From Synaphobranchus kaupii (taxonomy: Eukaryota; Chordata; Actinopteri; Anguilliformes; Synaphobranchidae): a stretch of DNA of 64,000 bases. The notes below the pieces were generated by a model that was given only the letters and a program-made list of their open reading frames with translations, was not told where the DNA came from and searched no databases. The DNA lies in the NCBI GenBank assembly GCA_029718625.1, contig CM056378.1:65309027-65373026 (forward strand), read 5' to 3'. The position numbers and the translations under genes were made by a program. Within the stretch, counting starts at the first letter, position 1. Every line of letters starts with the position of its first letter. Of this stretch, positions 1 through 64,000 are shown piece after piece.

Positions 1-490
1 CTGTAAAGCGCACATGCAGATAATGGCATTAAAATTAATTCTAAATTAATTCTGTAACGTGCTGCAAATTTTGTTTCTAATTAGCCGCTTAGTTCTCTTT
101 AAAATCTTTTGTTCAGTTATTGAATAACAGGTGAAATCAGCGGGGTTTTAATGAGCTGAGAGTATGGAAACCTTGTCACTGTAATTTAAAAAATATGAAG
201 GACGAAGAATAGCTAAGGTTACAATTCAGTTAACATGATGACATGTATCTCCGTTTTTTAACCATAGGCTATCGAAAAAAACCTTATGCACAGCGAATCC
301 GCTGTAGCCTAGGCTATTTGAAAAACAATAAAAGCAATATTCACTGGACAAGGTTTTGAACTTTTTTCAGTCACAAACCATTCTATTTACTTACAGGCTG
401 TATTCCTAGACAAACAGCTATATGTAATGACGTCTGAAGCGCATTTTCAGAACTCAAATGTCCGTCTATTGCAGTGCGCGAGTTTTCCAT
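1..490. other. No recognisable gene or element
   Basis: AT-rich sequence with no coding pattern or terminal repeats that I can recognise. The next sycp2 exon downstream of 3420 was looked for on the minus strand here and not found. Confidence 0.4.
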
Positions 491-590
491 TGAATGACAA
501 TTCACGCATTAGGTGTAAATGACAATTTGCACATTGGGCTTGATATAGGTTTATCAGCTCCTTTTAATGGATAGCCATTGTCCCGTACCA
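491..590 (+). repeat. Low-copy repeat, paralogous to 7084-7162
   Basis: The segment around 'atgacaattcacgcattagg' through 'agccattgtcccgta' recurs at 7084-7162. This copy carries an extra internal direct repeat of about 24 bp. Both copies lie a few hundred bases upstream of a Tc1 insertion. The family is not recognised. Confidence 0.6.
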
Positions 591-832
591 TCGCACATGG
601 CCTGGATGTTGATGGAGTGGGCTGAGAGCAATGGTATGTGGCATTGTTTCCCTTCGCTGAGGGAAAGGGATGTGGGACCTATGGAACCTTTTATTATTAT
701 GCATTTTTGATATAGCCTACACAATAGTAATATTTCACATTGTGATCTAGATATTTTAGTCATGCTTGTGCGCGCCCCTGTGTGTAACAGACAGGAGGGT
801 ACGTTGTGCACAAGCCTATGTAGACGCACTTA

Positions 833-2476
833 CAGTCAAGCCGGAAAGTCTGCACACCCCTTTCACCTTCTCCACGTTTTATTACGTTACAGACTTATAC
901 TACAATAGATTGAGTTCATTTTTTGTCTCAAACATCTACACACAATAGCCAATAATGACGAAGTGAAAACAGGTTTTTAGAAAATATGCAATTTTATTTT
1001 ACTGACAAAAAAATAGGTTATTTAGGGGTTACATATCTGTACACACCTTTAGCCTAATACTTGGTTGCTGCACCTTTGGCAGCGATTACAGCTTCAAGGC
1101 ATCTTGGGAAAGAAGCTACGAGCTTGGCACACTTGTTTCTGGACATTTTTGCCCATTCCTCTTGGCATATCCTTGCAAGCTCCGTCAGGTTGGATGGGGA
1201 GCGTCGGTACACAGCCATTTTCAGCTCTTTCCACAGATGTTCAATTGGATTCAGGTATGGGCTCTGGCTGGGCCACTCAAGGACATGCACAGACTTTCTC
1301 CGAAGCCACTCCTTTGTTCTCTTGGCTGTGTGCTTCGGGTCGTTGTCATGTTGGAAGGTAAACCTTCGCCCCAGTCTGAGGTCCAGAGCGCTCTGGAGCA
1401 GGTTTTCTTCAAGGATCTCGGTGTACTTAGCTAGATTCATCTTTCCCTCTATCAGGACTAGTCGCCCCGTTCCCGCTGCTGAAAAACATCCCCACATCAT
1501 GATGCTGCCACCGCCATGCTTCACTGTAGGGATGGTATTAGCCAGGTGATGAGCGGTGCCTGGTTTCCTCCAGACGTGACGCTTGGTATTCAGGCCAAAA
1601 AGTCAAATTTTGGTTTCATCAGACCAGAGAATCTTGATTCTCATGGTTTTGAGAGTCCTCTAGGTGCCTTTTGGCAAACTCCAAGCGGGCTGTGATGTGC
1701 CTTTTACTAAGGAGGGGCTTCCGTCTGGCCACTCTACCATAAAGGCCTGATTGGTGGAGTGCTGCCTGGATGGTTGATCTTCTGAAAGGTTCTCCCATCT
1801 CCACAAGGATACGCTGGAGCTCTGTCAGAGTGACCCTCGGGTTCCTGCTCACCTCCCTGGCCAAGGCCAGTCTTCCCCGATTGCTCAGTTTGGCCGGGCG
1901 GCCAGGTCTAGGAAGATTCTTGGTGGTTCCAAACTTCTTCCAATTACGAATGATGGTGGCCACTGTGCTCTTTGGGACCTGTAAAGCTGCAGAGATTTTT
2001 CCGTACCCTTATCCAGATATATGCCTTGACACAATCCTGTTTCTGAGGTCTGCAGATAATTCCTTTGACCCCATGGCTTGGAGTTTACTCTGACATGCAC
2101 TGTCAACTGTGGGACCTCATACAGGCAGGTGTTGGCAATCCCCAATCATGTCCAATCAATTGGATTTATCATAGGTGGACTCCAATTAAGTTGTAGAAAC
2201 ATCTCAAGCAGTATCAGTGGAAACAAAATGCATCTCAGCTCACTTTTGGGTGTCATATCAAAGGGTGTGCACACTTGTGTACATATTATATTTTACATTT
2301 TGATTTTTAATAAATTAGCACAAATGTCTAAAAACCTGTTTTCACTTTGTCATTATGGGCTATTATGTGTAGAATTTTGAGACAAAAAATGAACTCAATC
2401 TATTGTATAATATGTCTGTAACATAATAAAACATGGAGAAGGTGAAAGGGGGTGTGCAGACTTACCGGCTTGACTG
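833..2476 (-). mobile_element. Tc1-like DNA transposon, copy 1 (about 1.64 kb)
   Basis: The element starts CAGTCAAGCCGG and ends with the inverse, CCGGCTTGACTG, and is flanked by the TA target duplication (831-832 and 2477-2478). Terminal inverted repeats are about 200 bp, with inner repeats near 1045 and 2270 ('gtgtacacac' type), the IR/DR layout of fish Tc1 elements. The transposase lies on the minus strand and is broken by frameshifts. A second copy is at 7333-8939 and a palindromic derivative at 51639-52690. Confidence 0.93.
1054..2074 (-). pseudogene. Tc1 transposase, frameshifted
   Basis: The gene starts at the ATG at 2074 and ends in the usual KGAATKY tail. The N-terminal paired-like helix-turn-helix and the GRPAK hook (around 1885-2074) are followed by the DDE domain. 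The second catalytic D is visible in [11 protein letters not shown] and the third acidic residue in YLNPIEHLW. The reading frame breaks at least twice: near 1890-1960, and between 1524 and 1619 where the first catalytic D region lies. It cannot make an intact transposase of about 340 residues. Confidence 0.9.
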
Positions 2477-2516
2477 TATATGCGCCGTTAAAATAACATG
2501 TAAACAACTGCGACAT

Positions 2517-2775
2517 GACTTTAGACCAGGTTTGTGGTGGTTATAGCGCAAGCGCTTTCTGCTGGCTCAAGATAGCAATACGACAAAAAGAATCCAGGCC
2601 ACTCCTCATCTTAAGACCAACACGCCCAGTTCACTTGCAACGGGCGCAACAATACATGCTAGTTAAAGGACGTGAGCGCTCGGCGTTATAATGAACCTAG
2701 CGCTGGGTGCAAGATAGCAAAGACACTTGCGTTTGGGTTAGCGCCGCTTTACGCCGGGTGTAAGATAGGGCCCTA
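2517..2775 (-). repeat. MITE-like repeat B
   Basis: The right edge, read on the minus strand, begins GGGCCCTATCTTACACC. The same family occurs at 27980-28212 with the same internal phrases ('gaccaggtttgtggtg', 'cacttgc..ttgggtta'). This is a widespread type of non-autonomous element in fish. No target duplication could be fixed. Confidence 0.6.
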
Positions 2776-2789
2776 GGTCTACCTTTAAA

Positions 2790-3210
2790 AGTATTGATAT
2801 CGAAATGAGGCCAAGATACAACTAACAATACTGCCTATCTAAGCTCGCACAAATTAAACAAGCTCTATTCCACAGCAATGCTACCCAATGTTTACTTAAT
2901 TATTTGTAACTTGGCCCTGTGTTTTTTCATCTTACCATCTGAAGAGAATACTATGTTTCATGTGAAAGTGTGAAATGCCAATCATTTATAGTGGCAATTA
3001 AGCTGTGTTACACTAAATAAAAAATAAAAAAATGACTGCACTTTTGAACAATTGTGTGCATCCAGTGCTTTCTGAAAAAAATGCATTATTATTATGTTCA
3101 GAAAATTGTGTTCACAAATTGACTGACTGCCCTCATCTGACCCACAAATATACAGTGCATTAATGGGGCAAACATATGTCTGCATATGCTGGTAAGATTC
3201 AATATTCATT
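2790..3210 (+). repeat. Half copy of inverted-repeat element C
   Basis: The sequence matches, in the opposite orientation, the right half of the element at 11600-12590. Shared landmarks are 'tgatatcgaaa', 'gctacccaatgtt', 'cagggccaagt' read inverted, 'caaagcactggatgc' and 'tgtgggtcaga'. Only one end is present here. Confidence 0.6.
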
Positions 3211-3419
3211 TAGTAGGCCTAAAGAGTCATTTTTATCCCCCCCCCCCCCGAAACAGGCATCCTGAAATGGAACGAGCCAACCAACTTGAAAAACGGCTGA
3301 ATATTTCTCAACCAGTTTTGTAAAATATGCCTTTGTTGTTTCCGTTTCTACTAAACAGTATTTCCAAAATGGGCCCTGATATCGAGACTGTACATAATAA
3401 CATGTTTTTCCTCACATAC

Positions 3420-3514
3420 ATGACAACTGAAACTTCTGCTGACAACAAGATCTTCCGCTGTTTCTTCAATTCAGGGGGGATTTTATCAAGAATGAGGTTC
3501 AGCTTCCGAATTGC
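3420..3514 (-). CDS. sycp2: sycp2 coding exon 7
   Basis: Acceptor CTCTGCAG precedes 3514. The donor GTATGT starts at 3419, so the last Met codon is split AT|G. The exon is 95 bp and encodes [13 protein letters not shown] and onward, matching the SYCP2 stretch ending in ..LDKMP..KIL..LILM with three extra residues. The next exon is outside the window or not recognised. Confidence 0.85.
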
Positions 3515-6500
3515 CTGCAGAGACAATGCAGAAACATACTTTTAGATGAAAATACCTGTATTTTGTCGAATGCAGAAACACATTCAGATAAAAATACCTT
3601 TATTTTCACAAATGGATAAACACACATTCAGATGAAAATAATTTCATTTTCCAAATGCAATGCGAAACTCTCACCTCCTACCCAGAACCCAAGAATTATC
3701 ACTGATAATTGTGACACCTGTTGTGTAAATCATAAACAAACAAAATCTGGTGGAAAATAGCTCCACTTAGTAAAAAAGCTGTAATATCTGGCAACCTCAC
3801 TGACCTCTTTCTGGATCATGATTTGAACTCTGGAGTCTGCAGCCAATAGTCCTACGGGATGCAGGAATGACTCAGTCACCTGATATCTTCCTGAGAGAAA
3901 AAGACGCTGGGTTTTAAAATGATCCATTGATGTACAGAAAGTATCCCCGGTCCCCAAGGATCCAAATATTCAGATCAAACAAATGAAAAACATACTTGCC
4001 ATCATTGTTAGCTTCATGAACAACCTATAAGAATAAAAATAGCACTGTTAAACAGAATGTCACTGACTAGACCAGTCCAGTCTCACGCTTGTCTGCATTC
4101 TCCTGAATCAACAACAGAAGTTGTGATGAGTGTTGCAGCGTGAGCATTGTTTGGGCATTCCACATTGGGGATTAAAAGGGGGAAAGCATAAAAAAAGAAA
4201 AGAACAGGTCTAGTGGGGTTACTCACCATTAAAGCATCAAAGAAGTCTTCCGCAAGGTTGAGCAGTGTTTCATTCCTCTCCAGTCCTGCTTCCACCCACA
4301 CCTCAAGTGTTTTCCCATACCACTGCACCATGTGGACACAAAACAAATCATAAAAACCTGACAGGCTGGATACCATCTCTTATGGAAATGGATTATGCTG
4401 CAATATATTTCAATATTTATTATCAAGATCATAAAAGTTACACCACTTCACCATGAATGAGCAGTGAGACCGCTTGGCGCACCTTTTTTTCACTTTTATG
4501 TTTATACAATAACGCACAACAAATACAAAGTCACATACAAAAACAACAACAAAAAAACATGGCCAGTTGAAAAATAATCTTTGAAAGATGTCTACAAATA
4601 TTTAGTTCCTCTTAAGGTGAAATCCCTGTTCATGTCTGGAAAGGTAAGGATAAAGAAACAAGAAGAAAATATAGCTGCAAGCAGCGATTCCCGGGCATTA
4701 GCGGCATTTGTCAAACACAGAAACTGCAAAATGGTAGACAACTCGAGACAGGGTTGACCCAAAATACAAATACAGTGCCTTGCGAAAGTATTCACCCCCC
4801 TTGGCATTTTTCCTATTTTGTTGCAGTACAACCTGTAATTGAAATTGATTTTTATTTGGATTTTATGTAATGGCCTTACACAAAATAGTCCGAATTGGTG
4901 AAGTGAAATGGAAAAAAAAACTTGCTTTAAAAAATAAATAAATAAATAAAAAACTGAAAAGTGGTACGTGCATATGTATTCACCCCCTTTGCTTTAATGT
5001 ATTTTTAAAGTATCATATTTAATATTTGGTCGCATATCCTTTGCATGCTGTTACTTCCTGAAGTCTGTGACCCATCAACATCAAAAGACTCTTAACTTAT
5101 GATCTACAGTCACATAAGTTGGTGGATACATCCCGCTACTCCTGCCCAACAAATTTGCCTCAAGAAACCATGAAGTCTGCCATCTTCAATTTTCCGCTAA
5201 TTAGCATTTTTTGTAAAACACTTAAAATGCTACTCCTCCTACAGAATTTGACCAATTTGCACCAAACCTGTTCAAGGTACTGAAACCGCTTCCCTACATA
5301 CACGCATTACTTTACTAAGACGTATGTCAAAATTTGGCCGAATGAGAAGCCAATGGATTTTGCATTGGGCGTGGCTTATCGCACAAATGCTAGTACTTCT
5401 AAAACCGTTTGATATAAAGTTCTGAAACTTGGTGGGTTGATTGAGAGTTAGATCAAGACTCGAGCCCTGCAGTTTTAACCCAATCAATCTGCGTGGTGGC
5501 ACTAAAGAAATACAAATGTTGGGATGGCAGGTATGCCATCCGCCAAGTACACTATCTCTGCTTAACAGGCCGTCTACCTACTATACCACCTGTGAAAGTT
5601 TCTGTAGGTTAGTGGTTAAGGCATTTGACTGCCGTGTAGTAGGTTGGTGGTTCGATCCCCACCTGTTCCCGAGTTTTTTTTGAGGCACACAATGTGCACG
5701 TCATTGTAAGAATGTTCTTTTTATTGCAAAGGCTAGGAAATTTCACAATATTACCAGTTATCTGTTTGAATTATGAAGTCAGTAAGCCAAAACAATCTGA
5801 TACCGCAACACACAAGTCTTATTTGGCCTCCTCATTTCTGTTAACCTGCTTAGGCCTAGTGGATACAGTATTGGCTTTCCATGTGTATGTGGTCAATTCC
5901 GGCTTGGTACCAATGGCTTGGTTGATGTTTGGCAAAACTATTTTGCAAATGCTATGCTTCTTTTAATGTTGTTTTCACATTAAGAAACACCTTTTTATTG
6001 CAAAAGTTAAGAAATGTAACAGTATTAACTGTTCACTGTTTCACTTGTACTTAAAAGACTTAATACGCAAGCCCTTACCGGATCGGGTAAAGATACCATC
6101 AGCAATGGTAAAAGCCCTGATTAGAAACAAATATTTGAATTTTGGGTCAACCCTGTCTAGAGTTGTCTACCATTTTGCGGTTTCTGCGTTTCACAAATGC
6201 TGCTAATGCCGCACGGTCCCCAGAAATCGCTGCTTGCAGCTATATTCTTATATTTGGATCTCTATAGCGCCACCACATGGGTCGATTGGGTTGAAACTGC
6301 AGAGGTCAAGTCCTGATATTACTCTTAACAGACGTTCCAAGTTTCATAACTTTGTGTCAAATGGTTTTGGAATTATTAGCATGTTTTTGATAAGCCAGGC
6401 CCACTGGAAATTCATTGGCTCGTCATTTAAAATATCTAAATTCTGTATATAACTTTTATGAACCATGCTATAAGGAGTGTGTATACCAGGTTTCATGTAA

Positions 6501-9500
6501 ATTGGTCAAATTTTGTAGAAGGAGTAGCATTTTAAGTGTTTTACAAAAAATGCTAATTCGCAGAAAATCCAATATGGGTGACTTGATAGTTCCTTGAGGC
6601 AAAATTGTTCAGTATGAGCAGAGGGACCTGTATATCACATTTTTTGACTCTAGGTGAAATGGGGCGTCGGCAGTGGGCGTGTCAATGTCAATATTTTCAT
6701 GTGCACTACAGCGCCACCAATTGGCTTATCGCAACCAAATTTGGTGAGGGCTTGTGAGATTACAAGTTCTAACTATATGCCAAGTTTCATAAGAAGCAGC
6801 CAAGCGGTTAAGAAAAAATACAGAGAAGTAATAAATGAGTACATTTATGCCAAAATGGCAGCAAATTCAAGATGGCGCCCACCCAATTAGTAAAGATCTA
6901 TGATCCAAATCCAGGTCTTTGTCACTGTAGCAAGTTTGAAATCTCTGCAATCTCTGTGAATTTTTAAATATTTTTTTATATTTGGAACTCTGGATGGATT
7001 AGCCTAAGTGGCTAAACCTAATTAGCTAATTTAATCCTAAATGGATTTGGCTAAGGTGTATGTAAACTTTCGACTTCAACTGTAAATGACAATTCACGCA
7101 TTAGGCTTGATATAGGTGTTATCAGCAAAGTTTTCAATGGACAGCCATTGTCCCGTAACAGAAGATTGACCCCCCAGAAGATTACGCGGCAGGCAACTAT
7201 TAGCTAACTATTGCAGCCTATTGGCAAACTTTGTCCCCATGTGCAGTTGCAAACTGTAGTCTGGCTTTTTATGGCGGTTTTGGAGTAGTGGCTTCTTCCT
7301 TGCTGAGCAGTCTTTCAGGTTATGTCGATATACAGTCAAGACGGAAAGTCTGAACACCCCTTTCACCTTCTCCACGTTTTATTACGTTACAGACTTATAC
7401 AATAGATTGAGTTAATTTTTTGCCTCAAACATCTACACACAATAGCCAATAATGACGAAGTGAAAACAGGTTTTTAGAAAATATGCAATTTTATTTTATT
7501 GACAAAAATAGGTTATTTAGGGGTTACATATCTGTACACACCCTTAGCCTAATACTTGGTTGCTGCACCTTTGGCAGCGATTACAGCTTCAAGGCGTCTT
7601 GGGAAAGAAGCTACGAGCTTGGCACACTTGTTTCTGGACATTTTTGCCCATTCCTCTTGGCATATCCTTGCAAGCTCCGTCAGGTTGGATGGGGAGCGTC
7701 GGTACACAGCCATTTTCAGCTCTTTCCACAGATGTTCAATTGGATTCAGGTCTGGGCTCTGGCTGGGCCACTCAAGGACATGCACAGACTTTCTCCGAAG
7801 CCACTCCTTTGTCCTCTTGGCTGTGTGCTTTGGTCGTTGTCATGTTGGAAGGTAAACCTTCGCCCCAGTCTGAGGTCCAGAGCGCTCTGGAGCAGGTTTT
7901 CTTCAAGGATCTCGGTGTACTTAGCTGCATTCATCTTTCCCTCTATCAGGACTAGTCGCCCCGTTCCCGTTGCTGAAAAACATCCCCACATCATGATGCT
8001 GCTACCGCCATGCTTCACTGTAGGGATGGTATTAGCCAGGTGATGAGCGGTGCCTGGTTTTCTCCAGACATGATGCTTGGTATTCAGGCCAAAAAGTTAA
8101 ATTTTGGTTTCATCAGACCAGAGAATCTTGATTCTCATGGTTTGAGAGTCCTCTAGGTGCCTTTTGGCAAACTCCAAGCGGGCTGTGATGTGCCTTTTAC
8201 TAAGGAGGGGCTTCCGTCTGGCCACTCTACCATAAAGGCCTGATTGGTGGAGTGCTGCCTGGATGGTTGATCTTCTGAAAGGTTCTCCCATCTCCACAAG
8301 GATACGCTGGAGCTCTGTCAGAGTGACCCTCGGGTTCCTGCTCCCCTCCCTGGCCAAGGCCCGTCTTCCCCGATTGCTCACTTTGGCCGGGCGGCCAGGT
8401 CTAGGAAGATTCTTGGTGGTTCCAAACTTCTTCCATTTACGAATGATGGTGGCCACTGTGCTCTTTGGGACCTGTAAAGCTGCAGAGATTTTTCCGTACC
8501 CTTCTCCAGATCTATGCCTTGACACAATCCTGTTTCTGAGGTCTGCAGATAATTCCTTTGACCCCATGGCTTGGAGTTTACTCTGACATGCACTGTCAAC
8601 TGTGGGACCTTATACAGGTGTTGGCAATCCCCAATCATGTCCAATCAATTGAATTTATCACAGGTGGACTCCAATTAAGTTGTAGAAACATCTCAAGCAG
8701 TATCAGTGGAAACAAAATGCACCTCAGCTCACTTTTGGGTGTCATATCAAAGGGTGTGCACACTTGTGTACATATGATATTTTACATTTTGATTTTTAAT
8801 AAATTAGCACAAATGTCTAAAAGCCCATAATGACAAAGTGAAAACAGGTTATTTTGTGTAGAATTCTGAGACAAAAAATGAACTCAATCTATTGTAGAAT
8901 ATGTCTGAAACGTAATAAAACGTGGAGAAGGTGAAAGGCTAGGACTCGTTTTACTGTGGATATAGATACTTTTGTACCTGCTCCCTCCAGCATCTTCACA
9001 AGGTCCTTTGCTGTAGTTCTGGGATTGATTCGCACTTTTCGCATCAAAGCACGTTCATCTCTAGGAGACAGAACGCTAGGGCTGGGTATCGCCATGTATC
9101 TCACGATACGATACAAGGGTCACGATACGATACGATTCACGTGTATAACGATACAATGTGAATTACAATGCGATGTGGATCACAATATAAAATATATGGC
9201 AATAAACATCACAATCTACGCTAGTTTAATCAAAGTACAAAAATAAGGATAATATGAGGGTTTCAATTAAGTTTAAAATTTATTTCATTTTGAAAATTTC
9301 ATACGTTATTCAAATATCAGAAACACTGACAAATTATGGTATTCTTTTCCTATTCCTTTCCTGAACAAGAGAACATATGGCAAGTCAATCTAAAAATAGA
9401 TTGACTCTGTTTAACAATGGAGGTAAAATAGCTTTCTTTATGATTATATTATATTTCTAACAATGTCAGTATGTTAAACAGAGTCAATCTATTTTTAGAT

Positions 9501-12500
9501 TACTTACCAGTCTGAAACTAGTCTTGAATTTGAGTAAAACAAAATATATGTTATTTTTCTTCATAGAACATTCAACTCACAGATGTTCACCTATTTACTT
9601 TAAAAAAACATTGAGGTTGAATCAGTCAAACAGTCAAATATCTAGGTATTTGGTTAAATTGTGATTTTTTTCAGATCACACAAACAAATTTAACGAAAAA
9701 AAGCTTAAAGCTAAACGTGCCTCCCTTTATAGAAATAAGTCTTGCCCGTCTATGGATAGTAGGAAAAGTTACAGAATAGACTAAGACGTTCTATATATGC
9801 ATGCCCCGATCTCCGTTTTTAAAACCACTAGATAGCGCTATGATAAATGGTAGGCTAAGCGCGCTATGTTTTATCATGGGCAATGGGTGCTGTCCTATTT
9901 TTATACAGTCTATGGTGCTCTTTTACCTCCACAGCACGGAGGTAACAGCTTATTGTTAACGTTACACTGACAAGAACAGATAGGACGCAGTTGACTTTAG
10001 AACAGGTGCAGAACCTATATCTTTTACATGCCGCGATATTCGGCCATACAGCGTCGTAGATAATTAGGGATTCCGAATTCGGAATAATCCCTTATTATCT
10101 ACGACGCTGTATGGCCGAATATTGCAGCATATTTATAGAAGATGTAATTTTATAAAAGATATAATTGAGTCAACTGTGTCCTATCTGTTCTTGTCGGTGT
10201 AACGTTAACATTAAGCTGTCTTACCTCCGTGCTGTGGCGCCTTTTCAAATGCGATCATAGACTCGTTGCATTTCCACAGTAGGCTACTTGACTCGCGAAT
10301 GGCACATCTTGCAGATGGCATGAGTTTGGTCCTGTTCTTGAGTGTTTTTTTTGCCAAACCCCAAATGGATTTAAATGCCTTGGGTGATTGAATGTCAGCA
10401 ACGCTGACTAGCTACATCCTCCGGTGTCTGCCAGCCACTCAGACAGGGGTTGGGGCTATACCGTGTATGCGCAGTCCGCAGGCATGCAGCGCTGTTAAAG
10501 GTGTACATACGTTTTTGCGCGCTTAAAAACCCAAACACAGAATATCGATACGGGAGTCACTGAATCGATACGAAAATCGCGCGAGAGAATATTGCCACAC
10601 TCAACTGTATCGATGTATCGAACACAGCCCTACAGAACACGTCTCCTTCCTGAGCGGTATGACAGCTGCGTGGTCCCATGGTGTTTATACTTGCGTACTA
10701 TTGTTTGTACAGACGAACATGGTACCTTCAGGCGTTTGGAAATTGCTCCCAAGGATGAACCAGATTTGTGGAGGTCGACGATTTTCTTTCTGAGCTCTTG
10801 GCTGATTTCTTTTGATTTTCTCATGACATCAAGCAAAGAGGCACTGAGTTTGAAGGTAGGCCTTAAAATACATCCACAGGTACACCTCCAATTGACTCAA
10901 ATAATGCCAATTAGCCTATCAGAAGTTTCTAAAGCCATGACATCATTTTCTGCAATTTTCCAAGCTGTTTAAAGGCACAGTCAACTTAGTGTATGTAAAC
11001 TTCTGACCCACTGGAATTGTGATATAGTGAATTAAAAATGAGATAATCTGTCTGTAAACAATTACTTGTGTCATGCACAAAGTAGATGTCCTAACTGACT
11101 TGCTAACATGATAGTTTGCTAACATCTGTGGAGTGGTTAAAAATTAGTTTTAATGACTTCAGCCTAAGTGTATGTAAACTTCCGACTTCAACTGTACCTT
11201 GCAAAAGGCACGTTTGTAAAATTATGTTAGCTAGATAATCTACTGACATACACGCTATATGTTTATCATGTAGGCTACAATAACCCATTAAAAACAAGTA
11301 CGGTAATCCGTTTAAAAATATGACTAAAACTTGAATTTATTTGTAATTCATGGTAAAGGGGAAATGACAGAATCCAGGCATATGTTTCTTTTAGCTAGAA
11401 TGCATGTGTGTTTGCGTATATGTATGCATCTCTCTCTCTCTCGATTTCATTATTTTTGGTTCATAAATGTATATGCATTGTCATGCACAAAATAAAGTGC
11501 CAGTACAAAAAGAAATTATATTTCAACGAAAACCATTTTCAACATACAAAAATGCCAAGTTACTCAAACACTGTCTATAATAAAACTTGCAAAATCTAGG
11601 CAATTTTAATCTATCATTAAAATTATTGATATCAAAATTAGGCCAAGCTACAACAAACAAATATTGGCTATCTTACCTCGCACAAATGAAACAAGCTCTA
11701 TTCCAAAGCAATGCTACCCAATGTTCCCTAAATTATTTCATGCAACTTGGCCCTGTGCTTTTTCATCTTACCATCTGAAAGACGGTCATTCAAACTTTGT
11801 GCACCACAGTGTGTCAACTAAAAAAAATGCTTCATGGAAGATGACATTTAAATGAATGTTGTAAGCAGCTGAGGAAAAATTACACTCCAGAAAGGATATG
11901 TTTATACTTGGTTGTCAAGTACAAAATAGATAGACAGGCTACTTTATTATCCCCAGGGAGATATTTTTCTAGCAGCATATAACATTAACATTTACAAACA
12001 GACATTTACACCAAGAAACATTCATCTACACTAGAGATCTACATCTACATCTAAAGGGGGGATGAATAAATAAATACAGATAAAATCTACTATGTGTATG
12101 TGCATGTTTGTGGGTCAGATAAAGTTTAGTCAAATAAGTAGTAAAATAGTATTAATTATTTTAAAATGTAAAACAATAAAAAAAATCTTATTTGTGAACA
12201 CAATTTTACAATTGTGTAAAATTTTAACAATAATAATATAATTTACTCATGATGTGGTTTTCATGCACCCAAAGCACTGGATGCAGACAATTGTTAAAGA
12301 TATAGTGTAGTCATCTGTAACTTTTTTAAGTGTAACAGCTGAATTGTTATTTACACTATAAATCATTGACATTTGACACTTTCATGTGACACATAAAGTT
12401 TGAATGACCACATTCACTTCAGATGGTAAGATGAAAAAACACAGGGCCAAGTTTCATTAAATTATTTACGAAACATTGGGTAGCATTGCTTTGGAATAGA

Positions 12501-15500
12501 GCTTGTTTAATTTCTGTGAGCTAAGATAGTCAATATTGTTTGTTGTAACTTGGCCTAATTTTGATATCGATAGGCCTACTTTTACTGGCAGGCCTCGGTT
12601 TTGCTAGTGTTATTGTATAGTGCTTTGTATGCGTAATTTGGCATTTTTGTACTGATAACGTTTTCTGTTGAGTTTTATGTAATAAGCTACTTCCAGCCAC
12701 ACACAACTATAAGCACTAATCAATCTTTAATCTCCCTGTGAACCCATGAATTATAATGAAGTTACATAAAATATTCAATAAAATGTACCTGTATTATTGA
12801 AATGCATGTGTCCAGGTGTTAGTTTTAGACTTGTACAGAAGTGTGTCAACTTTTTAAATCACATTCAGAACACTAGACATTAACACAATATACAAAGTCT
12901 AATTATTTAAGCTTTCAAACAACCAATGCACAATGGTTTGTCCATTAAAACTATGAAAGTGAATGCTTTTCCATTGATGGAATTTGCTGTTTCATTCAGC
13001 TAGAAATTGTAGTACCGGCATGCACTTTGTATTAGAAATGACCTGTTTGGTTTAGATGCAGCTGTCTTTACACTCTGATCACCAACATAACTGCAATATT
13101 ACGGCGCTTGCCAAAAATGACACTTTGTAGGTGCAGCTATTACCAGACCATAATCAGACCATAACTTTAAAGGGTATACAACAGCCAACGTGTCGTTCCA
13201 CGCAGTCATGGTGGCGCGGCGGTAATACTAGTGTTAATATAAAACGAACAGCCTATAGCCTATCACAGTTTGAATCTCGGCAAGCTCTTCAATAAAGAAA
13301 TGATGACAATAAATAAAAGCAAGTACTCCACGATGTGTATTGGCTACCCTTGAGTCTGTCACAAGGGATGTCATGCCAAGTTTATTTATTTATTACTTTT
13401 TAACAAGCACTGTTGCAATTAAGTTGTATTGCTGAAGCTAAGCAGGTGTGGGCTTGGTTAGTACTTGGATGGGAGACCTCCTGGGAAAACTAAGTTGCTG
13501 CTGGAAGTGGTGTTGGTGGACCAGTAAGGGGAAATCTTCCCTCTGGTCAAATAAACCCCAATGCCCCAGTGCAGTGATGGGGACACCGTGCTGTAGGAGA
13601 TGCCATATTTCGGATGAGACGTTAAACCGAGGTCCTGTGGTCATTAAAGATCCCATGACATTTATCGCAAAGAGTAGGGGTTTCCCCGGTGTCCTGGCTA
13701 AATTCCCAACCTGGCTCTTTCAATCTGCCACCTAATCATCCCCCAGTTTAATTGGCTAAAATCATTCTCTCCCTCTCCACCTCAGCTGATGTGTAGTGAG
13801 CATTCTGGTGCAAAATGGCTGCCGTTGCATCACCCAGGTGGGAGGTAGAGGTGAGTTTCCCCCTCATCATTGTAAAGCGCTTTGAGTCACCGGTTGTGAG
13901 AAAGGCGCTATATAAATGCAAGGCATTATTTTATTATTATTAACGGTGAAACAACATGCGACTGGTAACATGGCTTAAGAAATGATGTATTGACGTTGTC
14001 TATGTAACATTGTGATTAGGGTGTAATTTCTCACGTAGCCGCAACCATGTTATTATAACGTTTAGGAAACTTTCATTTCCAACCATAATGGAACGCAAAA
14101 TCAATGTCAGAGTTTGTCCATCAAATTGCAATATTATTATGCCGTCTGATTTTTTATGGTGCCCAAGATTGTAATCTTAACGTTGAATAAACTTTCATTT
14201 TCAACCATCATGGGACATAAATCCAACATTGTAGGGTGACGGTCAAATTACAACATTGAATAAACTTTTATTTTCAACCTTCACGTACCTTAAAGGCAAC
14301 GTGACAGATTGACCATCATTACAACATACTATTTTTAATGTTGTGAATTTAATGTTTAAAAAACTTAAATTTCAACCACCTGACAATTTAAAGTTGGCGT
14401 TATATACTGGCCATCAATTTGAGACGTCATTCCAATGTTTCATGTCTAACTGAGCTGCAGCATTGCCATTCTAACGTTTAAAAACAGTCACATACCCTCA
14501 AACTAACGTCAGGTTAGTTAGGTTTTTAACGTTGTTTCAACCATAACACAATATAAAATGCCTAAGGGGAAGTCTCATGCTGATTTCTCAAATACTAAAA
14601 GAGATGTCTTTTAAAGATGTAAAAAGTACTCCTTCCATAGGCTTGCTTCCCCTTGCTTCATTGTACATTAACAGCCGTACAGGCAAAACGTACAGGCAAA
14701 ATTCCACATCATAAAGTGCCCAGACTTCATGTTTAGATTGTATTTAAGGACGTTGAACAATATTTTCTTTTAAAATGTGTGTTAATATTGTCTTTCTTGG
14801 TATCAAAGCCAAGACAAGTTCAATACATTTTAATGGCTCTTAATGGGATTTTAGGAAGTACAATGGACTTTACATCGCAATGCTCAAACAAAGTTTATCT
14901 GATATTGCTCATTTATAGATGCCATTTGAGATCCTGTAGAAACATTCCAGTGGAAACATTCCACTGAAACTGCCCTCCTCAGAGTCTCAAATGACATCAT
15001 GATGTCCTCTGACTCCGGCGAATGTTCTGTCCTGGTGCTGTTAGATCTCAGCGCAGCCTTCGACACGGTTGATCACAGCATCCTGTTAGATAGGCTCAGG
15101 GAGTGGGTGGGCATCTCTGGGAGCGCTCTAAATTGGTTTGCCTCCTATCTTAAGGAGAGAAGCTTCTCTGTGGCTGTTGGTCCCTTTAAATCTGACCCCA
15201 CACCCCTTTCGTGTGGCGTGCCACAGGGATCCGTGCTAGCGCCAATCCTTTTCGCCCTATACATGCTCCCCCTAGGCCTCCTCATCAGGAATTTCAAGGG
15301 TATCTCTTATCACTGCTATGCGGATGATATCCAATTGTATTTCTCCTTCAAGCCTGACAAAATGAAGAAACTCAATATTTTACAGGAGTGTCTGTCCGCC
15401 ATTGAGAGTTGGATGGGGAGTAATTTCCTCCAACTCAATGCGGCAAAAACTGAAGTGCTGATTGGAGCTGCTGACAACATTGCCGCTAGAGTAGCCACCC

Positions 15501-18500
15501 ACATGGGGCCCCTTAAGGGAAACGTACACCCTTTTCTAAGAAACCTGGGGGTTATTTTCGATCAGTCTATGCATTTGGACAAGCATGTTAAATCCCTTAC
15601 CCGTACCTGTTTCTTTCACCTCAGAAATATTGCAAAACTCCGGTCCATTGTATCGCATGCTGAATTGGAAATGTCTGTACATGCATTTATTTCTTCCAGA
15701 CTCGATTACTGTAACTCCCTGTTTACTTGCCTCAACAAATCATCTGTGGACCAACTTCAGTTGGTCCAAAACGCCGCTGCTAGGCTGCTCACCAGGTCTA
15801 AGAAATCATGCCACATCACTCCCATCCTTGCCTCTCTGCACTGGCTCCCAGTGCAACTCAGGATCCATTTCAAGGTCCTGGTGTTCACCTACAGAGCCCT
15901 CCTCGGTCAAGCCCCCATCTACATCACAGATCTCATCCACCCATACTCATCCAGCCGGTCACTGAGGTCGTCCGACCAGGGGCTCCTGGTGGTGCCCAGG
16001 ACCAGACTAAAAACCAAAGGGGACCGAGCCTTCGGGGCGGCGGCCCCAAGGCTCTGGAATGCCCTCCCCCTGGACCTGAGAGCTGCACCCTCGGAGAGTA
16101 CTTTCAAAAGTCAGCTAAAGACCCATTTGTTCAGGCAGGCATTTGGCCATCCCTAGCCAACCACTGTTTTTCTGTATTTGCTGTTTGTTTCTTGTGATTT
16201 TTCCTGTCTTTTATGGATGCTTTTTATTTTTATTGATGTTCTGATTTTATTATTGTTGTAAAGCACTCGGTGCACTCGTGCTGGGAAGGGTGCTATATAA
16301 ATGTATGGGAGCGCTTTACATTAAAGTCTTCGAACAGGCCGTTAGCTGCAAAATGTGCAAAGCTGACCTCGAATGGCACGGGAGCACAACCATGCACGAG
16401 CACTTGAAGAGAAAGCACGTTGGAGCCATGGATGAAGCGGACTCATCAGCACGGTAAGTTAGTACAAAATACTAGTCAAAAACAAAGTAGTAAGATAAAT
16501 ATTTGAAACACAAATTAAACAAGTTTGGCCTTGTGCCATGAGTTGTTTTGAAGTGAGAAATCGTTCATCTCCTAGTCATTATTTTTATTCTTAATTAATG
16601 GCATGCATGGCAATTAGTTGACTAGTAATTTACTAACCAATTTAGGAGATCAAGGATTCAGAACAATGATTAACATCCTCAACCCGGGTTACACTCTTCC
16701 GCAAGGACCAATTTCACCAAATTGATGGAGGAAGTACCAAAAGACATTCTAGGAAGTGAAGAGTGCCATAAAAGTCACCAACAGCAGACTTGCACTCACC
16801 ACTGATGGTATGGACAAGTGTACCTACTGAAGCCTACCTTGGCATTACATGCCATTACATCGGAGATGACTGGAACACAAAGTCAATCTGCCTTACCACT
16901 ATGCCACTAGAACACAGACATGCAGTATCCAATATTGCAGAGTGGTTGGAGGAGGTAGCAGCCAGGTTTGAAATTCCTCCTAGCCAAATTATTGCCATTG
17001 TGCATGACAATGGTGCCAATATTGTAGCTGCGGCAAACATTCTGAAGGAGAAGCACGGGTGGCTATTGTTGGGTTTATCTCGTTGCTATGACGTTATTCT
17101 AATTTTATATGATGAATAAATATATTTATGAACTCAAACATAGACGCTATTGTCCACTATGTCACGCATAGGTAGGTATAGACTAGGTGGGGGGTTGCTT
17201 GATAAATGGACTTGCTGCAGGGAAATAGTGGCACTTAGAAACTAGGTATTCGGCAGAAATCGTCACGAACAGTCTACCAATAAATTTAAAACACAGAGTT
17301 TGTGATTTCCAATAATAGTTCGGCTGCAGTAGCACGAATGTCTCAGTTGAGCAAAAAGGTGACTCCGGCGCCACCTTCTGCACAAAGGTGTTAAGCAAAG
17401 GTGGCCTGTCCGACTCATCCACCACACAGAGGGGCAAACGGTACCTTGACCTAAAAGCTGACCAGTGGAGCCTGCTTGAAGAGCTCTCCACAGCCCTTAA
17501 ACCATTTGAATGTGCCACTGTGTTTATGAGTGGGGAGAAATATACTACAATCTCTGCAGTACCTCCACTTGTAAAGGGGCTATTGAAGTCCACCCTGAGT
17601 GCTTCCTTCGAGTCAGCCCCAGTGCAGGCTTTCCAAGTCACTGTTACAAAGCAGCTTCAACAGCGATGGAAGAAGACGACTACTTTCTCAGACACGGCAT
17701 CACCAGCATGCCCTGGAACTGGGCAGACTGAAGTTTCTGACACCTGAGCAAGTCTTTAATGTACAAGACAAAATTCAAACACATGCACTCACAGTTAGAA
17801 GGGGGGTAAGATGATCAGCAGCAGCATGACCGTCTCTGTGACCAAACCAGTGCCACCTCCACCATTACTACAGCAATCTCTTTACTTAACTCACTCCTCG
17901 AGTCTGAAACCAGCAGTGAGGAAGAGAATAGAGAGGGGGAAACTGAAGATGATCTCAACGGCCAAGTGAGGAACAAAGTCCTCACTTACTTTGGAGAAAA
18001 GTCCCTTGCCAAGGAATAAAACCCTTTACATTGGTGGAAGGCTAACGAGGATAGATATCCCACCTTGGCCAGGCTAGCAAAGTCTTACTTATGTATCCCT
18101 GGCACGTCAACACCATCTGAGCGCCTCTTCTCTGCAGCAGGCAACATATTTATTTATTTATTTCGGCATGCATATAGTCACACTTCATCACAATTTCTGT
18201 AATATGCCCTGAACAAACACAGTACCTGCCGAAAAGGGATACGGGAAAAAGCAGACTGCTTATCAAGGTCCCGCCCCAATTCCCAAATCAAATTTGAATG
18301 TTCACATTATACATTGTTTAAAACAGATTGTTTCATATCACAACAGCTTCATATCACAATTTGAATGTACATATCAACACAGCCATGAAAGTCAAAACCG
18401 CTTACAATGTTTTTGCACATTGTGACATTGTTTTCATTTCATGGTAACCCACTTTGTTTATGTTTGGTAGTCCCCTACCATCTTACATTTTATCCCACGC

Positions 18501-21500
18501 TTGAAGACCTTCAAATTCGTAGACAATTTAATCTCAACATTTAAACTGTTCCAAAGCTTAACCCCCGCAATAGATACAGAATGACCTCTGAGTGTAGAAT
18601 TAATCAGCCTCTGCCTGCAAACCATGCCTCCCCCCAAGCCGTGTGTGTCACAACTTGAGAGGAAGCACGATTCACAAACAGAAATCGACGAATCATTCCA
18701 CTTTTGTTTCATCATATCTTGTTCAAGATCTTTGAGTCTCTTTTCATTTCTAATTCTTTTTAAGGTTTTTGACACTGGTTTCTGATCCATAAACATAGCT
18801 TCCAAGAAGAGAGCCAGCCTTAACCCGGAGCATGTGGACATGCTGACATTTTTGCATTGCAATTCAAAGTTCCTGCAGAGTGAGTGACTGACGGAGTGTG
18901 TGTTCCTGCAGAACTGTTCTACTTCCTCAAAGCCTATTAACATTTAGTTTGTGTTTTTGTTTTTTTAATATATTTTTTTATGTTTCTTTATTATAACTTA
19001 TAATTTAAACAGTTCAGCTCCTTTCAATCTAAGGACAAACTGCTTTTTGTTTTGAGATCAATATAAAAATACCTATTATATGCACTTTATAAAAACAATA
19101 TTTTTTGCACATTATGTATAGCATACATTAATGTTTTTTGTTCTATAGTTGTGAATTAGCATGTTGTTTGAAAGAGAGCATTGTAAAATATGTGGAATAA
19201 TACATTTTGTTAATAAAATTCTGTAAGTAAAAAATCGCTCTCTTTTTTTATTATCCGATTCATCAATTAATCAAAGTAATAATCACAAGATTAATTGATT
19301 ATCAAAATCATCGTTTGTGGCAGCCCTAGCTTGGTCGCAAATGGCTCTTCCAAATGGACAATGACCCAAAGCATACTTCCAAAGTTGTGGCAAAATGGCT
19401 TAAGGACAACAAAGTCAAGGTATTGGAGTGGCCATCACAAAGTCCTGACCTCAATCCAATCGATAATTTGTGGGCAGAAGTGAAAAAGCCTGTGCGAACA
19501 CGGAGGCCTACAAACCTGACTCAGTTACACCAGTTCTGTCAGAAGGAATGGGCCAAAATTCCAGCAACTTATTGTGAGAAGCTTGTGGAAGGCTACCCGA
19601 ATCGTTTGACCCAAGTTAAACAATTTAAAGGCAATGCTACCAAATACTAACAGAGTGCATGTAAACTTCTGACCCACTGGGAATGTGATGAAAGAAATAA
19701 AAGCTGAAATAAATCATTCTCTCTATTATTCTGACATTTCACATTCTTAAAATAAAGTTGTGATCCTAACTGACCTAAGACAGGGAATGTTTACTAGGAT
19801 TAAATGTCAGGAATTGTGAAAAACTGAGTTTAAATGGACTTCAACTGTATGTATCTCAGAAAAAAATGACCCGAGACCATTTAGCTATATTTTTCCAGAA
19901 GAGACAAATATGAGGGAGAAAGGTGAACCTATAAACAGTCTAGACCTAGCCTAAAAATGGCACGACGCTCTTTTCACAAGACAGAAAACATCAACGAGCC
20001 GCCCCAGGCACCGGAGTGGAGCACCGTGCTGGTGCCTGGTTCTATTTCCAAGTAGTAGGTTAGGCTAGACTACAGACAAACTGAACACAATTTAGCCCTT
20101 ACTGAAGAAACCAAACCTCAAACCTGACAAACTGGAAAACTATAGACCCATTTCAAATCTTCCATTTTTATCAAAATTATTAGAGAAAGCTGTTGCGAAG
20201 CAACTTGGTGCATACCTTAGCTCAAACCATATCCATGAAATATTCCAGTTAGGATTTAGACCCTACCACAGCACTGAAACAGCACTTGTTAAAGTTATTA
20301 ACGATGTCTGTTCTTGTACTCCTTGACCTAAGTGCAGCTTCTGATACAATATATCATGAGATTCTACTGAACAGACTCCAGGGCTGTGTTGGACTTAATG
20401 GTCAGGCACTTGCATGGTTCAGATCATACTTATCCAATAGAAAGCAGTTTGTTAAATTAAATGAAGAAGTATCCAGTTACTCAGTAATGAAACATGGTAT
20501 TCCACAAGGATCAGTGCTAGGGCCAGTTCTCTTTTCATTATAAATGCTACCCCTTGGTGATATTATTCGATATTATTAGACTCAAATGCAAAATTTTTGT
20601 GCCATATTCTACTATAGATATCTGCTACAAAATATGAAATAAATATACAACCTACCATTGGTTTTAAGCATAGAGATGTCCCTTTCAAAATTCAGTGGTC
20701 ATTTATTGTTTTGGACAATCTGTTTGAGAAAGACACACCAGTTTAGCTCGTTATGACACAACATCAAATGTCTGCGCGCAACGCCCATATACAGTACCTG
20801 AAGATCGTGATTCCGGTTTTATTCACAACGGTTTTACCCGATAGACGACAGTATATCCTTTTCAACGGCGTTTGTAATTTTTTCTGGGATGCTTTGACCA
20901 ATAATTTGTAGCCCAGGGTAACAGAATTTTTTATCTAGTCAATGTACTCTGACGCAAACAGCTACAGGAAACGCATTCGTTTTTCTTCCGTGATATGAAA
21001 AAAGTACTGCTTTGTAATTTGCGGTTCTTCTCACTGGCTACATATGTACGTTAATTTTTCCACTCGATCGCTGTCTTGTCCAGTAGGCTATGTTAGATAT
21101 GGTTATTTTATTTATTTATTTGTTTCAGATTTTTCCCTTTTTCTCCCAATTTGGTAGCCAATTGAACCCCTATTCTAATTACATTCCCCCCACGGTATAT
21201 GCTTTCTATATTCTAAAAAAAAGTATCTTTCCTGTTTTCTCACTGCTTTTCAACAACGTAAATTGTCTTTCCCACTTCAAACACTGGCTATAGCATGCAC
21301 GATAGAAAGAGATGGGAGCAAGCGTTCAGTTTCAATTTGGATATTATGAGGAGTCGTTTTTGGGATTTGAAGATGAGGAAATAAATGAAGTGCTGAGAGA
21401 GGTGATCTGAAGAGGAGGGAGCGGACGATTAATTGATTGGGCCTTTGAGAGATGGGGATCTTATCTTATGCAATCCGTTCATGATCAGTGCTGACCTGTT

Positions 21501-24500
21501 CACTTTCAATATGCTTATATTTTCAAATGTCTAACGTTATTTAGTGTTTATTATTACTATTGTTATATAACTTTACCAATCTACACATCTCTATAATTTA
21601 ATTTATTGTTCATCATTACCAATCTGTCCGGAGATGATAGTCTACTTAAATGCATTTGAACTCTCTATGACTTCACTAATATTCAATTTAGTCTCTCTGC
21701 CAATATGTTAATTTTATCAATGAACCTCATGTTTAATTGAATGGCATACATTTGACATTAAATAATAAATTTAACTGTTTACATTGTTATTGGTCTTGAT
21801 GTTGTTAATAGTTGTCCTTCACAAAAAATTTAAAAAGCCTTATTACTGGCATCTCTGTGATGTTGTTGACTGCTATGTGTAGCTATGAGGGCCAATGAGT
21901 GGCAAAGCATTTACTAATGTCTACTAATCAACTAATTACTGATGAAAATAAATGTCTAAAGCTAAAACAAGGACCATGTATGAGATTTAAACATTTGTCA
22001 TTTGAGTTTAATCATTTAGAATGTTGGGCAGCCATATTGGCTTGGCAGTCTGAGTGCTCAGTGTTCCAGAATTCCATGGCAGTTAGTGAGTTCCACATTG
22101 CAGCAACACGATCCACGTTGCCGCCGTAGTGGTAGACGTATCTGTCCCAATTACAATATTCATGTTTGTCTGAAATGATAAACTAGGCTACAGCTTTAAG
22201 AAAACCCTGTAGATTTTGACGCAGTATTATTTAAAAGGGTAGCCACTGCAGGGCAATAAAATAGGCCATAATAGCCATAAGAGCTTACGACCCTCGTCTT
22301 GCCACGGCCAGACTGTATATACTGTTTATACATGCTAAGAAAATCATGTTCTGATATAGAAACAATAATATATTTTTAAAACGTTGTACAAATAGGCCTA
22401 AGCACTCTGCGTTTTCCCTTGCTTACTGTACTATATACAGTACCTGATGCACTTTTGGTTTAGAAGACACCTAATTTTTTTTCTCCAAAATCTCTCACAT
22501 AAATATGTTTATGAAACCCTGAAGAGTTTATCTTGTTACATTTCGCCGAAGTCCCGTACAGTCGACATTTCAGCAGCAACCACACACATGCCTTTGTATT
22601 TAAATACATTAGGCTATTATTATTTTATGCGTATTATGTAGGCTATATACTGTATGTGACTATTCTGAAATAAATGTATTCTGTTGCAAATTTCTGAATG
22701 ATATAGCCTTTTCGTCAATTCGAACTTTAAACCATGGATGTGCAGTCAATATTTTTTGGGATATTGACACTTAGAAAATAGGTGGAATTGCCTCTGGAGG
22801 GCCAAAGTTAATAGGGTTAACAAGTTCATGCAATGTTTTAACAGAATGTAGTACTGATAGAAGATTGTTGTTTCACCATCTTTACTGAAGGGATAAGCTA
22901 TCTACTTACTATTTTACATCAGCAACACTATATGCTACTCTCTAACAGTATTTTACCTCAGTGACATTCAACACTACTTTACGTCAGTGACATTTCCTAA
23001 CACCATTTTACCTCAGTGACATTATTTGGAACACGTAATTTGTACACATTGTACATTTTAGAGTGTTGTTTATTTATTTTTCTGCTTGAAAATCTTGATA
23101 TCTCAGAAAATAAGATATCAAGAGTCTTTTGATGTTGTTGGGTCACAGACATCAGGAAGTCATGGCATGCAAAGGATATGCGACCCAATATTAAAAATTT
23201 AAAGGCACAGTCAACTTAGTGTTTTTAAACTTCTGACCCACTGGAATTGTGATATAGTGAATTAAAAGTGAAATAATCTGTCTGTAAACAATTGTTGGAA
23301 AAATTACTTGTGTCATGCACAAAGAAGATGTCCTAACTGACTTGCCAACACTATAGTTTGCTAACATGAAATCTGTGGAGTGGTTAAAAATGAGTTTTTA
23401 AGACTTCAAAGTGTATGTAATCTTCCGACTTCAACTGTATCTAGCGCTTTAGGTCTCTCTCTCTTATCTCTTCTCCTTCCCCCTCACCCTCGTCCCCTTT
23501 TACTCGTAGCTACTAAGTTGTAGCACCAAAAAATCATGAATGAACAACTGTGTATATGTTTACAAATATAGCTGAATTGGCTGAAATTTAGCCTATAATC
23601 TAATCTTTTTCGTAGTCTTTTTGCCCAATCAATATTGTTTCACCAGCGGGAGGGGGACTAAATTGATATTTACATTTTACTCATAACTTTTTACCTCAGG
23701 GAAGTTAAGCCAGATAGATACACTCTCCAGAGGAAGACATTGCCCACGTTTTAAACTCAATCAATGTCAGAGGAACAACAACTAACGAACAGTGAGCCGA
23801 GTTCAAAGCACATCATTTTTTGACTCTGGTCTGGTCCCGGCAAATAGGCTATAGGCTACGCAACCTGTCGACAGTGACGAATAAATAAATAAACAAACGG
23901 CAATTCAAAGAATTTAGCCTCCTGTTTGTCTAATGGTACATCGACAAGTTTCTTGTCTGCACAAAGTAGGGATATTCAAATATTTAACCAGTCACACACA
24001 TCTAAATACTCGAATTGCATGCCAGGGTCACATTAAATTTTTATATGAATAAAAAAATAAATTTTTTTAAACATATTTTCTACACAGTGTATAGAACTAC
24101 AAATATGCACCTGTAGGCTATGTTAGATCTATATGTGGTTCACACTGCCATCTGGTGGCACTTTAAATACCCTACACTATACACTCGGCTACGAGTGAAA
24201 TAGCCAACTGCTGGAGAGGGTGATAACGGTGCAGCCCATGCAGCTAAAAACATGGAACTTGGCACAGCAAGTAAAAAGTTCCACATGGAACTTCTTCGAT
24301 AAAATTTACGACAATGAAGTGAAATGCAAATTTTGCAACACGAAGCTAGTATATCACAAGTCAACAATAACAATGCACCTTATTGCTACAAACCGTAAGT
24401 GCCCAAACATCCATTTCTAGCTTTGGGTGGCAACAGCGTTGTTGTGATGATAAACGTGCAGGACAAACAACAGCGCTTATCACAAAAATTATAGCAAAAG

Positions 24501-27500
24501 GTATGCTACCCATAAGTTTCGTTTAAGGAAAAGGATTCCGTGGCTTACATGGAACCAGAGTATATGGTCCCATCCCGTAAAAGCTTTACCTCGCAAATTG
24601 AAAAGCTGTATGCTGACACTGCCGGAGATCTCCGCAAAACATTAGCCAGTGTTGAAAATTTCCAGTAATTGTTAAGAAGAAAAAAAAGGATGTAGCCAAG
24701 GAAAAGCTTATTATTTAGCAATTGTAATCATTGTAGTAGTGTACATCCTTGTTTTTGTTATTATCCTAATCAAAACCAATCTATGTGACGTGTTGAATTT
24801 AGGCTACATGCTGTTCTTATTGTCGGCTATGAGCCGCTTATACACACCGTTCTTATTGTCGGCTATGAGCCGCTTATTGCCGATAGCCTATATTGTTAAG
24901 AATTTTACACAAAAAAAAAGAATGTAGATGGAATAGCCTATTATTTAACCATTGTTATTAAAACAATATTTGACATAGATTTGTATGAGGTTTAGTTCTA
25001 TTAAAGTCATCATTGAACCAAGGCTAAAGTTCTGTTTAACAGCCTCACTTTTTCCGTTTGGGGGGGTGGGGGTGAGAGGAACGTTGGGGCATTTTGAATT
25101 TTCGAATATTCGCTCTCAATAGCCATAAACTATTTGAAAATCATTTTGGCATGTCATGCACATCCCTACCACAAAAGTACTAACACAAACAAACATGCCT
25201 AAATTCTGTACAAAGTCCAAGATAACCTATTATGTTAATGTTGATATATGTCTGAATGAACGTTCTATAGCCTTTAATGAACTCGGCAGATCGCTACACC
25301 TCTAATTTATTTGAAGAAATCAACAACACGGTTTGGTGACAGTCGAGATTTAAATGAGCATATCTCGCTTAATATTTGGAGTAGAAAGATAATAGAGAAT
25401 CCTGAGACTCATATTTATAGCAATTTATACAACTCTAAATGCCATAATGTCCACACGCCCCATCCTCTTGAATATATGGTCACCCTAAACCAGAGGTGTC
25501 AAACTCGTTCCATCGAGGGCCGAGTGTATGCAAGTTTTTGTTCTAACCATGCTCTACACCAGCTGATTCCACTAATTAGTTCACCTCCTTGGTTGAAGAG
25601 CTGAGCTAATTAGTGAAATCAGCTGGTGTAGGGCACAGTTGGAACAAAAACCTGCATACACTCGGCCCTCGATGGAATCAGTTTGACATCCCTGCCCTAA
25701 ACAGTGCAAGAAAAACTACATGACTAGCCTACTCTGATGATAACAACTTTAACAACATTTGTAGTTCCTGCTTGCGCGGCCATACAAGTAGATACTGTAC
25801 ATCAGGGTTAGAAATTAACGGGGCCTTGGGGCAAAAATGCCCTCAAATGGATAATATGCCCTTGAAAATCAGTTAAGGGGGGCAAAAAATGCCCTTGACA
25901 TTTCCGAGGGAATTTATATGGTTTATATAGCTCTTTTTTTCCTGTCACGAAAATGTCTGGAAACATTGATAATAATACGTTACCAAACAGTAAAGAATAG
26001 AATAATTTTACTATAATGAAGAATGAAAGACGTGGATTAGTAATCCCTATTGATCAAATGCCAACGAGTCTCTCCTCTATGGTCCCACCATTGCGAATAG
26101 TAGCTGCGTCTGCTGCGGCGTTGTGGTTGTGCTAACGACATTAGCAGCATGGGGAGTTTTCTAGTAGCCTACCCACAACGAAGCCCGTCCAAAAGCCGAC
26201 AATAACGCTACATGGGGAAACAAAGGTCCCACCACCACCAAACAAAAATGTAAAGCGCTCAACAGCGGAGTCCTGGAAATTGGACTGGGTGGGGATCAAC
26301 GAGGAGGGTGATCATATAACGTTGTTGGCAGTATTGCAAAGTAATCAAGTTATTGTAGCCTACTTAAGTAGTTTTGACGACTTTACTGTATTTTACTCAA
26401 GTAGTTATCTTTCTGTTTACTTTCACTTTTACTTCTCTACATTTTCAAAATAAAATTGATACTTTCACTCCGCTAAAATTTCCAAGTGTTTGTTACCAAG
26501 TAAAAAATAACGCCGAACTGAAGACAACAGTCAGCGCACCAGCCAGTAACTTGACCAGCCTACTCTCGGTCCGTAAACTTGATTAAAAATAATACTACAC
26601 CCAAAAGTGATCATAATGATCAAACAAAATTTAGCACAGACCCACCATTATTTTTGTGTACATTCTTATGCCTTTTTGTGTTATTTTTAACAAGTGGGTG
26701 TCTCAAAGATTTATTTTGTATTTTATTTATGTAAAGCTGGCTTCAAGTTAATCTGAACCAAATATCTGATATAAATATCTGAACCATAGGCGGCGATCAT
26801 GTGGGTGCTCAGGCACCTGGGCACGCACGGGCAAATCGTATTGCAGAGTGAAGTTATATTTTGATGAAATAAACGTGAAACCTATTGAAAAGCGCTGTTT
26901 GTTGAGGTATGCTACATCGCCTACTACTGTACTGACTCTCCAGAGTGCCAGCTATCAATAAGACAGTTCGCTAGAGGTGACGTTGACTCCACGAAATTGA
27001 CAAGTTTGTAGTACCAATTAAACCCAAAACCCACGAAGAATTAAACATCACACCTGTGTCAAACGATTCTGAGGGAAGTAACGTTAGCAGCAAAGTTTCA
27101 ACATCTGCCTCCCAGTGAACATTTTTACGTTGAAAAGTCGCTGAAATTCCATCTCACATTCAGGTGAAAAACCGGTTAAAATTGGTTTAAAAGTTTTTGA
27201 ACCGTCACGCACTTTGAACGCACTTTTACACTTGCGTACGTGCCGAATCATATACAGTGGGAACAGAAAGTATTTGGGCAGTGACACATTTTTTGTTGTT
27301 TTGGCTCTGTACTCCAGCACATTGGATTTGAAATGGAACAGTGACTATGAGGTTAAAGTGCAGACTTTCAGCTTTAATTTGAGGATTTTTACATCCATAT
27401 TGGGTGAACCGTGTAGCAATTGTATCTCTTTTTATACACCCCCCCCCCCCCAACCCCCATTTTAGGGGAAGAAAAGTAATTGGACAAATTAACATAAACT

Positions 27501-30124
27501 TAAATAAAGTCAAGATATTTAATATCTGGTTGCATATCCTAAATGAAGTCGCATATCCTAAATTAAGTTTGTAAATGTGAATTTAATGATTCAATTAAAT
27601 GAAATAAAGTATTTTGGATGCCATTAATTGAGTTGTATTTTTTTTTAAACGATTGGGATGTTTAATAAGCTTTTTCATCATAACATGTGAGTGCCCCCGA
27701 AATGTGAAAAAATACCCTTGAAAATCATTAAGGGGGGGCAAAAAAAAAGCCCTGTGAAAAAAAAGTGAATTTCGTACCCTGCTGTATATCCTTGAACAGC
27801 TTCAGCAAGCCTAGCCTTGTTGACCAATTGCAGACGAGGGTGTATTGGCGGATGGTGAACGAGGCTGTGCAAAAATTTTGTCCAGTTCGGCTCGCAAGCC
27901 TGCAAACACTGCAACGACCAAAGCCCAATGCGACGCTTCATTTTGGTCACAAACCAGCGAAAACCGGTTTGACGGCCTGTGCTTTCAATTTATATTTAAG
28001 TATACTGGGGCCTTTCAGACCAGGTTTGTGGTGCCTCAAATAGCAATACTCACACCTCATCTTTAGACCAACCCGCCAAGGTGGGCGCAAGTTCACTTGC
28101 TATTTAAACAACGTGATCACTGGATGGTAAAATTACTGCGTCGGTCTGAAACTAGCAAAGATACTTGCATTTGGGTTACCACCGCTTAGCGCATAGTGTA
28201 AGATAGAGCCCTTTATGAGCATAAAACACGAGTAAAAAAGACTAGCGGCCTGATTTACTAAGACCTTTAGCGTGTACAAAGTCTTTTAGCACACACAAAA
28301 CTAATAACACAACCAATGATCGGTGGAAAACAAATACCATGACCAATCATTGGTCATGTTATAAATTTTGCGTATGCTAAAAGGTTTTGCACACGCTAAA
28401 GGTCTTAGTAAATCAAGCCTTATGTGAGTATAAAACACTATATGAGCATAAAACACTTATCTTTTTAACAAGGCCTTGAGTTCCATTCCCTGACACCCAC
28501 ATGCCTCCTGGGCCGGTCAGAGACTTTCCAAACCTGTGCAGGCAGCTCAGGCAGAGAGACACATGCTTTGCGTTCCCCTTATCTAACTCCTAAAGGATGG
28601 CAAAAATTTACATGTAAAAATCTTAAAACACTGAATGTTCTTGACACTGTGGGAGACTTTGTCTCCTTACCCTGTTTATGAGTTTGTCCAGCTTGTTGAT
28701 GAACTGTTTTGAGCATTTTGGATGTACTTGCTCACTGGTTTCATCCCGCAGCAGCTCCTCCAGTGTGTGGAAGTCACTGCGCTTCAGAGCCTCATCAATC
28801 AGCTTCTCCAGCTTCAACAGGGAGAGGAATCAGGCCTAACTGGAAGCTACAACTATCAACTACAGAGGGAGCTAACAAAGCTAATTTTATTTATATGTCA
28901 TTCCCATGGACTCAAAATGCAGCTCCTAGCATACAAGCACATCTGTGTATCTATGTTGCGCATATTTATTATGAAATCAGAAACACCAAAGTCTTATGAC
29001 AAAATGTTCATGAATAATCCCAATGTTAGCTTATATAAACAACTGCTTTTTATGTTCCACAGAAGTTAGAATTTCTGTTCAACATGCAAAGCAGATACCT
29101 GTTGCTTTTATGTTTAGTTGTCAGTCTAGTTATGTTTAGTTGTCATGTCCAAATGCAAATGCACTGGATGGGCAGTTAAAACTGATTTAAAATTCATGTT
29201 TGCAGCACACAGCTTTTGAATTGTTTGCAAATACATTAGCTAGCATTGCTAAACTATATTCCATTACTGAGGCCCAAGGGCCTCATTTATCAATATCCTC
29301 AAACAGATGCGTGGCACAGAGTATATTATCATTAGGGATGCAGCGGTATACCGGTTTCACAATATACAGAGGTATGAAAATGGATGGTTATCATACCGTA
29401 GACATGTGCTTATCCAAGGTTTTGAATTCTACGGTTTTCCATGTTATTTTAGCACAAACGCAACTCAATGGAAAATGAGACAGCTACTTGCGTAAGAACG
29501 TTCAATCCATGATATTTCCTCAGCTGTCATTCAGCACGTGAGTCGCACACACAACAGACACGCTTATTGCTTTAAAAAGGTCCTGCATCCTTTATTCCTT
29601 TTTTCTCAAAAGGGAGATATAGATATGCATACTTCCATTTATTTACGTTTTTAAAATTATATCTTTCAAGTAATTAAAATTTTTGCTTTCAATATAAAGT
29701 ATCTTTGCAGGACATAATACCGTTGTGAAAATACAATAAAGCTTTTTTTCAATCACAAAAATAACTGTTTTCCTTAAAGGGTTGTTTTCATTCCTCCAAG
29801 GGTTGTTGTAAAACAATAACAATTATGTAATTGTAATACTGTGAAACCGTGAACCTTGATATTTTCTGAGACGGTTATCATACCGTAAAAATGTCATACC
29901 ATTGCATCCCTAATTATCATTGTCACAGATAAATTTATATAGGGCAGAATATGTGCACAAGAAACAGTGATTTTCACATACTTCTAACTACATAAGTACA
30001 CACAAACATTTCACTGTGTTTGGCAGCAGGTAATACAAGATTAAAGAAAGATCCTTATTCAATTTGTCAGCATATTAATTTTTTCAAATCACAATATTAC
30101 CTGTTGGCCCTGACAAGGTAGCAT
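3420..30124 (-). CDS. sycp2: Synaptonemal complex protein 2 family gene, 5' coding exons (partial)
   Basis: Coding segments, in transcription order, are 30124-30101, 28811-28671, 28589-28461, 4331-4227, 4024-4000, 3890-3805 and 3514-3420, together 605 nt or about 201 codons. The rest lies beyond the left edge. The predicted protein matches the N-terminal armadillo-like domain of SYCP2, a lateral-element component of the meiotic synaptonemal complex that works with SYCP3. Shared landmarks are [53 protein letters not shown] and LILDKIP. Exons 2, 3 and 4 encode 47, 43 and 35 residues, the same as the matching stretches of human SYCP2 as I recall it. No stop or frameshift is seen. Introns are 81-1289 bp except intron 3 (24,129 bp). 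The paralogue sycp2l cannot be excluded without a tree. Confidence 0.9.
3805..3890 (-). CDS. sycp2: sycp2 coding exon 6
   Basis: A strong polypyrimidine acceptor (TTTTTCTCTCAG) precedes 3890 and the donor is GTCAGT at 3804. The exon is 86 bp: it starts with two bases (GA) that complete the Gly codon begun in the microexon, then 28 codons including [11 protein letters not shown] and [11 protein letters not shown]. Confidence 0.9.
4000..4024 (-). CDS. sycp2: sycp2 coding exon 5, 25-nt microexon with GC donor
   Basis: The acceptor TTCTTATAG ends at 4025. The exon encodes VVHEANND plus the first base of a Gly codon. The donor reads G|GCAAGT, a GC-AG intron. In SYCP2 the matching stretch is VIHDVSDEG, the same length. 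Without this microexon, exon 4 (phase 0) cannot join exon 6 (needs one base), so the reading frame itself demands it. Confidence 0.88.
4227..4331 (-). CDS. sycp2: sycp2 coding exon 4 (follows an AT-AC intron)
   Basis: The exon encodes 35 residues starting [12 protein letters not shown] and ending FFDALM. The donor is GTGAGT at 4226. Upstream of the first codon the intron ends TGTGTCCAC, i.e. AC rather than AG. A CAG at 4325-4323 offers an AG acceptor that would drop the residues MVQ. Conservation (QKMVAW in SYCP2 versus KKMVQW here) favours the AC boundary. Confidence 0.87.
4773..5100 (+). mobile_element. Tc1-like terminal fragment
   Basis: It begins CAGTGCCTTGCGAAAGTATTC after a TA, a common fish Tc1-family terminus. 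It then runs into 'gcatatcctttgcatgctgttac', also found in the Tc1 derivative at 51639-52690 and inverted at 23105-23195. The other end is missing. Confidence 0.7.
5155..5505 (-). repeat. Interspersed repeat A, minus-strand copy
   Basis: Read on the minus strand, it carries the phrases 'aaatgctaattagcggaaaat', 'ggaggagtagcattttaagtg' and 'tgggttaaaactgcag', which define copies at 6247-6895, 57115-57585, 57654-58165 and 63455-63890. Confidence 0.65.
5590..5665 (+). repeat. tRNA-like module (SINE head or tRNA relic)
   Basis: An A-box-like 'taggttagtggttaaggc' and a B-box-like 'ggttcgatccc' are spaced as in a tRNA gene. The T arm can pair only with an 8-base loop and there is no convincing acceptor stem, so this is a tRNA-derived repeat rather than a working tRNA gene. 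Confidence 0.5.
6247..6895 (+). repeat. Interspersed repeat A, plus-strand copy
   Basis: It starts 'tatatttggatctctatagcgccacca' in effect and continues with the family phrases 'gattgggttgaaactgcag', 'tttcatgtaaattggtca' and 'gtgggcgtgtcaatgtca'. It abuts the right inverted repeat of element D. Non-coding. Confidence 0.65.
7036..7082. mobile_element. Orphan Sleeping Beauty-type terminus
   Basis: 'aaatggatttgg' followed by 'gtatgtaaact' and ending TTCAACTG before a TA is the outer end of a Sleeping Beauty-type element, the same as the start of the copy at 61817. Only about 45 bp survive. Confidence 0.7.
7084..7162 (+). repeat. Low-copy repeat, paralogous to 491-590
   Basis: See 491-590. This copy lacks the internal direct repeat and begins directly at the orphan Sleeping Beauty-type terminus. 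Confidence 0.55.
7333..8939 (-). mobile_element. Tc1-like transposon, copy 2, inserted in the Sleeping Beauty-type element
   Basis: It is the same family as 833-2476. It starts CAGTCAAGACGG after TA 7331-7332, within 'gtcgata'. It stops at 'gtgaaaggc', about 30 bp short of its own right terminus, and the host resumes at TAGGACTCG (8940-8941 is the second TA). The terminal loss at the right end makes it immobile. Confidence 0.9.
7549..8567 (-). pseudogene. Tc1 transposase, nonsense and frameshift mutated
   Basis: The ATG at 8567 opens [20 protein letters not shown], with the helix-turn-helix, the GRPAK hook and the first catalytic D in LWSDETKI, then an in-frame TAA at 8097. The C-terminal half (7549-8018) has a frameshift within the FQHDND region, about 7785. 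DLNPIEHLW and KGAATKY are intact. It is better preserved than copy 1, with the N-terminal 156 codons continuous. Confidence 0.9.
8941..10824 (-). pseudogene. Sleeping Beauty-type transposase N-terminus, interrupted
   Basis: From the ATG at 10824 the sequence encodes [20 protein letters not shown], then the helix-turn-helix and GRRR hook. The hAT at 9077-10632 cuts it at '..GRRRVL'. Coding resumes below 9076 with [20 protein letters not shown] up to STVKR, where the Tc1 at 7333-8939 cuts it again. The catalytic domain is gone except for non-coding remnants. Confidence 0.88.
9077..10632. mobile_element. hAT non-autonomous element N1 with large internal palindrome
   Basis: Termini TAGGGCTG and CAGCCCTA are perfect inverses, flanked by CAGAACGC (9069-9076) and CAGAACAC (10633-10640), an 8-bp target duplication with one mismatch. 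It lies inside a Sleeping Beauty-type element. Subterminal 'cgatacgatac' motifs cluster at the left. No transposase is recognised. It contains a near-perfect inverted repeat centred at 10077/10078 with ~150-bp arms, and a smaller one (9390-9416 with 9473-9499). Confidence 0.88.
11197..11600. other. Intronic sequence, nothing recognised
   Basis: AT-rich, with a short TC run near 11431-11442. No coding exon or terminal repeat is apparent. Confidence 0.4.
11600..12590. mobile_element. Inverted-repeat element C
   Basis: The left arm 11628-11790 ('gatatcaaaattaggccaag', 'gctctattccaaagcaatgc', 'cttaccatctgaa') recurs inverted at 12415-12575. The interior has no coding pattern. A half copy lies at 2790-3210. 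Exact ends and target duplication were not fixed. Confidence 0.65.
12600..13395. other. Intronic sequence, nothing recognised
   Basis: No convincing exon, terminal repeat or tandem array. There is a short 'tttatttattta' run at 13381-13392 directly before the SINE. Confidence 0.35.
13400..13933 (+). mobile_element. 5S rRNA-derived SINE (SINE3-like)
   Basis: The head contains the 5S rRNA internal promoter region: 'gaagctaagcagg', 'ggttagtacttggatggg' and 'agacctcctgggaa'. The body includes 'gcaaaatggctgccg' and the 3' end 'aaagcgctttgagtcac...gcgctatataaatgcaa', the L2/CR1-like tail shared by such SINEs. The first ~50 bp of the 5S unit are missing or diverged. A minus-strand body fragment is at 53683-53830. 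Confidence 0.88.
13940..14560 (+). repeat. Degenerate tandem repeat, unit about 80-95 bp
   Basis: At least four units repeat the pattern 'aacgtt-ataaacttt-attttcaacca...gaccatcaaattacaac' (about 14058, 14183, 14252, 14344). They are too diverged for a recent satellite. Confidence 0.55.
14940..16315 (+). mobile_element. L2-clade LINE, 5'-truncated
   Basis: Coding homology starts near 14955 with [12 protein letters not shown] and runs to the stop at 16156. It is followed by a ~160-bp 3' UTR with 'taaagcactcggtgcac' and 'ctatataaatg', typical of the L2 3' end. The endonuclease domain and the RT N-terminus are missing. Confidence 0.9.
14999..16156 (+). CDS. L2 LINE reverse transcriptase, partial but open
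   Basis: There are 385 codons without interruption, open upstream to about 14951, so the ATG is simply the first internal Met. RT motifs in order are [13 protein letters not shown] (catalytic Asp), [11 protein letters not shown] and YADDIQLY (the YADD catalytic pair). The C-terminal tail carries [19 protein letters not shown] and LFRQAF, usual for the L2/CR1 group. A full element would add an apurinic endonuclease domain and about 300 more residues. It is well preserved compared with its neighbours, which suggests a fairly young 5'-truncated insertion. It is not expected to be mobile. Confidence 0.9.
   Translation: MMSSDSGECSVLVLLDLSAAFDTVDHSILLDRLREWVGISGSALNWFASYLKERSFSVAVGPFKSDPTPLSCGVPQGSVLAPILFALYMLPLGLLIRNFKGISYHCYADDIQLYFSFKPDKMKKLNILQECLSAIESWMGSNFLQLNAAKTEVLIGAADNIAARVATHMGPLKGNVHPFLRNLGVIFDQSMHLDKHVKSLTRTCFFHLRNIAKLRSIVSHAELEMSVHAFISSRLDYCNSLFTCLNKSSVDQLQLVQNAAARLLTRSKKSCHITPILASLHWLPVQLRIHFKVLVFTYRALLGQAPIYITDLIHPYSSSRSLRSSDQGLLVVPRTRLKTKGDRAFGAAAPRLWNALPLDLRAAPSESTFKSQLKTHLFRQAFGHP
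16770..18145 (+). pseudogene. hAT transposase, degenerate
   Basis: The fragments carry the hAT RNase H-like core ([27 protein letters not shown]) and the C-terminal hATC motif ([20 protein letters not shown]). There are multiple frameshifts and in-frame stops, including one directly after the first catalytic region. The long middle block (17388-17747) is open in one frame. It would act in the nucleus as a DNA transposase if intact. Here it is dead. Confidence 0.82.
18150..18955 (-). mobile_element. LINE 3' end inserted in the hAT relic
   Basis: The minus-strand reading frame 18943-18458 (161 codons) ends with [20 protein letters not shown], the C-terminal signature of several fish non-LTR elements. 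The 3' tail on the minus strand ends in AAATAAATAAATA at 18152-18167. It interrupts the hAT dimerisation domain right after '..SAAGN'. The clade cannot be fixed from this tail alone. Confidence 0.65.
19330..19650 (+). pseudogene. Sleeping Beauty-type transposase, C-terminal third
   Basis: It is open from the boundary to the stop: [20 protein letters not shown] (second catalytic Asp), then [15 protein letters not shown]. The usual third acidic residue E is D here (NPID for NPIE), which also breaks the DDE signature. It ends FKGNATKY. The N-terminal two thirds are absent. Confidence 0.88.
19330..19847 (+). mobile_element. Sleeping Beauty-type element, 3' part
   Basis: It starts inside the transposase at the hAT boundary and ends TTCAACTG before TA 19848-19849. 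It has inner and outer direct repeats ('catgtaaacttctgaccca' and 'tttaaatgga'). Its 5' half is not adjacent on the other side of the hAT relic. Confidence 0.88.
20130..20580 (+). pseudogene. L2-clade LINE RT fragment
   Basis: Reads [34 protein letters not shown], then after a frame break near 20300 [29 protein letters not shown] and [16 protein letters not shown] followed by a stop. The catalytic region after PQGS is missing. It is more diverged than the copy at 14.9 kb. Confidence 0.85.
20590..22880. other. Intronic sequence without a recognised gene
   Basis: A short open frame at 21311-21409 (plus; [16 protein letters not shown] and onward) looks protein-like but has no recognised family. 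A segment near 22128-22220 is shared with 33230-33330 ('taggctacagctttaagaaaa'), marking a low-copy repeat. Confidence 0.35.
22905..23040 (+). repeat. Short tandem array, unit about 36 bp
   Basis: 'tattttacctcagtgacatt' recurs with variation near 22912, 22949, 22976 and 23003. Confidence 0.6.
23105..23195 (-). mobile_element. Tc1-derivative fragment
   Basis: It matches, inverted, the segment at 5030-5100 and parts of 51890-52070 ('gatatcttattttc', 'tttgcatgc', 'tgtgacc'). It directly abuts the Sleeping Beauty-type end at 23198. Confidence 0.6.
23198..23437. mobile_element. Solo Sleeping Beauty-type right IR/DR
   Basis: 'ttaaaggcacagtcaactta', then 'cttctgacccactggaatt' through TTCAACTG before TA 23438-23439, equivalent to 10965-11194. 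No transposase sequence is attached. Confidence 0.88.
23967..25168 (+). mobile_element. hAT element N2 with BED-finger remnant
   Basis: Termini are TAGGGATATTC and GCACATCCCTA. Flanks GCACAAAG and CCACAAAA differ at two of eight positions, a likely decayed target duplication. It contains a BED finger (24270-24400: [19 protein letters not shown] and MHLIAT) and a broken stretch at 24520-24620 reading [23 protein letters not shown], from the transposase. A 30-bp internal tandem duplication lies near 24807-24878. Confidence 0.78.
24220..24420 (+). pseudogene. BED zinc-finger exon of a hAT transposase
   Basis: The 66-codon frame includes W-N-F-F, CKFC and a final M-H-L pattern where the zinc-binding His pair should be. 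The last His appears lost (ATNR). BED fingers bind DNA and recruit hAT transposases to their ends. The remainder of the protein is deleted or shifted. Confidence 0.7.
25491..25694. mobile_element. Palindromic hAT MITE with perfect 8-bp target duplication
   Basis: It starts CAGAGGTGTCAAACTCG and ends AGTTTGACATCCCTG. Both flanks are CCCTAAAC (25483-25490, 25695-25702). Nearly the whole 204 bp folds on itself. The terminus resembles Tol2-group hAT ends. A second copy is at 52998-53171. Confidence 0.9.
25803..27781 (+). mobile_element. hAT element N3 (decayed, with nested insertions)
   Basis: Termini CAGGGTTAGAAATTAAC and GTGAATTTCGTACCCTG are inverse with mismatches. Flanks CTGTACAT and CTGTATAT form an 8-bp target duplication with one mismatch. 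Subterminal 'cccttgaaaatca' phrases mirror each other (25858, 27714). 26240-26310 encodes [20 protein letters not shown], reminiscent of a hAT zinc-finger exon. A Tc1-like end starts at 27255. Confidence 0.82.
27255..27545 (+). mobile_element. Tc1/mariner terminal fragment inside hAT N3
   Basis: It begins CAGTGGGAACAGAAAGTATT after TA 27253-27254 and continues with 'gctctgtactccagcac' and 'ggttaaagtgcagac', a common fish Tc1-family end. It contains a C14 run at 27440-27453. The other terminus is absent. Confidence 0.75.
27980..28212 (-). repeat. MITE-like repeat B, second copy
   Basis: Same family as 2517-2775. The minus-strand end is GGGCTCTATCTTACAC. Confidence 0.6.
28251..28421. mobile_element. 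Palindromic MITE
   Basis: 'cctgatttactaagaccttt' at the left mirrors 'aaaggtcttagtaaatcaag' at the right, with nearly complete pairing inward ('ttttagca' against 'tgctaaaa'). It is non-coding and sits just inside sycp2 intron 3, about 40 bp from the AT donor. Confidence 0.8.
28461..28589 (-). CDS. sycp2: sycp2 coding exon 3 (ends at an AT donor)
   Basis: The acceptor CATCCTTTAG ends at 28590. The exon has 43 codons, [12 protein letters not shown] through GTQGLVKK, matching ELNKEDIHNVSA..KQGLIQK in SYCP2 with identical length. The next intron bases are ATAAGT. The only nearby GT (28456-28455) would add one base and put exon 4 out of frame. Confidence 0.9.
28671..28811 (-). CDS. sycp2: sycp2 coding exon 2
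   Basis: The acceptor CTCTCCCTGTTGAAG ends at 28812 and the donor is GTAAGG at 28670. There are 47 codons, phase 0 at both ends: [14 protein letters not shown] to [16 protein letters not shown]. By my alignment about half the residues match human SYCP2, with the same length. Confidence 0.92.
29333..29912. mobile_element. hAT MITE with perfect 8-bp target duplication
   Basis: Termini are TAGGGATGCA and TGCATCCCTA, perfect inverses, with ATTATCAT on both sides (29325-29332, 29913-29920). Subterminal 'ggttatcataccgta' occurs at both ends in direct orientation. It has no coding capacity and lies in sycp2 intron 1. Confidence 0.9.
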
Positions 30125-30160
30125 ACTCTCCTCTGGTAGTTTGTTAAAATGATAAAATAC
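30101..30160 (-). CDS. sycp2: sycp2 coding exon 1 with start codon
   Basis: ATG at 30124 opens MLPCQGQQ, then the donor GTAATA at 30100 in phase 0. Human SYCP2 starts MPIRPDLQQ before the same LEK. A at -3 gives a fair Kozak context. Upstream, 36 nt remain open in frame to a possible acceptor (TTTTACAG) at 30161, so the exon probably begins at 30160 and one or more 5' exons lie further right. The coding start is therefore likely but not proven. Confidence 0.78.
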
Positions 30161-31370
30161 CTGTAAAATAAAAATAAAAATTATTTCCATGGTACTTTAC
30201 GTTTCATCATCATGTAAATAATCAGATAAAATTCCTGCAGTGGCTGCTCTTCAGACACGCTGAATCGACAATGAATTAAAGTCATATTGTTCTGTATTAA
30301 CCATTAATAAGGCCCTGCTTTTTGTCAGGCGTCTGACTTTTCTACCGTGTTTCAAAATTTGGTCCAATTATTAGGTGTGGTTGTGAAACCACACCTTTTG
30401 TTACTCTCCATACTGCTTATTATTCCGCCACTTTTTAAGAACCTATCTCCTCCTACATTAACACCATCAACACCATTCATACCTCATATCATATATCATA
30501 TTATACCTTTTCCACCCTCTAGGTTGCTATTATTTTTTACCTTTATACCATATCATCGCTGTCGGATGAAAAGCACGCATCTCCAAAACCATTACTTTTC
30601 AGGAAATGAAAAAAACGTTGTATTTTCAAAACGAATAAACATAGCATTGTGAAAGTCTGTATGTTTTCTACATACAAGGTCAGATACTCACGTGTCAATA
30701 CAAAATTGTTATTTTATCAGAAATCAAGTAAAATGGAGTTACGGGTTTTGTGACAAATGTGGAGATACATGTTTTTTTTCTGTCATTGATTAAAATGGCT
30801 GTATCTGCGAGTGAATGAATGTGCAGTGGCTGCGAGTCTATTATCAAGTGCACAGTTAATACTCACACATCTGTAAGCCAGTTAGCAGAAAAATGTCAGT
30901 CTATCCAGTGATTAAACATCCATATGTTTTGTAAAATAAATACAATTAGGAAACAAGCCCCTAGTTCACTACATTAACGAGCTAAAATGAAATATGCCGT
31001 TCTGCCGAGACGAGCGAGTTACCTAACTAGGCGATCGTCTCCCAAAAATAAAAATATCTTTTTAAACACAGAGGCTACTGATGATTTTTAATCACTGGAT
31101 TGACTCTCTGCACCGAACAACAAGCCACTGGTAGATTAAACAAAACATTTCCTTCAACTAACTTTTGCTATACAATAGATAGGCTAGGCTACAGATGTGT
31201 GAGTATTACTGTGCACTCGATGATAAGACTCACACGGTAGGCTGCGCAAGTTGTTAGCGAAAGTCCGCTATGAACAGGTTTTTGAAGAGGTGAAGCCTAT
31301 GACTAAACAGCGATTACTAGGCTATCCTTACTCCAACCTACCGTGATGTGCCAGCTCCTCTCTCCGCTCC
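30161..31370. other. Region upstream of sycp2 exon 1
   Basis: No coding exon is recognised. 'ggtgtggttgtgaaaccacacc' at 30375-30396 is a short perfect-armed palindrome of a repeat type often seen in fish. A sycp2 promoter could lie here or further right. I see no CpG-rich block. Confidence 0.35.
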
Positions 31371-31386
31371 CAATTTAACTTTCCGG

Positions 31387-31560
31387 TAGACATAGGCTGT
31401 ATCCCAAACCGCATACTTCCATGCTCCGCACTACCGTGCTCCCGAGTGCGCACTCAAGGTTTGGGAGTTCGCACTCTGGAGCATGGAAGTACGGTTGCAG
31501 TTTTGCACAGTCGTGGAACGCACTTCGTGGCGACCTATAACCTTTAACCTTTCCCGTAGC
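31387..31560. repeat. MITE-like repeat with 'ccgcatacttccatgctcc'
   Basis: 'tcccaaaccgcatacttccatgctcc' in effect, with an inverted counterpart 'ggagcatggaagtacggttg' at 31479. The same family is at 47812-47925. Confidence 0.65.
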
Positions 31561-31859
31561 TATCGGGGAAATGCGGACGAGTAAGTAGGGTAAACCTGAG
31601 AGGCATAACGTCGTTCGCTGGCATTGTACTGTATCGGCTGTTATTATATTATATATTTGTGATATAACCAGCAATATCCGCAACAGTTGAATTATCCTTT
31701 TTGCTAGCGTTCTTATTCCAGAAAAGTCAGTGGAAAGCAACGATGGCTAGGAAGACAGCCTATTCATTACATCATTGGATACCTTTAAGTAAACAATCAA
31801 CCCCATAATAAAATAGTCTTCTTGAAAGAGACTTTGGCTGCATGGGACCCGTGTGAGTA

Positions 31860-32090
31860 ACGTCAGGTCGTTATCACAACAGACAACGGCACTAACATTG
31901 TTAAAGCGGTGGAGCTTAATCACTGGATTTTCAAAATTATCAGTAATCTGTGTGCATTTTCCTTGATAACCAAGCAAGTCGCCTCATGAAACCATTTGTT
32001 TATTATATCGCAATTGCAAATCGCAAATCGCAATATTGTCCACAATTATCGCAATATGACTTTTTCACCAAATCGTGCAGCACTAATGAA
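31860..32090 (+). mobile_element. hAT relic, right end
   Basis: 31868-31940 reads VITTDNGTNIVKAVELNHW, a hAT RNase H-like core motif. The end of the stretch, 'atcgcaatatgac' then 'cgtgcagcacta', is a decayed hAT terminus. The left part is not preserved. Confidence 0.6.
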
Positions 32091-32094
32091 GACT

Positions 32095-32600
32095 ATCCCA
32101 TGTTCACATTGTACTTACAGTGCTATCTTGCAAACAATAATTCAAGGTAACAATTTTTTTAACTGATCAATTTAAAGACTGAGGTGAATCAATACGCTCC
32201 TAATTCAGTAGTTGAACACTTGTGTTTTAAGTTCCTTAATTTTTTCCTTAAACTTGTTAACACAATGCAGGTTTTGCTCATTATCATTTGCTTTGTCTTT
32301 TGAATTGTTCATTATTTACAAAGTAGCTAGTTTTAGTTGCCATGTGTCCACAATTTCACAAATTAGAAGCCTATTGATTCACCTCAGTGTTTAATTTGCT
32401 TAATTTGATCAGTTAAAACATTTTTACCTCTCTTTTTGTAATTGTTTGCAATATAGAACAATGTGAATATTGACTTGTATTATTCATGACATGCATAGCT
32501 ATTACTAACAGAATGTGGCTTCAGAAAATAAATAATCCCTCTAAACATGAAAAACACCTAATTAAGAAAAAACAACACCTTGTTAAAATTCTGGTATTGC
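32095..32600. repeat. Foldback repeat, target of the ISL2EU insertion
   Basis: 'gaggtgaatcaata' (32181) mirrors 'tattgattcacctc' (32372), and 'cttgcaaacaat' mirrors 'attgtttgcaata'. The right part (32450-32601) continues at 33161 after the insertion and is repeated uninterrupted at 48935-49135. Confidence 0.7.
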
Positions 32601-32603
32601 AAT

Positions 32604-33158
32604 AGCTTGTTTGCAGTCACGTGATTCTGATGACGCGCAAAATTCAGATGGGGGGCAGGAAGTGAAGACCACTGATTTGAAATGATGGAAAGTCAATACA
32701 CAAAAGCGTTGGACGGGCCTACACGCAGGAGGTATCATCAAAAAATATATAAACATATTGGATATGATCCGTACACGCTGAGGAAAAGCGATTTTTCTCA
32801 CGGCTTGGCCGATTTGCCTGGCGTGGAGGCGATCGACATCACAAATTACCTCGTCCTCCAGACCTCCTACTACACGGCTAGCCAGATGAAGGCGTACAAG
32901 AGTCTAGGCTTATAACTATTTTGTGTGTGGTTGGGTCAACGACCTCGGATCGAAAGCAGCATTGAATGACTGTTTGAAACACAAACACACAGGGTGATAT
33001 CAGAGATGTAACGTTAGCTATGTTTCCAGCAATATTGCCTCCTGGTCTGTATTTTTGTCAGTTTTAGCCAGCTATGTAAGTAGCTAAATTACTGTAGCCT
33101 TACCTTTCACAAAGTGGTCACTGCAACGCAGTGACATGACGTCACATGCAAACAAGCT
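32604..33158 (+). mobile_element. Non-autonomous ISL2EU-type element (555 bp)
   Basis: Termini are AGCTTGTTTGCA and TGCAAACAAGCT, with AT on both sides (32602-32603, 33159-33160), the 2-bp target typical of ISL2EU elements. The related repeat at 49064-49085 shows the empty site 'attgcaactgtggttgg'. It carries one coding exon (32682-32915). Confidence 0.83.
32682..32915 (+). CDS. Truncated ISL2EU-type protein (N-terminal exon only)
   Basis: The 77-codon frame is MMESQYTKALDGPTRRRYHQ, then DPYTLRKSDF, NYLVLQTSYYTASQMKAYKS, then a stop. The last stretch is the conserved lead-in found before the YqaJ-nuclease domain of the second protein of ISL2EU elements (family recognised from memory). The nuclease and the transposase are missing, so the product could not move DNA. 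It may be an exon kept because it lies near the transposon end. Confidence 0.65.
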   Translation: MMESQYTKALDGPTRRRYHQKIYKHIGYDPYTLRKSDFSHGLADLPGVEAIDITNYLVLQTSYYTASQMKAYKSLGL

Positions 33159-33164
33159 ATTGTG

Positions 33165-33235
33165 GTTGGAACGAAAACCAGTCTATGCAGGGGGCCCCAG
33201 GACCGAGTTTAAGAACCACTGCATGGTACCACCAG
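33165..33235 (+). repeat. hAT-MITE tail, interrupted family
   Basis: 'tgtggttggaacgaaaacca' then 'ccccaggaccgagtttaaga', matching 49078-49135. It is the continuation of the repeat split by the ISL2EU element. Confidence 0.65.
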
Positions 33236-33489
33236 TGGTAGTCGTCGACATCCCAATTATGGTATTCACATTTCTCTGAAATTGTAAATTAGGCTACAAC
33301 TTTAAGAAAAGCCTCATAATTCCAATGAGAATTTAGGTGAGCACAAAGTAAAGGATTCAACGATAGTTTGAAATGTAAAACTTAATGTGAAATTTAATAA
33401 TTTAAATGTCCCTAGCGCCGCTAGAAAGGGATGTTCTCCATCGACTTCCACTCAAAAATACAGCGTGTTTCCCTGTCCCAAGCATAGAC

Positions 33490-33745
33490 TGTATAAAAAT
33501 AGGTCCCAAGACGCCAGGGCGTTTTAGACCAATGATTGTTGTCTCCCCCTTCCGGTCCCGCCCCACCGAGTGAGGGCAGTGAGAACCATATAGAACCTAT
33601 CTATGCCAGTGACCCCGTCTCTCTGATTGGTCCTGAACAAATGTTAATACCCTGTCCAAACAACACAATATTTAAAAAAATCAGCACATGCAAAAACCGT
33701 TGGTTGCTTTTATACTACGTGCCCAGCCGAGACCACCCCTAAGAC
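33490..33745 (-). repeat. Low-copy repeat, inverted relative to 37430-37665
   Basis: 'gttaataccctgtccaaac' and 'atcagcacatgcaaa' recur inverted at 37436-37500. 'agactgtataaaaata' occurs here, inverted at 37644-37659 and near 9898-9915. Confidence 0.65.
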
Positions 33746-33827
33746 CACCTCAACTTCACCCATTTTTATGTTAAAGGGTTAGTTCGGAATGTTGGACATA
33801 ATGTCTCAATTACGACTTACCCATGAT

Positions 33828-34998
33828 TAGGGGTGTCACGATTCTCCAAATCCGCGATTCGATTTGACTTTCGATTTTAAGGTCACGATTCGATTCTCGA
33901 TTTTTTCCCAGCACTATTCTTTTTCCCAGCACTATAGTCTAACTAATGGCTATGCCATTGTTAGACTATCGAGTGTTGATTTGTAAAGAAAAATACTTGT
34001 TTCTCAATAAGTAACTTTTATTTGAATAATAACAATTATAAATAATAACAAAAATATGATAATATTTAAACACACCTAAACAGTTAAGAGCTTTATAAAA
34101 ACTAGACTCTAGAATAATAAACAGTTGAACATTTACCACGCTATTAACAATTTACACATTGGTTTTATGCCCTGACAACGGTCATTTACATTTTCAAATT
34201 CTTCTTTAAAAAGATGAGCGTGTTCACATTCTTTGAACAGTTAAGAGCTTTAACAAACTAATATCTGAAATAATAAACAGTTGAACATGTACCACGCTAT
34301 TAACTATTTACACTTTTTTTTTCATGCCCTGACAACTGTCATTTACATTTTCAAATTCTAAATGAGAATGGAAGAGTTGCCTGTGTCAATGTTTTTTTCC
34401 CAATCAAATCTATTTCTTTGTGATGCCTGCGAATGTGTCCTGCCATATTTGACGTGTTGCCTGAGGTGGCGTATGGTACTCGCGTGTAGCATAGCCGACA
34501 AACTGTCGTTTTTTTGTCAATGACGCGTTCGTTGTTTATATAACTCACGGGGAAGGCAAAATGTTGCCACACCGGTGACTTGAGGGAAGCAGGAGGATTT
34601 TCCAGTTCTGTTTCTCCATCTCCGACTCCGGCAGTGGCCATGGTGTGTCGAAAAGTAATGCAGGCTACCGGTAAGCTAACGTTAACTAGCAGCTGTGTCT
34701 TCTTTGAAATATCGTTGTTTTTTTTTCTTCGGACGCACGCCTGCGTGGACGAACAAAATGCAGTGGAAGGAGTCAAGTTTCGTTTTGTCGGAAACGCTTA
34801 CATTAGAGATGGCCAAGTAGGCTACTTTTTTTTACATTTTACCCATCACATGAAAGGCTAAGAAGAGCGCGCGGGGGGCGGGGGTGGAGAGAAAAAAAAA
34901 ACTTGGAGAATCGCGAACCAGTTTGTGATTTCGAAGTTCGAAATCGAACGCTCATTTCGATCGATTTTCAATTTCGAATCGGTATCGTGACACCCCTA
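33828..34998 (-). mobile_element. hAT element N4, copy 1
   Basis: Termini are TAGGGGTGTCACGAT and ATCGTGACACCCCTA, perfect inverses, with a perfect 8-bp target duplication CCCATGAT (33820-33827, 34999-35006). It retains a BED-finger frame on the minus strand and nothing of the catalytic domain. A right-truncated copy is at 38729-39752. Confidence 0.92.
34351..34641 (-). CDS. BED zinc-finger protein fragment of hAT N4
   Basis: ATG at 34641 (MATAGVGDGETELENPPASL) runs into a complete BED finger: SPVWQHFAFPV, VCRLCYTRVPYATSG, NTSNMAGHIRRHHKEID, with W, two Cys and two His of the C2H2 type. The frame stops at 34351, after about 96 residues. In ZBED-like hAT transposases this domain binds the transposon ends. 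The catalytic and dimerisation parts are absent. The intact frame in both copies makes a small DNA-binding protein conceivable, but expression is unknown. Confidence 0.75.
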   Translation of the reverse strand: MATAGVGDGETELENPPASLKSPVWQHFAFPVSYINNERVIDKKTTVCRLCYTRVPYATSGNTSNMAGHIRRHHKEIDLIGKKTLTQATLPFSFRI

Positions 34999-35378
34999 CC
35001 CATGATGTAGTTGATTGATGGAAACCATTTTCAGATAATTCCATGCTGTCCCTTCTTTTGGACATACACACATTGCTAATGCTAGCACATCTCGTAGGAA
35101 AGTAGTAGCATCCACGACCAAACGCACTTAAACACTCCAAGGTGCACCCAAAGCAAATAAAATACGACGAGTCTATCGGGGTTATTTTCAGTGATTATAC
35201 CATCATTTTTCAAGTCAAACTATCGTTGAATCCTTTACTTTGTGCTGACCTATATTCTCTGGAAGTACGGCGGCAGAGTGAACGTGGCCATTGCAACTTG
35301 TTGGTCTTCTATGTTGTTGTAGTCGACCAGTGTCGGCACTACATTCGTAGGTAATGTAAAGTATTGCTCCGCCGCTCG

Positions 35379-35612
35379 TGCCTCACGCAAATACGCAAAC
35401 GTGGACCCTTCGAACTACGCTAACAATTCTTTTTTGCCATGACATTGAAAGACGTTGCAGCAAGGGATGCTGTAGCAGCAACAACAGTAAACCACTTTCT
35501 TGTTCAATCTGTGTTTTCCTCTGGTTTGTCTTTCACAAATGTCATGGCAAAAGAAAAAACTGTTCGCGTAGCTTGAAGCGTCCACGTTCGCGTAGCTATT
35601 TGCGTGAGGTAT
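35379..35612. mobile_element. Palindromic MITE
   Basis: 'cctcacgcaaata' at the left mirrors 'tatttgcgtgagg' at the right. The arms continue with 'gccatgacatt' against 'aatgtcatggc'. About 234 bp, non-coding. Confidence 0.8.
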
Positions 35613-35684
35613 GTTTCTGCCCTTACTCATTAGCAAGATGTTTTCAGCCAAGGAGGTAACAATATCATTATAAAAATAGCCCCC

Positions 35685-35760
35685 ATTACATTACATTATA
35701 GTAATTTAGCAGACGCTTTTATCCAAAGCGACATACAAGTGGTGCATACAGAAACGTCTT
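35685..35760 (+). repeat. Fish interspersed repeat end ('agcagacgcttttatccaaa')
   Basis: 'ttagcagacgcttttatcc' preceded by repeated 'attaca'. A second copy is at 36097-36143. This is a very common non-coding repeat terminus in teleost genomes. Confidence 0.7.
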
Positions 35761-36096
35761 CGAAGTAACTACAGAACAGATAAGACAAAGAACATCCTTC
35801 CTATAACGTAGCAGCTATCGATAGCTAAGGCTATCTATTGTCGTGATGTTTGTTTATTGTTGACAATAGTCTATCATGTTTGACCAAACCTTGATCATGT
35901 AAATGGAGACTACGTTACATGCTCAAAGCATATAAGTTAGTAATCTTAGCTATTGCTCTGTAAATTTGACCACTGTTCATTTTCATACAATAAATCAAAA
36001 TCATAATTTTGTAATTCTGCTCGGTTCATTCTGTAGCCATCAACATCCAGTGGTCGCGGCCCCAGAGTAAGGGTGAGGGGCAGTCATGACATCAAC

Positions 36097-36143
36097 ATTA
36101 CATTACAGTCATTTAGCAGACGCTTTTATCCAAAGCGACAATT
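36097..36143 (+). repeat. Second copy of the 'agcagacgcttttatccaaa' repeat
   Basis: As 35685-35760, cut shortly after 'aaagcgac'. Confidence 0.7.
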
Positions 36144-37300
36144 GTGTTTGCGGTGGGCGAGGCAGGGCCAGGGGAAGAGGACAGCTTGATCAGAGTGACC
36201 GTGATAGAGTCAACAGACTCCGGGAGGAGAAACATTGCCGCGGCACTATCACAAAATGCGAAAAATACAATCAAATCAGAAATAAATATTTTCCCAAAAT
36301 AAATCAGATACCCTCAATTAAGAAATTTTACAGACATCCAAAAACTCCCCATCCTCTTCGGAGAGGAGAGGATGTGCTGTAACCTGGCAGCACAATATAT
36401 AGCTGCCTGCCATCGTCTTAGGGACAGTGAGTGACAGAGATCATTATAAACCAATTTTAATTTTTTATATTTATTATATTCACTTTATAAGATCATATGT
36501 GTCGTTCTCATCATCATTATCATTTCTATTGATAATTATTATTATTTTTAATTGTACTTTATTATTTTACATTATTGTTATTTCTAAATCCATAATCAAA
36601 GAAAAGTTCTTGTTTTCATGTATGGTTACTGTTCATTCATTTCTAGTCTTTGCTGTTTTGTATTGTTCAGAGTTAGATGTCTTCAACTGTTTTAATGCAG
36701 TATACTTTGAAAATACAAATTCAATGTCTTGTCATGCCACTAAAGCAAATTGAATTGAGTCCACGGTCAGAGAAAATATGTGTGAAACGTCACCACAATG
36801 CTCGTGCGTCGTCGTGCACGTCTGAGAATAACACGTTTTAAGCAATTTTCAGGGAGCCCTTTTCTCCTACATGCTCAATATTGCCATCTAGTGTTCTGAA
36901 ACTACATAGTATACCTTTAATATAATTATATAATAATATAATTAACGACCGTGTAGCTACAAATTCATTAAGGTGCTAATTTTAAAACAGGTAAACAGAC
37001 ACTCCAAAACGGACCTCGACATTAACGCTTGCCCCTAAAAAAAATAAATGTTAAATCTTCTCAAATCTAATGTAACGTTATCTGAAAATAAACGGTGTAC
37101 AACGTTATCACTGCATGCGGGGCTTTGTTTGCGCAGAAACTGTCTGTTCCTTCCAGCTGAACACGCGCTCCGTCTCTCACTACCAAGCGTTGTCAAGGAG
37201 ACTACAAGCGTCTGTTTACCCCAAGGGGCCAAGACTGGGCTTTTGTTTTGAAGCTCACTTCCTGGTTGGGCTGGGAGCGGCAATTGTGCCGTTGCTCACT
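36144..37300. other. No recognised gene
   Basis: Short open frames at 36165-36382 and 36427-36753 lack recognisable motifs. The second is low-complexity. Confidence 0.35.
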
Positions 37301-37429
37301 AGCGCCACTGCGATTGGCTCCAGTATAGGTCTTTCACCATGTAAGTCAATGGCAGCAATGTGGTCAAAATACTCAGTCAATACATTTTTCCCACAAAAAA
37401 ATTGCAATAGATGCCTTTTCTTCATCTAA

Positions 37430-37665
37430 TGCCTCTGCATGTGCTGATTTGCATTGTGTCGTTTGGACAGGGTATTAACATTTGTTCAGGACCAATCAGG
37501 GGGACAGGTTGCGTCCTCTTCGGCTCCACAGAGCAGGCGCAGTTTGTACAAACGGGCGGCGAAAAAGACATCCAGAGCTTCAATTCGGTTTTTACGAGGC
37601 CGTGGAAAGGCAATGGGTGACGTCACAGTGGCTTTGTTCATATTTTTATACAGTCTATGGTTTAC
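37430..37665 (+). repeat. Low-copy repeat, inverted relative to 33490-33745
   Basis: See 33490-33745. It includes 'ggacagggtattaacattt' and ends with 'tatttttatacagtctatgg'. Confidence 0.65.
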
Positions 37666-38102
37666 CCTCAGACGCAAGTAATGTTACAACTTTGGGAGTC
37701 AGTCAGATGAGCGACCGTCTTTTGGTTTTTGCTTGAATTACTGGTAACATTTTGTTCCTCCAGCCACCTAAAACTGGCCAAGTGCCAGTCAAAGCAACTA
37801 ATAAAGCAACAAAACGAAAGTCGTTAACCAATGACGAAGATACAAACTGCCAATTTTTTTGAGGAAATTGTTAGGCATGGCTAGAGCCAGGAAATTAGAA
37901 CAATCAGTGGTTACTTAAATTAATTCTAATGACTGATGATAAATAATAAATTGATTATATTAGTGCCTGCTGATCAATTTATGGAGCAATCAGTGAAAAT
38001 GTTGCTGGCAATATTGCCGAAAGAATTGCCAGTGAAGCAAGAAGAGGAGCTAGAAGGGCTTGAAAATTGAGCTCACCAACCTGCAGTCACTCACCTCTCT
38101 CT

Positions 38103-38106
38103 CACA

Positions 38107-38161
<55 letters not shown>

Positions 38162-38173
38162 ACACACACACAC
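38103..38173 (+). repeat. (CA)n microsatellite
   Basis: About 35 CA units with one CATA interruption near 38157. Confidence 0.98.
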
Positions 38174-38728
38174 TGAAATAATTGTTGCTTTATGATTAAT
38201 GACATAATAAAGGAGACATCTTTGTCAATTCATTACATTGACAGAACTATATGTGTGCACAGAAAAAACACCGGTGAAAATATAACACTGATGGTGTACA
38301 TTTAACACCCCTAGGGTGTTAAACATACCCACCGCCATGTTTGCTGCGTGTTCAAAGACATTTTGTGTTCGGACAAGTGACTTGAGCTCTTGGGCAAGTA
38401 AAAGATGAGTTTCACTTGCCCGAAGGACAAGTACCCGAGAAAGCTTAATGTCAAGCCCTGCAAATGATGGACACTTACAACTTACAAAAGTGCAGGAGAG
38501 AGATACATAGATTATGCAATGCGTTGTTATGCACTTTTAATGCAGTTTTGCTATCTTAATAGCTTACATAACAGCTTTTATAGCCTAAGTAGGCAACGTA
38601 GCATTAATGTAGCCTACATACTGTATAAAATTAGCTCTCATCTTAAAGTGATACTGCAGTCAAAACCGACTTTTCCCGTTGAAAACCGATGTTTTGGGTT
38701 AGATTATGATCATACAGAACAGTTTATT

Positions 38729-39752
38729 AGGGGTGTCACGATTCTCCAAATCCGCGATTCGATTTGACTTTCGATTTTAAGGTCACGATTCGATTCTCAA
38801 TTTTTTTTCAGCACAATTTTTTTTTCCAGCGCTATAGACTAACTAATGGCTATGCCATTGTTAGACTATCGAGTCTTGATTTGTAAAGAAAAATACTTGT
38901 TTCTCAATAAGTAACTTTTATTTGAATAATAACAATTATAAATAATAACAAAAATATGAGAATATTTAAACACACCTAAACAGTTAAGAGCTTTATCAAA
39001 ACTAGACTCTAGAATGAACAGTTGAACATTTACCACGCTATTAACAATTTACACATTGGTTTTATGCCCTGACAACGGTCATTTACATTTTCAAATTCTT
39101 CTTTAAAAAGATGAGCGTGTTCACATTCTTTGAACAGTTAAGAGCTTTAACAAACTAATATCTGAAATAAACAGTTGAACCACGCTATTAACTATTTACA
39201 CGTTTTTTTTCATGCCCTGACAACTGTCATTTGGGTTGTCATTTGAGTTGCCTGTGTCAATGTTTTTTTCCCAGTCAAATCTATTTCTTTGTGATGCCTG
39301 CGAATGTGTCCTGCCATATTTGACGTGTTGCCTGAGGTGGCGTATGGTATTCGCGTGTAGCATAGCCGACAAACTGTCGTTTTTTTGTCAATGACGCGTT
39401 CGTTGTTTATATAACTCACGGGGAAGGCAAAATGTTGCCACACCGGTGACTTGAGGGAAGCAGGATGATTTTCCAGTTCTGTTTCTCCATGTCCGACTCC
39501 GGCAGTGGCCATGGTGTGTCGAAAAGTAATGCAGGCTACCGGTAAGCTAACGTTAACTAGCAGCTGTGTCTTCTTTGAAATATCGTTGTTTTTTTTTCTT
39601 CGGACGCACGCCCGCGTGGACGAACGAAATGCAGTGCAAGGCGTCAAGTTTCGTTTTGTCGGAAACGCTTACATTAGAGATGGCCAAGTAGGCTACTTTT
39701 TTTTTTACATTTTACCCATCACATGAAAGGCTAAGAAGAGCGCGCAGGGGGG
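38729..39752 (-). mobile_element. hAT element N4, copy 2, right end lost
   Basis: It starts TAGGGGTGTCACGAT like copy 1 and stays collinear to about 39752 ('gagcgcgcaggggggg'). The terminal ~120 bp with the second inverted repeat is absent. It has small internal deletions relative to copy 1 (near 39014, 39170, 39232). Confidence 0.9.
39210..39512 (-). CDS. BED zinc-finger fragment of hAT N4, copy 2
   Basis: It is the same frame as in copy 1 (ATG at 39512), open for about 100 residues with all zinc ligands present. The C-terminal tail differs because of a local rearrangement. The carrier cannot move, since one terminus is lost. Confidence 0.7.
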   Translation of the reverse strand: MATAGVGHGETELENHPASLKSPVWQHFAFPVSYINNERVIDKKTTVCRLCYTRIPYATSGNTSNMAGHIRRHHKEIDLTGKKTLTQATQMTTQMTVVRA

Positions 39753-39949
39753 GACTGAGACCCTTGTACTGCTAACTAGGTAGTTCAAGTTCAAATGAAA
39801 ATAGCTTTGTATTACTTCTAACGTTAATATTACGACTTATCTAGCTACACAGTGTTATTCATCTACGTCTTACTACTTGGTATCTTTAGCTAACTTGCCT
39901 GCATTATGCCAAGGAGTCAGAGATGTATCGTTCCTTGGTGCAACGCCAC

Positions 39950-40552
39950 GAACAGGTGTTGTGCCGAAAAGTGTCCCCCTGCCAGAATTCGTCCCCCCTC
40001 GTTTGAACGCGCATTCGCTTGTTCTCAGTGCCGCTTATATTTTCATTTAGTTCGATCTGCGCTCTTCTTCCGACAAAATGAGTGTTAATACAGTTTCTAC
40101 CACTCAGCAAAAACCAGAACATCACAAGAGGAGCAACTAATTTTTAAAAAACGATCGTATATTTTAGGTTTTAGGTTTTAAGATGAACACATCGCAATGC
40201 AAACCTCAGAATGGCACTAGTGATAGGCGACCCATAATGTAGGCTACGCTTTAACATCCACGATAATAAACTACGAGAGCACTTGGAATACATAATAGTT
40301 TACAAGTAATACATTTATGTATTATATTATTTATCCCCCGCCCCCCCCACCCCCCCCACCCCCAAGCCATCTCTTGTTTGCAAAGTCTGAGACACTTCAC
40401 AGTTATTGTGGTTACATCTTTAGGTCACTGGATGGTACCCTAGAAAGCACATACTTGTACTAGTTATAACAGGGAGCATTTTGCAGGGGGGGGGGGGGGG
40501 CGAATTTTGGCAGGGGAACTCTTTTCGGCACAACACCTGCTCTGTTAGCTTT
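39950..40552. mobile_element. Probable MITE with 'caggtgttgtgccgaaaag' ends
   Basis: 'caggtgttgtgccgaaaag' at 39953 mirrors 'cttttcggcacaacacctg' at 40521-40539. Adjacent 'ctgccagaattcg' mirrors 'cgaattttggcag'. A G18 run lies beside the right arm. No clear target duplication. Confidence 0.6.
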
Positions 40553-41775
40553 CATAATCTGCCGAGAGACGGAATGTATCGATAAGTTAGGTAATGCAAG
40601 GCAGTCTATTGTGTGTGAGTTTAGCCCTGTTTGGTCCAGAGAGAACTGGTAAATTGGCTAGCTAGCTAGTTATCTTAGCTATCATTTATGAATAATGTTA
40701 GCTAATATATTATAACAATTCTCTCCGGACCAAGTGGAGCTATATCAAGGCGCTACAACCAGCCATGTTCAATATACTAACGTTACTGTGTGACTGGGTT
40801 TTGCTGTGAATTTGAATGTATCCAATAGTAACGTTACTTTAGGCAGACAAACAAGCTAACTTAGCTAAATAACGTTAGCTCTACCATTCGGTTACATCCC
40901 CGGTCCTCTCCTTGCAAAGACGTTGCTCAACGGCTGCTGCTGCCAGTGGCTCGAATGAATATGGCAACATCTTTGTCTTCCACCACGAAGGAATCCTCTT
41001 CCTCCACTTCAAACTCCTCCACCTCAAAACTCCCTGCAGTACAGCTGCTGTTTGTTTAGTCGTGAGGACTGGAGAGAGCAGGAAGGGGGGCTGAGCATAG
41101 AGCATATTGAGTTCAGTGGGGCTGAGTCAGTTCACCAAGACACACCCTTTCACTCCTTGTCCGTATGAATATTCATAATATGACTACGTGGCATCATCGT
41201 CATATGACCACACCTACTCACGAGTTCCAGTTCAAATTGAAGCGGTAAAAAAGGCCTTAGAAAAGGCTCTGCAGTATCTCTAATTTGAATAATTTTCTAG
41301 TAACAGTGAACATTAAGGTAGACAAGTTATTTTACTGGGTAGATTCGTGGTTTGTTGTCATGAAGTGCATTACAGTCCTGATGCCGCTACTTGCTGTCCC
41401 CGCAGCCTCAGAAATCGAGAATAGGCTAGCTATAGCAGAGAGGGAGAAATAAAATGTGATTGCTGCGTTTGAATTAATTATGTTGGAAATAGGGATGTCA
41501 ACGGTTAGCCGTAAAAATAAAAATATCCGAATATGCTTAACGGCTTATCGGTTAATTTGCATAATAATAAAAAAAATAAAAAATCAGCATTTTGTCGTTG
41601 ATGTTATTGGGTTAAATAATGGGGGAGATGTCATTATTTTAAACATACTGGGGGGGGTTGTTAACCGGTTGTCCTATTTCCCCAGTAGGTTGTTTGCAGA
41701 TCAGAACGGGTGGCGGGCGATTGAGCGAGAGAGCTGCTCTACTGTTCCTAACGTTATAGCCAGTATCCACATCAA

Positions 41776-42004
41776 AATGAAACGCACAAACCGTAGCTCA
41801 GTTTGGAATAATTTTACAAAGAAGGGGGATGACAAAGTACAGTGTAAATTGTGCAAAAGGGTGCTCAAATACAGTAGCAGCACGAGCAACATGTTAAATC
41901 CTTTAAAATACCAGCACACGTGCGTCCAAACAGACAAGCTTAACAGATTCCGATTCCCCAGACTGGCTACCTTAATGTTGGGGACACATTACACTATTTT
42001 TTAG
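41776..42004 (+). pseudogene. BED-finger exon of hAT N5
   Basis: MKRTNRSSVWNNFTKKGDDK, VQCKLCKRVLKYSSST, SNMLNPLKYQH. The expected His in the 'NHLKYQH' pattern is Pro here, so the finger is probably dead. The frame runs into the nested element at 41980. Confidence 0.75.
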
Positions 42005-42750
42005 CCCGATTTGGCAACGATTTGAGGTCGGGCAGAGTCTGTGGTAGTCCAGGGCAGTCCAGGCTAATACAGGCTAGTTGCGCTGTAAAGTTGCAACTGT
42101 AATCGTTATGTGTGTGGGAGTGAAATACTGTAGTCTTCTCTCCTACGATCCCAGTCGGGAACGCCGCAATTTTATCAGACACGCTTGATTTTATCGGGGT
42201 TAGTCTTTGCATAATCCTGTGGTTTGCGCTGGCCAAAGTCTGAAATCGCTACGGGAATTTTCAATAGCCAATTAAAAGTAAATTTGCGACAGAGGAAGGC
42301 AGAGGTGGAAAAATACGGAAGCAAACATCAAATCCAACGTGCGGATGGCTGAGCCGAATAAACATGTTTTTTGGAATACTACAAATTAGGAGCGATTTGT
42401 GGCAGACACGTGAGCGTGTCTGTCTGTATAATGTCAACTCTGCAAGTTACCACAACAATACTGACAAAGTTGCAAGCTGTATGGGCTCCGTGTTTGTTTT
42501 GGTTTCAAAATATCGGGGGGAAAAAGACATTCTCGCGAGTGCGGGTCTACCACGAGAAATCACGTTCATGAGAGAGAACTGCATCCGTCTGCATAAATTC
42601 TGTCTTTTAGATTTGTGCTCCTGAAAAACAGCCGTCGTTATGTGTGTGCGACACAAGAGACTGAAAATCTGCATATGACATTTGTTAAATGTGTGGTACT
42701 AATTATTTTCATTGGCGCTTACGATTGGAAAAGTCATGTAACGTGTCCCC
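41980..42750. mobile_element. Nested non-autonomous DNA element in hAT N5
   Basis: GGGGACACATTACA at the left mirrors 'tgtaacgtgtcccc' at the right. It separates the BED exon from the hAT C-terminal coding. It has no coding capacity that I recognise and no obvious target duplication. Confidence 0.7.
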
Positions 42751-42905
42751 AGCTTTAGCCAGACGCTATCTGCGTGTGTCGGGGACATCCGTGCCCTAGG
42801 AGCGGGTGTTCTCGGCGGCGAACCTTACCGTAAACAGACTAGCATACGTACAGATTAACACCAGAACATGTCAACATGTTAATCTTCCTGAACAAAAATG
42901 TGTAG
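42751..42905 (+). pseudogene. hAT dimerisation-domain remnant (N5)
   Basis: Reads ALARRYLRVSGTSVP, a stop, ERVFSAANLTVNRLAY, and after a break PEHVNMLIFLNKNV with a stop, the hATC C-terminus. Confidence 0.75.
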
Positions 42906-43313
42906 ACTTGCTAATAAGTAGACTAAATTTGATTTAGTTTAGCCTAGTTCACGTCATAGCCTAATTTGATTTTTTTCCCCCCTCAAGAGATCCGGCTATA
43001 GCATAGGCTAGCATGTGCCGATGTCCATTTAAAAATAATTAGGGCTACAACGTAGGCTGCTATTTGTAGGCTATACAATGTATATTACAATTTATTATTT
43101 GTTATGTTCAATGTTACATTTTGAAAGCAATAAATACCATTCTGAGAAACGTCCATTCTGTGTATGCATGCATTTTAAATTTGGGGGTTTTGGGTTGGGT
43201 ATTATTAGTCATAACTGTAGAACGTTTCAGCATTTCTAACCGTTAATTAACCGAATAATGATGTTGGCTAACCGGTTGCAAAACTATCCGTTATCAACAT
43301 CCCTAGTTGGAAA

Positions 43314-44498
43314 CAACACAAGCTAGAGAACACAAGAGCAACGTGGAAGCTAGCAAAATATATGAAAGAACAGGGATTATTCTTTTAAATAAATAGCATA
43401 TTTAGCCTATATTTTTTGTTGTTTCATTTTTGCTGTTATATCCCAACTAAAATATATTTGTTTGAAAAATACCAGAAAACGGCACTTTGAATTAACTAGG
43501 CCTATTTTATTTTATGAATGTGATTAATTACACATTCACTTTATTTAAAACAGTGTAACTTTATTTAATAGTGTTTGCTCCTTCATGTCTGCATTCAGGT
43601 CAGTCTCTGCTCATGTTCAATGTTTCCCATATTTGTAAACTAAACATCTTATAAGTTCTTCAAATATCATTCTATGTCTTTGGAATTACAGCGTGAAAAT
43701 TAAAATGACAAACAACAAAAAACTTTGATTATCGTTATGATTCAAATGACCCTGCAAACAAACTTCGGTTTTACGTATATTTCATGAGAGATTAGTAAAC
43801 TCCTGTCCCCAATCAGCGACATCAAATTGGGTATCTTCGAGCTATCCAACTGGATATGTGGTGTCTAGTTTGTGTCAGCTTTTGATCTGTTCGGCTTGCC
43901 ATACGAAAGAACCAAACAACCGAACGGAACAGTATTAACCGGAAGTACCAAAAACTCGCAACTCCGACTCCGACTCTTCAAACCGAACGGTACGGAAAGA
44001 GCCGACTCAGAAAAAAGAGCCGAACTGCTCATCACTAATTACACAGTGAAGATTCTGATCATCCGGTGTCGTTGTAGCCACTGCGTAATTTTCTGATTTG
44101 CTGGTTCATCCAGGCAAAGATTTTAATGTAAAGTCACCAACCTGTTTCGGCAGTATGTCTTCATCCGGGTGCAGTGTCGTTTTTTTAATATCTGATTTAA
44201 TGAGCTGCTATTCAGCATCCTTTTTTTGGGGGGTTCGTTCTTACAACTTCTTTTATTGTTAGTAATCTAACCATGTAGGCTAAACTCTTTTCCATTCCTC
44301 TCTGAATTTTCTCTTTCTGTCTTTATCTTTCTTTCTCGCTTGTAGTCATCTAACATTAGATTTCTGTTCGTCAATTTCTTTGCGTGTTGCATTTGGGAAG
44401 CTGCTGAAGAACGTTGACAGTACCACGTATGACGTCAGCGTTTTGACAAAAAACGTTCTTTTATGAAATACGAAAAATGTTGGAGGCGTGGCGAAAGC
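43314..44498. other. Unassigned; contains a hAT-like end
   Basis: 43880-44040 carries repeated 'gaaccgaac' and 'gagccgac' motifs and ends near 'gccgaactgctcatcact', which read inverted looks like a hAT terminus. The partner end was not found. Confidence 0.4.
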
Positions 44499-44742
44499 GG
44501 TACTCAGGGTGTCTGCAGGTATCAAGAAGTTAATTTTAAGACTTTTTAAGACATTTTTAATGCCACCTAGAATGAAATTTAAGACCAAACTTGCAACAAA
44601 AATAAACATGAAAAGTGTATACACTCTTCGCAACTGAGTATGTAATATTGTCAAGAATGAAGTTAGCAGAAGTGGTTCTAGTATTCCACAAACCACCGGA
44701 TGCTCTTGAAAGGGAGCAGTACGCCTAACTGGAGAAGACAAT

Positions 44743-44923
44743 GGGCGATATTTTCAGGCTCTTACTCCAGTGCGCTAAGACAGGCGGTGTGGCAAAAATG
44801 TGTAATGGAATGGAATGCTCTGTGTCTACTGCATGTGTACTGCATTCAATTCCATGCCACATTTTCGCCACACCACCTGTCTTAGTGCACAGCGCACTGG
44901 AGTAAGAGCCTGAAAACAGCACC
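44743..44923. mobile_element. Palindromic MITE, copy 1 ('ttttcaggctcttactcc')
   Basis: 'ttttcaggctcttactccag' and its inverse 'ctggagtaagagcctgaaaa' bound a 181-bp foldback. The second copy is at 49994-50163. Confidence 0.85.
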
Positions 44924-45932
44924 CACTGGGCCTCAGCACCCAATTGGGCCTCATTCAAGTACAAATTTGATCGTAAATGGGAACATAAATGTGTAGATTA
45001 GATTTACAATTAATTTACATCGAGGTCAAACTTTTGATGAATGCAGTTCTAAATCAACATTGAGGCAAAACGACACATTACTTGAGTTTAAGGACATTTG
45101 TCCAAATGTTTATTACAGTGAAATAGGGGTCGGTGTGGCTACAGAACCTGTGGGGTGGGATCAGGTTTCAGCGGAGGGTTTGTAGCTAGATAGCTACTGC
45201 AATGGCGGAGGTGAAGAAGCTCAGTGAAGTGAAATGACAAGCCGACAGGGCTCGTTCAAAAACCAGAATCGGAATTGCTTTTCCTCGATGGCAACAGCTG
45301 AAGTTCAGCAAGGGGATAAAGAGCGATGTGGAGTTGGCGTGTTTTCTGTTGGACCTGTAAGTAACGTTACCTCTAGCTATGCAGCTAGCTATGGTGACTG
45401 GGCGGGGGTTGGATATATGATTGTAATATGAAGCTGAAAATAGATATTAAACCATTAGACAACAAAGCAAGCATTTTATAAACCCACTCTCTGTCCTAAA
45501 GGTCACACTGTTAAAGGAAGTGCTCCCGTTTAATGAATCAATCGCTAGGCCTAGGCTACATTATTGCCCTCAAACATCAAATGGCACGGAAAAAATGATG
45601 CCCTTCTTTGGACAACGAAGAATAATTCTCCTTCATCCCAGGAAAGTGGTTATTGGTGTGCAAGGGTCAGTTCAATCCTGACTTGACAGGGCAAATACAA
45701 GAAGAGATGTTCGAATTTGCGGCAACACGAGTGTAGGCTGTAACTCCAAATAAGCGCTGCAAAGAAAACCCGTTCATGACGCCAAAACAGCTAAAATAAA
45801 CTGCGCGGTCAATGGAAAATAGCTTTGCACACAGACGAATTTCGCGAGATAATCAGCTATACAATAAAAAAAGAATCGCCACTACCTTCAGCTGCCAATG
45901 AGTGATCCCTGTAACAAATAAACATTAAAAGA

Positions 45933-46223
45933 CTAAGAGCAGGATAAAGAACAGGAAAGTACCGAAATTGGTTTAATCTGGGATCGTATAATTGTGCAGA
46001 ACGGAGCAATTGGAGTCTGCTGGCGTGCTCTTGAATATTGTTCGCTTTGCATATGGGATTCTACCGCCCTGAATCCCATTGTGCCAAGCTTGAAACATTT
46101 GCGACATATACTGCATCGGGCTTCGGAGACATTACCGGGCACGGGTTTTAACCATGTTATGGGTTTTAACCATGAGTATTCGCTTTTCTCAAGCCATTTA
46201 TCGTTAAACTTGCATTTATCCAT
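45933..46223 (-). CDS. Zinc-finger exon of hAT-like N6
   Basis: The 96-codon frame starts MDKCKFNDKWLEKSEYSWLK, then ARCSICRKCFKLGTMG, AVESHMQSEQY. This is the C-x2-C...H-x-H-like finger seen at the N-terminus of one group of fish hAT proteins. The second His of the usual SEKH is replaced (SEQY), so zinc binding is doubtful. No catalytic domain follows. Confidence 0.65.
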   Translation of the reverse strand: MDKCKFNDKWLEKSEYSWLKPITWLKPVPGNVSEARCSICRKCFKLGTMGFRAVESHMQSEQYSRARQQTPIAPFCTIIRSQIKPISVLSCSLSCS

Positions 46224-46679
46224 GAATCAGTTAGTTTGCTAGCTTGGCTATTACATATAACTTAGATTGTTACCTCCCTTGACTGAATCCGAAGCAGAAA
46301 TATAGCAGAAAGTAATCTTGTCAGAATCGCTCCTACTGACAGTAGCCTACTACTGTGGAACAGTTTAGATTGCTTGGTAACGTAGAAGCACCCGCGAACT
46401 CTTGCGGTCACGTGACTTCACCTAAAAAGGATCCTTGCGTATTTTTAAAAGAAAATCTAGTTTCTATCGTATTTGGTTTTCTTTCAGTTTATCATTTGGC
46501 AAAACTCAATCACACCGTATAGTGAGATTGGGAACACATCGCCTCAAAAAATATTTAAGACCTTTCAAAAACGAATTTAATACAATTTAATACATTTTAA
46601 GGCCTTTTTTTAATAAATATGAATTTAAGACTATTTAAGACTTTTTAATGACCCGCGGACACCCTGGGTACTGGAAACA

Positions 46680-47460
46680 CTTCTTAAACATCGATATCCA
46701 ATATTATATTACATTCATATACTTTATGATTACGTAATTTTATACCAGATTATTTTTTCTTTCACATTTTTTTAATTTCCAGCGTTTTAAATTATCTGGT
46801 GCTTACACTTTTAACCGATTTAACCTTAGGTACTGAATACAAGTTTGAGACCCCAGAGTCCGTCACTCAACGGCTGGTAGCAACATACAGTCCGAAGGCT
46901 AACGTTATAGTTAGCTAGCCGAACGTACACGTTAGCTCACGTTATGGAACTCTCGGTCTACATTTCAAAAACATGTATTTTGCAGTGACTTTATTCAAAG
47001 ACTATATATTGTATATTGAATATAGCTATACGTAACTGACATTCAAAGTTATTTTACTGACCAGAGGAAATCGTGTAGCTATTATAATTTAATTGCGCTA
47101 AATCTGTCTGTCTCTCTTAATTAGCTAGCTATCCGTGTAGGATATGGGATTTAGCTCAAACAGTCATCGCAACTATGTTGTTAGTAATGGTGCGATGATT
47201 GCCTAGCTAGAGTCTAACTCCTTTGTGCACAAGCAAGTCAGGTAGTTAGCAGTTTGCTTGCTAAACCATTAGTGACTTTTCTGTTAGCGAAGCTAGATAC
47301 CAACCAATATAATTTCTCATGCAACTTAACTTGGAGCCCAACATATAAAATACGTAAGTTAGCTAGCGATTGCAAGTCAAGTAAAAAAAGTGAAAACTGA
47401 CGTTATAAATTGCTTACGGTAAGTTAACGTTATGTGAGATAGCTAAGGTTACGTTAGACT
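46680..47460. other. Unassigned, rich in 'gctaacgtta'
   Basis: Single-copy-looking AT-rich sequence with scattered 'taacgttagc' and 'tagctagc' words. It lies between hAT N6 and the candidate exon at 47475. Confidence 0.4.
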
Positions 47461-47474
47461 TCTTAACAACTCAC

Positions 47475-47723
47475 TGTTAGCTCCTTGTCTTGTGGTTCTT
47501 CACGGACAGCCTTTCCAACTGCTCCCACCTTTGAGGATCTAGTTTTATGAAATAGTCTATTTTCATTTGAAATGTAGCGATTGTTTGTCTTGTTATGCAA
47601 AAACGTCGCACTGGTGCGTCCTAAAATGTTATATTGGCTGCGTTGTTGCTCCGTGTGAGGGACTGGGCTAAATACCAGAGCCAACACTTCACTTCGGTTA
47701 GCTCCAACTAATTCACGCGACAT
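47475..47723 (-). CDS. Possible first coding exon, unidentified gene
   Basis: ATG at 47723 opens 83 codons (MSRELVGANRSEVLALVF to REEPQDKELT), which stop exactly at a good donor, ACA|GTGAGT (47474). I do not recognise the protein. Upstream 'gcgcgaaacgaaa' is the only CpG-rich bit. It points left on the minus strand, towards sycp2. Joined to the exon at 30160 the phase would match and stay open into sycp2, but that may be chance. No homology supports it and it could be a shadow frame. Confidence 0.3.
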
Positions 47724-47811
47724 TAAGGCGCGAAACGAAACAGCACGAAGTCCACGTATGGAAAGCCAAGCAGGTCAAAAATACGTGAGAATTACGCCTG
47801 GAAGTGCACAT

Positions 47812-47925
47812 TGGCTGTGTCTCAAACCGCATACTTCCATGCTCCGAGCACGCATCCATGTTGGAGAATCCAAACCGAAGTACGGTATTGCGGAGCACGG
47901 ATAAAGTACCCGTACATGTGTTACC
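47812..47925. repeat. MITE-like repeat, second copy
   Basis: 'tcaaaccgcatacttccatg' as at 31387-31560, with 'cggagcacgg' mirrored. Confidence 0.6.
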
Positions 47926-48059
47926 TTTGTCCAAAATCTGAAGTATGCATCGATGCGTGCTCTAACCGGGAAAATTCCCATAATTCTTTTAGAGAAAAAG
48001 GTCAATTCCAGGGCTGCGTCCCAATATTCTTCACTCCCCACCTCCCCACCTCTTTTCCT

Positions 48060-48325
48060 CCACTCCCTTTCAAAAAGTTCCTGTGGTAAGGTACCATAGG
48101 ATATGTGGTACTGCTGCCCCATGTTCCCGTGGTAGATTCCTATAATAAGTATTGTGTTCCTGTGATACTGTGAAGTTTGTGTGTTTTTTTGGGACATTTA
48201 CCACAGGAATGTACCACAGGTTCTGTGGTAGGCTACTGTAGGCCTACCACATGTTCCTGTGGTATTGTACCACAGGTTCTGTGCTACATTTCTGTGGTTT
48301 TAATCTTTTCTGTGGTACTTGTGTG
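48060..48325. repeat. Array of short palindromic words 'ccacag-ctgtgg'
   Basis: 'taccacaggttctgtggta' occurs at 48209-48227, 'taccacaggttctgtg' again near 48268, plus 'ctgtggtaaggtacc', 'ttcctgtggtattg' and others, giving at least seven 'tgtggta' or 'taccaca' words in ~260 bp. Confidence 0.65.
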
Positions 48326-48879
48326 GTATGTTAAGTGGGACATTTGGGGTAAAACCGTTTTTTGTAAAGTAACATTAAAGTCATTCCGAATTAATGGCAT
48401 TATTAAGCATATACCTTAATTAATACAAGATAACATATTCATATGTCAGTCCTCATGCTGAATATAAACCACACCAAAAATTTTATAAATCGCATCCATT
48501 TTATAAGATATTACTAAAGTTAGCATAACATGCAACGATCTTGGCAAATTGTGGCCTTAAAAACATTAAACCTTAAAATAAATAAACAAGTAAAATAAAT
48601 GTCAAAAAAAAATACTGCATCATCCTGGAGGAGAATGTACCCTTTTTAAACTTGACCTCTCAGATCTTTCTGATATTTTACACCCAGAATGTTACCTTGG
48701 AGTAATGAGCATTGTACTTTTGAAAAAAAAAACACGTACCATTAATTGAATTAAAATAAAAAATTTAATTATGTCAAAACTACTTTTAACAATTTTTCTG
48801 TGTTTGCTATGTTGTTCTATACAGTATGTATACAAATGTCAATTTACAGAGTGTGATCTCTTGTAATTTTTGTTTTACA

Positions 48880-49135
48880 ACATTCCTACAAAAATTTTCT
48901 TAATTAGGTGCTTTTCATGTTTAGAGGGATTATGCGAAAATTGGATTTTATTCTTCATAACATGCATAGCTATTGCTAACATAATGTGGTTTAAGAGGGT
49001 AAATAATCCCTGTAAACATGAAAAACACCTAATTAAGAAAAATTAACCGCTTGTTAAAATTCTGGTATTGCAACTGTGGTTGGAACAAAAACCAGCATAC
49101 ACAGGGGGCCCCCAGGACTGAGGTTGAGAACCAAT
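48880..49135 (+). repeat. Foldback repeat, uninterrupted copy
   Basis: 'cttaattaggtgcttttcat' (48898) mirrors 'atgaaaaacacctaattaag' (49018). It continues to 'aattctggtattgcaactg' and 'gcccccaggactgagg'. It gives the empty site for the ISL2EU element at 32604. Confidence 0.75.
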
Positions 49136-49504
49136 GTGGTAGAGCAAGTTTTTGTGATTACAATGAGGCCCAAGATGTTGTTTTTACATTTACGGTTGTC
49201 AAACTGTAGGACTCAAAAGTAGAGGTGGGTACTGGGTAGGCCAAAAGTGGAGTGAAAATGGACACTTTGTCCCTAATTTTCTTAATGATGGTTTGTGTTT
49301 TTTTTCCTCAAAAGTATAACAATGGTCATTACTCCAAGGTTATATTATGGGTGTCAAATATTCGAAAGATCTGAGAGTTCAGGGTTAAATAGGGTCCATA
49401 CATTCCCCAGAATGATCCTACAACTCCATGACAAATTGAATGAGTTCTCCTATGTTGTTCCTGGCCGCCTCCCACAGGATGGAAAAAAATGTTTATTAGG
49501 AAAT

Positions 49505-49835
49505 GGTAATACTCTTGACCAGGGATGGGCAAGGAGGGCCAAACCTTTTTCTGGATTTCAGACCAACCTCTCCTCTTAATTACTATATTACTCCATTTAC
49601 ATGATTTGATATTTCAGCTACACTCTAAAAAAAGGGTTCCAAAAGGGTTCTTAGCAGAGGGGTAGGGTTCTATCTAGAACCGTTTTCTTCCAAAGAACCC
49701 TTTTTAGAAGGAAGGATTTTTCAAGGGTTCTTAGAAAGGCAAAGGGTTCTGTCGAAAACATCTGAAGAACCCTTTTGGAAAAAAGGGTTCTTAAGGAACT
49801 CTTTGGAAGGTGAAAGGGTTCTACATAAAACCATG
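49505..49835 (+). repeat. 'aaagggttct' repeat and hAT-like scrap
   Basis: 49505-49560 looks like a MITE end (CAGGGATGGGCAAG). 49622-49825 contains about ten 'aagggttc' or 'gaaccctt' words in both orientations, a pattern known from fish non-autonomous elements. Confidence 0.6.
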
Positions 49836-49993
49836 TTTTACAATTTTATCATATATTGCAAAAAATATTATTTTGTCTTCATTTTAAATAGGTGTCAATG
49901 TTAGTGTTAATGCACATCAGTGTTTAAACTTTAACATTAGCCTAGATGTTTTCGTCAGTAATCTGATATACAGCATCCATTTTAGAACACTTT

Positions 49994-50163
49994 GGGCGCA
50001 ATTTTCAGGCTCTTACTCCAGTGCACTGTGGTAAAAATGTGGCATGAAATATGGAATGGAATGCTCTGAGTCTACGTCACATACAGTACACTCAGAGCAT
50101 CCCATATTCAATGTCACACCGCTTGTCTTAGCACACATGAGTAAGAGCCTGAACATTGCGCCC
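49994..50163. mobile_element. Palindromic MITE, copy 2
   Basis: GGGCGCAATTTTCAGGCTC at the left mirrors 'gagcctgaacattgcgccc' at the right, with 'ttt' on both sides as a possible 3-bp target duplication. Same family as 44743-44923. Confidence 0.85.
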
Positions 50164-50960
50164 TTTGTTTTCATTCAGACTTGCTTCATTCTCAGTAGGA
50201 TTTTCTACAGTCAGACCATTGTTCTTCCTCAGACTTGGGTTGAAGGGCTATACTAACATTTGCCCATCAGAGTTTGAGTGACAGTGGCTCTGTGATTAAG
50301 GAACAGGACTACTAACCTCAACATTGTATTGCATGTTCGATTGCCAGCTGGTGGAAATCTAATCTAATTGTGAATTAATCTGTCTTAAATGTGTTATTTT
50401 GTAGGCTTTGGGTGGGTTTGGGTTTGACTTGCATGAGGTCTTAGATCAGTAGCATAGTGATTAGTGAACAGAACTGAGTGGCAGGTCTTACATTCAAATT
50501 TAATCTACATCTCAGAATTATTTTCATGGTTTAAACATTTCTAGAGATGTTTATAGAGGATCAACCATTTGAAGTAGGCGCTGTTTAAAGATGTTTAAAA
50601 CACACTTCAATTCGGGATGCAGTGCGATTTGAACTTGACATCAATAACTTCAAAGTCCTGCTCACTAACCACTATGCTACAGGTCCATTTAAGTGGCAAA
50701 TGAGCCCAAAAAAATCACAGATAAACCCAAATAAGCCATAAAATAATAATGACACTTACACACAGTGGCAGTGCATCACCACTTGGGAATCGAACATACA
50801 ATCTTGTGGTTACTAGGCCTGTTCCTTAATTTACTGAGCCACTGTCACCTAAACTCTGTACAACAAATGTTTGACTGTTAAAGATTGAACCCAAGTCTGA
50901 GAAGGATGCAAGTTCAACTGTGAATGAAGCAAGTAAGAATGAGAACATGTTCTATTAATG
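50164..50960. repeat. Inverted repeat carrying four tRNA-like modules
   Basis: The left arm (about 50164-50540) and right arm (about 50590-50960) are diverged inverse copies ('cctcagacttgggttgaa' at 50228 against the inverse of 'tgaacccaagtctgag' at 50886). Each arm has two tRNA-like units: 50279-50352 and 50441-50505 on plus, 50612-50690 and 50768-50850 on minus. The last unit, read on minus, has 'tggctcagt' and 'gttcgattccc', good A and B box matches. Confidence 0.7.
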
Positions 50961-51419
50961 AATATTAAAAAATACTGAATTATTGAAAAAATATGAATGA
51001 ATTACTAAATAAATATGAATTACTGAATAAATATGAATAGCGTAAGGATCTTATTCTTACCCTCAAAAAGAAATGTTTCCCAATATTTTAAACTGTATTT
51101 GTGAATGTTTGTATATGTGTCCAGGATCTCCTTTATCCTTTAAGTGTACATATTCTGCCTTACTTGGTATATTTGTCATAGTTTAATCCAAAATATTATG
51201 GTTCATTTTGTAATGATGTTTGTTGAAGAGTTGAATTCATTGATAAAGTCCAATCAATCAGGCATTTTTACCAAAGGGCACTACAATCTGCAGCAATACA
51301 AACCGAGCTGTTCACAGCTTGGCTCAACTTTGCTCAAGACATATCTATGCCAAATGTGTACAAGGCATTCAGCGGAGGTACATTGTATTGGATCACTAGT
51401 GCTTTGAAAACAGATTATT

Positions 51420-51500
51420 GCATTGTAGCCTCGAGGTTAAGGCTGTAGCCTGGTAACCAGAGAGCTGCTGGTTCAAATCCCAACATGGGCAATAGGGTAA
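51420..51500 (+). repeat. tRNA-like module (SINE-like)
   Basis: 'gtagcctcgaggttaaggc' (A box) and 'ctggttcaaatcccaac' (B box) are spaced as in a tRNA. A 'gatgatgatgat' tract follows at 51511-51522. The cloverleaf is incomplete. Confidence 0.55.
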
Positions 51501-51638
51501 AATTAACTGATGATGATGATTGTAGGGTAGCTGAATACAGGGTTGATGTGTGGTCAAGCAAAAAGAAAAATCTTTGTTAATTAAAAACAGAATACCTTGT
51601 GAAAAAATACATAGATACCCCTCATGAAAAAATACATA

Positions 51639-52690
51639 CAGTCAAGCCGGAAAGTCTCCCCACCCTTTCACCTTCTCCACGTTTTATTACGTTACAGACT
51701 TATACTACAATAGATTGAGTTCATTTTTTGCCTCAACCATCTACACACAACACCCCATAATGACAATGTGAAAAAAGTTTTTTTGAGATTTTAGCAAATT
51801 TATTTAAAAAAAATTTAAAAAATTTCATTTACATAAGTATTCATACCCTTTGCTTTAACGTATTTTTAAAGTATCATATTTCATATTTGGTCACATATCC
51901 TTTACATGCTGTTACTTTGTAGGGTAGCTGAATACAGGGTTGATGTGTGGTCAAGCAAAAAGAAAAATCTTTGTTTCACATATCCTTTACATGCTGTTAC
52001 TTCCTGAAGTCTGTGACCATCAACATCAAAAAACTGTCGATATCTTATTTTCAGGTACTGTTACAAGCGATACTATAACCTCTCTGCATTTGAATGGATC
52101 TCTATGGAAATTGGGGGATGAGACTAGATTCAGCTGTAAATTACACTGGTACAGTATGGAACACATGGCTGGCTAAATGGCTGTAAGTTATCAAGGGTCT
52201 GAGCTATCAAACGAGCCCCAAACCATCACTCTGTTGCCAGATATGGAGTAGATGTGGATGGATCACTTTAAGGGTTGTTTCTCCTGACTTTTTTCCCCAT
52301 AGAGTTCTATAGGAAAATGAGTTTGAGAGAGGTTATAGTATCGCTTGTAACAGTACCTGAAAATAAGATATCGACAGTTTTTTTATGTTGATGGTCACAG
52401 ACTTCAGGAAGTAACAGCATGTAAAGGATATGCGACCAAATATGAAATATGATACTTTAAAAATACGTTAAAGCAAAGGGTATGAATACTTATGTAAATG
52501 AGAAATTTTAGTTTTTTATTTTTAATAAATTTGCAAAAATCTCAAAAAAACTTTTTTCACATTGTCATTATGGGGTGTTGTGTGTAGAATTTTGAGGGAA
52601 AAAATGAATTTAATCAATTTTGGAATATGTCTGTAACGTAATAAAACGTGGAGAAGGTGAAAGGGGTGGGGAGACTTTCCGGCTTGACTG
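51639..52690. mobile_element. Palindromic Tc1 derivative (1052 bp foldback)
   Basis: It has the same termini as the Tc1 at 833 (CAGTCAAGCCGG / CCGGCTTGACTG) with TA on both sides (51637-51638, 52691-52692). The arms, each over 400 bp, include 'ttacataagtattcatacc', 'tttaaagtatcatatttc' and 'cctgaagtctgtgacc' in mirror image. No transposase. The left arm contains a 58-bp insertion copied from 51521-51578. Confidence 0.9.
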
Positions 52691-52997
52691 TATATATACG
52701 CCAAAATGGCATTTGGCCTTTTTAAGTGGTGCAGCCGCTTCTATACGTGACGTGTGTCCATGTGTGTCCGTTCGTAGCATTTAGACCAATCAGGAGTAGC
52801 CTATGCGTCACGTGCACCGCTTACTTCACCACCTGGGTGTGATTTTTCTACGTCAACCAGTCAGAAAAAAAAGGCCAGAAACACCCAGTTTGGCCCATTC
52901 ATGTTTGCAGAAAGAAATTGATTGGTCAAACCAATATGGTAAAGGCTCCACATAGAGTCCTTTCATATCTGCATACAAGAAGGGGTTAGGTCTAGGG

Positions 52998-53171
52998 CAG
53001 CGGTGTCAAACTCGTTCCATTGAGGGCCGAGTGTATGCAAGTTTTTTTATAACCATGCTCTACACCAGCTGATTCCACTAATTAGTTCACCTCCTTGGTT
53101 GAAGAGCTGAGCTAATTAGTGAAATCAGCTGGTGTATGGAACAGTTGGAACAAAAAACCTGCACACACTTG
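52998..53171. mobile_element. hAT MITE, second copy, right end lost
   Basis: CAGCGGTGTCAAACTCG to about 'cctgcacacacttgg', the same foldback as 25491-25694. The terminal ~30 bp is missing. Confidence 0.85.
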
Positions 53172-53680
53172 GAAAACCCCCCTTTTTTACCTCCCTTTTT
53201 GACAGGGGAGCCGACGATGGTATTGACTTCAGTTTATAGACTGAATTGGAGTGGGAGCCCGCTCAGTGTGTGGTCGTGTCTGTCTGATTGCTGGAGGTGT
53301 TCTCAAAATGCTAAACTGGGCACACATGGATGTGGGTTTGCTTTCAGTGGCTGTGTGGTTAAATTTGGGACGGAGAGGTAGTTCAGTTCAACCCATGTCT
53401 GGTTCTGAGAAACACATCTTCCCAGTGGGAAAGGTCAACCAACCTGCCCAGGAGGAACACACAGAGCAGAAATGTATTTCTGTATTTTCTCATTATTTAT
53501 CTTGACAAGGGTTTTCTTATTTGACCTGTCATAATGTGTTTGGCCTAATTTTTCACCAGAGTTATTCCCTTCAAAATAATGATAATGCTGTGTAGACCTT
53601 GATTTCTTATAATGGGACAAAAATTGGCAGTAGTACTGATTTTCTTATTTCAATCCAAATAACCTTATGGGATATATTAT
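53172..53680. other. Unassigned sequence
   Basis: 53251-53505 stays open on the plus strand, but I recognise no protein and see no splice sites that decide it. Confidence 0.3.
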
Positions 53681-53682
53681 TT

Positions 53683-53830
53683 TTGGGTGCCACATGGTAG
53701 CCATTTTGCACCAGAACACTGGCCACCACATGAACCGAGATATAGGAGGGATTGCTAAACCATTTAAACTGGGGGATTATTAGATTACTAGATTGAGGAA
53801 GACTGGATTAGGAATTTGGCCAGGACTGGT
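53683..53830 (-). mobile_element. 5S-SINE body fragment
   Basis: Read on the minus strand it gives 'ggccaaattcc', 'taatcccccagttta', 'ttctggtgcaaaatggct', collinear with 13695-13830 of the SINE at 13.4 kb. Neither head nor tail is present. Confidence 0.75.
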
Positions 53831-54480
53831 TTGCAAAGGGTATCATGAGATTGTTCAATGATCAAAGAGAGTTGGGACCTCAGTTTAGAGGTGCACTATG
53901 CAGGATTTTTATCTTTACTTACTACTTTTTAGTCCTGTTTAGTACAATCAAAGAAGTCTCCTCCGCCGTCCTCATCCCCACCCACTCAAGGTACCTGACT
54001 TCGGCCATCTAGCTACCTAATGTAGGACATCCCTGGTCTAGGGACTGAATTTGTGGGCCTCAGTGTGATTGATTACTCCAGCTGGACGTTCAGAGAAACA
54101 GACTGGCCCTGAGAATTTGTAGTGGATCATTTAAAACATCTCCAGCAATGCATGTGGAAATGGGAGAATGCCTTTCAGGATCAGAAATATGAAGTTAATG
54201 CTGGCATACTGGCTTAATCTCCAGGGGCAATATGATACATATCCTGCCAAGAGTGTTTTAGCAGACCGCTGGGAACATAATGAGAAAATTACATAAGTTT
54301 TGGGTGGCTTGGTGATGCAAAGGCAGAAAACATAGGATTACATCAATTACAGTACAGCCCCACTGTTTCAATTTCTTCCATTCATCCCTGGTTATTCCTC
54401 TTGCCAAGTGTAGACCTTAACATACAGCAGGAATTGAAGGGCAAGTCAGAACCTCCAATATGATGCATAGTCCAGAACTA
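53831..54480. other. No recognised gene
   Basis: Probably older LINE or intergenic sequence leading into the RNase H fragment. No motif read with confidence. Confidence 0.3.
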
Positions 54481-54482
54481 TT

Positions 54483-54657
54483 TTGATCAGCATTTTTCAG
54501 ACTCTGTTTATATTCACAGATGGCTCCAAAGATCCAGATACAGGGTGTGCAGGTGCAGCAGTATATATCCCAGTGAGTGAGACATACATTAAGAAAAGAG
54601 TATCAGACCATTTATCAGTATATACCACAGAACTATTAATATTATTGGCCCTGCAGT
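54483..54657 (+). pseudogene. LINE RNase H domain fragment at the assembly gap
   Basis: Reads LFIFTDGSKDPDTGCAGAAV, then VYTTELLILLALQ. The first catalytic Asp (FTDGS) and the Glu (TTELL) of RNase H are visible, in the style of non-LTR elements with an RNase H domain (I/Nimb-like group). It runs into unknown bases at 54658. The apparent frame continuing across the gap is an artefact of the Ns. Confidence 0.7.
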
Positions 54658-55157
54658 NNNNNNNNNNNNNNNNNNNNNNNNNNNNNNNNNNNNNNNNNNN
54701 NNNNNNNNNNNNNNNNNNNNNNNNNNNNNNNNNNNNNNNNNNNNNNNNNNNNNNNNNNNNNNNNNNNNNNNNNNNNNNNNNNNNNNNNNNNNNNNNNNNN
54801 NNNNNNNNNNNNNNNNNNNNNNNNNNNNNNNNNNNNNNNNNNNNNNNNNNNNNNNNNNNNNNNNNNNNNNNNNNNNNNNNNNNNNNNNNNNNNNNNNNNN
54901 NNNNNNNNNNNNNNNNNNNNNNNNNNNNNNNNNNNNNNNNNNNNNNNNNNNNNNNNNNNNNNNNNNNNNNNNNNNNNNNNNNNNNNNNNNNNNNNNNNNN
55001 NNNNNNNNNNNNNNNNNNNNNNNNNNNNNNNNNNNNNNNNNNNNNNNNNNNNNNNNNNNNNNNNNNNNNNNNNNNNNNNNNNNNNNNNNNNNNNNNNNNN
55101 NNNNNNNNNNNNNNNNNNNNNNNNNNNNNNNNNNNNNNNNNNNNNNNNNNNNNNNNN
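54658..55157. other. Assembly gap, exactly 500 N
   Basis: A round 500 suggests a placeholder of unknown true length. Confidence 1.
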
Positions 55158-55520
55158 ATTGTTTTAAAGATGGTTAATGAACCATTAGGACAGTTGTTTT
55201 CATGCAGCTATCATTGTACAATGATATATGTAATGTCCAAATGTGTGGTTGTTCTGATGATGGAACGATAGGCTCTTAGCAGCTGCATGCACCTATCGTT
55301 CCAAGAGAGGGAATGACGGGATGTTGCCTAATGTCTTGTGTTCTTTCTCTCTCCCTCTCTCTGTCTCTCTCTCTCGGCCTCTCTCTCTCTGCCTCTCTCT
55401 GCCCCCCCCCCCCCCCCCCCCATCCCTACCACCACCTTTTAACCTAATACCATGCCCATGTTGTGTTTAAGTCCCTTTTATAGAGTGTAGGTGCCCCGCC
55501 AAATACTGTTCATGGACACT
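55158..55520 (+). repeat. LTR-like module, copy 1
   Basis: 55163-55330 aligns with 56211-56385: 'ttttaaagatggttaatgaa', 'ggacagttgtttt', 'aatgtccaaatgtgt', a hairpin (55261-55303), then 'aagagaggga' and TG. The purine-rich stretch before TG resembles a polypurine tract before an LTR. A CT-rich tract and C20 follow, then 'ttttatagagtg' (55478), a TATA-like box. Confidence 0.55.
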
Positions 55521-56206
55521 TATGGACAAGTCTGCCCTATTCATGTGATTATTTAGACTGGCAATCCCGTGGACGGTAAACCCTGTCCGTAAGGTTCCCC
55601 TGCATGGACTGACAGCGGTCATAACATGCAGTGCTATCATTAATTGTTCCGCTCTTCACATGTTGCGGTGAGTGATAATGCCTAAGCCCTCAACTCCCAC
55701 AGTCTTCTCCTGCCATTCCCTAAAGGACACCCACAGACACAAGTGCAAACAAGTGCAACCGGTCCCACACCCTGCTGCGGGAAGCTAGCCTAAGCAACTG
55801 CCGTCAGCAGTCCACCCAATTGGATCCAGGCTAAAGGAGCCAAAATGGATTCCGACAGGGAAAGAGGCGCTTCCCCGCCCGTCAGAAGAGAGGTCCTGAC
55901 TGCACTTGGCCACCTGTGGATCGTCCAGCTTCCTGTCACAGGAGACAGAGCCCCCGCACGCCGTGCAGAACTGGTAGAGACACTGTGGAGTAGGTTGCAT
56001 TTCACTCACGCAATTGCAACACTAATGGAAAAAGCACTGCGTGTTACCCAAGTCCAGGGAACTTCTGGTCCCTTGCCAGTCTAGATACCCGGACACTGGA
56101 GAAGGAAGAGACTGAACCAGGGTGTCATAACAGCAGCGACACAAAAGAGTGTCTAATAGAGATATGACTCTAGATCACAAAGGGACTATTAAACTGGGCA
56201 TGGACT
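55521..56206 (+). other. Interior between LTR-like modules
   Basis: A 79-codon frame from 55845 (MDSDRERGASPPVRREVL and onward) is open on plus and could be a gag-like remnant. It has no motif that decides. The rest is non-coding. Confidence 0.35.
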
Positions 56207-56860
56207 AAATGTTTTAAAAATGGTTGGTGAACCATTTGGACAGTTGTTTTTGTTGTTAGCAGGTAACTGCATCTTCAATGTCCAAATGTGTAATGTGATT
56301 CCTATTTGGTGATGTAAGAATAGGATTTTAGCAGGTGCATGCACCCATTCTTACAAGAGAGGGATGTAGGATATCTAATATTTCCCCCCTTCTCTCTATC
56401 TCTGTCACTCTCTCACTCTCACCCCCCAACATCAAAGATAAGCCAGTCTTTGTCATAAATGACCCCTCTCCCCCCCCTCCCCCATACCTTAACCCAATCA
56501 GGACAGGGATGGTCTTCCTGTGGAGCTATTTTATGAGTGTACTGCAGAAAAAGAAGTTAGTCAGTCTGGAGTTTGTTGGTGAAGAAGTCATTCGTTTTGG
56601 TTCCTCGTGCGTTTCCTTTTGTTCCTGTTCAGCTGGAGGGTAAATAATTTGGCAATTTTTGGCTTATCTCTCTCTTTACTGGTATTTCCTAATTAATGTC
56701 TGGTTTAATGCCTTCACTTTTGTGAATTATAAGTAGTCAGCCTACATTCCTTAGTGAATGTATGATTTCAATTCATTATTCCAATTGACTGTTTTCGCTT
56801 AATAAAATTTATTTAATCTCAAGACCTGATTTACACCTTGTTTTGGCTTGTTGGTTGATC
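56207..56860 (+). repeat. LTR-like module, copy 2
   Basis: It matches copy 1 up to the TG at 56365 with a hairpin at 56313-56355. It continues with 'ctattttatgagtg' (TATA-like, near 56525) and a polyadenylation-type 'aataaaatttat' at 56801. This order (TATA then AATAAA) fits U3-R of an LTR. The family is not recognised. Confidence 0.5.
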
Positions 56861-57114
56861 CACCAGGTTACTGTTCGACTTACCTATCAAAGAATTTGGC
56901 GATTTAATTGATGATTGTCGTTTTTCATAATAATTATTAAATTAAATAACGTAAAACTTATTTTGAATTTAGGTTAAGTGAGGGGTTCTAGCACGCAATA
57001 TCGCTTGTGTTCAGTATTCAGAGTGCTGAACGTTTTAACAAGGGCATTGACTGTTGGAACCGCTGGATTCAGATAATACACTTTTTACCTAGTCCTCACT
57101 TACCCGACAATCCA

Positions 57115-57585
57115 ATAGAGCTAACATGATGGTTCCTTGAGGCAAATTTGTTCAGTATGAGCAGAAGGACCTCTCTACCACATTTTGTGACTCTAGATAA
57201 AACGAGGCATATGCAGTGGGCGTGTCAATGATTTTTAGTGAATTTTTAAATATTTTCTTATATTTGGATCTATATAGCGCCACCACGTGGCTCGATTGGG
57301 TTGAAACTGTAGAGGTCAATTCCTCAAGTTACTCTTAATAGACCTACCAGGTTTCATAACTTTCTGTGAAATGATTTTGGAATTATCAGCATTTTTGTGA
57401 TAAGTCACGCCCATTGAAAATTCATTGGCTCGTCATTCGGCCATCTTTTAAAATTCTGTATATATATGTTTCATGAAGCATGGTGTACGGAGTGTGTTTA
57501 CCAGGTTTCATGTAAATTGGTCAAAATTTATAGGAGGAGTAGTATTTCAAGTGTTTTACAAATAATGCTAATTAGCTGAAAATCT
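57115..57585 (+). repeat. Interspersed repeat A, left part
   Basis: Family phrases 'gttccttgaggcaaatttg', 'tatagcgccaccacgtgg' and 'tttcatgtaaattggtca'. It breaks at 'ctgaaaatc', where a 68-bp copied segment is inserted. Confidence 0.7.
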
Positions 57586-57653
57586 TGTAGGATATCTAAT
57601 ATTTCCCCCCTTCTCTCTATCTCTGTCACTCTCTCACTCTCACCCCCCAACAT
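57586..57653 (+). repeat. 68-bp exact copy of 56365-56432
   Basis: It is identical over 68 bp to the first bases of the LTR-like module 1.2 kb upstream, starting at its TG, and set into repeat A. Confidence 0.95.
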
Positions 57654-58165
57654 ATAATATTTATGAAGCATCGTCTAAGGAGTTTGTGTACCTGGTTTCA
57701 TGTAAATTGGCCAAATTCTGTAGGAGGAGTAGCATTTTAAGTGTTTTACAAAAAATGCTAATTAGCGGAAAATCCAATATGGCTGACTTCATGGATCCTT
57801 GAGGTAAATTTGTTCAACATGAGCAGAGGGACCTGTATACCACATTTTGTGACTCTAGGTCAAACGGGGCATATCAATGTCACAATATTTACACGTGCAC
57901 TACAGCGCCACCAGGTGTTCAATCTGCGTCATAATAGAGAGGATCCAAGAGTTTGCCAATCCAAACAAGCTTGCCAAGTTTGGTGATTCTACGTCAAACC
58001 AGCTCACGGGCATTTTAGGTGAAAGCTGAGAAAAAAAAAGAAAAAAAAAAGAATCTGAACAGATACAATAGGGTACCAGCAGCTACGCTGCTCAGTCCCC
58101 TAAAAAAAAGAATCTGAACAAATACAATAGGGTACCAGCAGCTACACTGCTCGGTCCCCTAATAA
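57654..58165 (+). repeat. Interspersed repeat A, right part with end
   Basis: It overlaps the left part by about 120 bp of diverged duplicate. It ends with two copies of 'gaatctgaaca-atacaat' and 'ccagcagctac-ctgctc' followed by 'gtccccta'. Confidence 0.7.
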
Positions 58166-58217
58166 AGAAAGGTGAGCAGCATACAGGTAGCAAGACAATC
58201 TGTCGAGGGAGGAAGAA

Positions 58218-58460
58218 ATGAGAGGCGCAATAGAAGAGTATCAAGAGCAAGTGGAGACAGGGCTGAATCCTAAACTTAGATTTTTGCCAAGGGCTTCAAA
58301 CATCCCAAAATCCACACTCCTTGATTGGGGGAAAGGGTCAGAGATATACATTTCAGAAACTGTTGCTATCTTTCACTTTCTCACATTTAGCCTAGTGGAT
58401 AAAGTCACCCCCACCCCCTTTCTTATACATAATCACATTATGATTATTACTCTTCCATAG
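58218..58460 (+). pseudogene. Possible helix-turn-helix (psq-like) transposase scrap
   Basis: MRGAIEEYQEQVETGLNPKL then ASNIPKSTLLDW resembles the N-terminal psq-type helix-turn-helix of some DNA transposases ('..IPKSTL..'). After about 40 codons the similarity fades. Weak. Confidence 0.35.
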
Positions 58461-58865
58461 TTTTCAGAGTGACTGGGATGTTTCTCATGAATAGAGATCC
58501 AACTCCCTGTGACATTTTTACTCCAAGCCTGACCACAGACAGAGAAGAGTTTATATGAATAAGCATAGTTTTTTTTTATCACATGCACAATAATGTGTTT
58601 AATGATAAAATAGGCTAGTGTCCCACTTTGTCTACAAAAGTGTCCCACTCAACCTGAAAGTTACACTTGGTGTGAGATGGTGATGGGTGTCAGATGGTGT
58701 TGAAAGATATATAGCATTTATTTAGAAACACATTATAATATTATTTCACTATAAGAATATTGATGAGGCCTATTATTTGAGTAGGTATTGACTCACTTTG
58801 ATAGTTTGAAGAATGATTTGCCAAAAAGTGTTGCTCTTTACCACAAACCACCTGCATGTTACATA

Positions 58866-59771
58866 CAGATCCTTTCCAAAAAATTAGAATATCATGGAAA
58901 AGTTGTTTTTTTCCCATAATTCCATACTTTCATAGATTATAGATTCATTACACACAAAGTGAAATATTTCTAGCCTTTATTTTGTTTCATTTTTCATAAT
59001 TTTGGCTTACAGCTCCAGAAAACCCCCAAAACAGTATTTCACGAAATTAGAATAGTGTGTCGAAAATCAGCATTTACTTCAGTTATTTCAGAGAATGAAT
59101 GTTTTAGACTGAGTGTCACACTATCATCTAATTTACTCAAAACACCTGCAAAGTTTATCTCAGTTTGGTTCAGTATGGGGAAGACTGCAGACTTGACAAT
59201 TGGCCAGAAGACCATCATTGACACCCTCCAGAAGATGGGTAAGCCACAAAAGGTCATCGCTAAGGAGGCTGGCTGTTCACAGAGTGCAGTGTCCAAGCAT
59301 ATCAATAGAAAGTTTAGTGGAAGGGAAAAATGTGGCAGGAGAAGGTGCACAAGCAAAAGAGATGACCGTAGGCTTCAGCGGATTGTCAAGCAAAGACAAT
59401 TCCAAAATTTGGCGGAGATGCAGAGGGAGTGGACTGAGGCTGGAGTCAGTGCTTCAAAAACCATCACGTACAGACGTATCCGGGACATGGGCTACAACTG
59501 TCAGATTCCTCGAGTCAAGCCACTCCACTCATTCTCTGAAATAACTGAAGTAAATGCTGATTTTCGACACACTATTCTAATTTCTTGAAATACTGTTTTG
59601 GGGGTTTTCTGGAGCTGTAAGCCAAAATTATGAAAAATGAAACAAATAAAGGCTAGAAATATTTCACTTTGTGTGTAATGAATCTATAATCTATGAAAGT
59701 TTCACTTTTTGAATGGAATTATGGAAAAAAAAAACTTTTCCATGATATTCTAATTTTTTGGAAAGGATCTG
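58866..59771 (+). mobile_element. Miniature Tc1-like element coding only a DNA-binding domain
   Basis: Ends CAGATCCTTTCCAAAAAATT and 'aattttttggaaaggatctg' are flanked by TA (58864-58865, 59772-59773). Inverted repeats of about 235 bp (to 59100 and from 59530) are nearly identical. The centre holds the N-terminal third of a transposase. The catalytic domain is precisely missing. Confidence 0.92.
59175..59588 (+). CDS. HTH-only transposase fragment
   Basis: ATG at 59175 begins MGKTADLTIGQKTIIDTLQK and continues with GCSQSAVSKHINRKF (first helix-turn-helix), a basic CGRRRCTSKRDDRR linker and a second HTH-like part (SASKTITYRRIRDMG). At about residue 118 it enters the right inverted repeat, which adds HSFSEITEVNADFRHTILIS-type residues before the stop (137 residues). 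No DDE catalytic residues are present. Such a protein could bind the ends of sister elements without cutting. It is also open upstream to 59055, inside the left repeat. No break is seen. Confidence 0.75.
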   Translation: MGKTADLTIGQKTIIDTLQKMGKPQKVIAKEAGCSQSAVSKHINRKFSGREKCGRRRCTSKRDDRRLQRIVKQRQFQNLAEMQREWTEAGVSASKTITYRRIRDMGYNCQIPRVKPLHSFSEITEVNADFRHTILIS

Positions 59772-59939
59772 TATGTTTTCCTTGAATATTCGCACGGTTG
59801 TAATAATTTAATTACACTTCAATTTTATGAAAACCAAACGTTTCAGCACGTCATCGAATAAAGCATCACAGTACTATGTTCTGTGGGTTTGTACAATGTA
59901 GAAGGCGTTTTTTTTTCATGTAGGCTTCCGAACCCCTTG

Positions 59940-60014
59940 CTTGTGTAAAATTCACGGGCAACGCTTAAAAGTCGCGCATGCGCGTTCTTCGGCCCTGGTC
60001 CGCAAGACGAGCTG
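59940..60014 (+). promoter_or_regulatory. Candidate promoter and first exon of an unidentified gene
   Basis: CGCGCATGCGCG (59973-59984) contains the NRF1 site GCGCATGCGC, usually found at transcription starts. It is followed 30 bp later by a good donor, CTG|GTAAGA (60015). The local GC content stands out from AT-rich surroundings. No coding sequence is evident in the putative exon. Confidence 0.4.
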
Positions 60015-60623
60015 GTAAGAATATCTTAATTACCTTATACCTCATTGAGTATGTAGCTATCATTGATAAATCAGATTCGATTAAATTAACGTTTTATTTA
60101 ATGAATAATTGTACACTATAAAAGTTGTCGCAGGTGGGAATCTTTTGCAATTGCAGTTCACACGAGCAAGGTTGCGATGTAAAGACGTTTGCTAGCAAAT
60201 GTAGCCAATGTCTTACCTTCTAATTTAAAAATAGATTAGGCTTTTTTTCCCACGTTCACCCAAAACTGTGGTAAGCTATTACTTAAAAAGCTGAGATGCT
60301 TTAAAAATAATAGCGTACCACAGGCGAATATGTTATTGCGTAATAAATAAATGCCAATTTGATATAAAATATGCCTAGATCGGTACTACCCACTAGGTTT
60401 GCGTAAATTGCTGACATTTTCCCTCAAATTATTCAATGTCTGGAGTCATTCCGCCATTTTTGCAATGGAAATACAGTGAATTTTACAAGTTAAACTGGCT
60501 GATTTCTGTTTTGTGGTAGCTTAATACCACGATTATGCACGTTTCCATTTCAAAACGAATGATACGTGACGGATAACATGTTTAGGACCGCAATATCTAT
60601 TTATTTATTTGTAGACTGTGGTG

Positions 60624-60680
<57 letters not shown>

Positions 60681-61390
60681 TTATAGCTAAATGGAACAAA
60701 TTCAGTGGGTTTGCGTTTCTGCATCCTTATGATCGCCGGCTGTAACGAGTAAGGTGGCCAGTGTCCGCGCTCGCTGGCTAGGAGTAAAAACGAAAGCTAG
60801 CAAATTCTAATAATGTTTTATAATTCATGAAGGAGTTAAGTTCAGTAAATGATCGTATCTTAGCCTGTAGCCGCACGACTGGTTAATATTTCAGTATTTA
60901 GTGTGACGACAGTCTGTAGCCTATTCAGATGGAGGGCGATGGTGTCGGGTACTTTTTTCTCCTTTATACAAAAATGGAGTGTATATAGTTAATAATATAA
61001 TATATACAAATATGTGGCACAGTGTTCTGGCCAGCCAATATACGCGGAACTGACATGATTGAACTGACGTGATTCAGATAAACCCCGGCGAATTGTAGAC
61101 CGATTGCATTCTCTTTCCCCATTTCAGACTGACTGCAGTAAAACAGATAGTCGAAACAAATGGTTCCGCAAGCATTCACAAGTCGGCTATATTCAACTAT
61201 CCAGGGGGACCGTTAGCTCCGCGTCAGTCACAAGGAGTTACACAATAGCTACGTGCTTTTGAACCCTGGAGCGTGGACCCAAGAATTTTAAGTCAAACCA
61301 ACTGAAGATTCAATTGAAATGGCTACAATATCTTAATATGTTAAAAGCACAAAAATACAGATGTTAAAAACAAAAAATAATGAAATGTTT
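60015..61390 (+). other. Possible first intron and exon candidates
   Basis: A strong acceptor 'ttctctttccccatttcag' ends at 61127, followed by ~120 nt open in two frames. A short ATG stretch (60932, MEGDGVG) precedes a weak donor at 60951. Neither can be assigned to a family. Confidence 0.25.
60626..60679 (+). repeat. (GT)n microsatellite
   Basis: About 27 uninterrupted GT units. Confidence 0.98.
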
Positions 61391-61394
61391 AAAC

Positions 61395-61768
61395 ATGGTT
61401 TTTTATAAGCACTTTAAGCAGCACGTAAACGCCAGAGCCTTCGTGGGTGCTTCTTTTATACCCAGTCATGATCACCTGTTATCCGTTTACCTGTGGAATG
61501 TTCCAAACAGGTGTTTTTTGAACATTCCACAACCTTCCCAGTCTTTGTTTTGCCCCTGTCCCAACTTTTTTGGAACGTGTTGCAGGCATCAAATTCGGAA
61601 TTAGCGTATATTTACAACGATCAATATAGTTCATAAGGTAAAACATGAAATATCTTTTCTGTGTACTGTTTGTTAAATATATGTAAAAGAGAATTTATAA
61701 ATCACTGCTTTCTGCTTATATTTGAATTTTACATACTGTACCAACTTTTTTGGAATTGGGGTTTGTAC
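61395..61768 (+). mobile_element. Tc1/mariner-type terminal fragment
   Basis: 'cccctgtcccaacttttttgg', 'gtgttgcaggcatcaaattc' and the end 'ttttttggaattggggtttg' followed by TA are the well-known end of a fish mariner-like family. The left terminus is absent. Confidence 0.75.
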
Positions 61769-61816
61769 CTCTTAGAAATACTTTCAATGTTTCGCAAAGT
61801 TTAACTGGTGAATATA

Positions 61817-63347
61817 CAGTTGAAGTGGAAAGTTTACATACACCTTTGCCAAATCCATTTAAACTCAGTTTTTCACAATTCCTGTCATTTAATCCTAGTA
61901 AACATTCCCTATCTTAGGTCAAGTTAGGATCACAACTTTATTTTAAGAATGTGAAATGTCAGAATAATAGTAGAGAGAACGATTTATTTCAGCTTTTATT
62001 TCTTTCATCACATTCCCAGTGGGTCAAAAGTTTACATACACTCTGTTAATATTTGGTAGCATTGCCTTTAAATTGTTTAACTTGGGTCAAACGTTTCGGG
62101 TAGCCTTCCACAAGCTTCTCACAATAAGTTGCTGGAATTTTGGCCCATTCCTCCTGACAGAACTGGTGTAACTGAGTCAGGTTTGTAGGCCTCCTTGCTC
62201 GCACACACTTTTTCAGTTCTGCTCACAAATTTTTGATTGGATTGAGGTCAGGGCTTTGTGATGGTCACTCCAATACCTTGACTTTGTTCTTCTTAAGCCA
62301 TTTTGCCACAACTTTGGAAGTATGCTTTGGGTCATTGTCCATTTGGAAGAGCCATTTGTGACCAAGCTTTAACTTCCTGGCTGATGTCTTGAGATGTTGC
62401 TTCAATATATCCACATAATTTTCCTTCCTCATGATGCCATCTATTTTATGAAGTGCACCAGTCCCTACTGCAGCAAAGCACCCCCACAACATGATGCTGC
62501 CACCCCTGTGCTTCATGGTTGGGATGGTGTTCTTTGGCTTGCAAGCCTCACCCTTTTTCCTCCGAACATAACGATGGTCATTATGGCCAAACAGTTCAAT
62601 TTTTGTTTAATCAGACGAGAGGACATTTCTCCAAAAAGTAACATCTTTGTCCCCATGTGCAGTTGCAAACTGTAGTCCGGCTTTTTTATGGCGGTTTAGT
62701 AGTTGCTTCTTCCTTGCTTTCAGGTTATGTCGATATAGGACTCATTTTACTGCGAATATAGATACTTTTGTACCTGTTCCCTCCAGCATTTTCACAAGGT
62801 CCTTTGCTGTTGTTCTGGGATTGATTTGCACTTTTCGCACCAAAGCACGTTCATCTCTAGGAGACAGAATGCGTCGCCTTCCTGAGCAGTATGACGACTG
62901 CGTGGTCCCATGGTGTTTATACTTGCGTACTATTGTTTGTACAGATGAACGTGGTACCTTCAGGCGTTTGGAAATTGCTCCCAAGGATGAACCAGACTAT
63001 TGGAGGTCCACAATTTTATTTCTGAGGTCTTTGAAGGTAGGCCTTAAAATACATCCACAGGTACACCTCCAATTGACTCAAATAATGTCAATTAGCCTAT
63101 CAGAAGTTTCTAAAGCCATGACATCATTTTCTGGAATTTTCCATACTGTTTAAAGGCACAGTGAACTTGTGTGTATGTAAACTTCTGACCCACTGGAGTT
63201 GTGATATAGTGAATTAAAAGTGAAATAATCTGTCTGTAAACAATTGTTGGAAAAATTACTTGTGTCATGCACAAAGTAGATGTCCTAACTGACTTGCCAA
63301 CACTATAGTTTGCGAACATGAAATCTGTGGAGTGGTTAAAAATGACT
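61817..63347 (-). mobile_element. Sleeping Beauty-type element, right end truncated
   Basis: It starts CAGTTGAAGTGGAAAGTTTAC after TA 61815-61816 with an intact IR/DR. It reads through the transposase on the minus strand to the right IR/DR, and stops at 'ggttaaaaatgac', missing the last ~55 bp. A 28-bp palindrome sits at the break. Confidence 0.9.
62046..63030 (-). pseudogene. Sleeping Beauty-type transposase, mutated
   Basis: The minus-strand order is [20 protein letters not shown], the GRRR hook, [20 protein letters not shown], a large gap with frame breaks near 62590-62740 where the first catalytic Asp should be, then [38 protein letters not shown], and a frameshifted tail to the stop at 62046. 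The start codon and first ~10 codons are deleted near 63030. Confidence 0.88.
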
Positions 63348-63375
63348 TTTTATTATGTTATATAACATAATAAAA
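63348..63375. repeat. Perfect 28-bp palindrome
   Basis: TTTTATTATGTTAT followed by its exact inverse complement, at the truncated end of the Sleeping Beauty-type copy. Confidence 0.95.
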
Positions 63376-63454
63376 GGCTTCGCGTTGGGCCTAACAACAC
63401 CCTTTAACTGTGACTATATTGATGATATAGTACTGCGTCTCGTACCTTATTGTT

Positions 63455-63890
63455 TAAATATAACTTTTATGAAGCATGGTCTCAGGAGTGTATACTAGGT
63501 TTCATGTAAATTGGTCAAATTTTGTATGAGGAGTAGCATTTTAAGTGTTTTACAAAAATCCAATATGCAGGACTTTATAGGTCCTTGAGGCAAATTTGTT
63601 TGGCATGAGCAGAGGGACGTGTATACCACATTTTGTGACTCTAGGTGAAACGGGGCATCGGCAGTGGGCGTGTCAATGTCAAAATTTTGTGACATGCACT
63701 ACAGCGCCACCAGGTGTTCAATCTGCGTCATAAAATACACTATCTAAGAGTTTGGCTGTCTCAACAAGCCTGCCAAGTTTGGTGATTCTAGGCCAAACCA
63801 GCTCATGGGAATTTTAAATAAATAAATAAATAAAGGAATCTGAACAAAAACAATAGAGTACCAGCAGCTGCACTGCTCGGTCCCCTAATT
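63455..63890 (+). repeat. Interspersed repeat A, copy with right end
   Basis: 'tttcatgtaaattggtcaaa', 'ggaggagtagcatttt'-like, 'ctacagcgccaccaggtg', ending 'ccagcagctgcactgctcgg' and 'tcccctaat'. Collinear with 57654-58165. Confidence 0.7.
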
Positions 63891-64000
63891 ATCAGTTCAG
63901 TGCTAGGTGCTAGTAGCTAGCAAGACGTACAGTCAAGCAACGGACCTGGAAGTGGGAAAAATTATACGCTGGGAAGAATTTTACGCTATACTGGTCCGAC
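63891..64000. other. Nothing recognised at the right edge
   Basis: 110 bp without an identifiable feature. Confidence 0.4.

Follow-up and report, generated by a model that had tools for sequence, protein, structure and literature searches.

The closest described relative of the intron analysed here lies in the same gene in humans. Human SYCP2 intron 5 is reported, in the legend to Fig. 5E of PMC8280824, as an AT-AC intron of the major (U2-type) spliceosome; in that work it was tested by RT-PCR after depletion of CENATAC, a factor of the minor spliceosome, and it was grouped with the introns unresponsive to CENATAC loss. Two further introns named in the same source bracket the comparison: TAF2 intron 1 has the AT/AC ends and the major-spliceosome assignment of the eel intron but belongs to a gene that is not orthologous, and IPO5 intron 21, a U12-type AT-AC intron, shares the terminal dinucleotides. 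A passage of PMC11353295 instead calls the human SYCP2 intron U12-type, citing there no test of the SYCP2 intron, and its class is thus disputed in print (PMC8280824 versus PMC11353295).

We analysed a 64-kb window (by which we mean the whole stretch of DNA under study) from the deep-sea eel Synaphobranchus kaupii, whose minus strand carries coding exons of the meiosis gene sycp2. Our reading, to which we assign a probability of about 0.93, is that the long phase-0 intron between exons 3 and 4 is orthologous to human SYCP2 intron 5 and, with its AT-AC ends, is spliced out by the major (U2-type) spliceosome. Sodium channel genes also contain AT-AC type II introns, with the same ends and the same spliceosome, but these are not orthologous to the eel intron. 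Human SYCP2 intron 5 agrees with it in gene, in phase-0 position before the codon for M100 and in pair class, and appears to differ in length: the eel intron spans 24 kb, whereas the human one may be short, as the legend names both unspliced and spliced PCR products (PMC8280824). The initial annotation had presented an AT-AC intron of this length, full of transposons, as a striking case; AT-AC ends are not new to sycp2, given that the human orthologue was in print by 2021 (PMC8280824). The novelty is small, since the human orthologous intron is already known as AT-AC, though the titles and abstracts listed from open-licence papers contained nothing on this intron in fish or in SYCP2L, and passages of PMC4176328, PMC7367187, PMC3584512, PMC8283771, PMC12106479 and PMC7062287 did not deal with it. 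What is new here is that some sycp2 models of other vertebrates fail at the exon 3/4 junction.

All exons of the gene model lie on the minus strand. A probable first coding exon (MLPCQGQQ, positions 30101-30124, donor gtaata) was placed by tblastn of the public protein P0002 and by its codons, and is followed by a coding exon reading LEKLIDEAL...LINR (28671-28811, GT donor). Exon 3 (28461-28589) has 129 nt, or 43 codons, in phase 0, ends GGC CTT GTT AAA AAG and aligns to mouse SYCP2 (5iwz_A); exon 4 (4227-4331) has 105 nt, or 35 codons, also in phase 0, begins ATG GTG CAG TGG and has a GT donor. These sizes agree with the 43 and 35 residues given in the initial annotation. Exon 5 (4000-4024, 25 nt), exon 6 (3805-3890) and exon 7 (3420-3514) follow. 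The joined protein matched the Pfam family SYCP2_ARLD (E 7.6e-54) and mouse 5iwz_A (E 1.2e-37), both queries being an earlier gene model with one X at the exon 5/6 junction, away from exon 3/4. The mouse alignment is gapless across the exon 3/4 junction (eel QGLVKK/MVQWY, mouse QGLVQK/MVSWF; slashes mark junctions), in keeping with the protein GLVKK-MVQWYGK proposed beforehand.

The exon 5/6 intron (window positions 3999-3891, minus strand) is itself unusual: it is a GC-AG intron (ATG/GCAAGT...CTCAG), so that sycp2 has two introns with unusual donors, one AT-AC and one GC-AG. The GC donor gives NNDGRYQV, as in the public S. kaupii protein P0001. An alternative exon 5 donor, GGCAA/GTATGT, was dropped with the first AG acceptor because the product is out of frame, and with the acceptor four bases later because the GC-AG pair yields the R seen in P0001 and in the Megalops protein P0055.

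The AT-AC intron occupies positions 4332-28460 of the minus strand (24,129 nt, no N), opening with ATAAGTGT and closing with TTTTGTGTCCAC. Exon 3 is followed directly by ATAAGTGTTTT, and exon 4 is preceded by TTTTGTGTCCAC (GTCCAC/ATG GTG). The intron's 3' end (4332-4356, minus strand) comprises a T-rich tract, TTTTTATGATTTGTTTTGTGTCC, a possible branch A near 4351 and the terminal AC. The last 60 nt contain no AC other than the terminal one; the nearest AG starts 28 nt from the intron end, and the single yUnAy match lies 20 nt from it. The nine-base string AAGATAAGT has no further copy in the intron, while ATAAGT occurs seven times, the donor included.

We listed the in-frame, stop-free GT-AG, GC-AG, AT-AC and AT-AG pairs, taking donors between -45 and +60, and acceptors between -90 and +45, relative to the claimed ends. 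Among the 57 pairs obtained, only the claimed AT-AC pair gave the uninterrupted GLVKK/MVQWYGK GLVKKMVQWYGK, a product that none of the GT-AG or GC-AG pairs in this range yielded. Since AT is also the start of exon 4, the boundary may be shifted by 0-2 bases and written as AT-AC, TA-CA or AA-AT; to our knowledge, only AT-AC among these is a well-known pair. The ends are thus AT and AC within a slide of 0-2 bases, and, judged from the sequence, the eel sycp2 intron very probably begins AT and ends AC. The coordinates and AT/AC ends given in the initial annotation proved exact, this being the sole pair among those listed that keeps the protein whole.

The position of the human intron can be read from a published variant. 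The SYCP2 variant c.298-3dup adjoins a splice site, with c.89dup located in exon 4 (PMC11353295); because c.298-3dup lies at an intron acceptor, c.298, which opens codon 100, is the start of an exon. In the SYCP2 proteins of dog (P0014) and orca (P0019) and in a mammal-like one that groups with dog (P0016), residue 100 is the M of MV(A/T)WFEK. With human exon 4 as LEK...CR and exon 5 as the 43 codons before M100, intron 5 corresponds to the eel AT-AC intron. Provided that the exon boundaries of the human gene fall where they do in the eel, human intron 5 is therefore its orthologue. The eel intron bears in turn on the printed disagreement over the class of the human intron, the site of a variant from an infertile man (PMC11353295).

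The reference donor consensuses are GTAAGT and, for the U12 class, ATATCCTT or GTATCCTT, and the U12 branch site is TCCTTAAC-like and close to the acceptor. The eel donor, ATAAGT after AAG (28455-28460, minus strand), carries AAGT at +3 to +6, the bases that fit U1, and matches GTAAGT at 5/6 positions, while ATAAGTGT matches the U12 consensus ATATCCTT at only 4/8. In the last 60 nt the highest-scoring U12-branch-like site is TTCCATAAG (7/9), 48 nt from the intron end, a score equalled or exceeded by 7.9% of 2000 random intron 60-mers and so at chance level. Across the donor and last 60 nt, then, we found no U12 donor or branch signal by these consensuses, and the eel intron lacks both the ATATCCTT-like donor and the TCCTTAAC-like branch of U12-type AT-AC introns. 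The initial annotation's assignment to the rare major-spliceosome AT-AC class is supported by the orthologous human intron 5, described as U2-type AT-AC in the legend cited above (PMC8280824). Our data support the eel intron as AT-AC type II, with independence of the minor snRNPs suggested by analogy with human intron 5.

An intron with AT-AC ends could still belong to the minor class, since, as a passage of PMC7072748 states, the U12 spliceosome recognises the majority of AT-AC introns, and the U12-type label in PMC11353295 points the same way. The poor donor fit, the chance-level branch match and the placement of human intron 5 among CENATAC-unresponsive introns (in the grouping of PMC8280824) all weigh against this class for the eel intron, and we consider it improbable. 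We regard as still less probable that the AT donor is joined mainly to the CAG nine bases into exon 4 (4323-4325, minus strand), giving an AT-AG intron and a protein without MVQ. This competing acceptor had been pointed out in the initial annotation; it is present in the splice-pair listing, in frame and stop-free, and CAG is a common acceptor, but the splice does not need it. A first-base A and a last-base G make a poor pair, and codons for M and V stand exactly before the CAG and recur in relatives. Moreover, among the matches listed, the third exon 4 residue in 84 joined fish models is Q in 68, E in 4 and H, D, S, A or V in 12; codons for the latter five cannot end in AG, so the internal CAG is not needed in those 12 models. 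Models P0084, P0089 and P0120, from other fish, resume directly at the W of exon 4, the result expected from an internal acceptor of this kind, and all three do so from donors upstream of the AT site.

The lowest probability falls to a sequencing or assembly error, or a private mutation, at what would otherwise be an ordinary GT-AG intron. The window represents one assembly, and the public S. kaupii proteins P0001 and P0002 come from the same contig; even so, the oddities of the two ends match each other, the same ends appear at the protein level in models of other fish, of turtles and of SYCP2L, and the human intron is reported as AT-AC (PMC8280824, Fig. 5E legend). Given the human AT-AC intron together with AT/AY ends in other vertebrates, an error or private mutation at 28460 is very unlikely.

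The evidence from other vertebrates comes from the gene models themselves. The public S. kaupii annotation, on the same contig as the window and hence not independent of it, cuts sycp2 into two models exactly at the AT-AC intron: SKAU_G00095610 (P0002) covers the exons as far as GLVKK and continues through the donor, and SKAU_G00095600 (P0001) starts at the exon 4 ATG. P0002 also opens with 84 residues from far upstream (window positions 47723-47472) that are not seen in other SYCP2 models; the true start of sycp2 is likely the MLPCQGQQ at 30124. The only run of N in the window, a 500-N scaffold gap at 54658-55157, lies outside the intron.

Three protein searches supplied 173 proteins (7 from one, whose query was an earlier gene model differing at one residue of the exon 5/6 junction, 51 from another, 5 of these among the 7, and the best 120 of 818 from the third). 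In a pattern recount, the exon 4 start was found in 139 of the 173 proteins listed and was lacking or altered in 34. In 101 of the 139 this start seems to be joined to an exon 3 end (P0008 and P0123, which carry extra residues from the donor, are counted here); 20 begin exactly at the exon 4 codon, and 18 do neither. The 20 that begin at exon 4 comprise Synaphobranchus, Pangasius, Lepisosteus, Polyodon, Thamnophis, Monodelphis (two), Centrocercus, Silurus, Leucoraja and ten full-length models, among them Anguilla anguilla. Joined models are uninformative on the intron bases, although any produced by a program that allows only GT-AG introns would oppose an AT-AC intron in its species.

Among the matches listed, 15 of the 18 models that neither join nor begin at exon 4 carry H (6) or Y (9) directly before it. 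These residues are encoded by CAY and TAY, so if the models are read-throughs their introns end AC or AT, two endings that protein evidence cannot tell apart; an AG end would have to be read as K, Q, E or a stop. Among the 15 are two carp models and two from carp relatives, clownfish, stickleback, mackerel and two turtles, and three are SYCP2L paralogues (Amia, Podiceps and Nannospalax). At the donor, eight read-through models picked by eye continue with I (7) or M (1), which implies an intron starting AT, since a GT start would give V. The read-through models are in part non-independent, with two from Channa argus, two from Cyprinus and the window's own P0002. The stickleback model P0136 shows both signs (LLEK/IST...GFVH/MVQWF), with 33 residues, or 99 nt, between LLEK and MVQWF, and appears from its sequence to read through the whole intron. 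P0007 was considered as another full unspliced copy of an AT-AC intron and rejected as such, because exon 3 is not the best-scoring match at the implied offset and its donor is no more than compatible; its acceptor side holds, and only the acceptor was used as evidence. The check proposed in the initial annotation, a search for the same intron ends in other vertebrates, thus returned AT and AY ends in protein models.

Three of the 18 models do not fit this pattern. P0003 has G before exon 4 after an apparent cryptic splice, P0171 has R, being extended at the donor and joined inside exon 4, and in P0005 (Danionella) exon 3 is truncated and leads into MVQW with S as the residue before it. The last could reflect an ordinary acceptor in Danionella.

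How an intron with such ends would be removed can be outlined from its sequence and from what is known of its class. U1 could pair with AAG/ATAAGT through the exon end and positions +2 to +6, tolerating the A at +1, and U2 and U2AF may use the T-rich tract and the branch A about 20 nt upstream of the intron end. In AT-AC II introns, the first and last bases make an A-C contact in the second step. In the eel intron, such a contact would replace the usual G-G contact, so that the first AC after the branch would be chosen. The predicted product joins GLVKK to MVQWYGK and would keep the armadillo-like domain whole. The odd pair may persist because its repair would need both ends to change together, any single change leaving a mismatched pair.

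Evidence on the age of the intron comes from the paralogue. In a tree of 21 proteins, labelled from names and sequence, SYCP2 and SYCP2L separated with 100/100 support, and P0001 (exon 4 onward, same contig), which represents the window gene, fell within SYCP2. The H/Y signs in three SYCP2L proteins, along with Leucoraja P0030, which starts at the same codon, suggest that the odd ends predate the SYCP2/SYCP2L duplication. The AT-AC type II intron of sycp2 is probably ancient. We lean, with some reserve, towards the fuller proposition that it predates the SYCP2/SYCP2L split; that both genes have retained it from the earliest jawed vertebrates onward, at lengths from ~100 nt to 24 kb, through paired end bases that lock each other; and that because of these ends a key meiotic gene has been split or misread by annotation in many species. 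The rare splice-site pair of the human gene is thereby suggested to reach back to early vertebrates, paralogue included, and, if so, the SYCP2/SYCP2L intron would lend itself well, as a natural example, to tests of how A-C end pairs persist.

AT-AC ends seem to mislead automatic gene annotation in several species: at the exon 3/4 junction, part of the public sycp2 models have a late start, a truncation or retained intron sequence. Claims of loss of function and domain studies based on faulty sycp2 models accordingly need checking. A count of broken junctions was dropped as support for exon 3/4 because it did not single out this junction. P0055 served as the reference for 119 full-length models from the matches listed; their query covered exon 4 onward, which favours intact later junctions. 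Of these models, 24 were not intact at exon 3/4 and 38 at exon 2/3, with no failure at any of the next three junctions. In the exon 2/3 failures (among the matches listed), only the upstream side scored in 22 of the 38, which we put down to divergence of exon 3, and neither side scored in the other 16. P0141 was scored as intact in this count, yet reads through the intron in the residue check.

The intron had been described as full of transposons, a claim we could check in part: two of five open reading frame pieces inside it pass Pfam, as a transposase and a reverse transcriptase. The former is a Tc1/Sleeping Beauty-type open reading frame (8097-8609, minus strand; HTH_SB E 8.8e-28, HTH_Tnp_Tc3_2 E 1.8e-21), and the latter is LINE-like (14930-16156, plus strand; RVT_1 E 9.8e-26). 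In addition, 15 inverted-repeat pairs were listed inside the intron; one of these (I6) forms a foldback element with 78-nt arms, 86% complementary, at 28247-28419, starting 41 nt inside the donor. With 24 kb in the eel against 99 nt in the stickleback model, transposon insertion is the likely reason for the length of the eel intron, which would have grown to 24 kb in the eel lineage with its ends kept.

The foldback is flanked by a 27-nt direct repeat, at 28203-28229 and at 28430-28456, and a further copy of the repeat occupies 28412-28438; the arrangement would fit insertion of the element next to the splice site. Outside the AT-AC intron, a Tc1-type transposase-like sequence lies at ~1000-2100 on the minus strand, in the intron after exon 7, and by eye resembles the copy at 7.4-8.6 kb.
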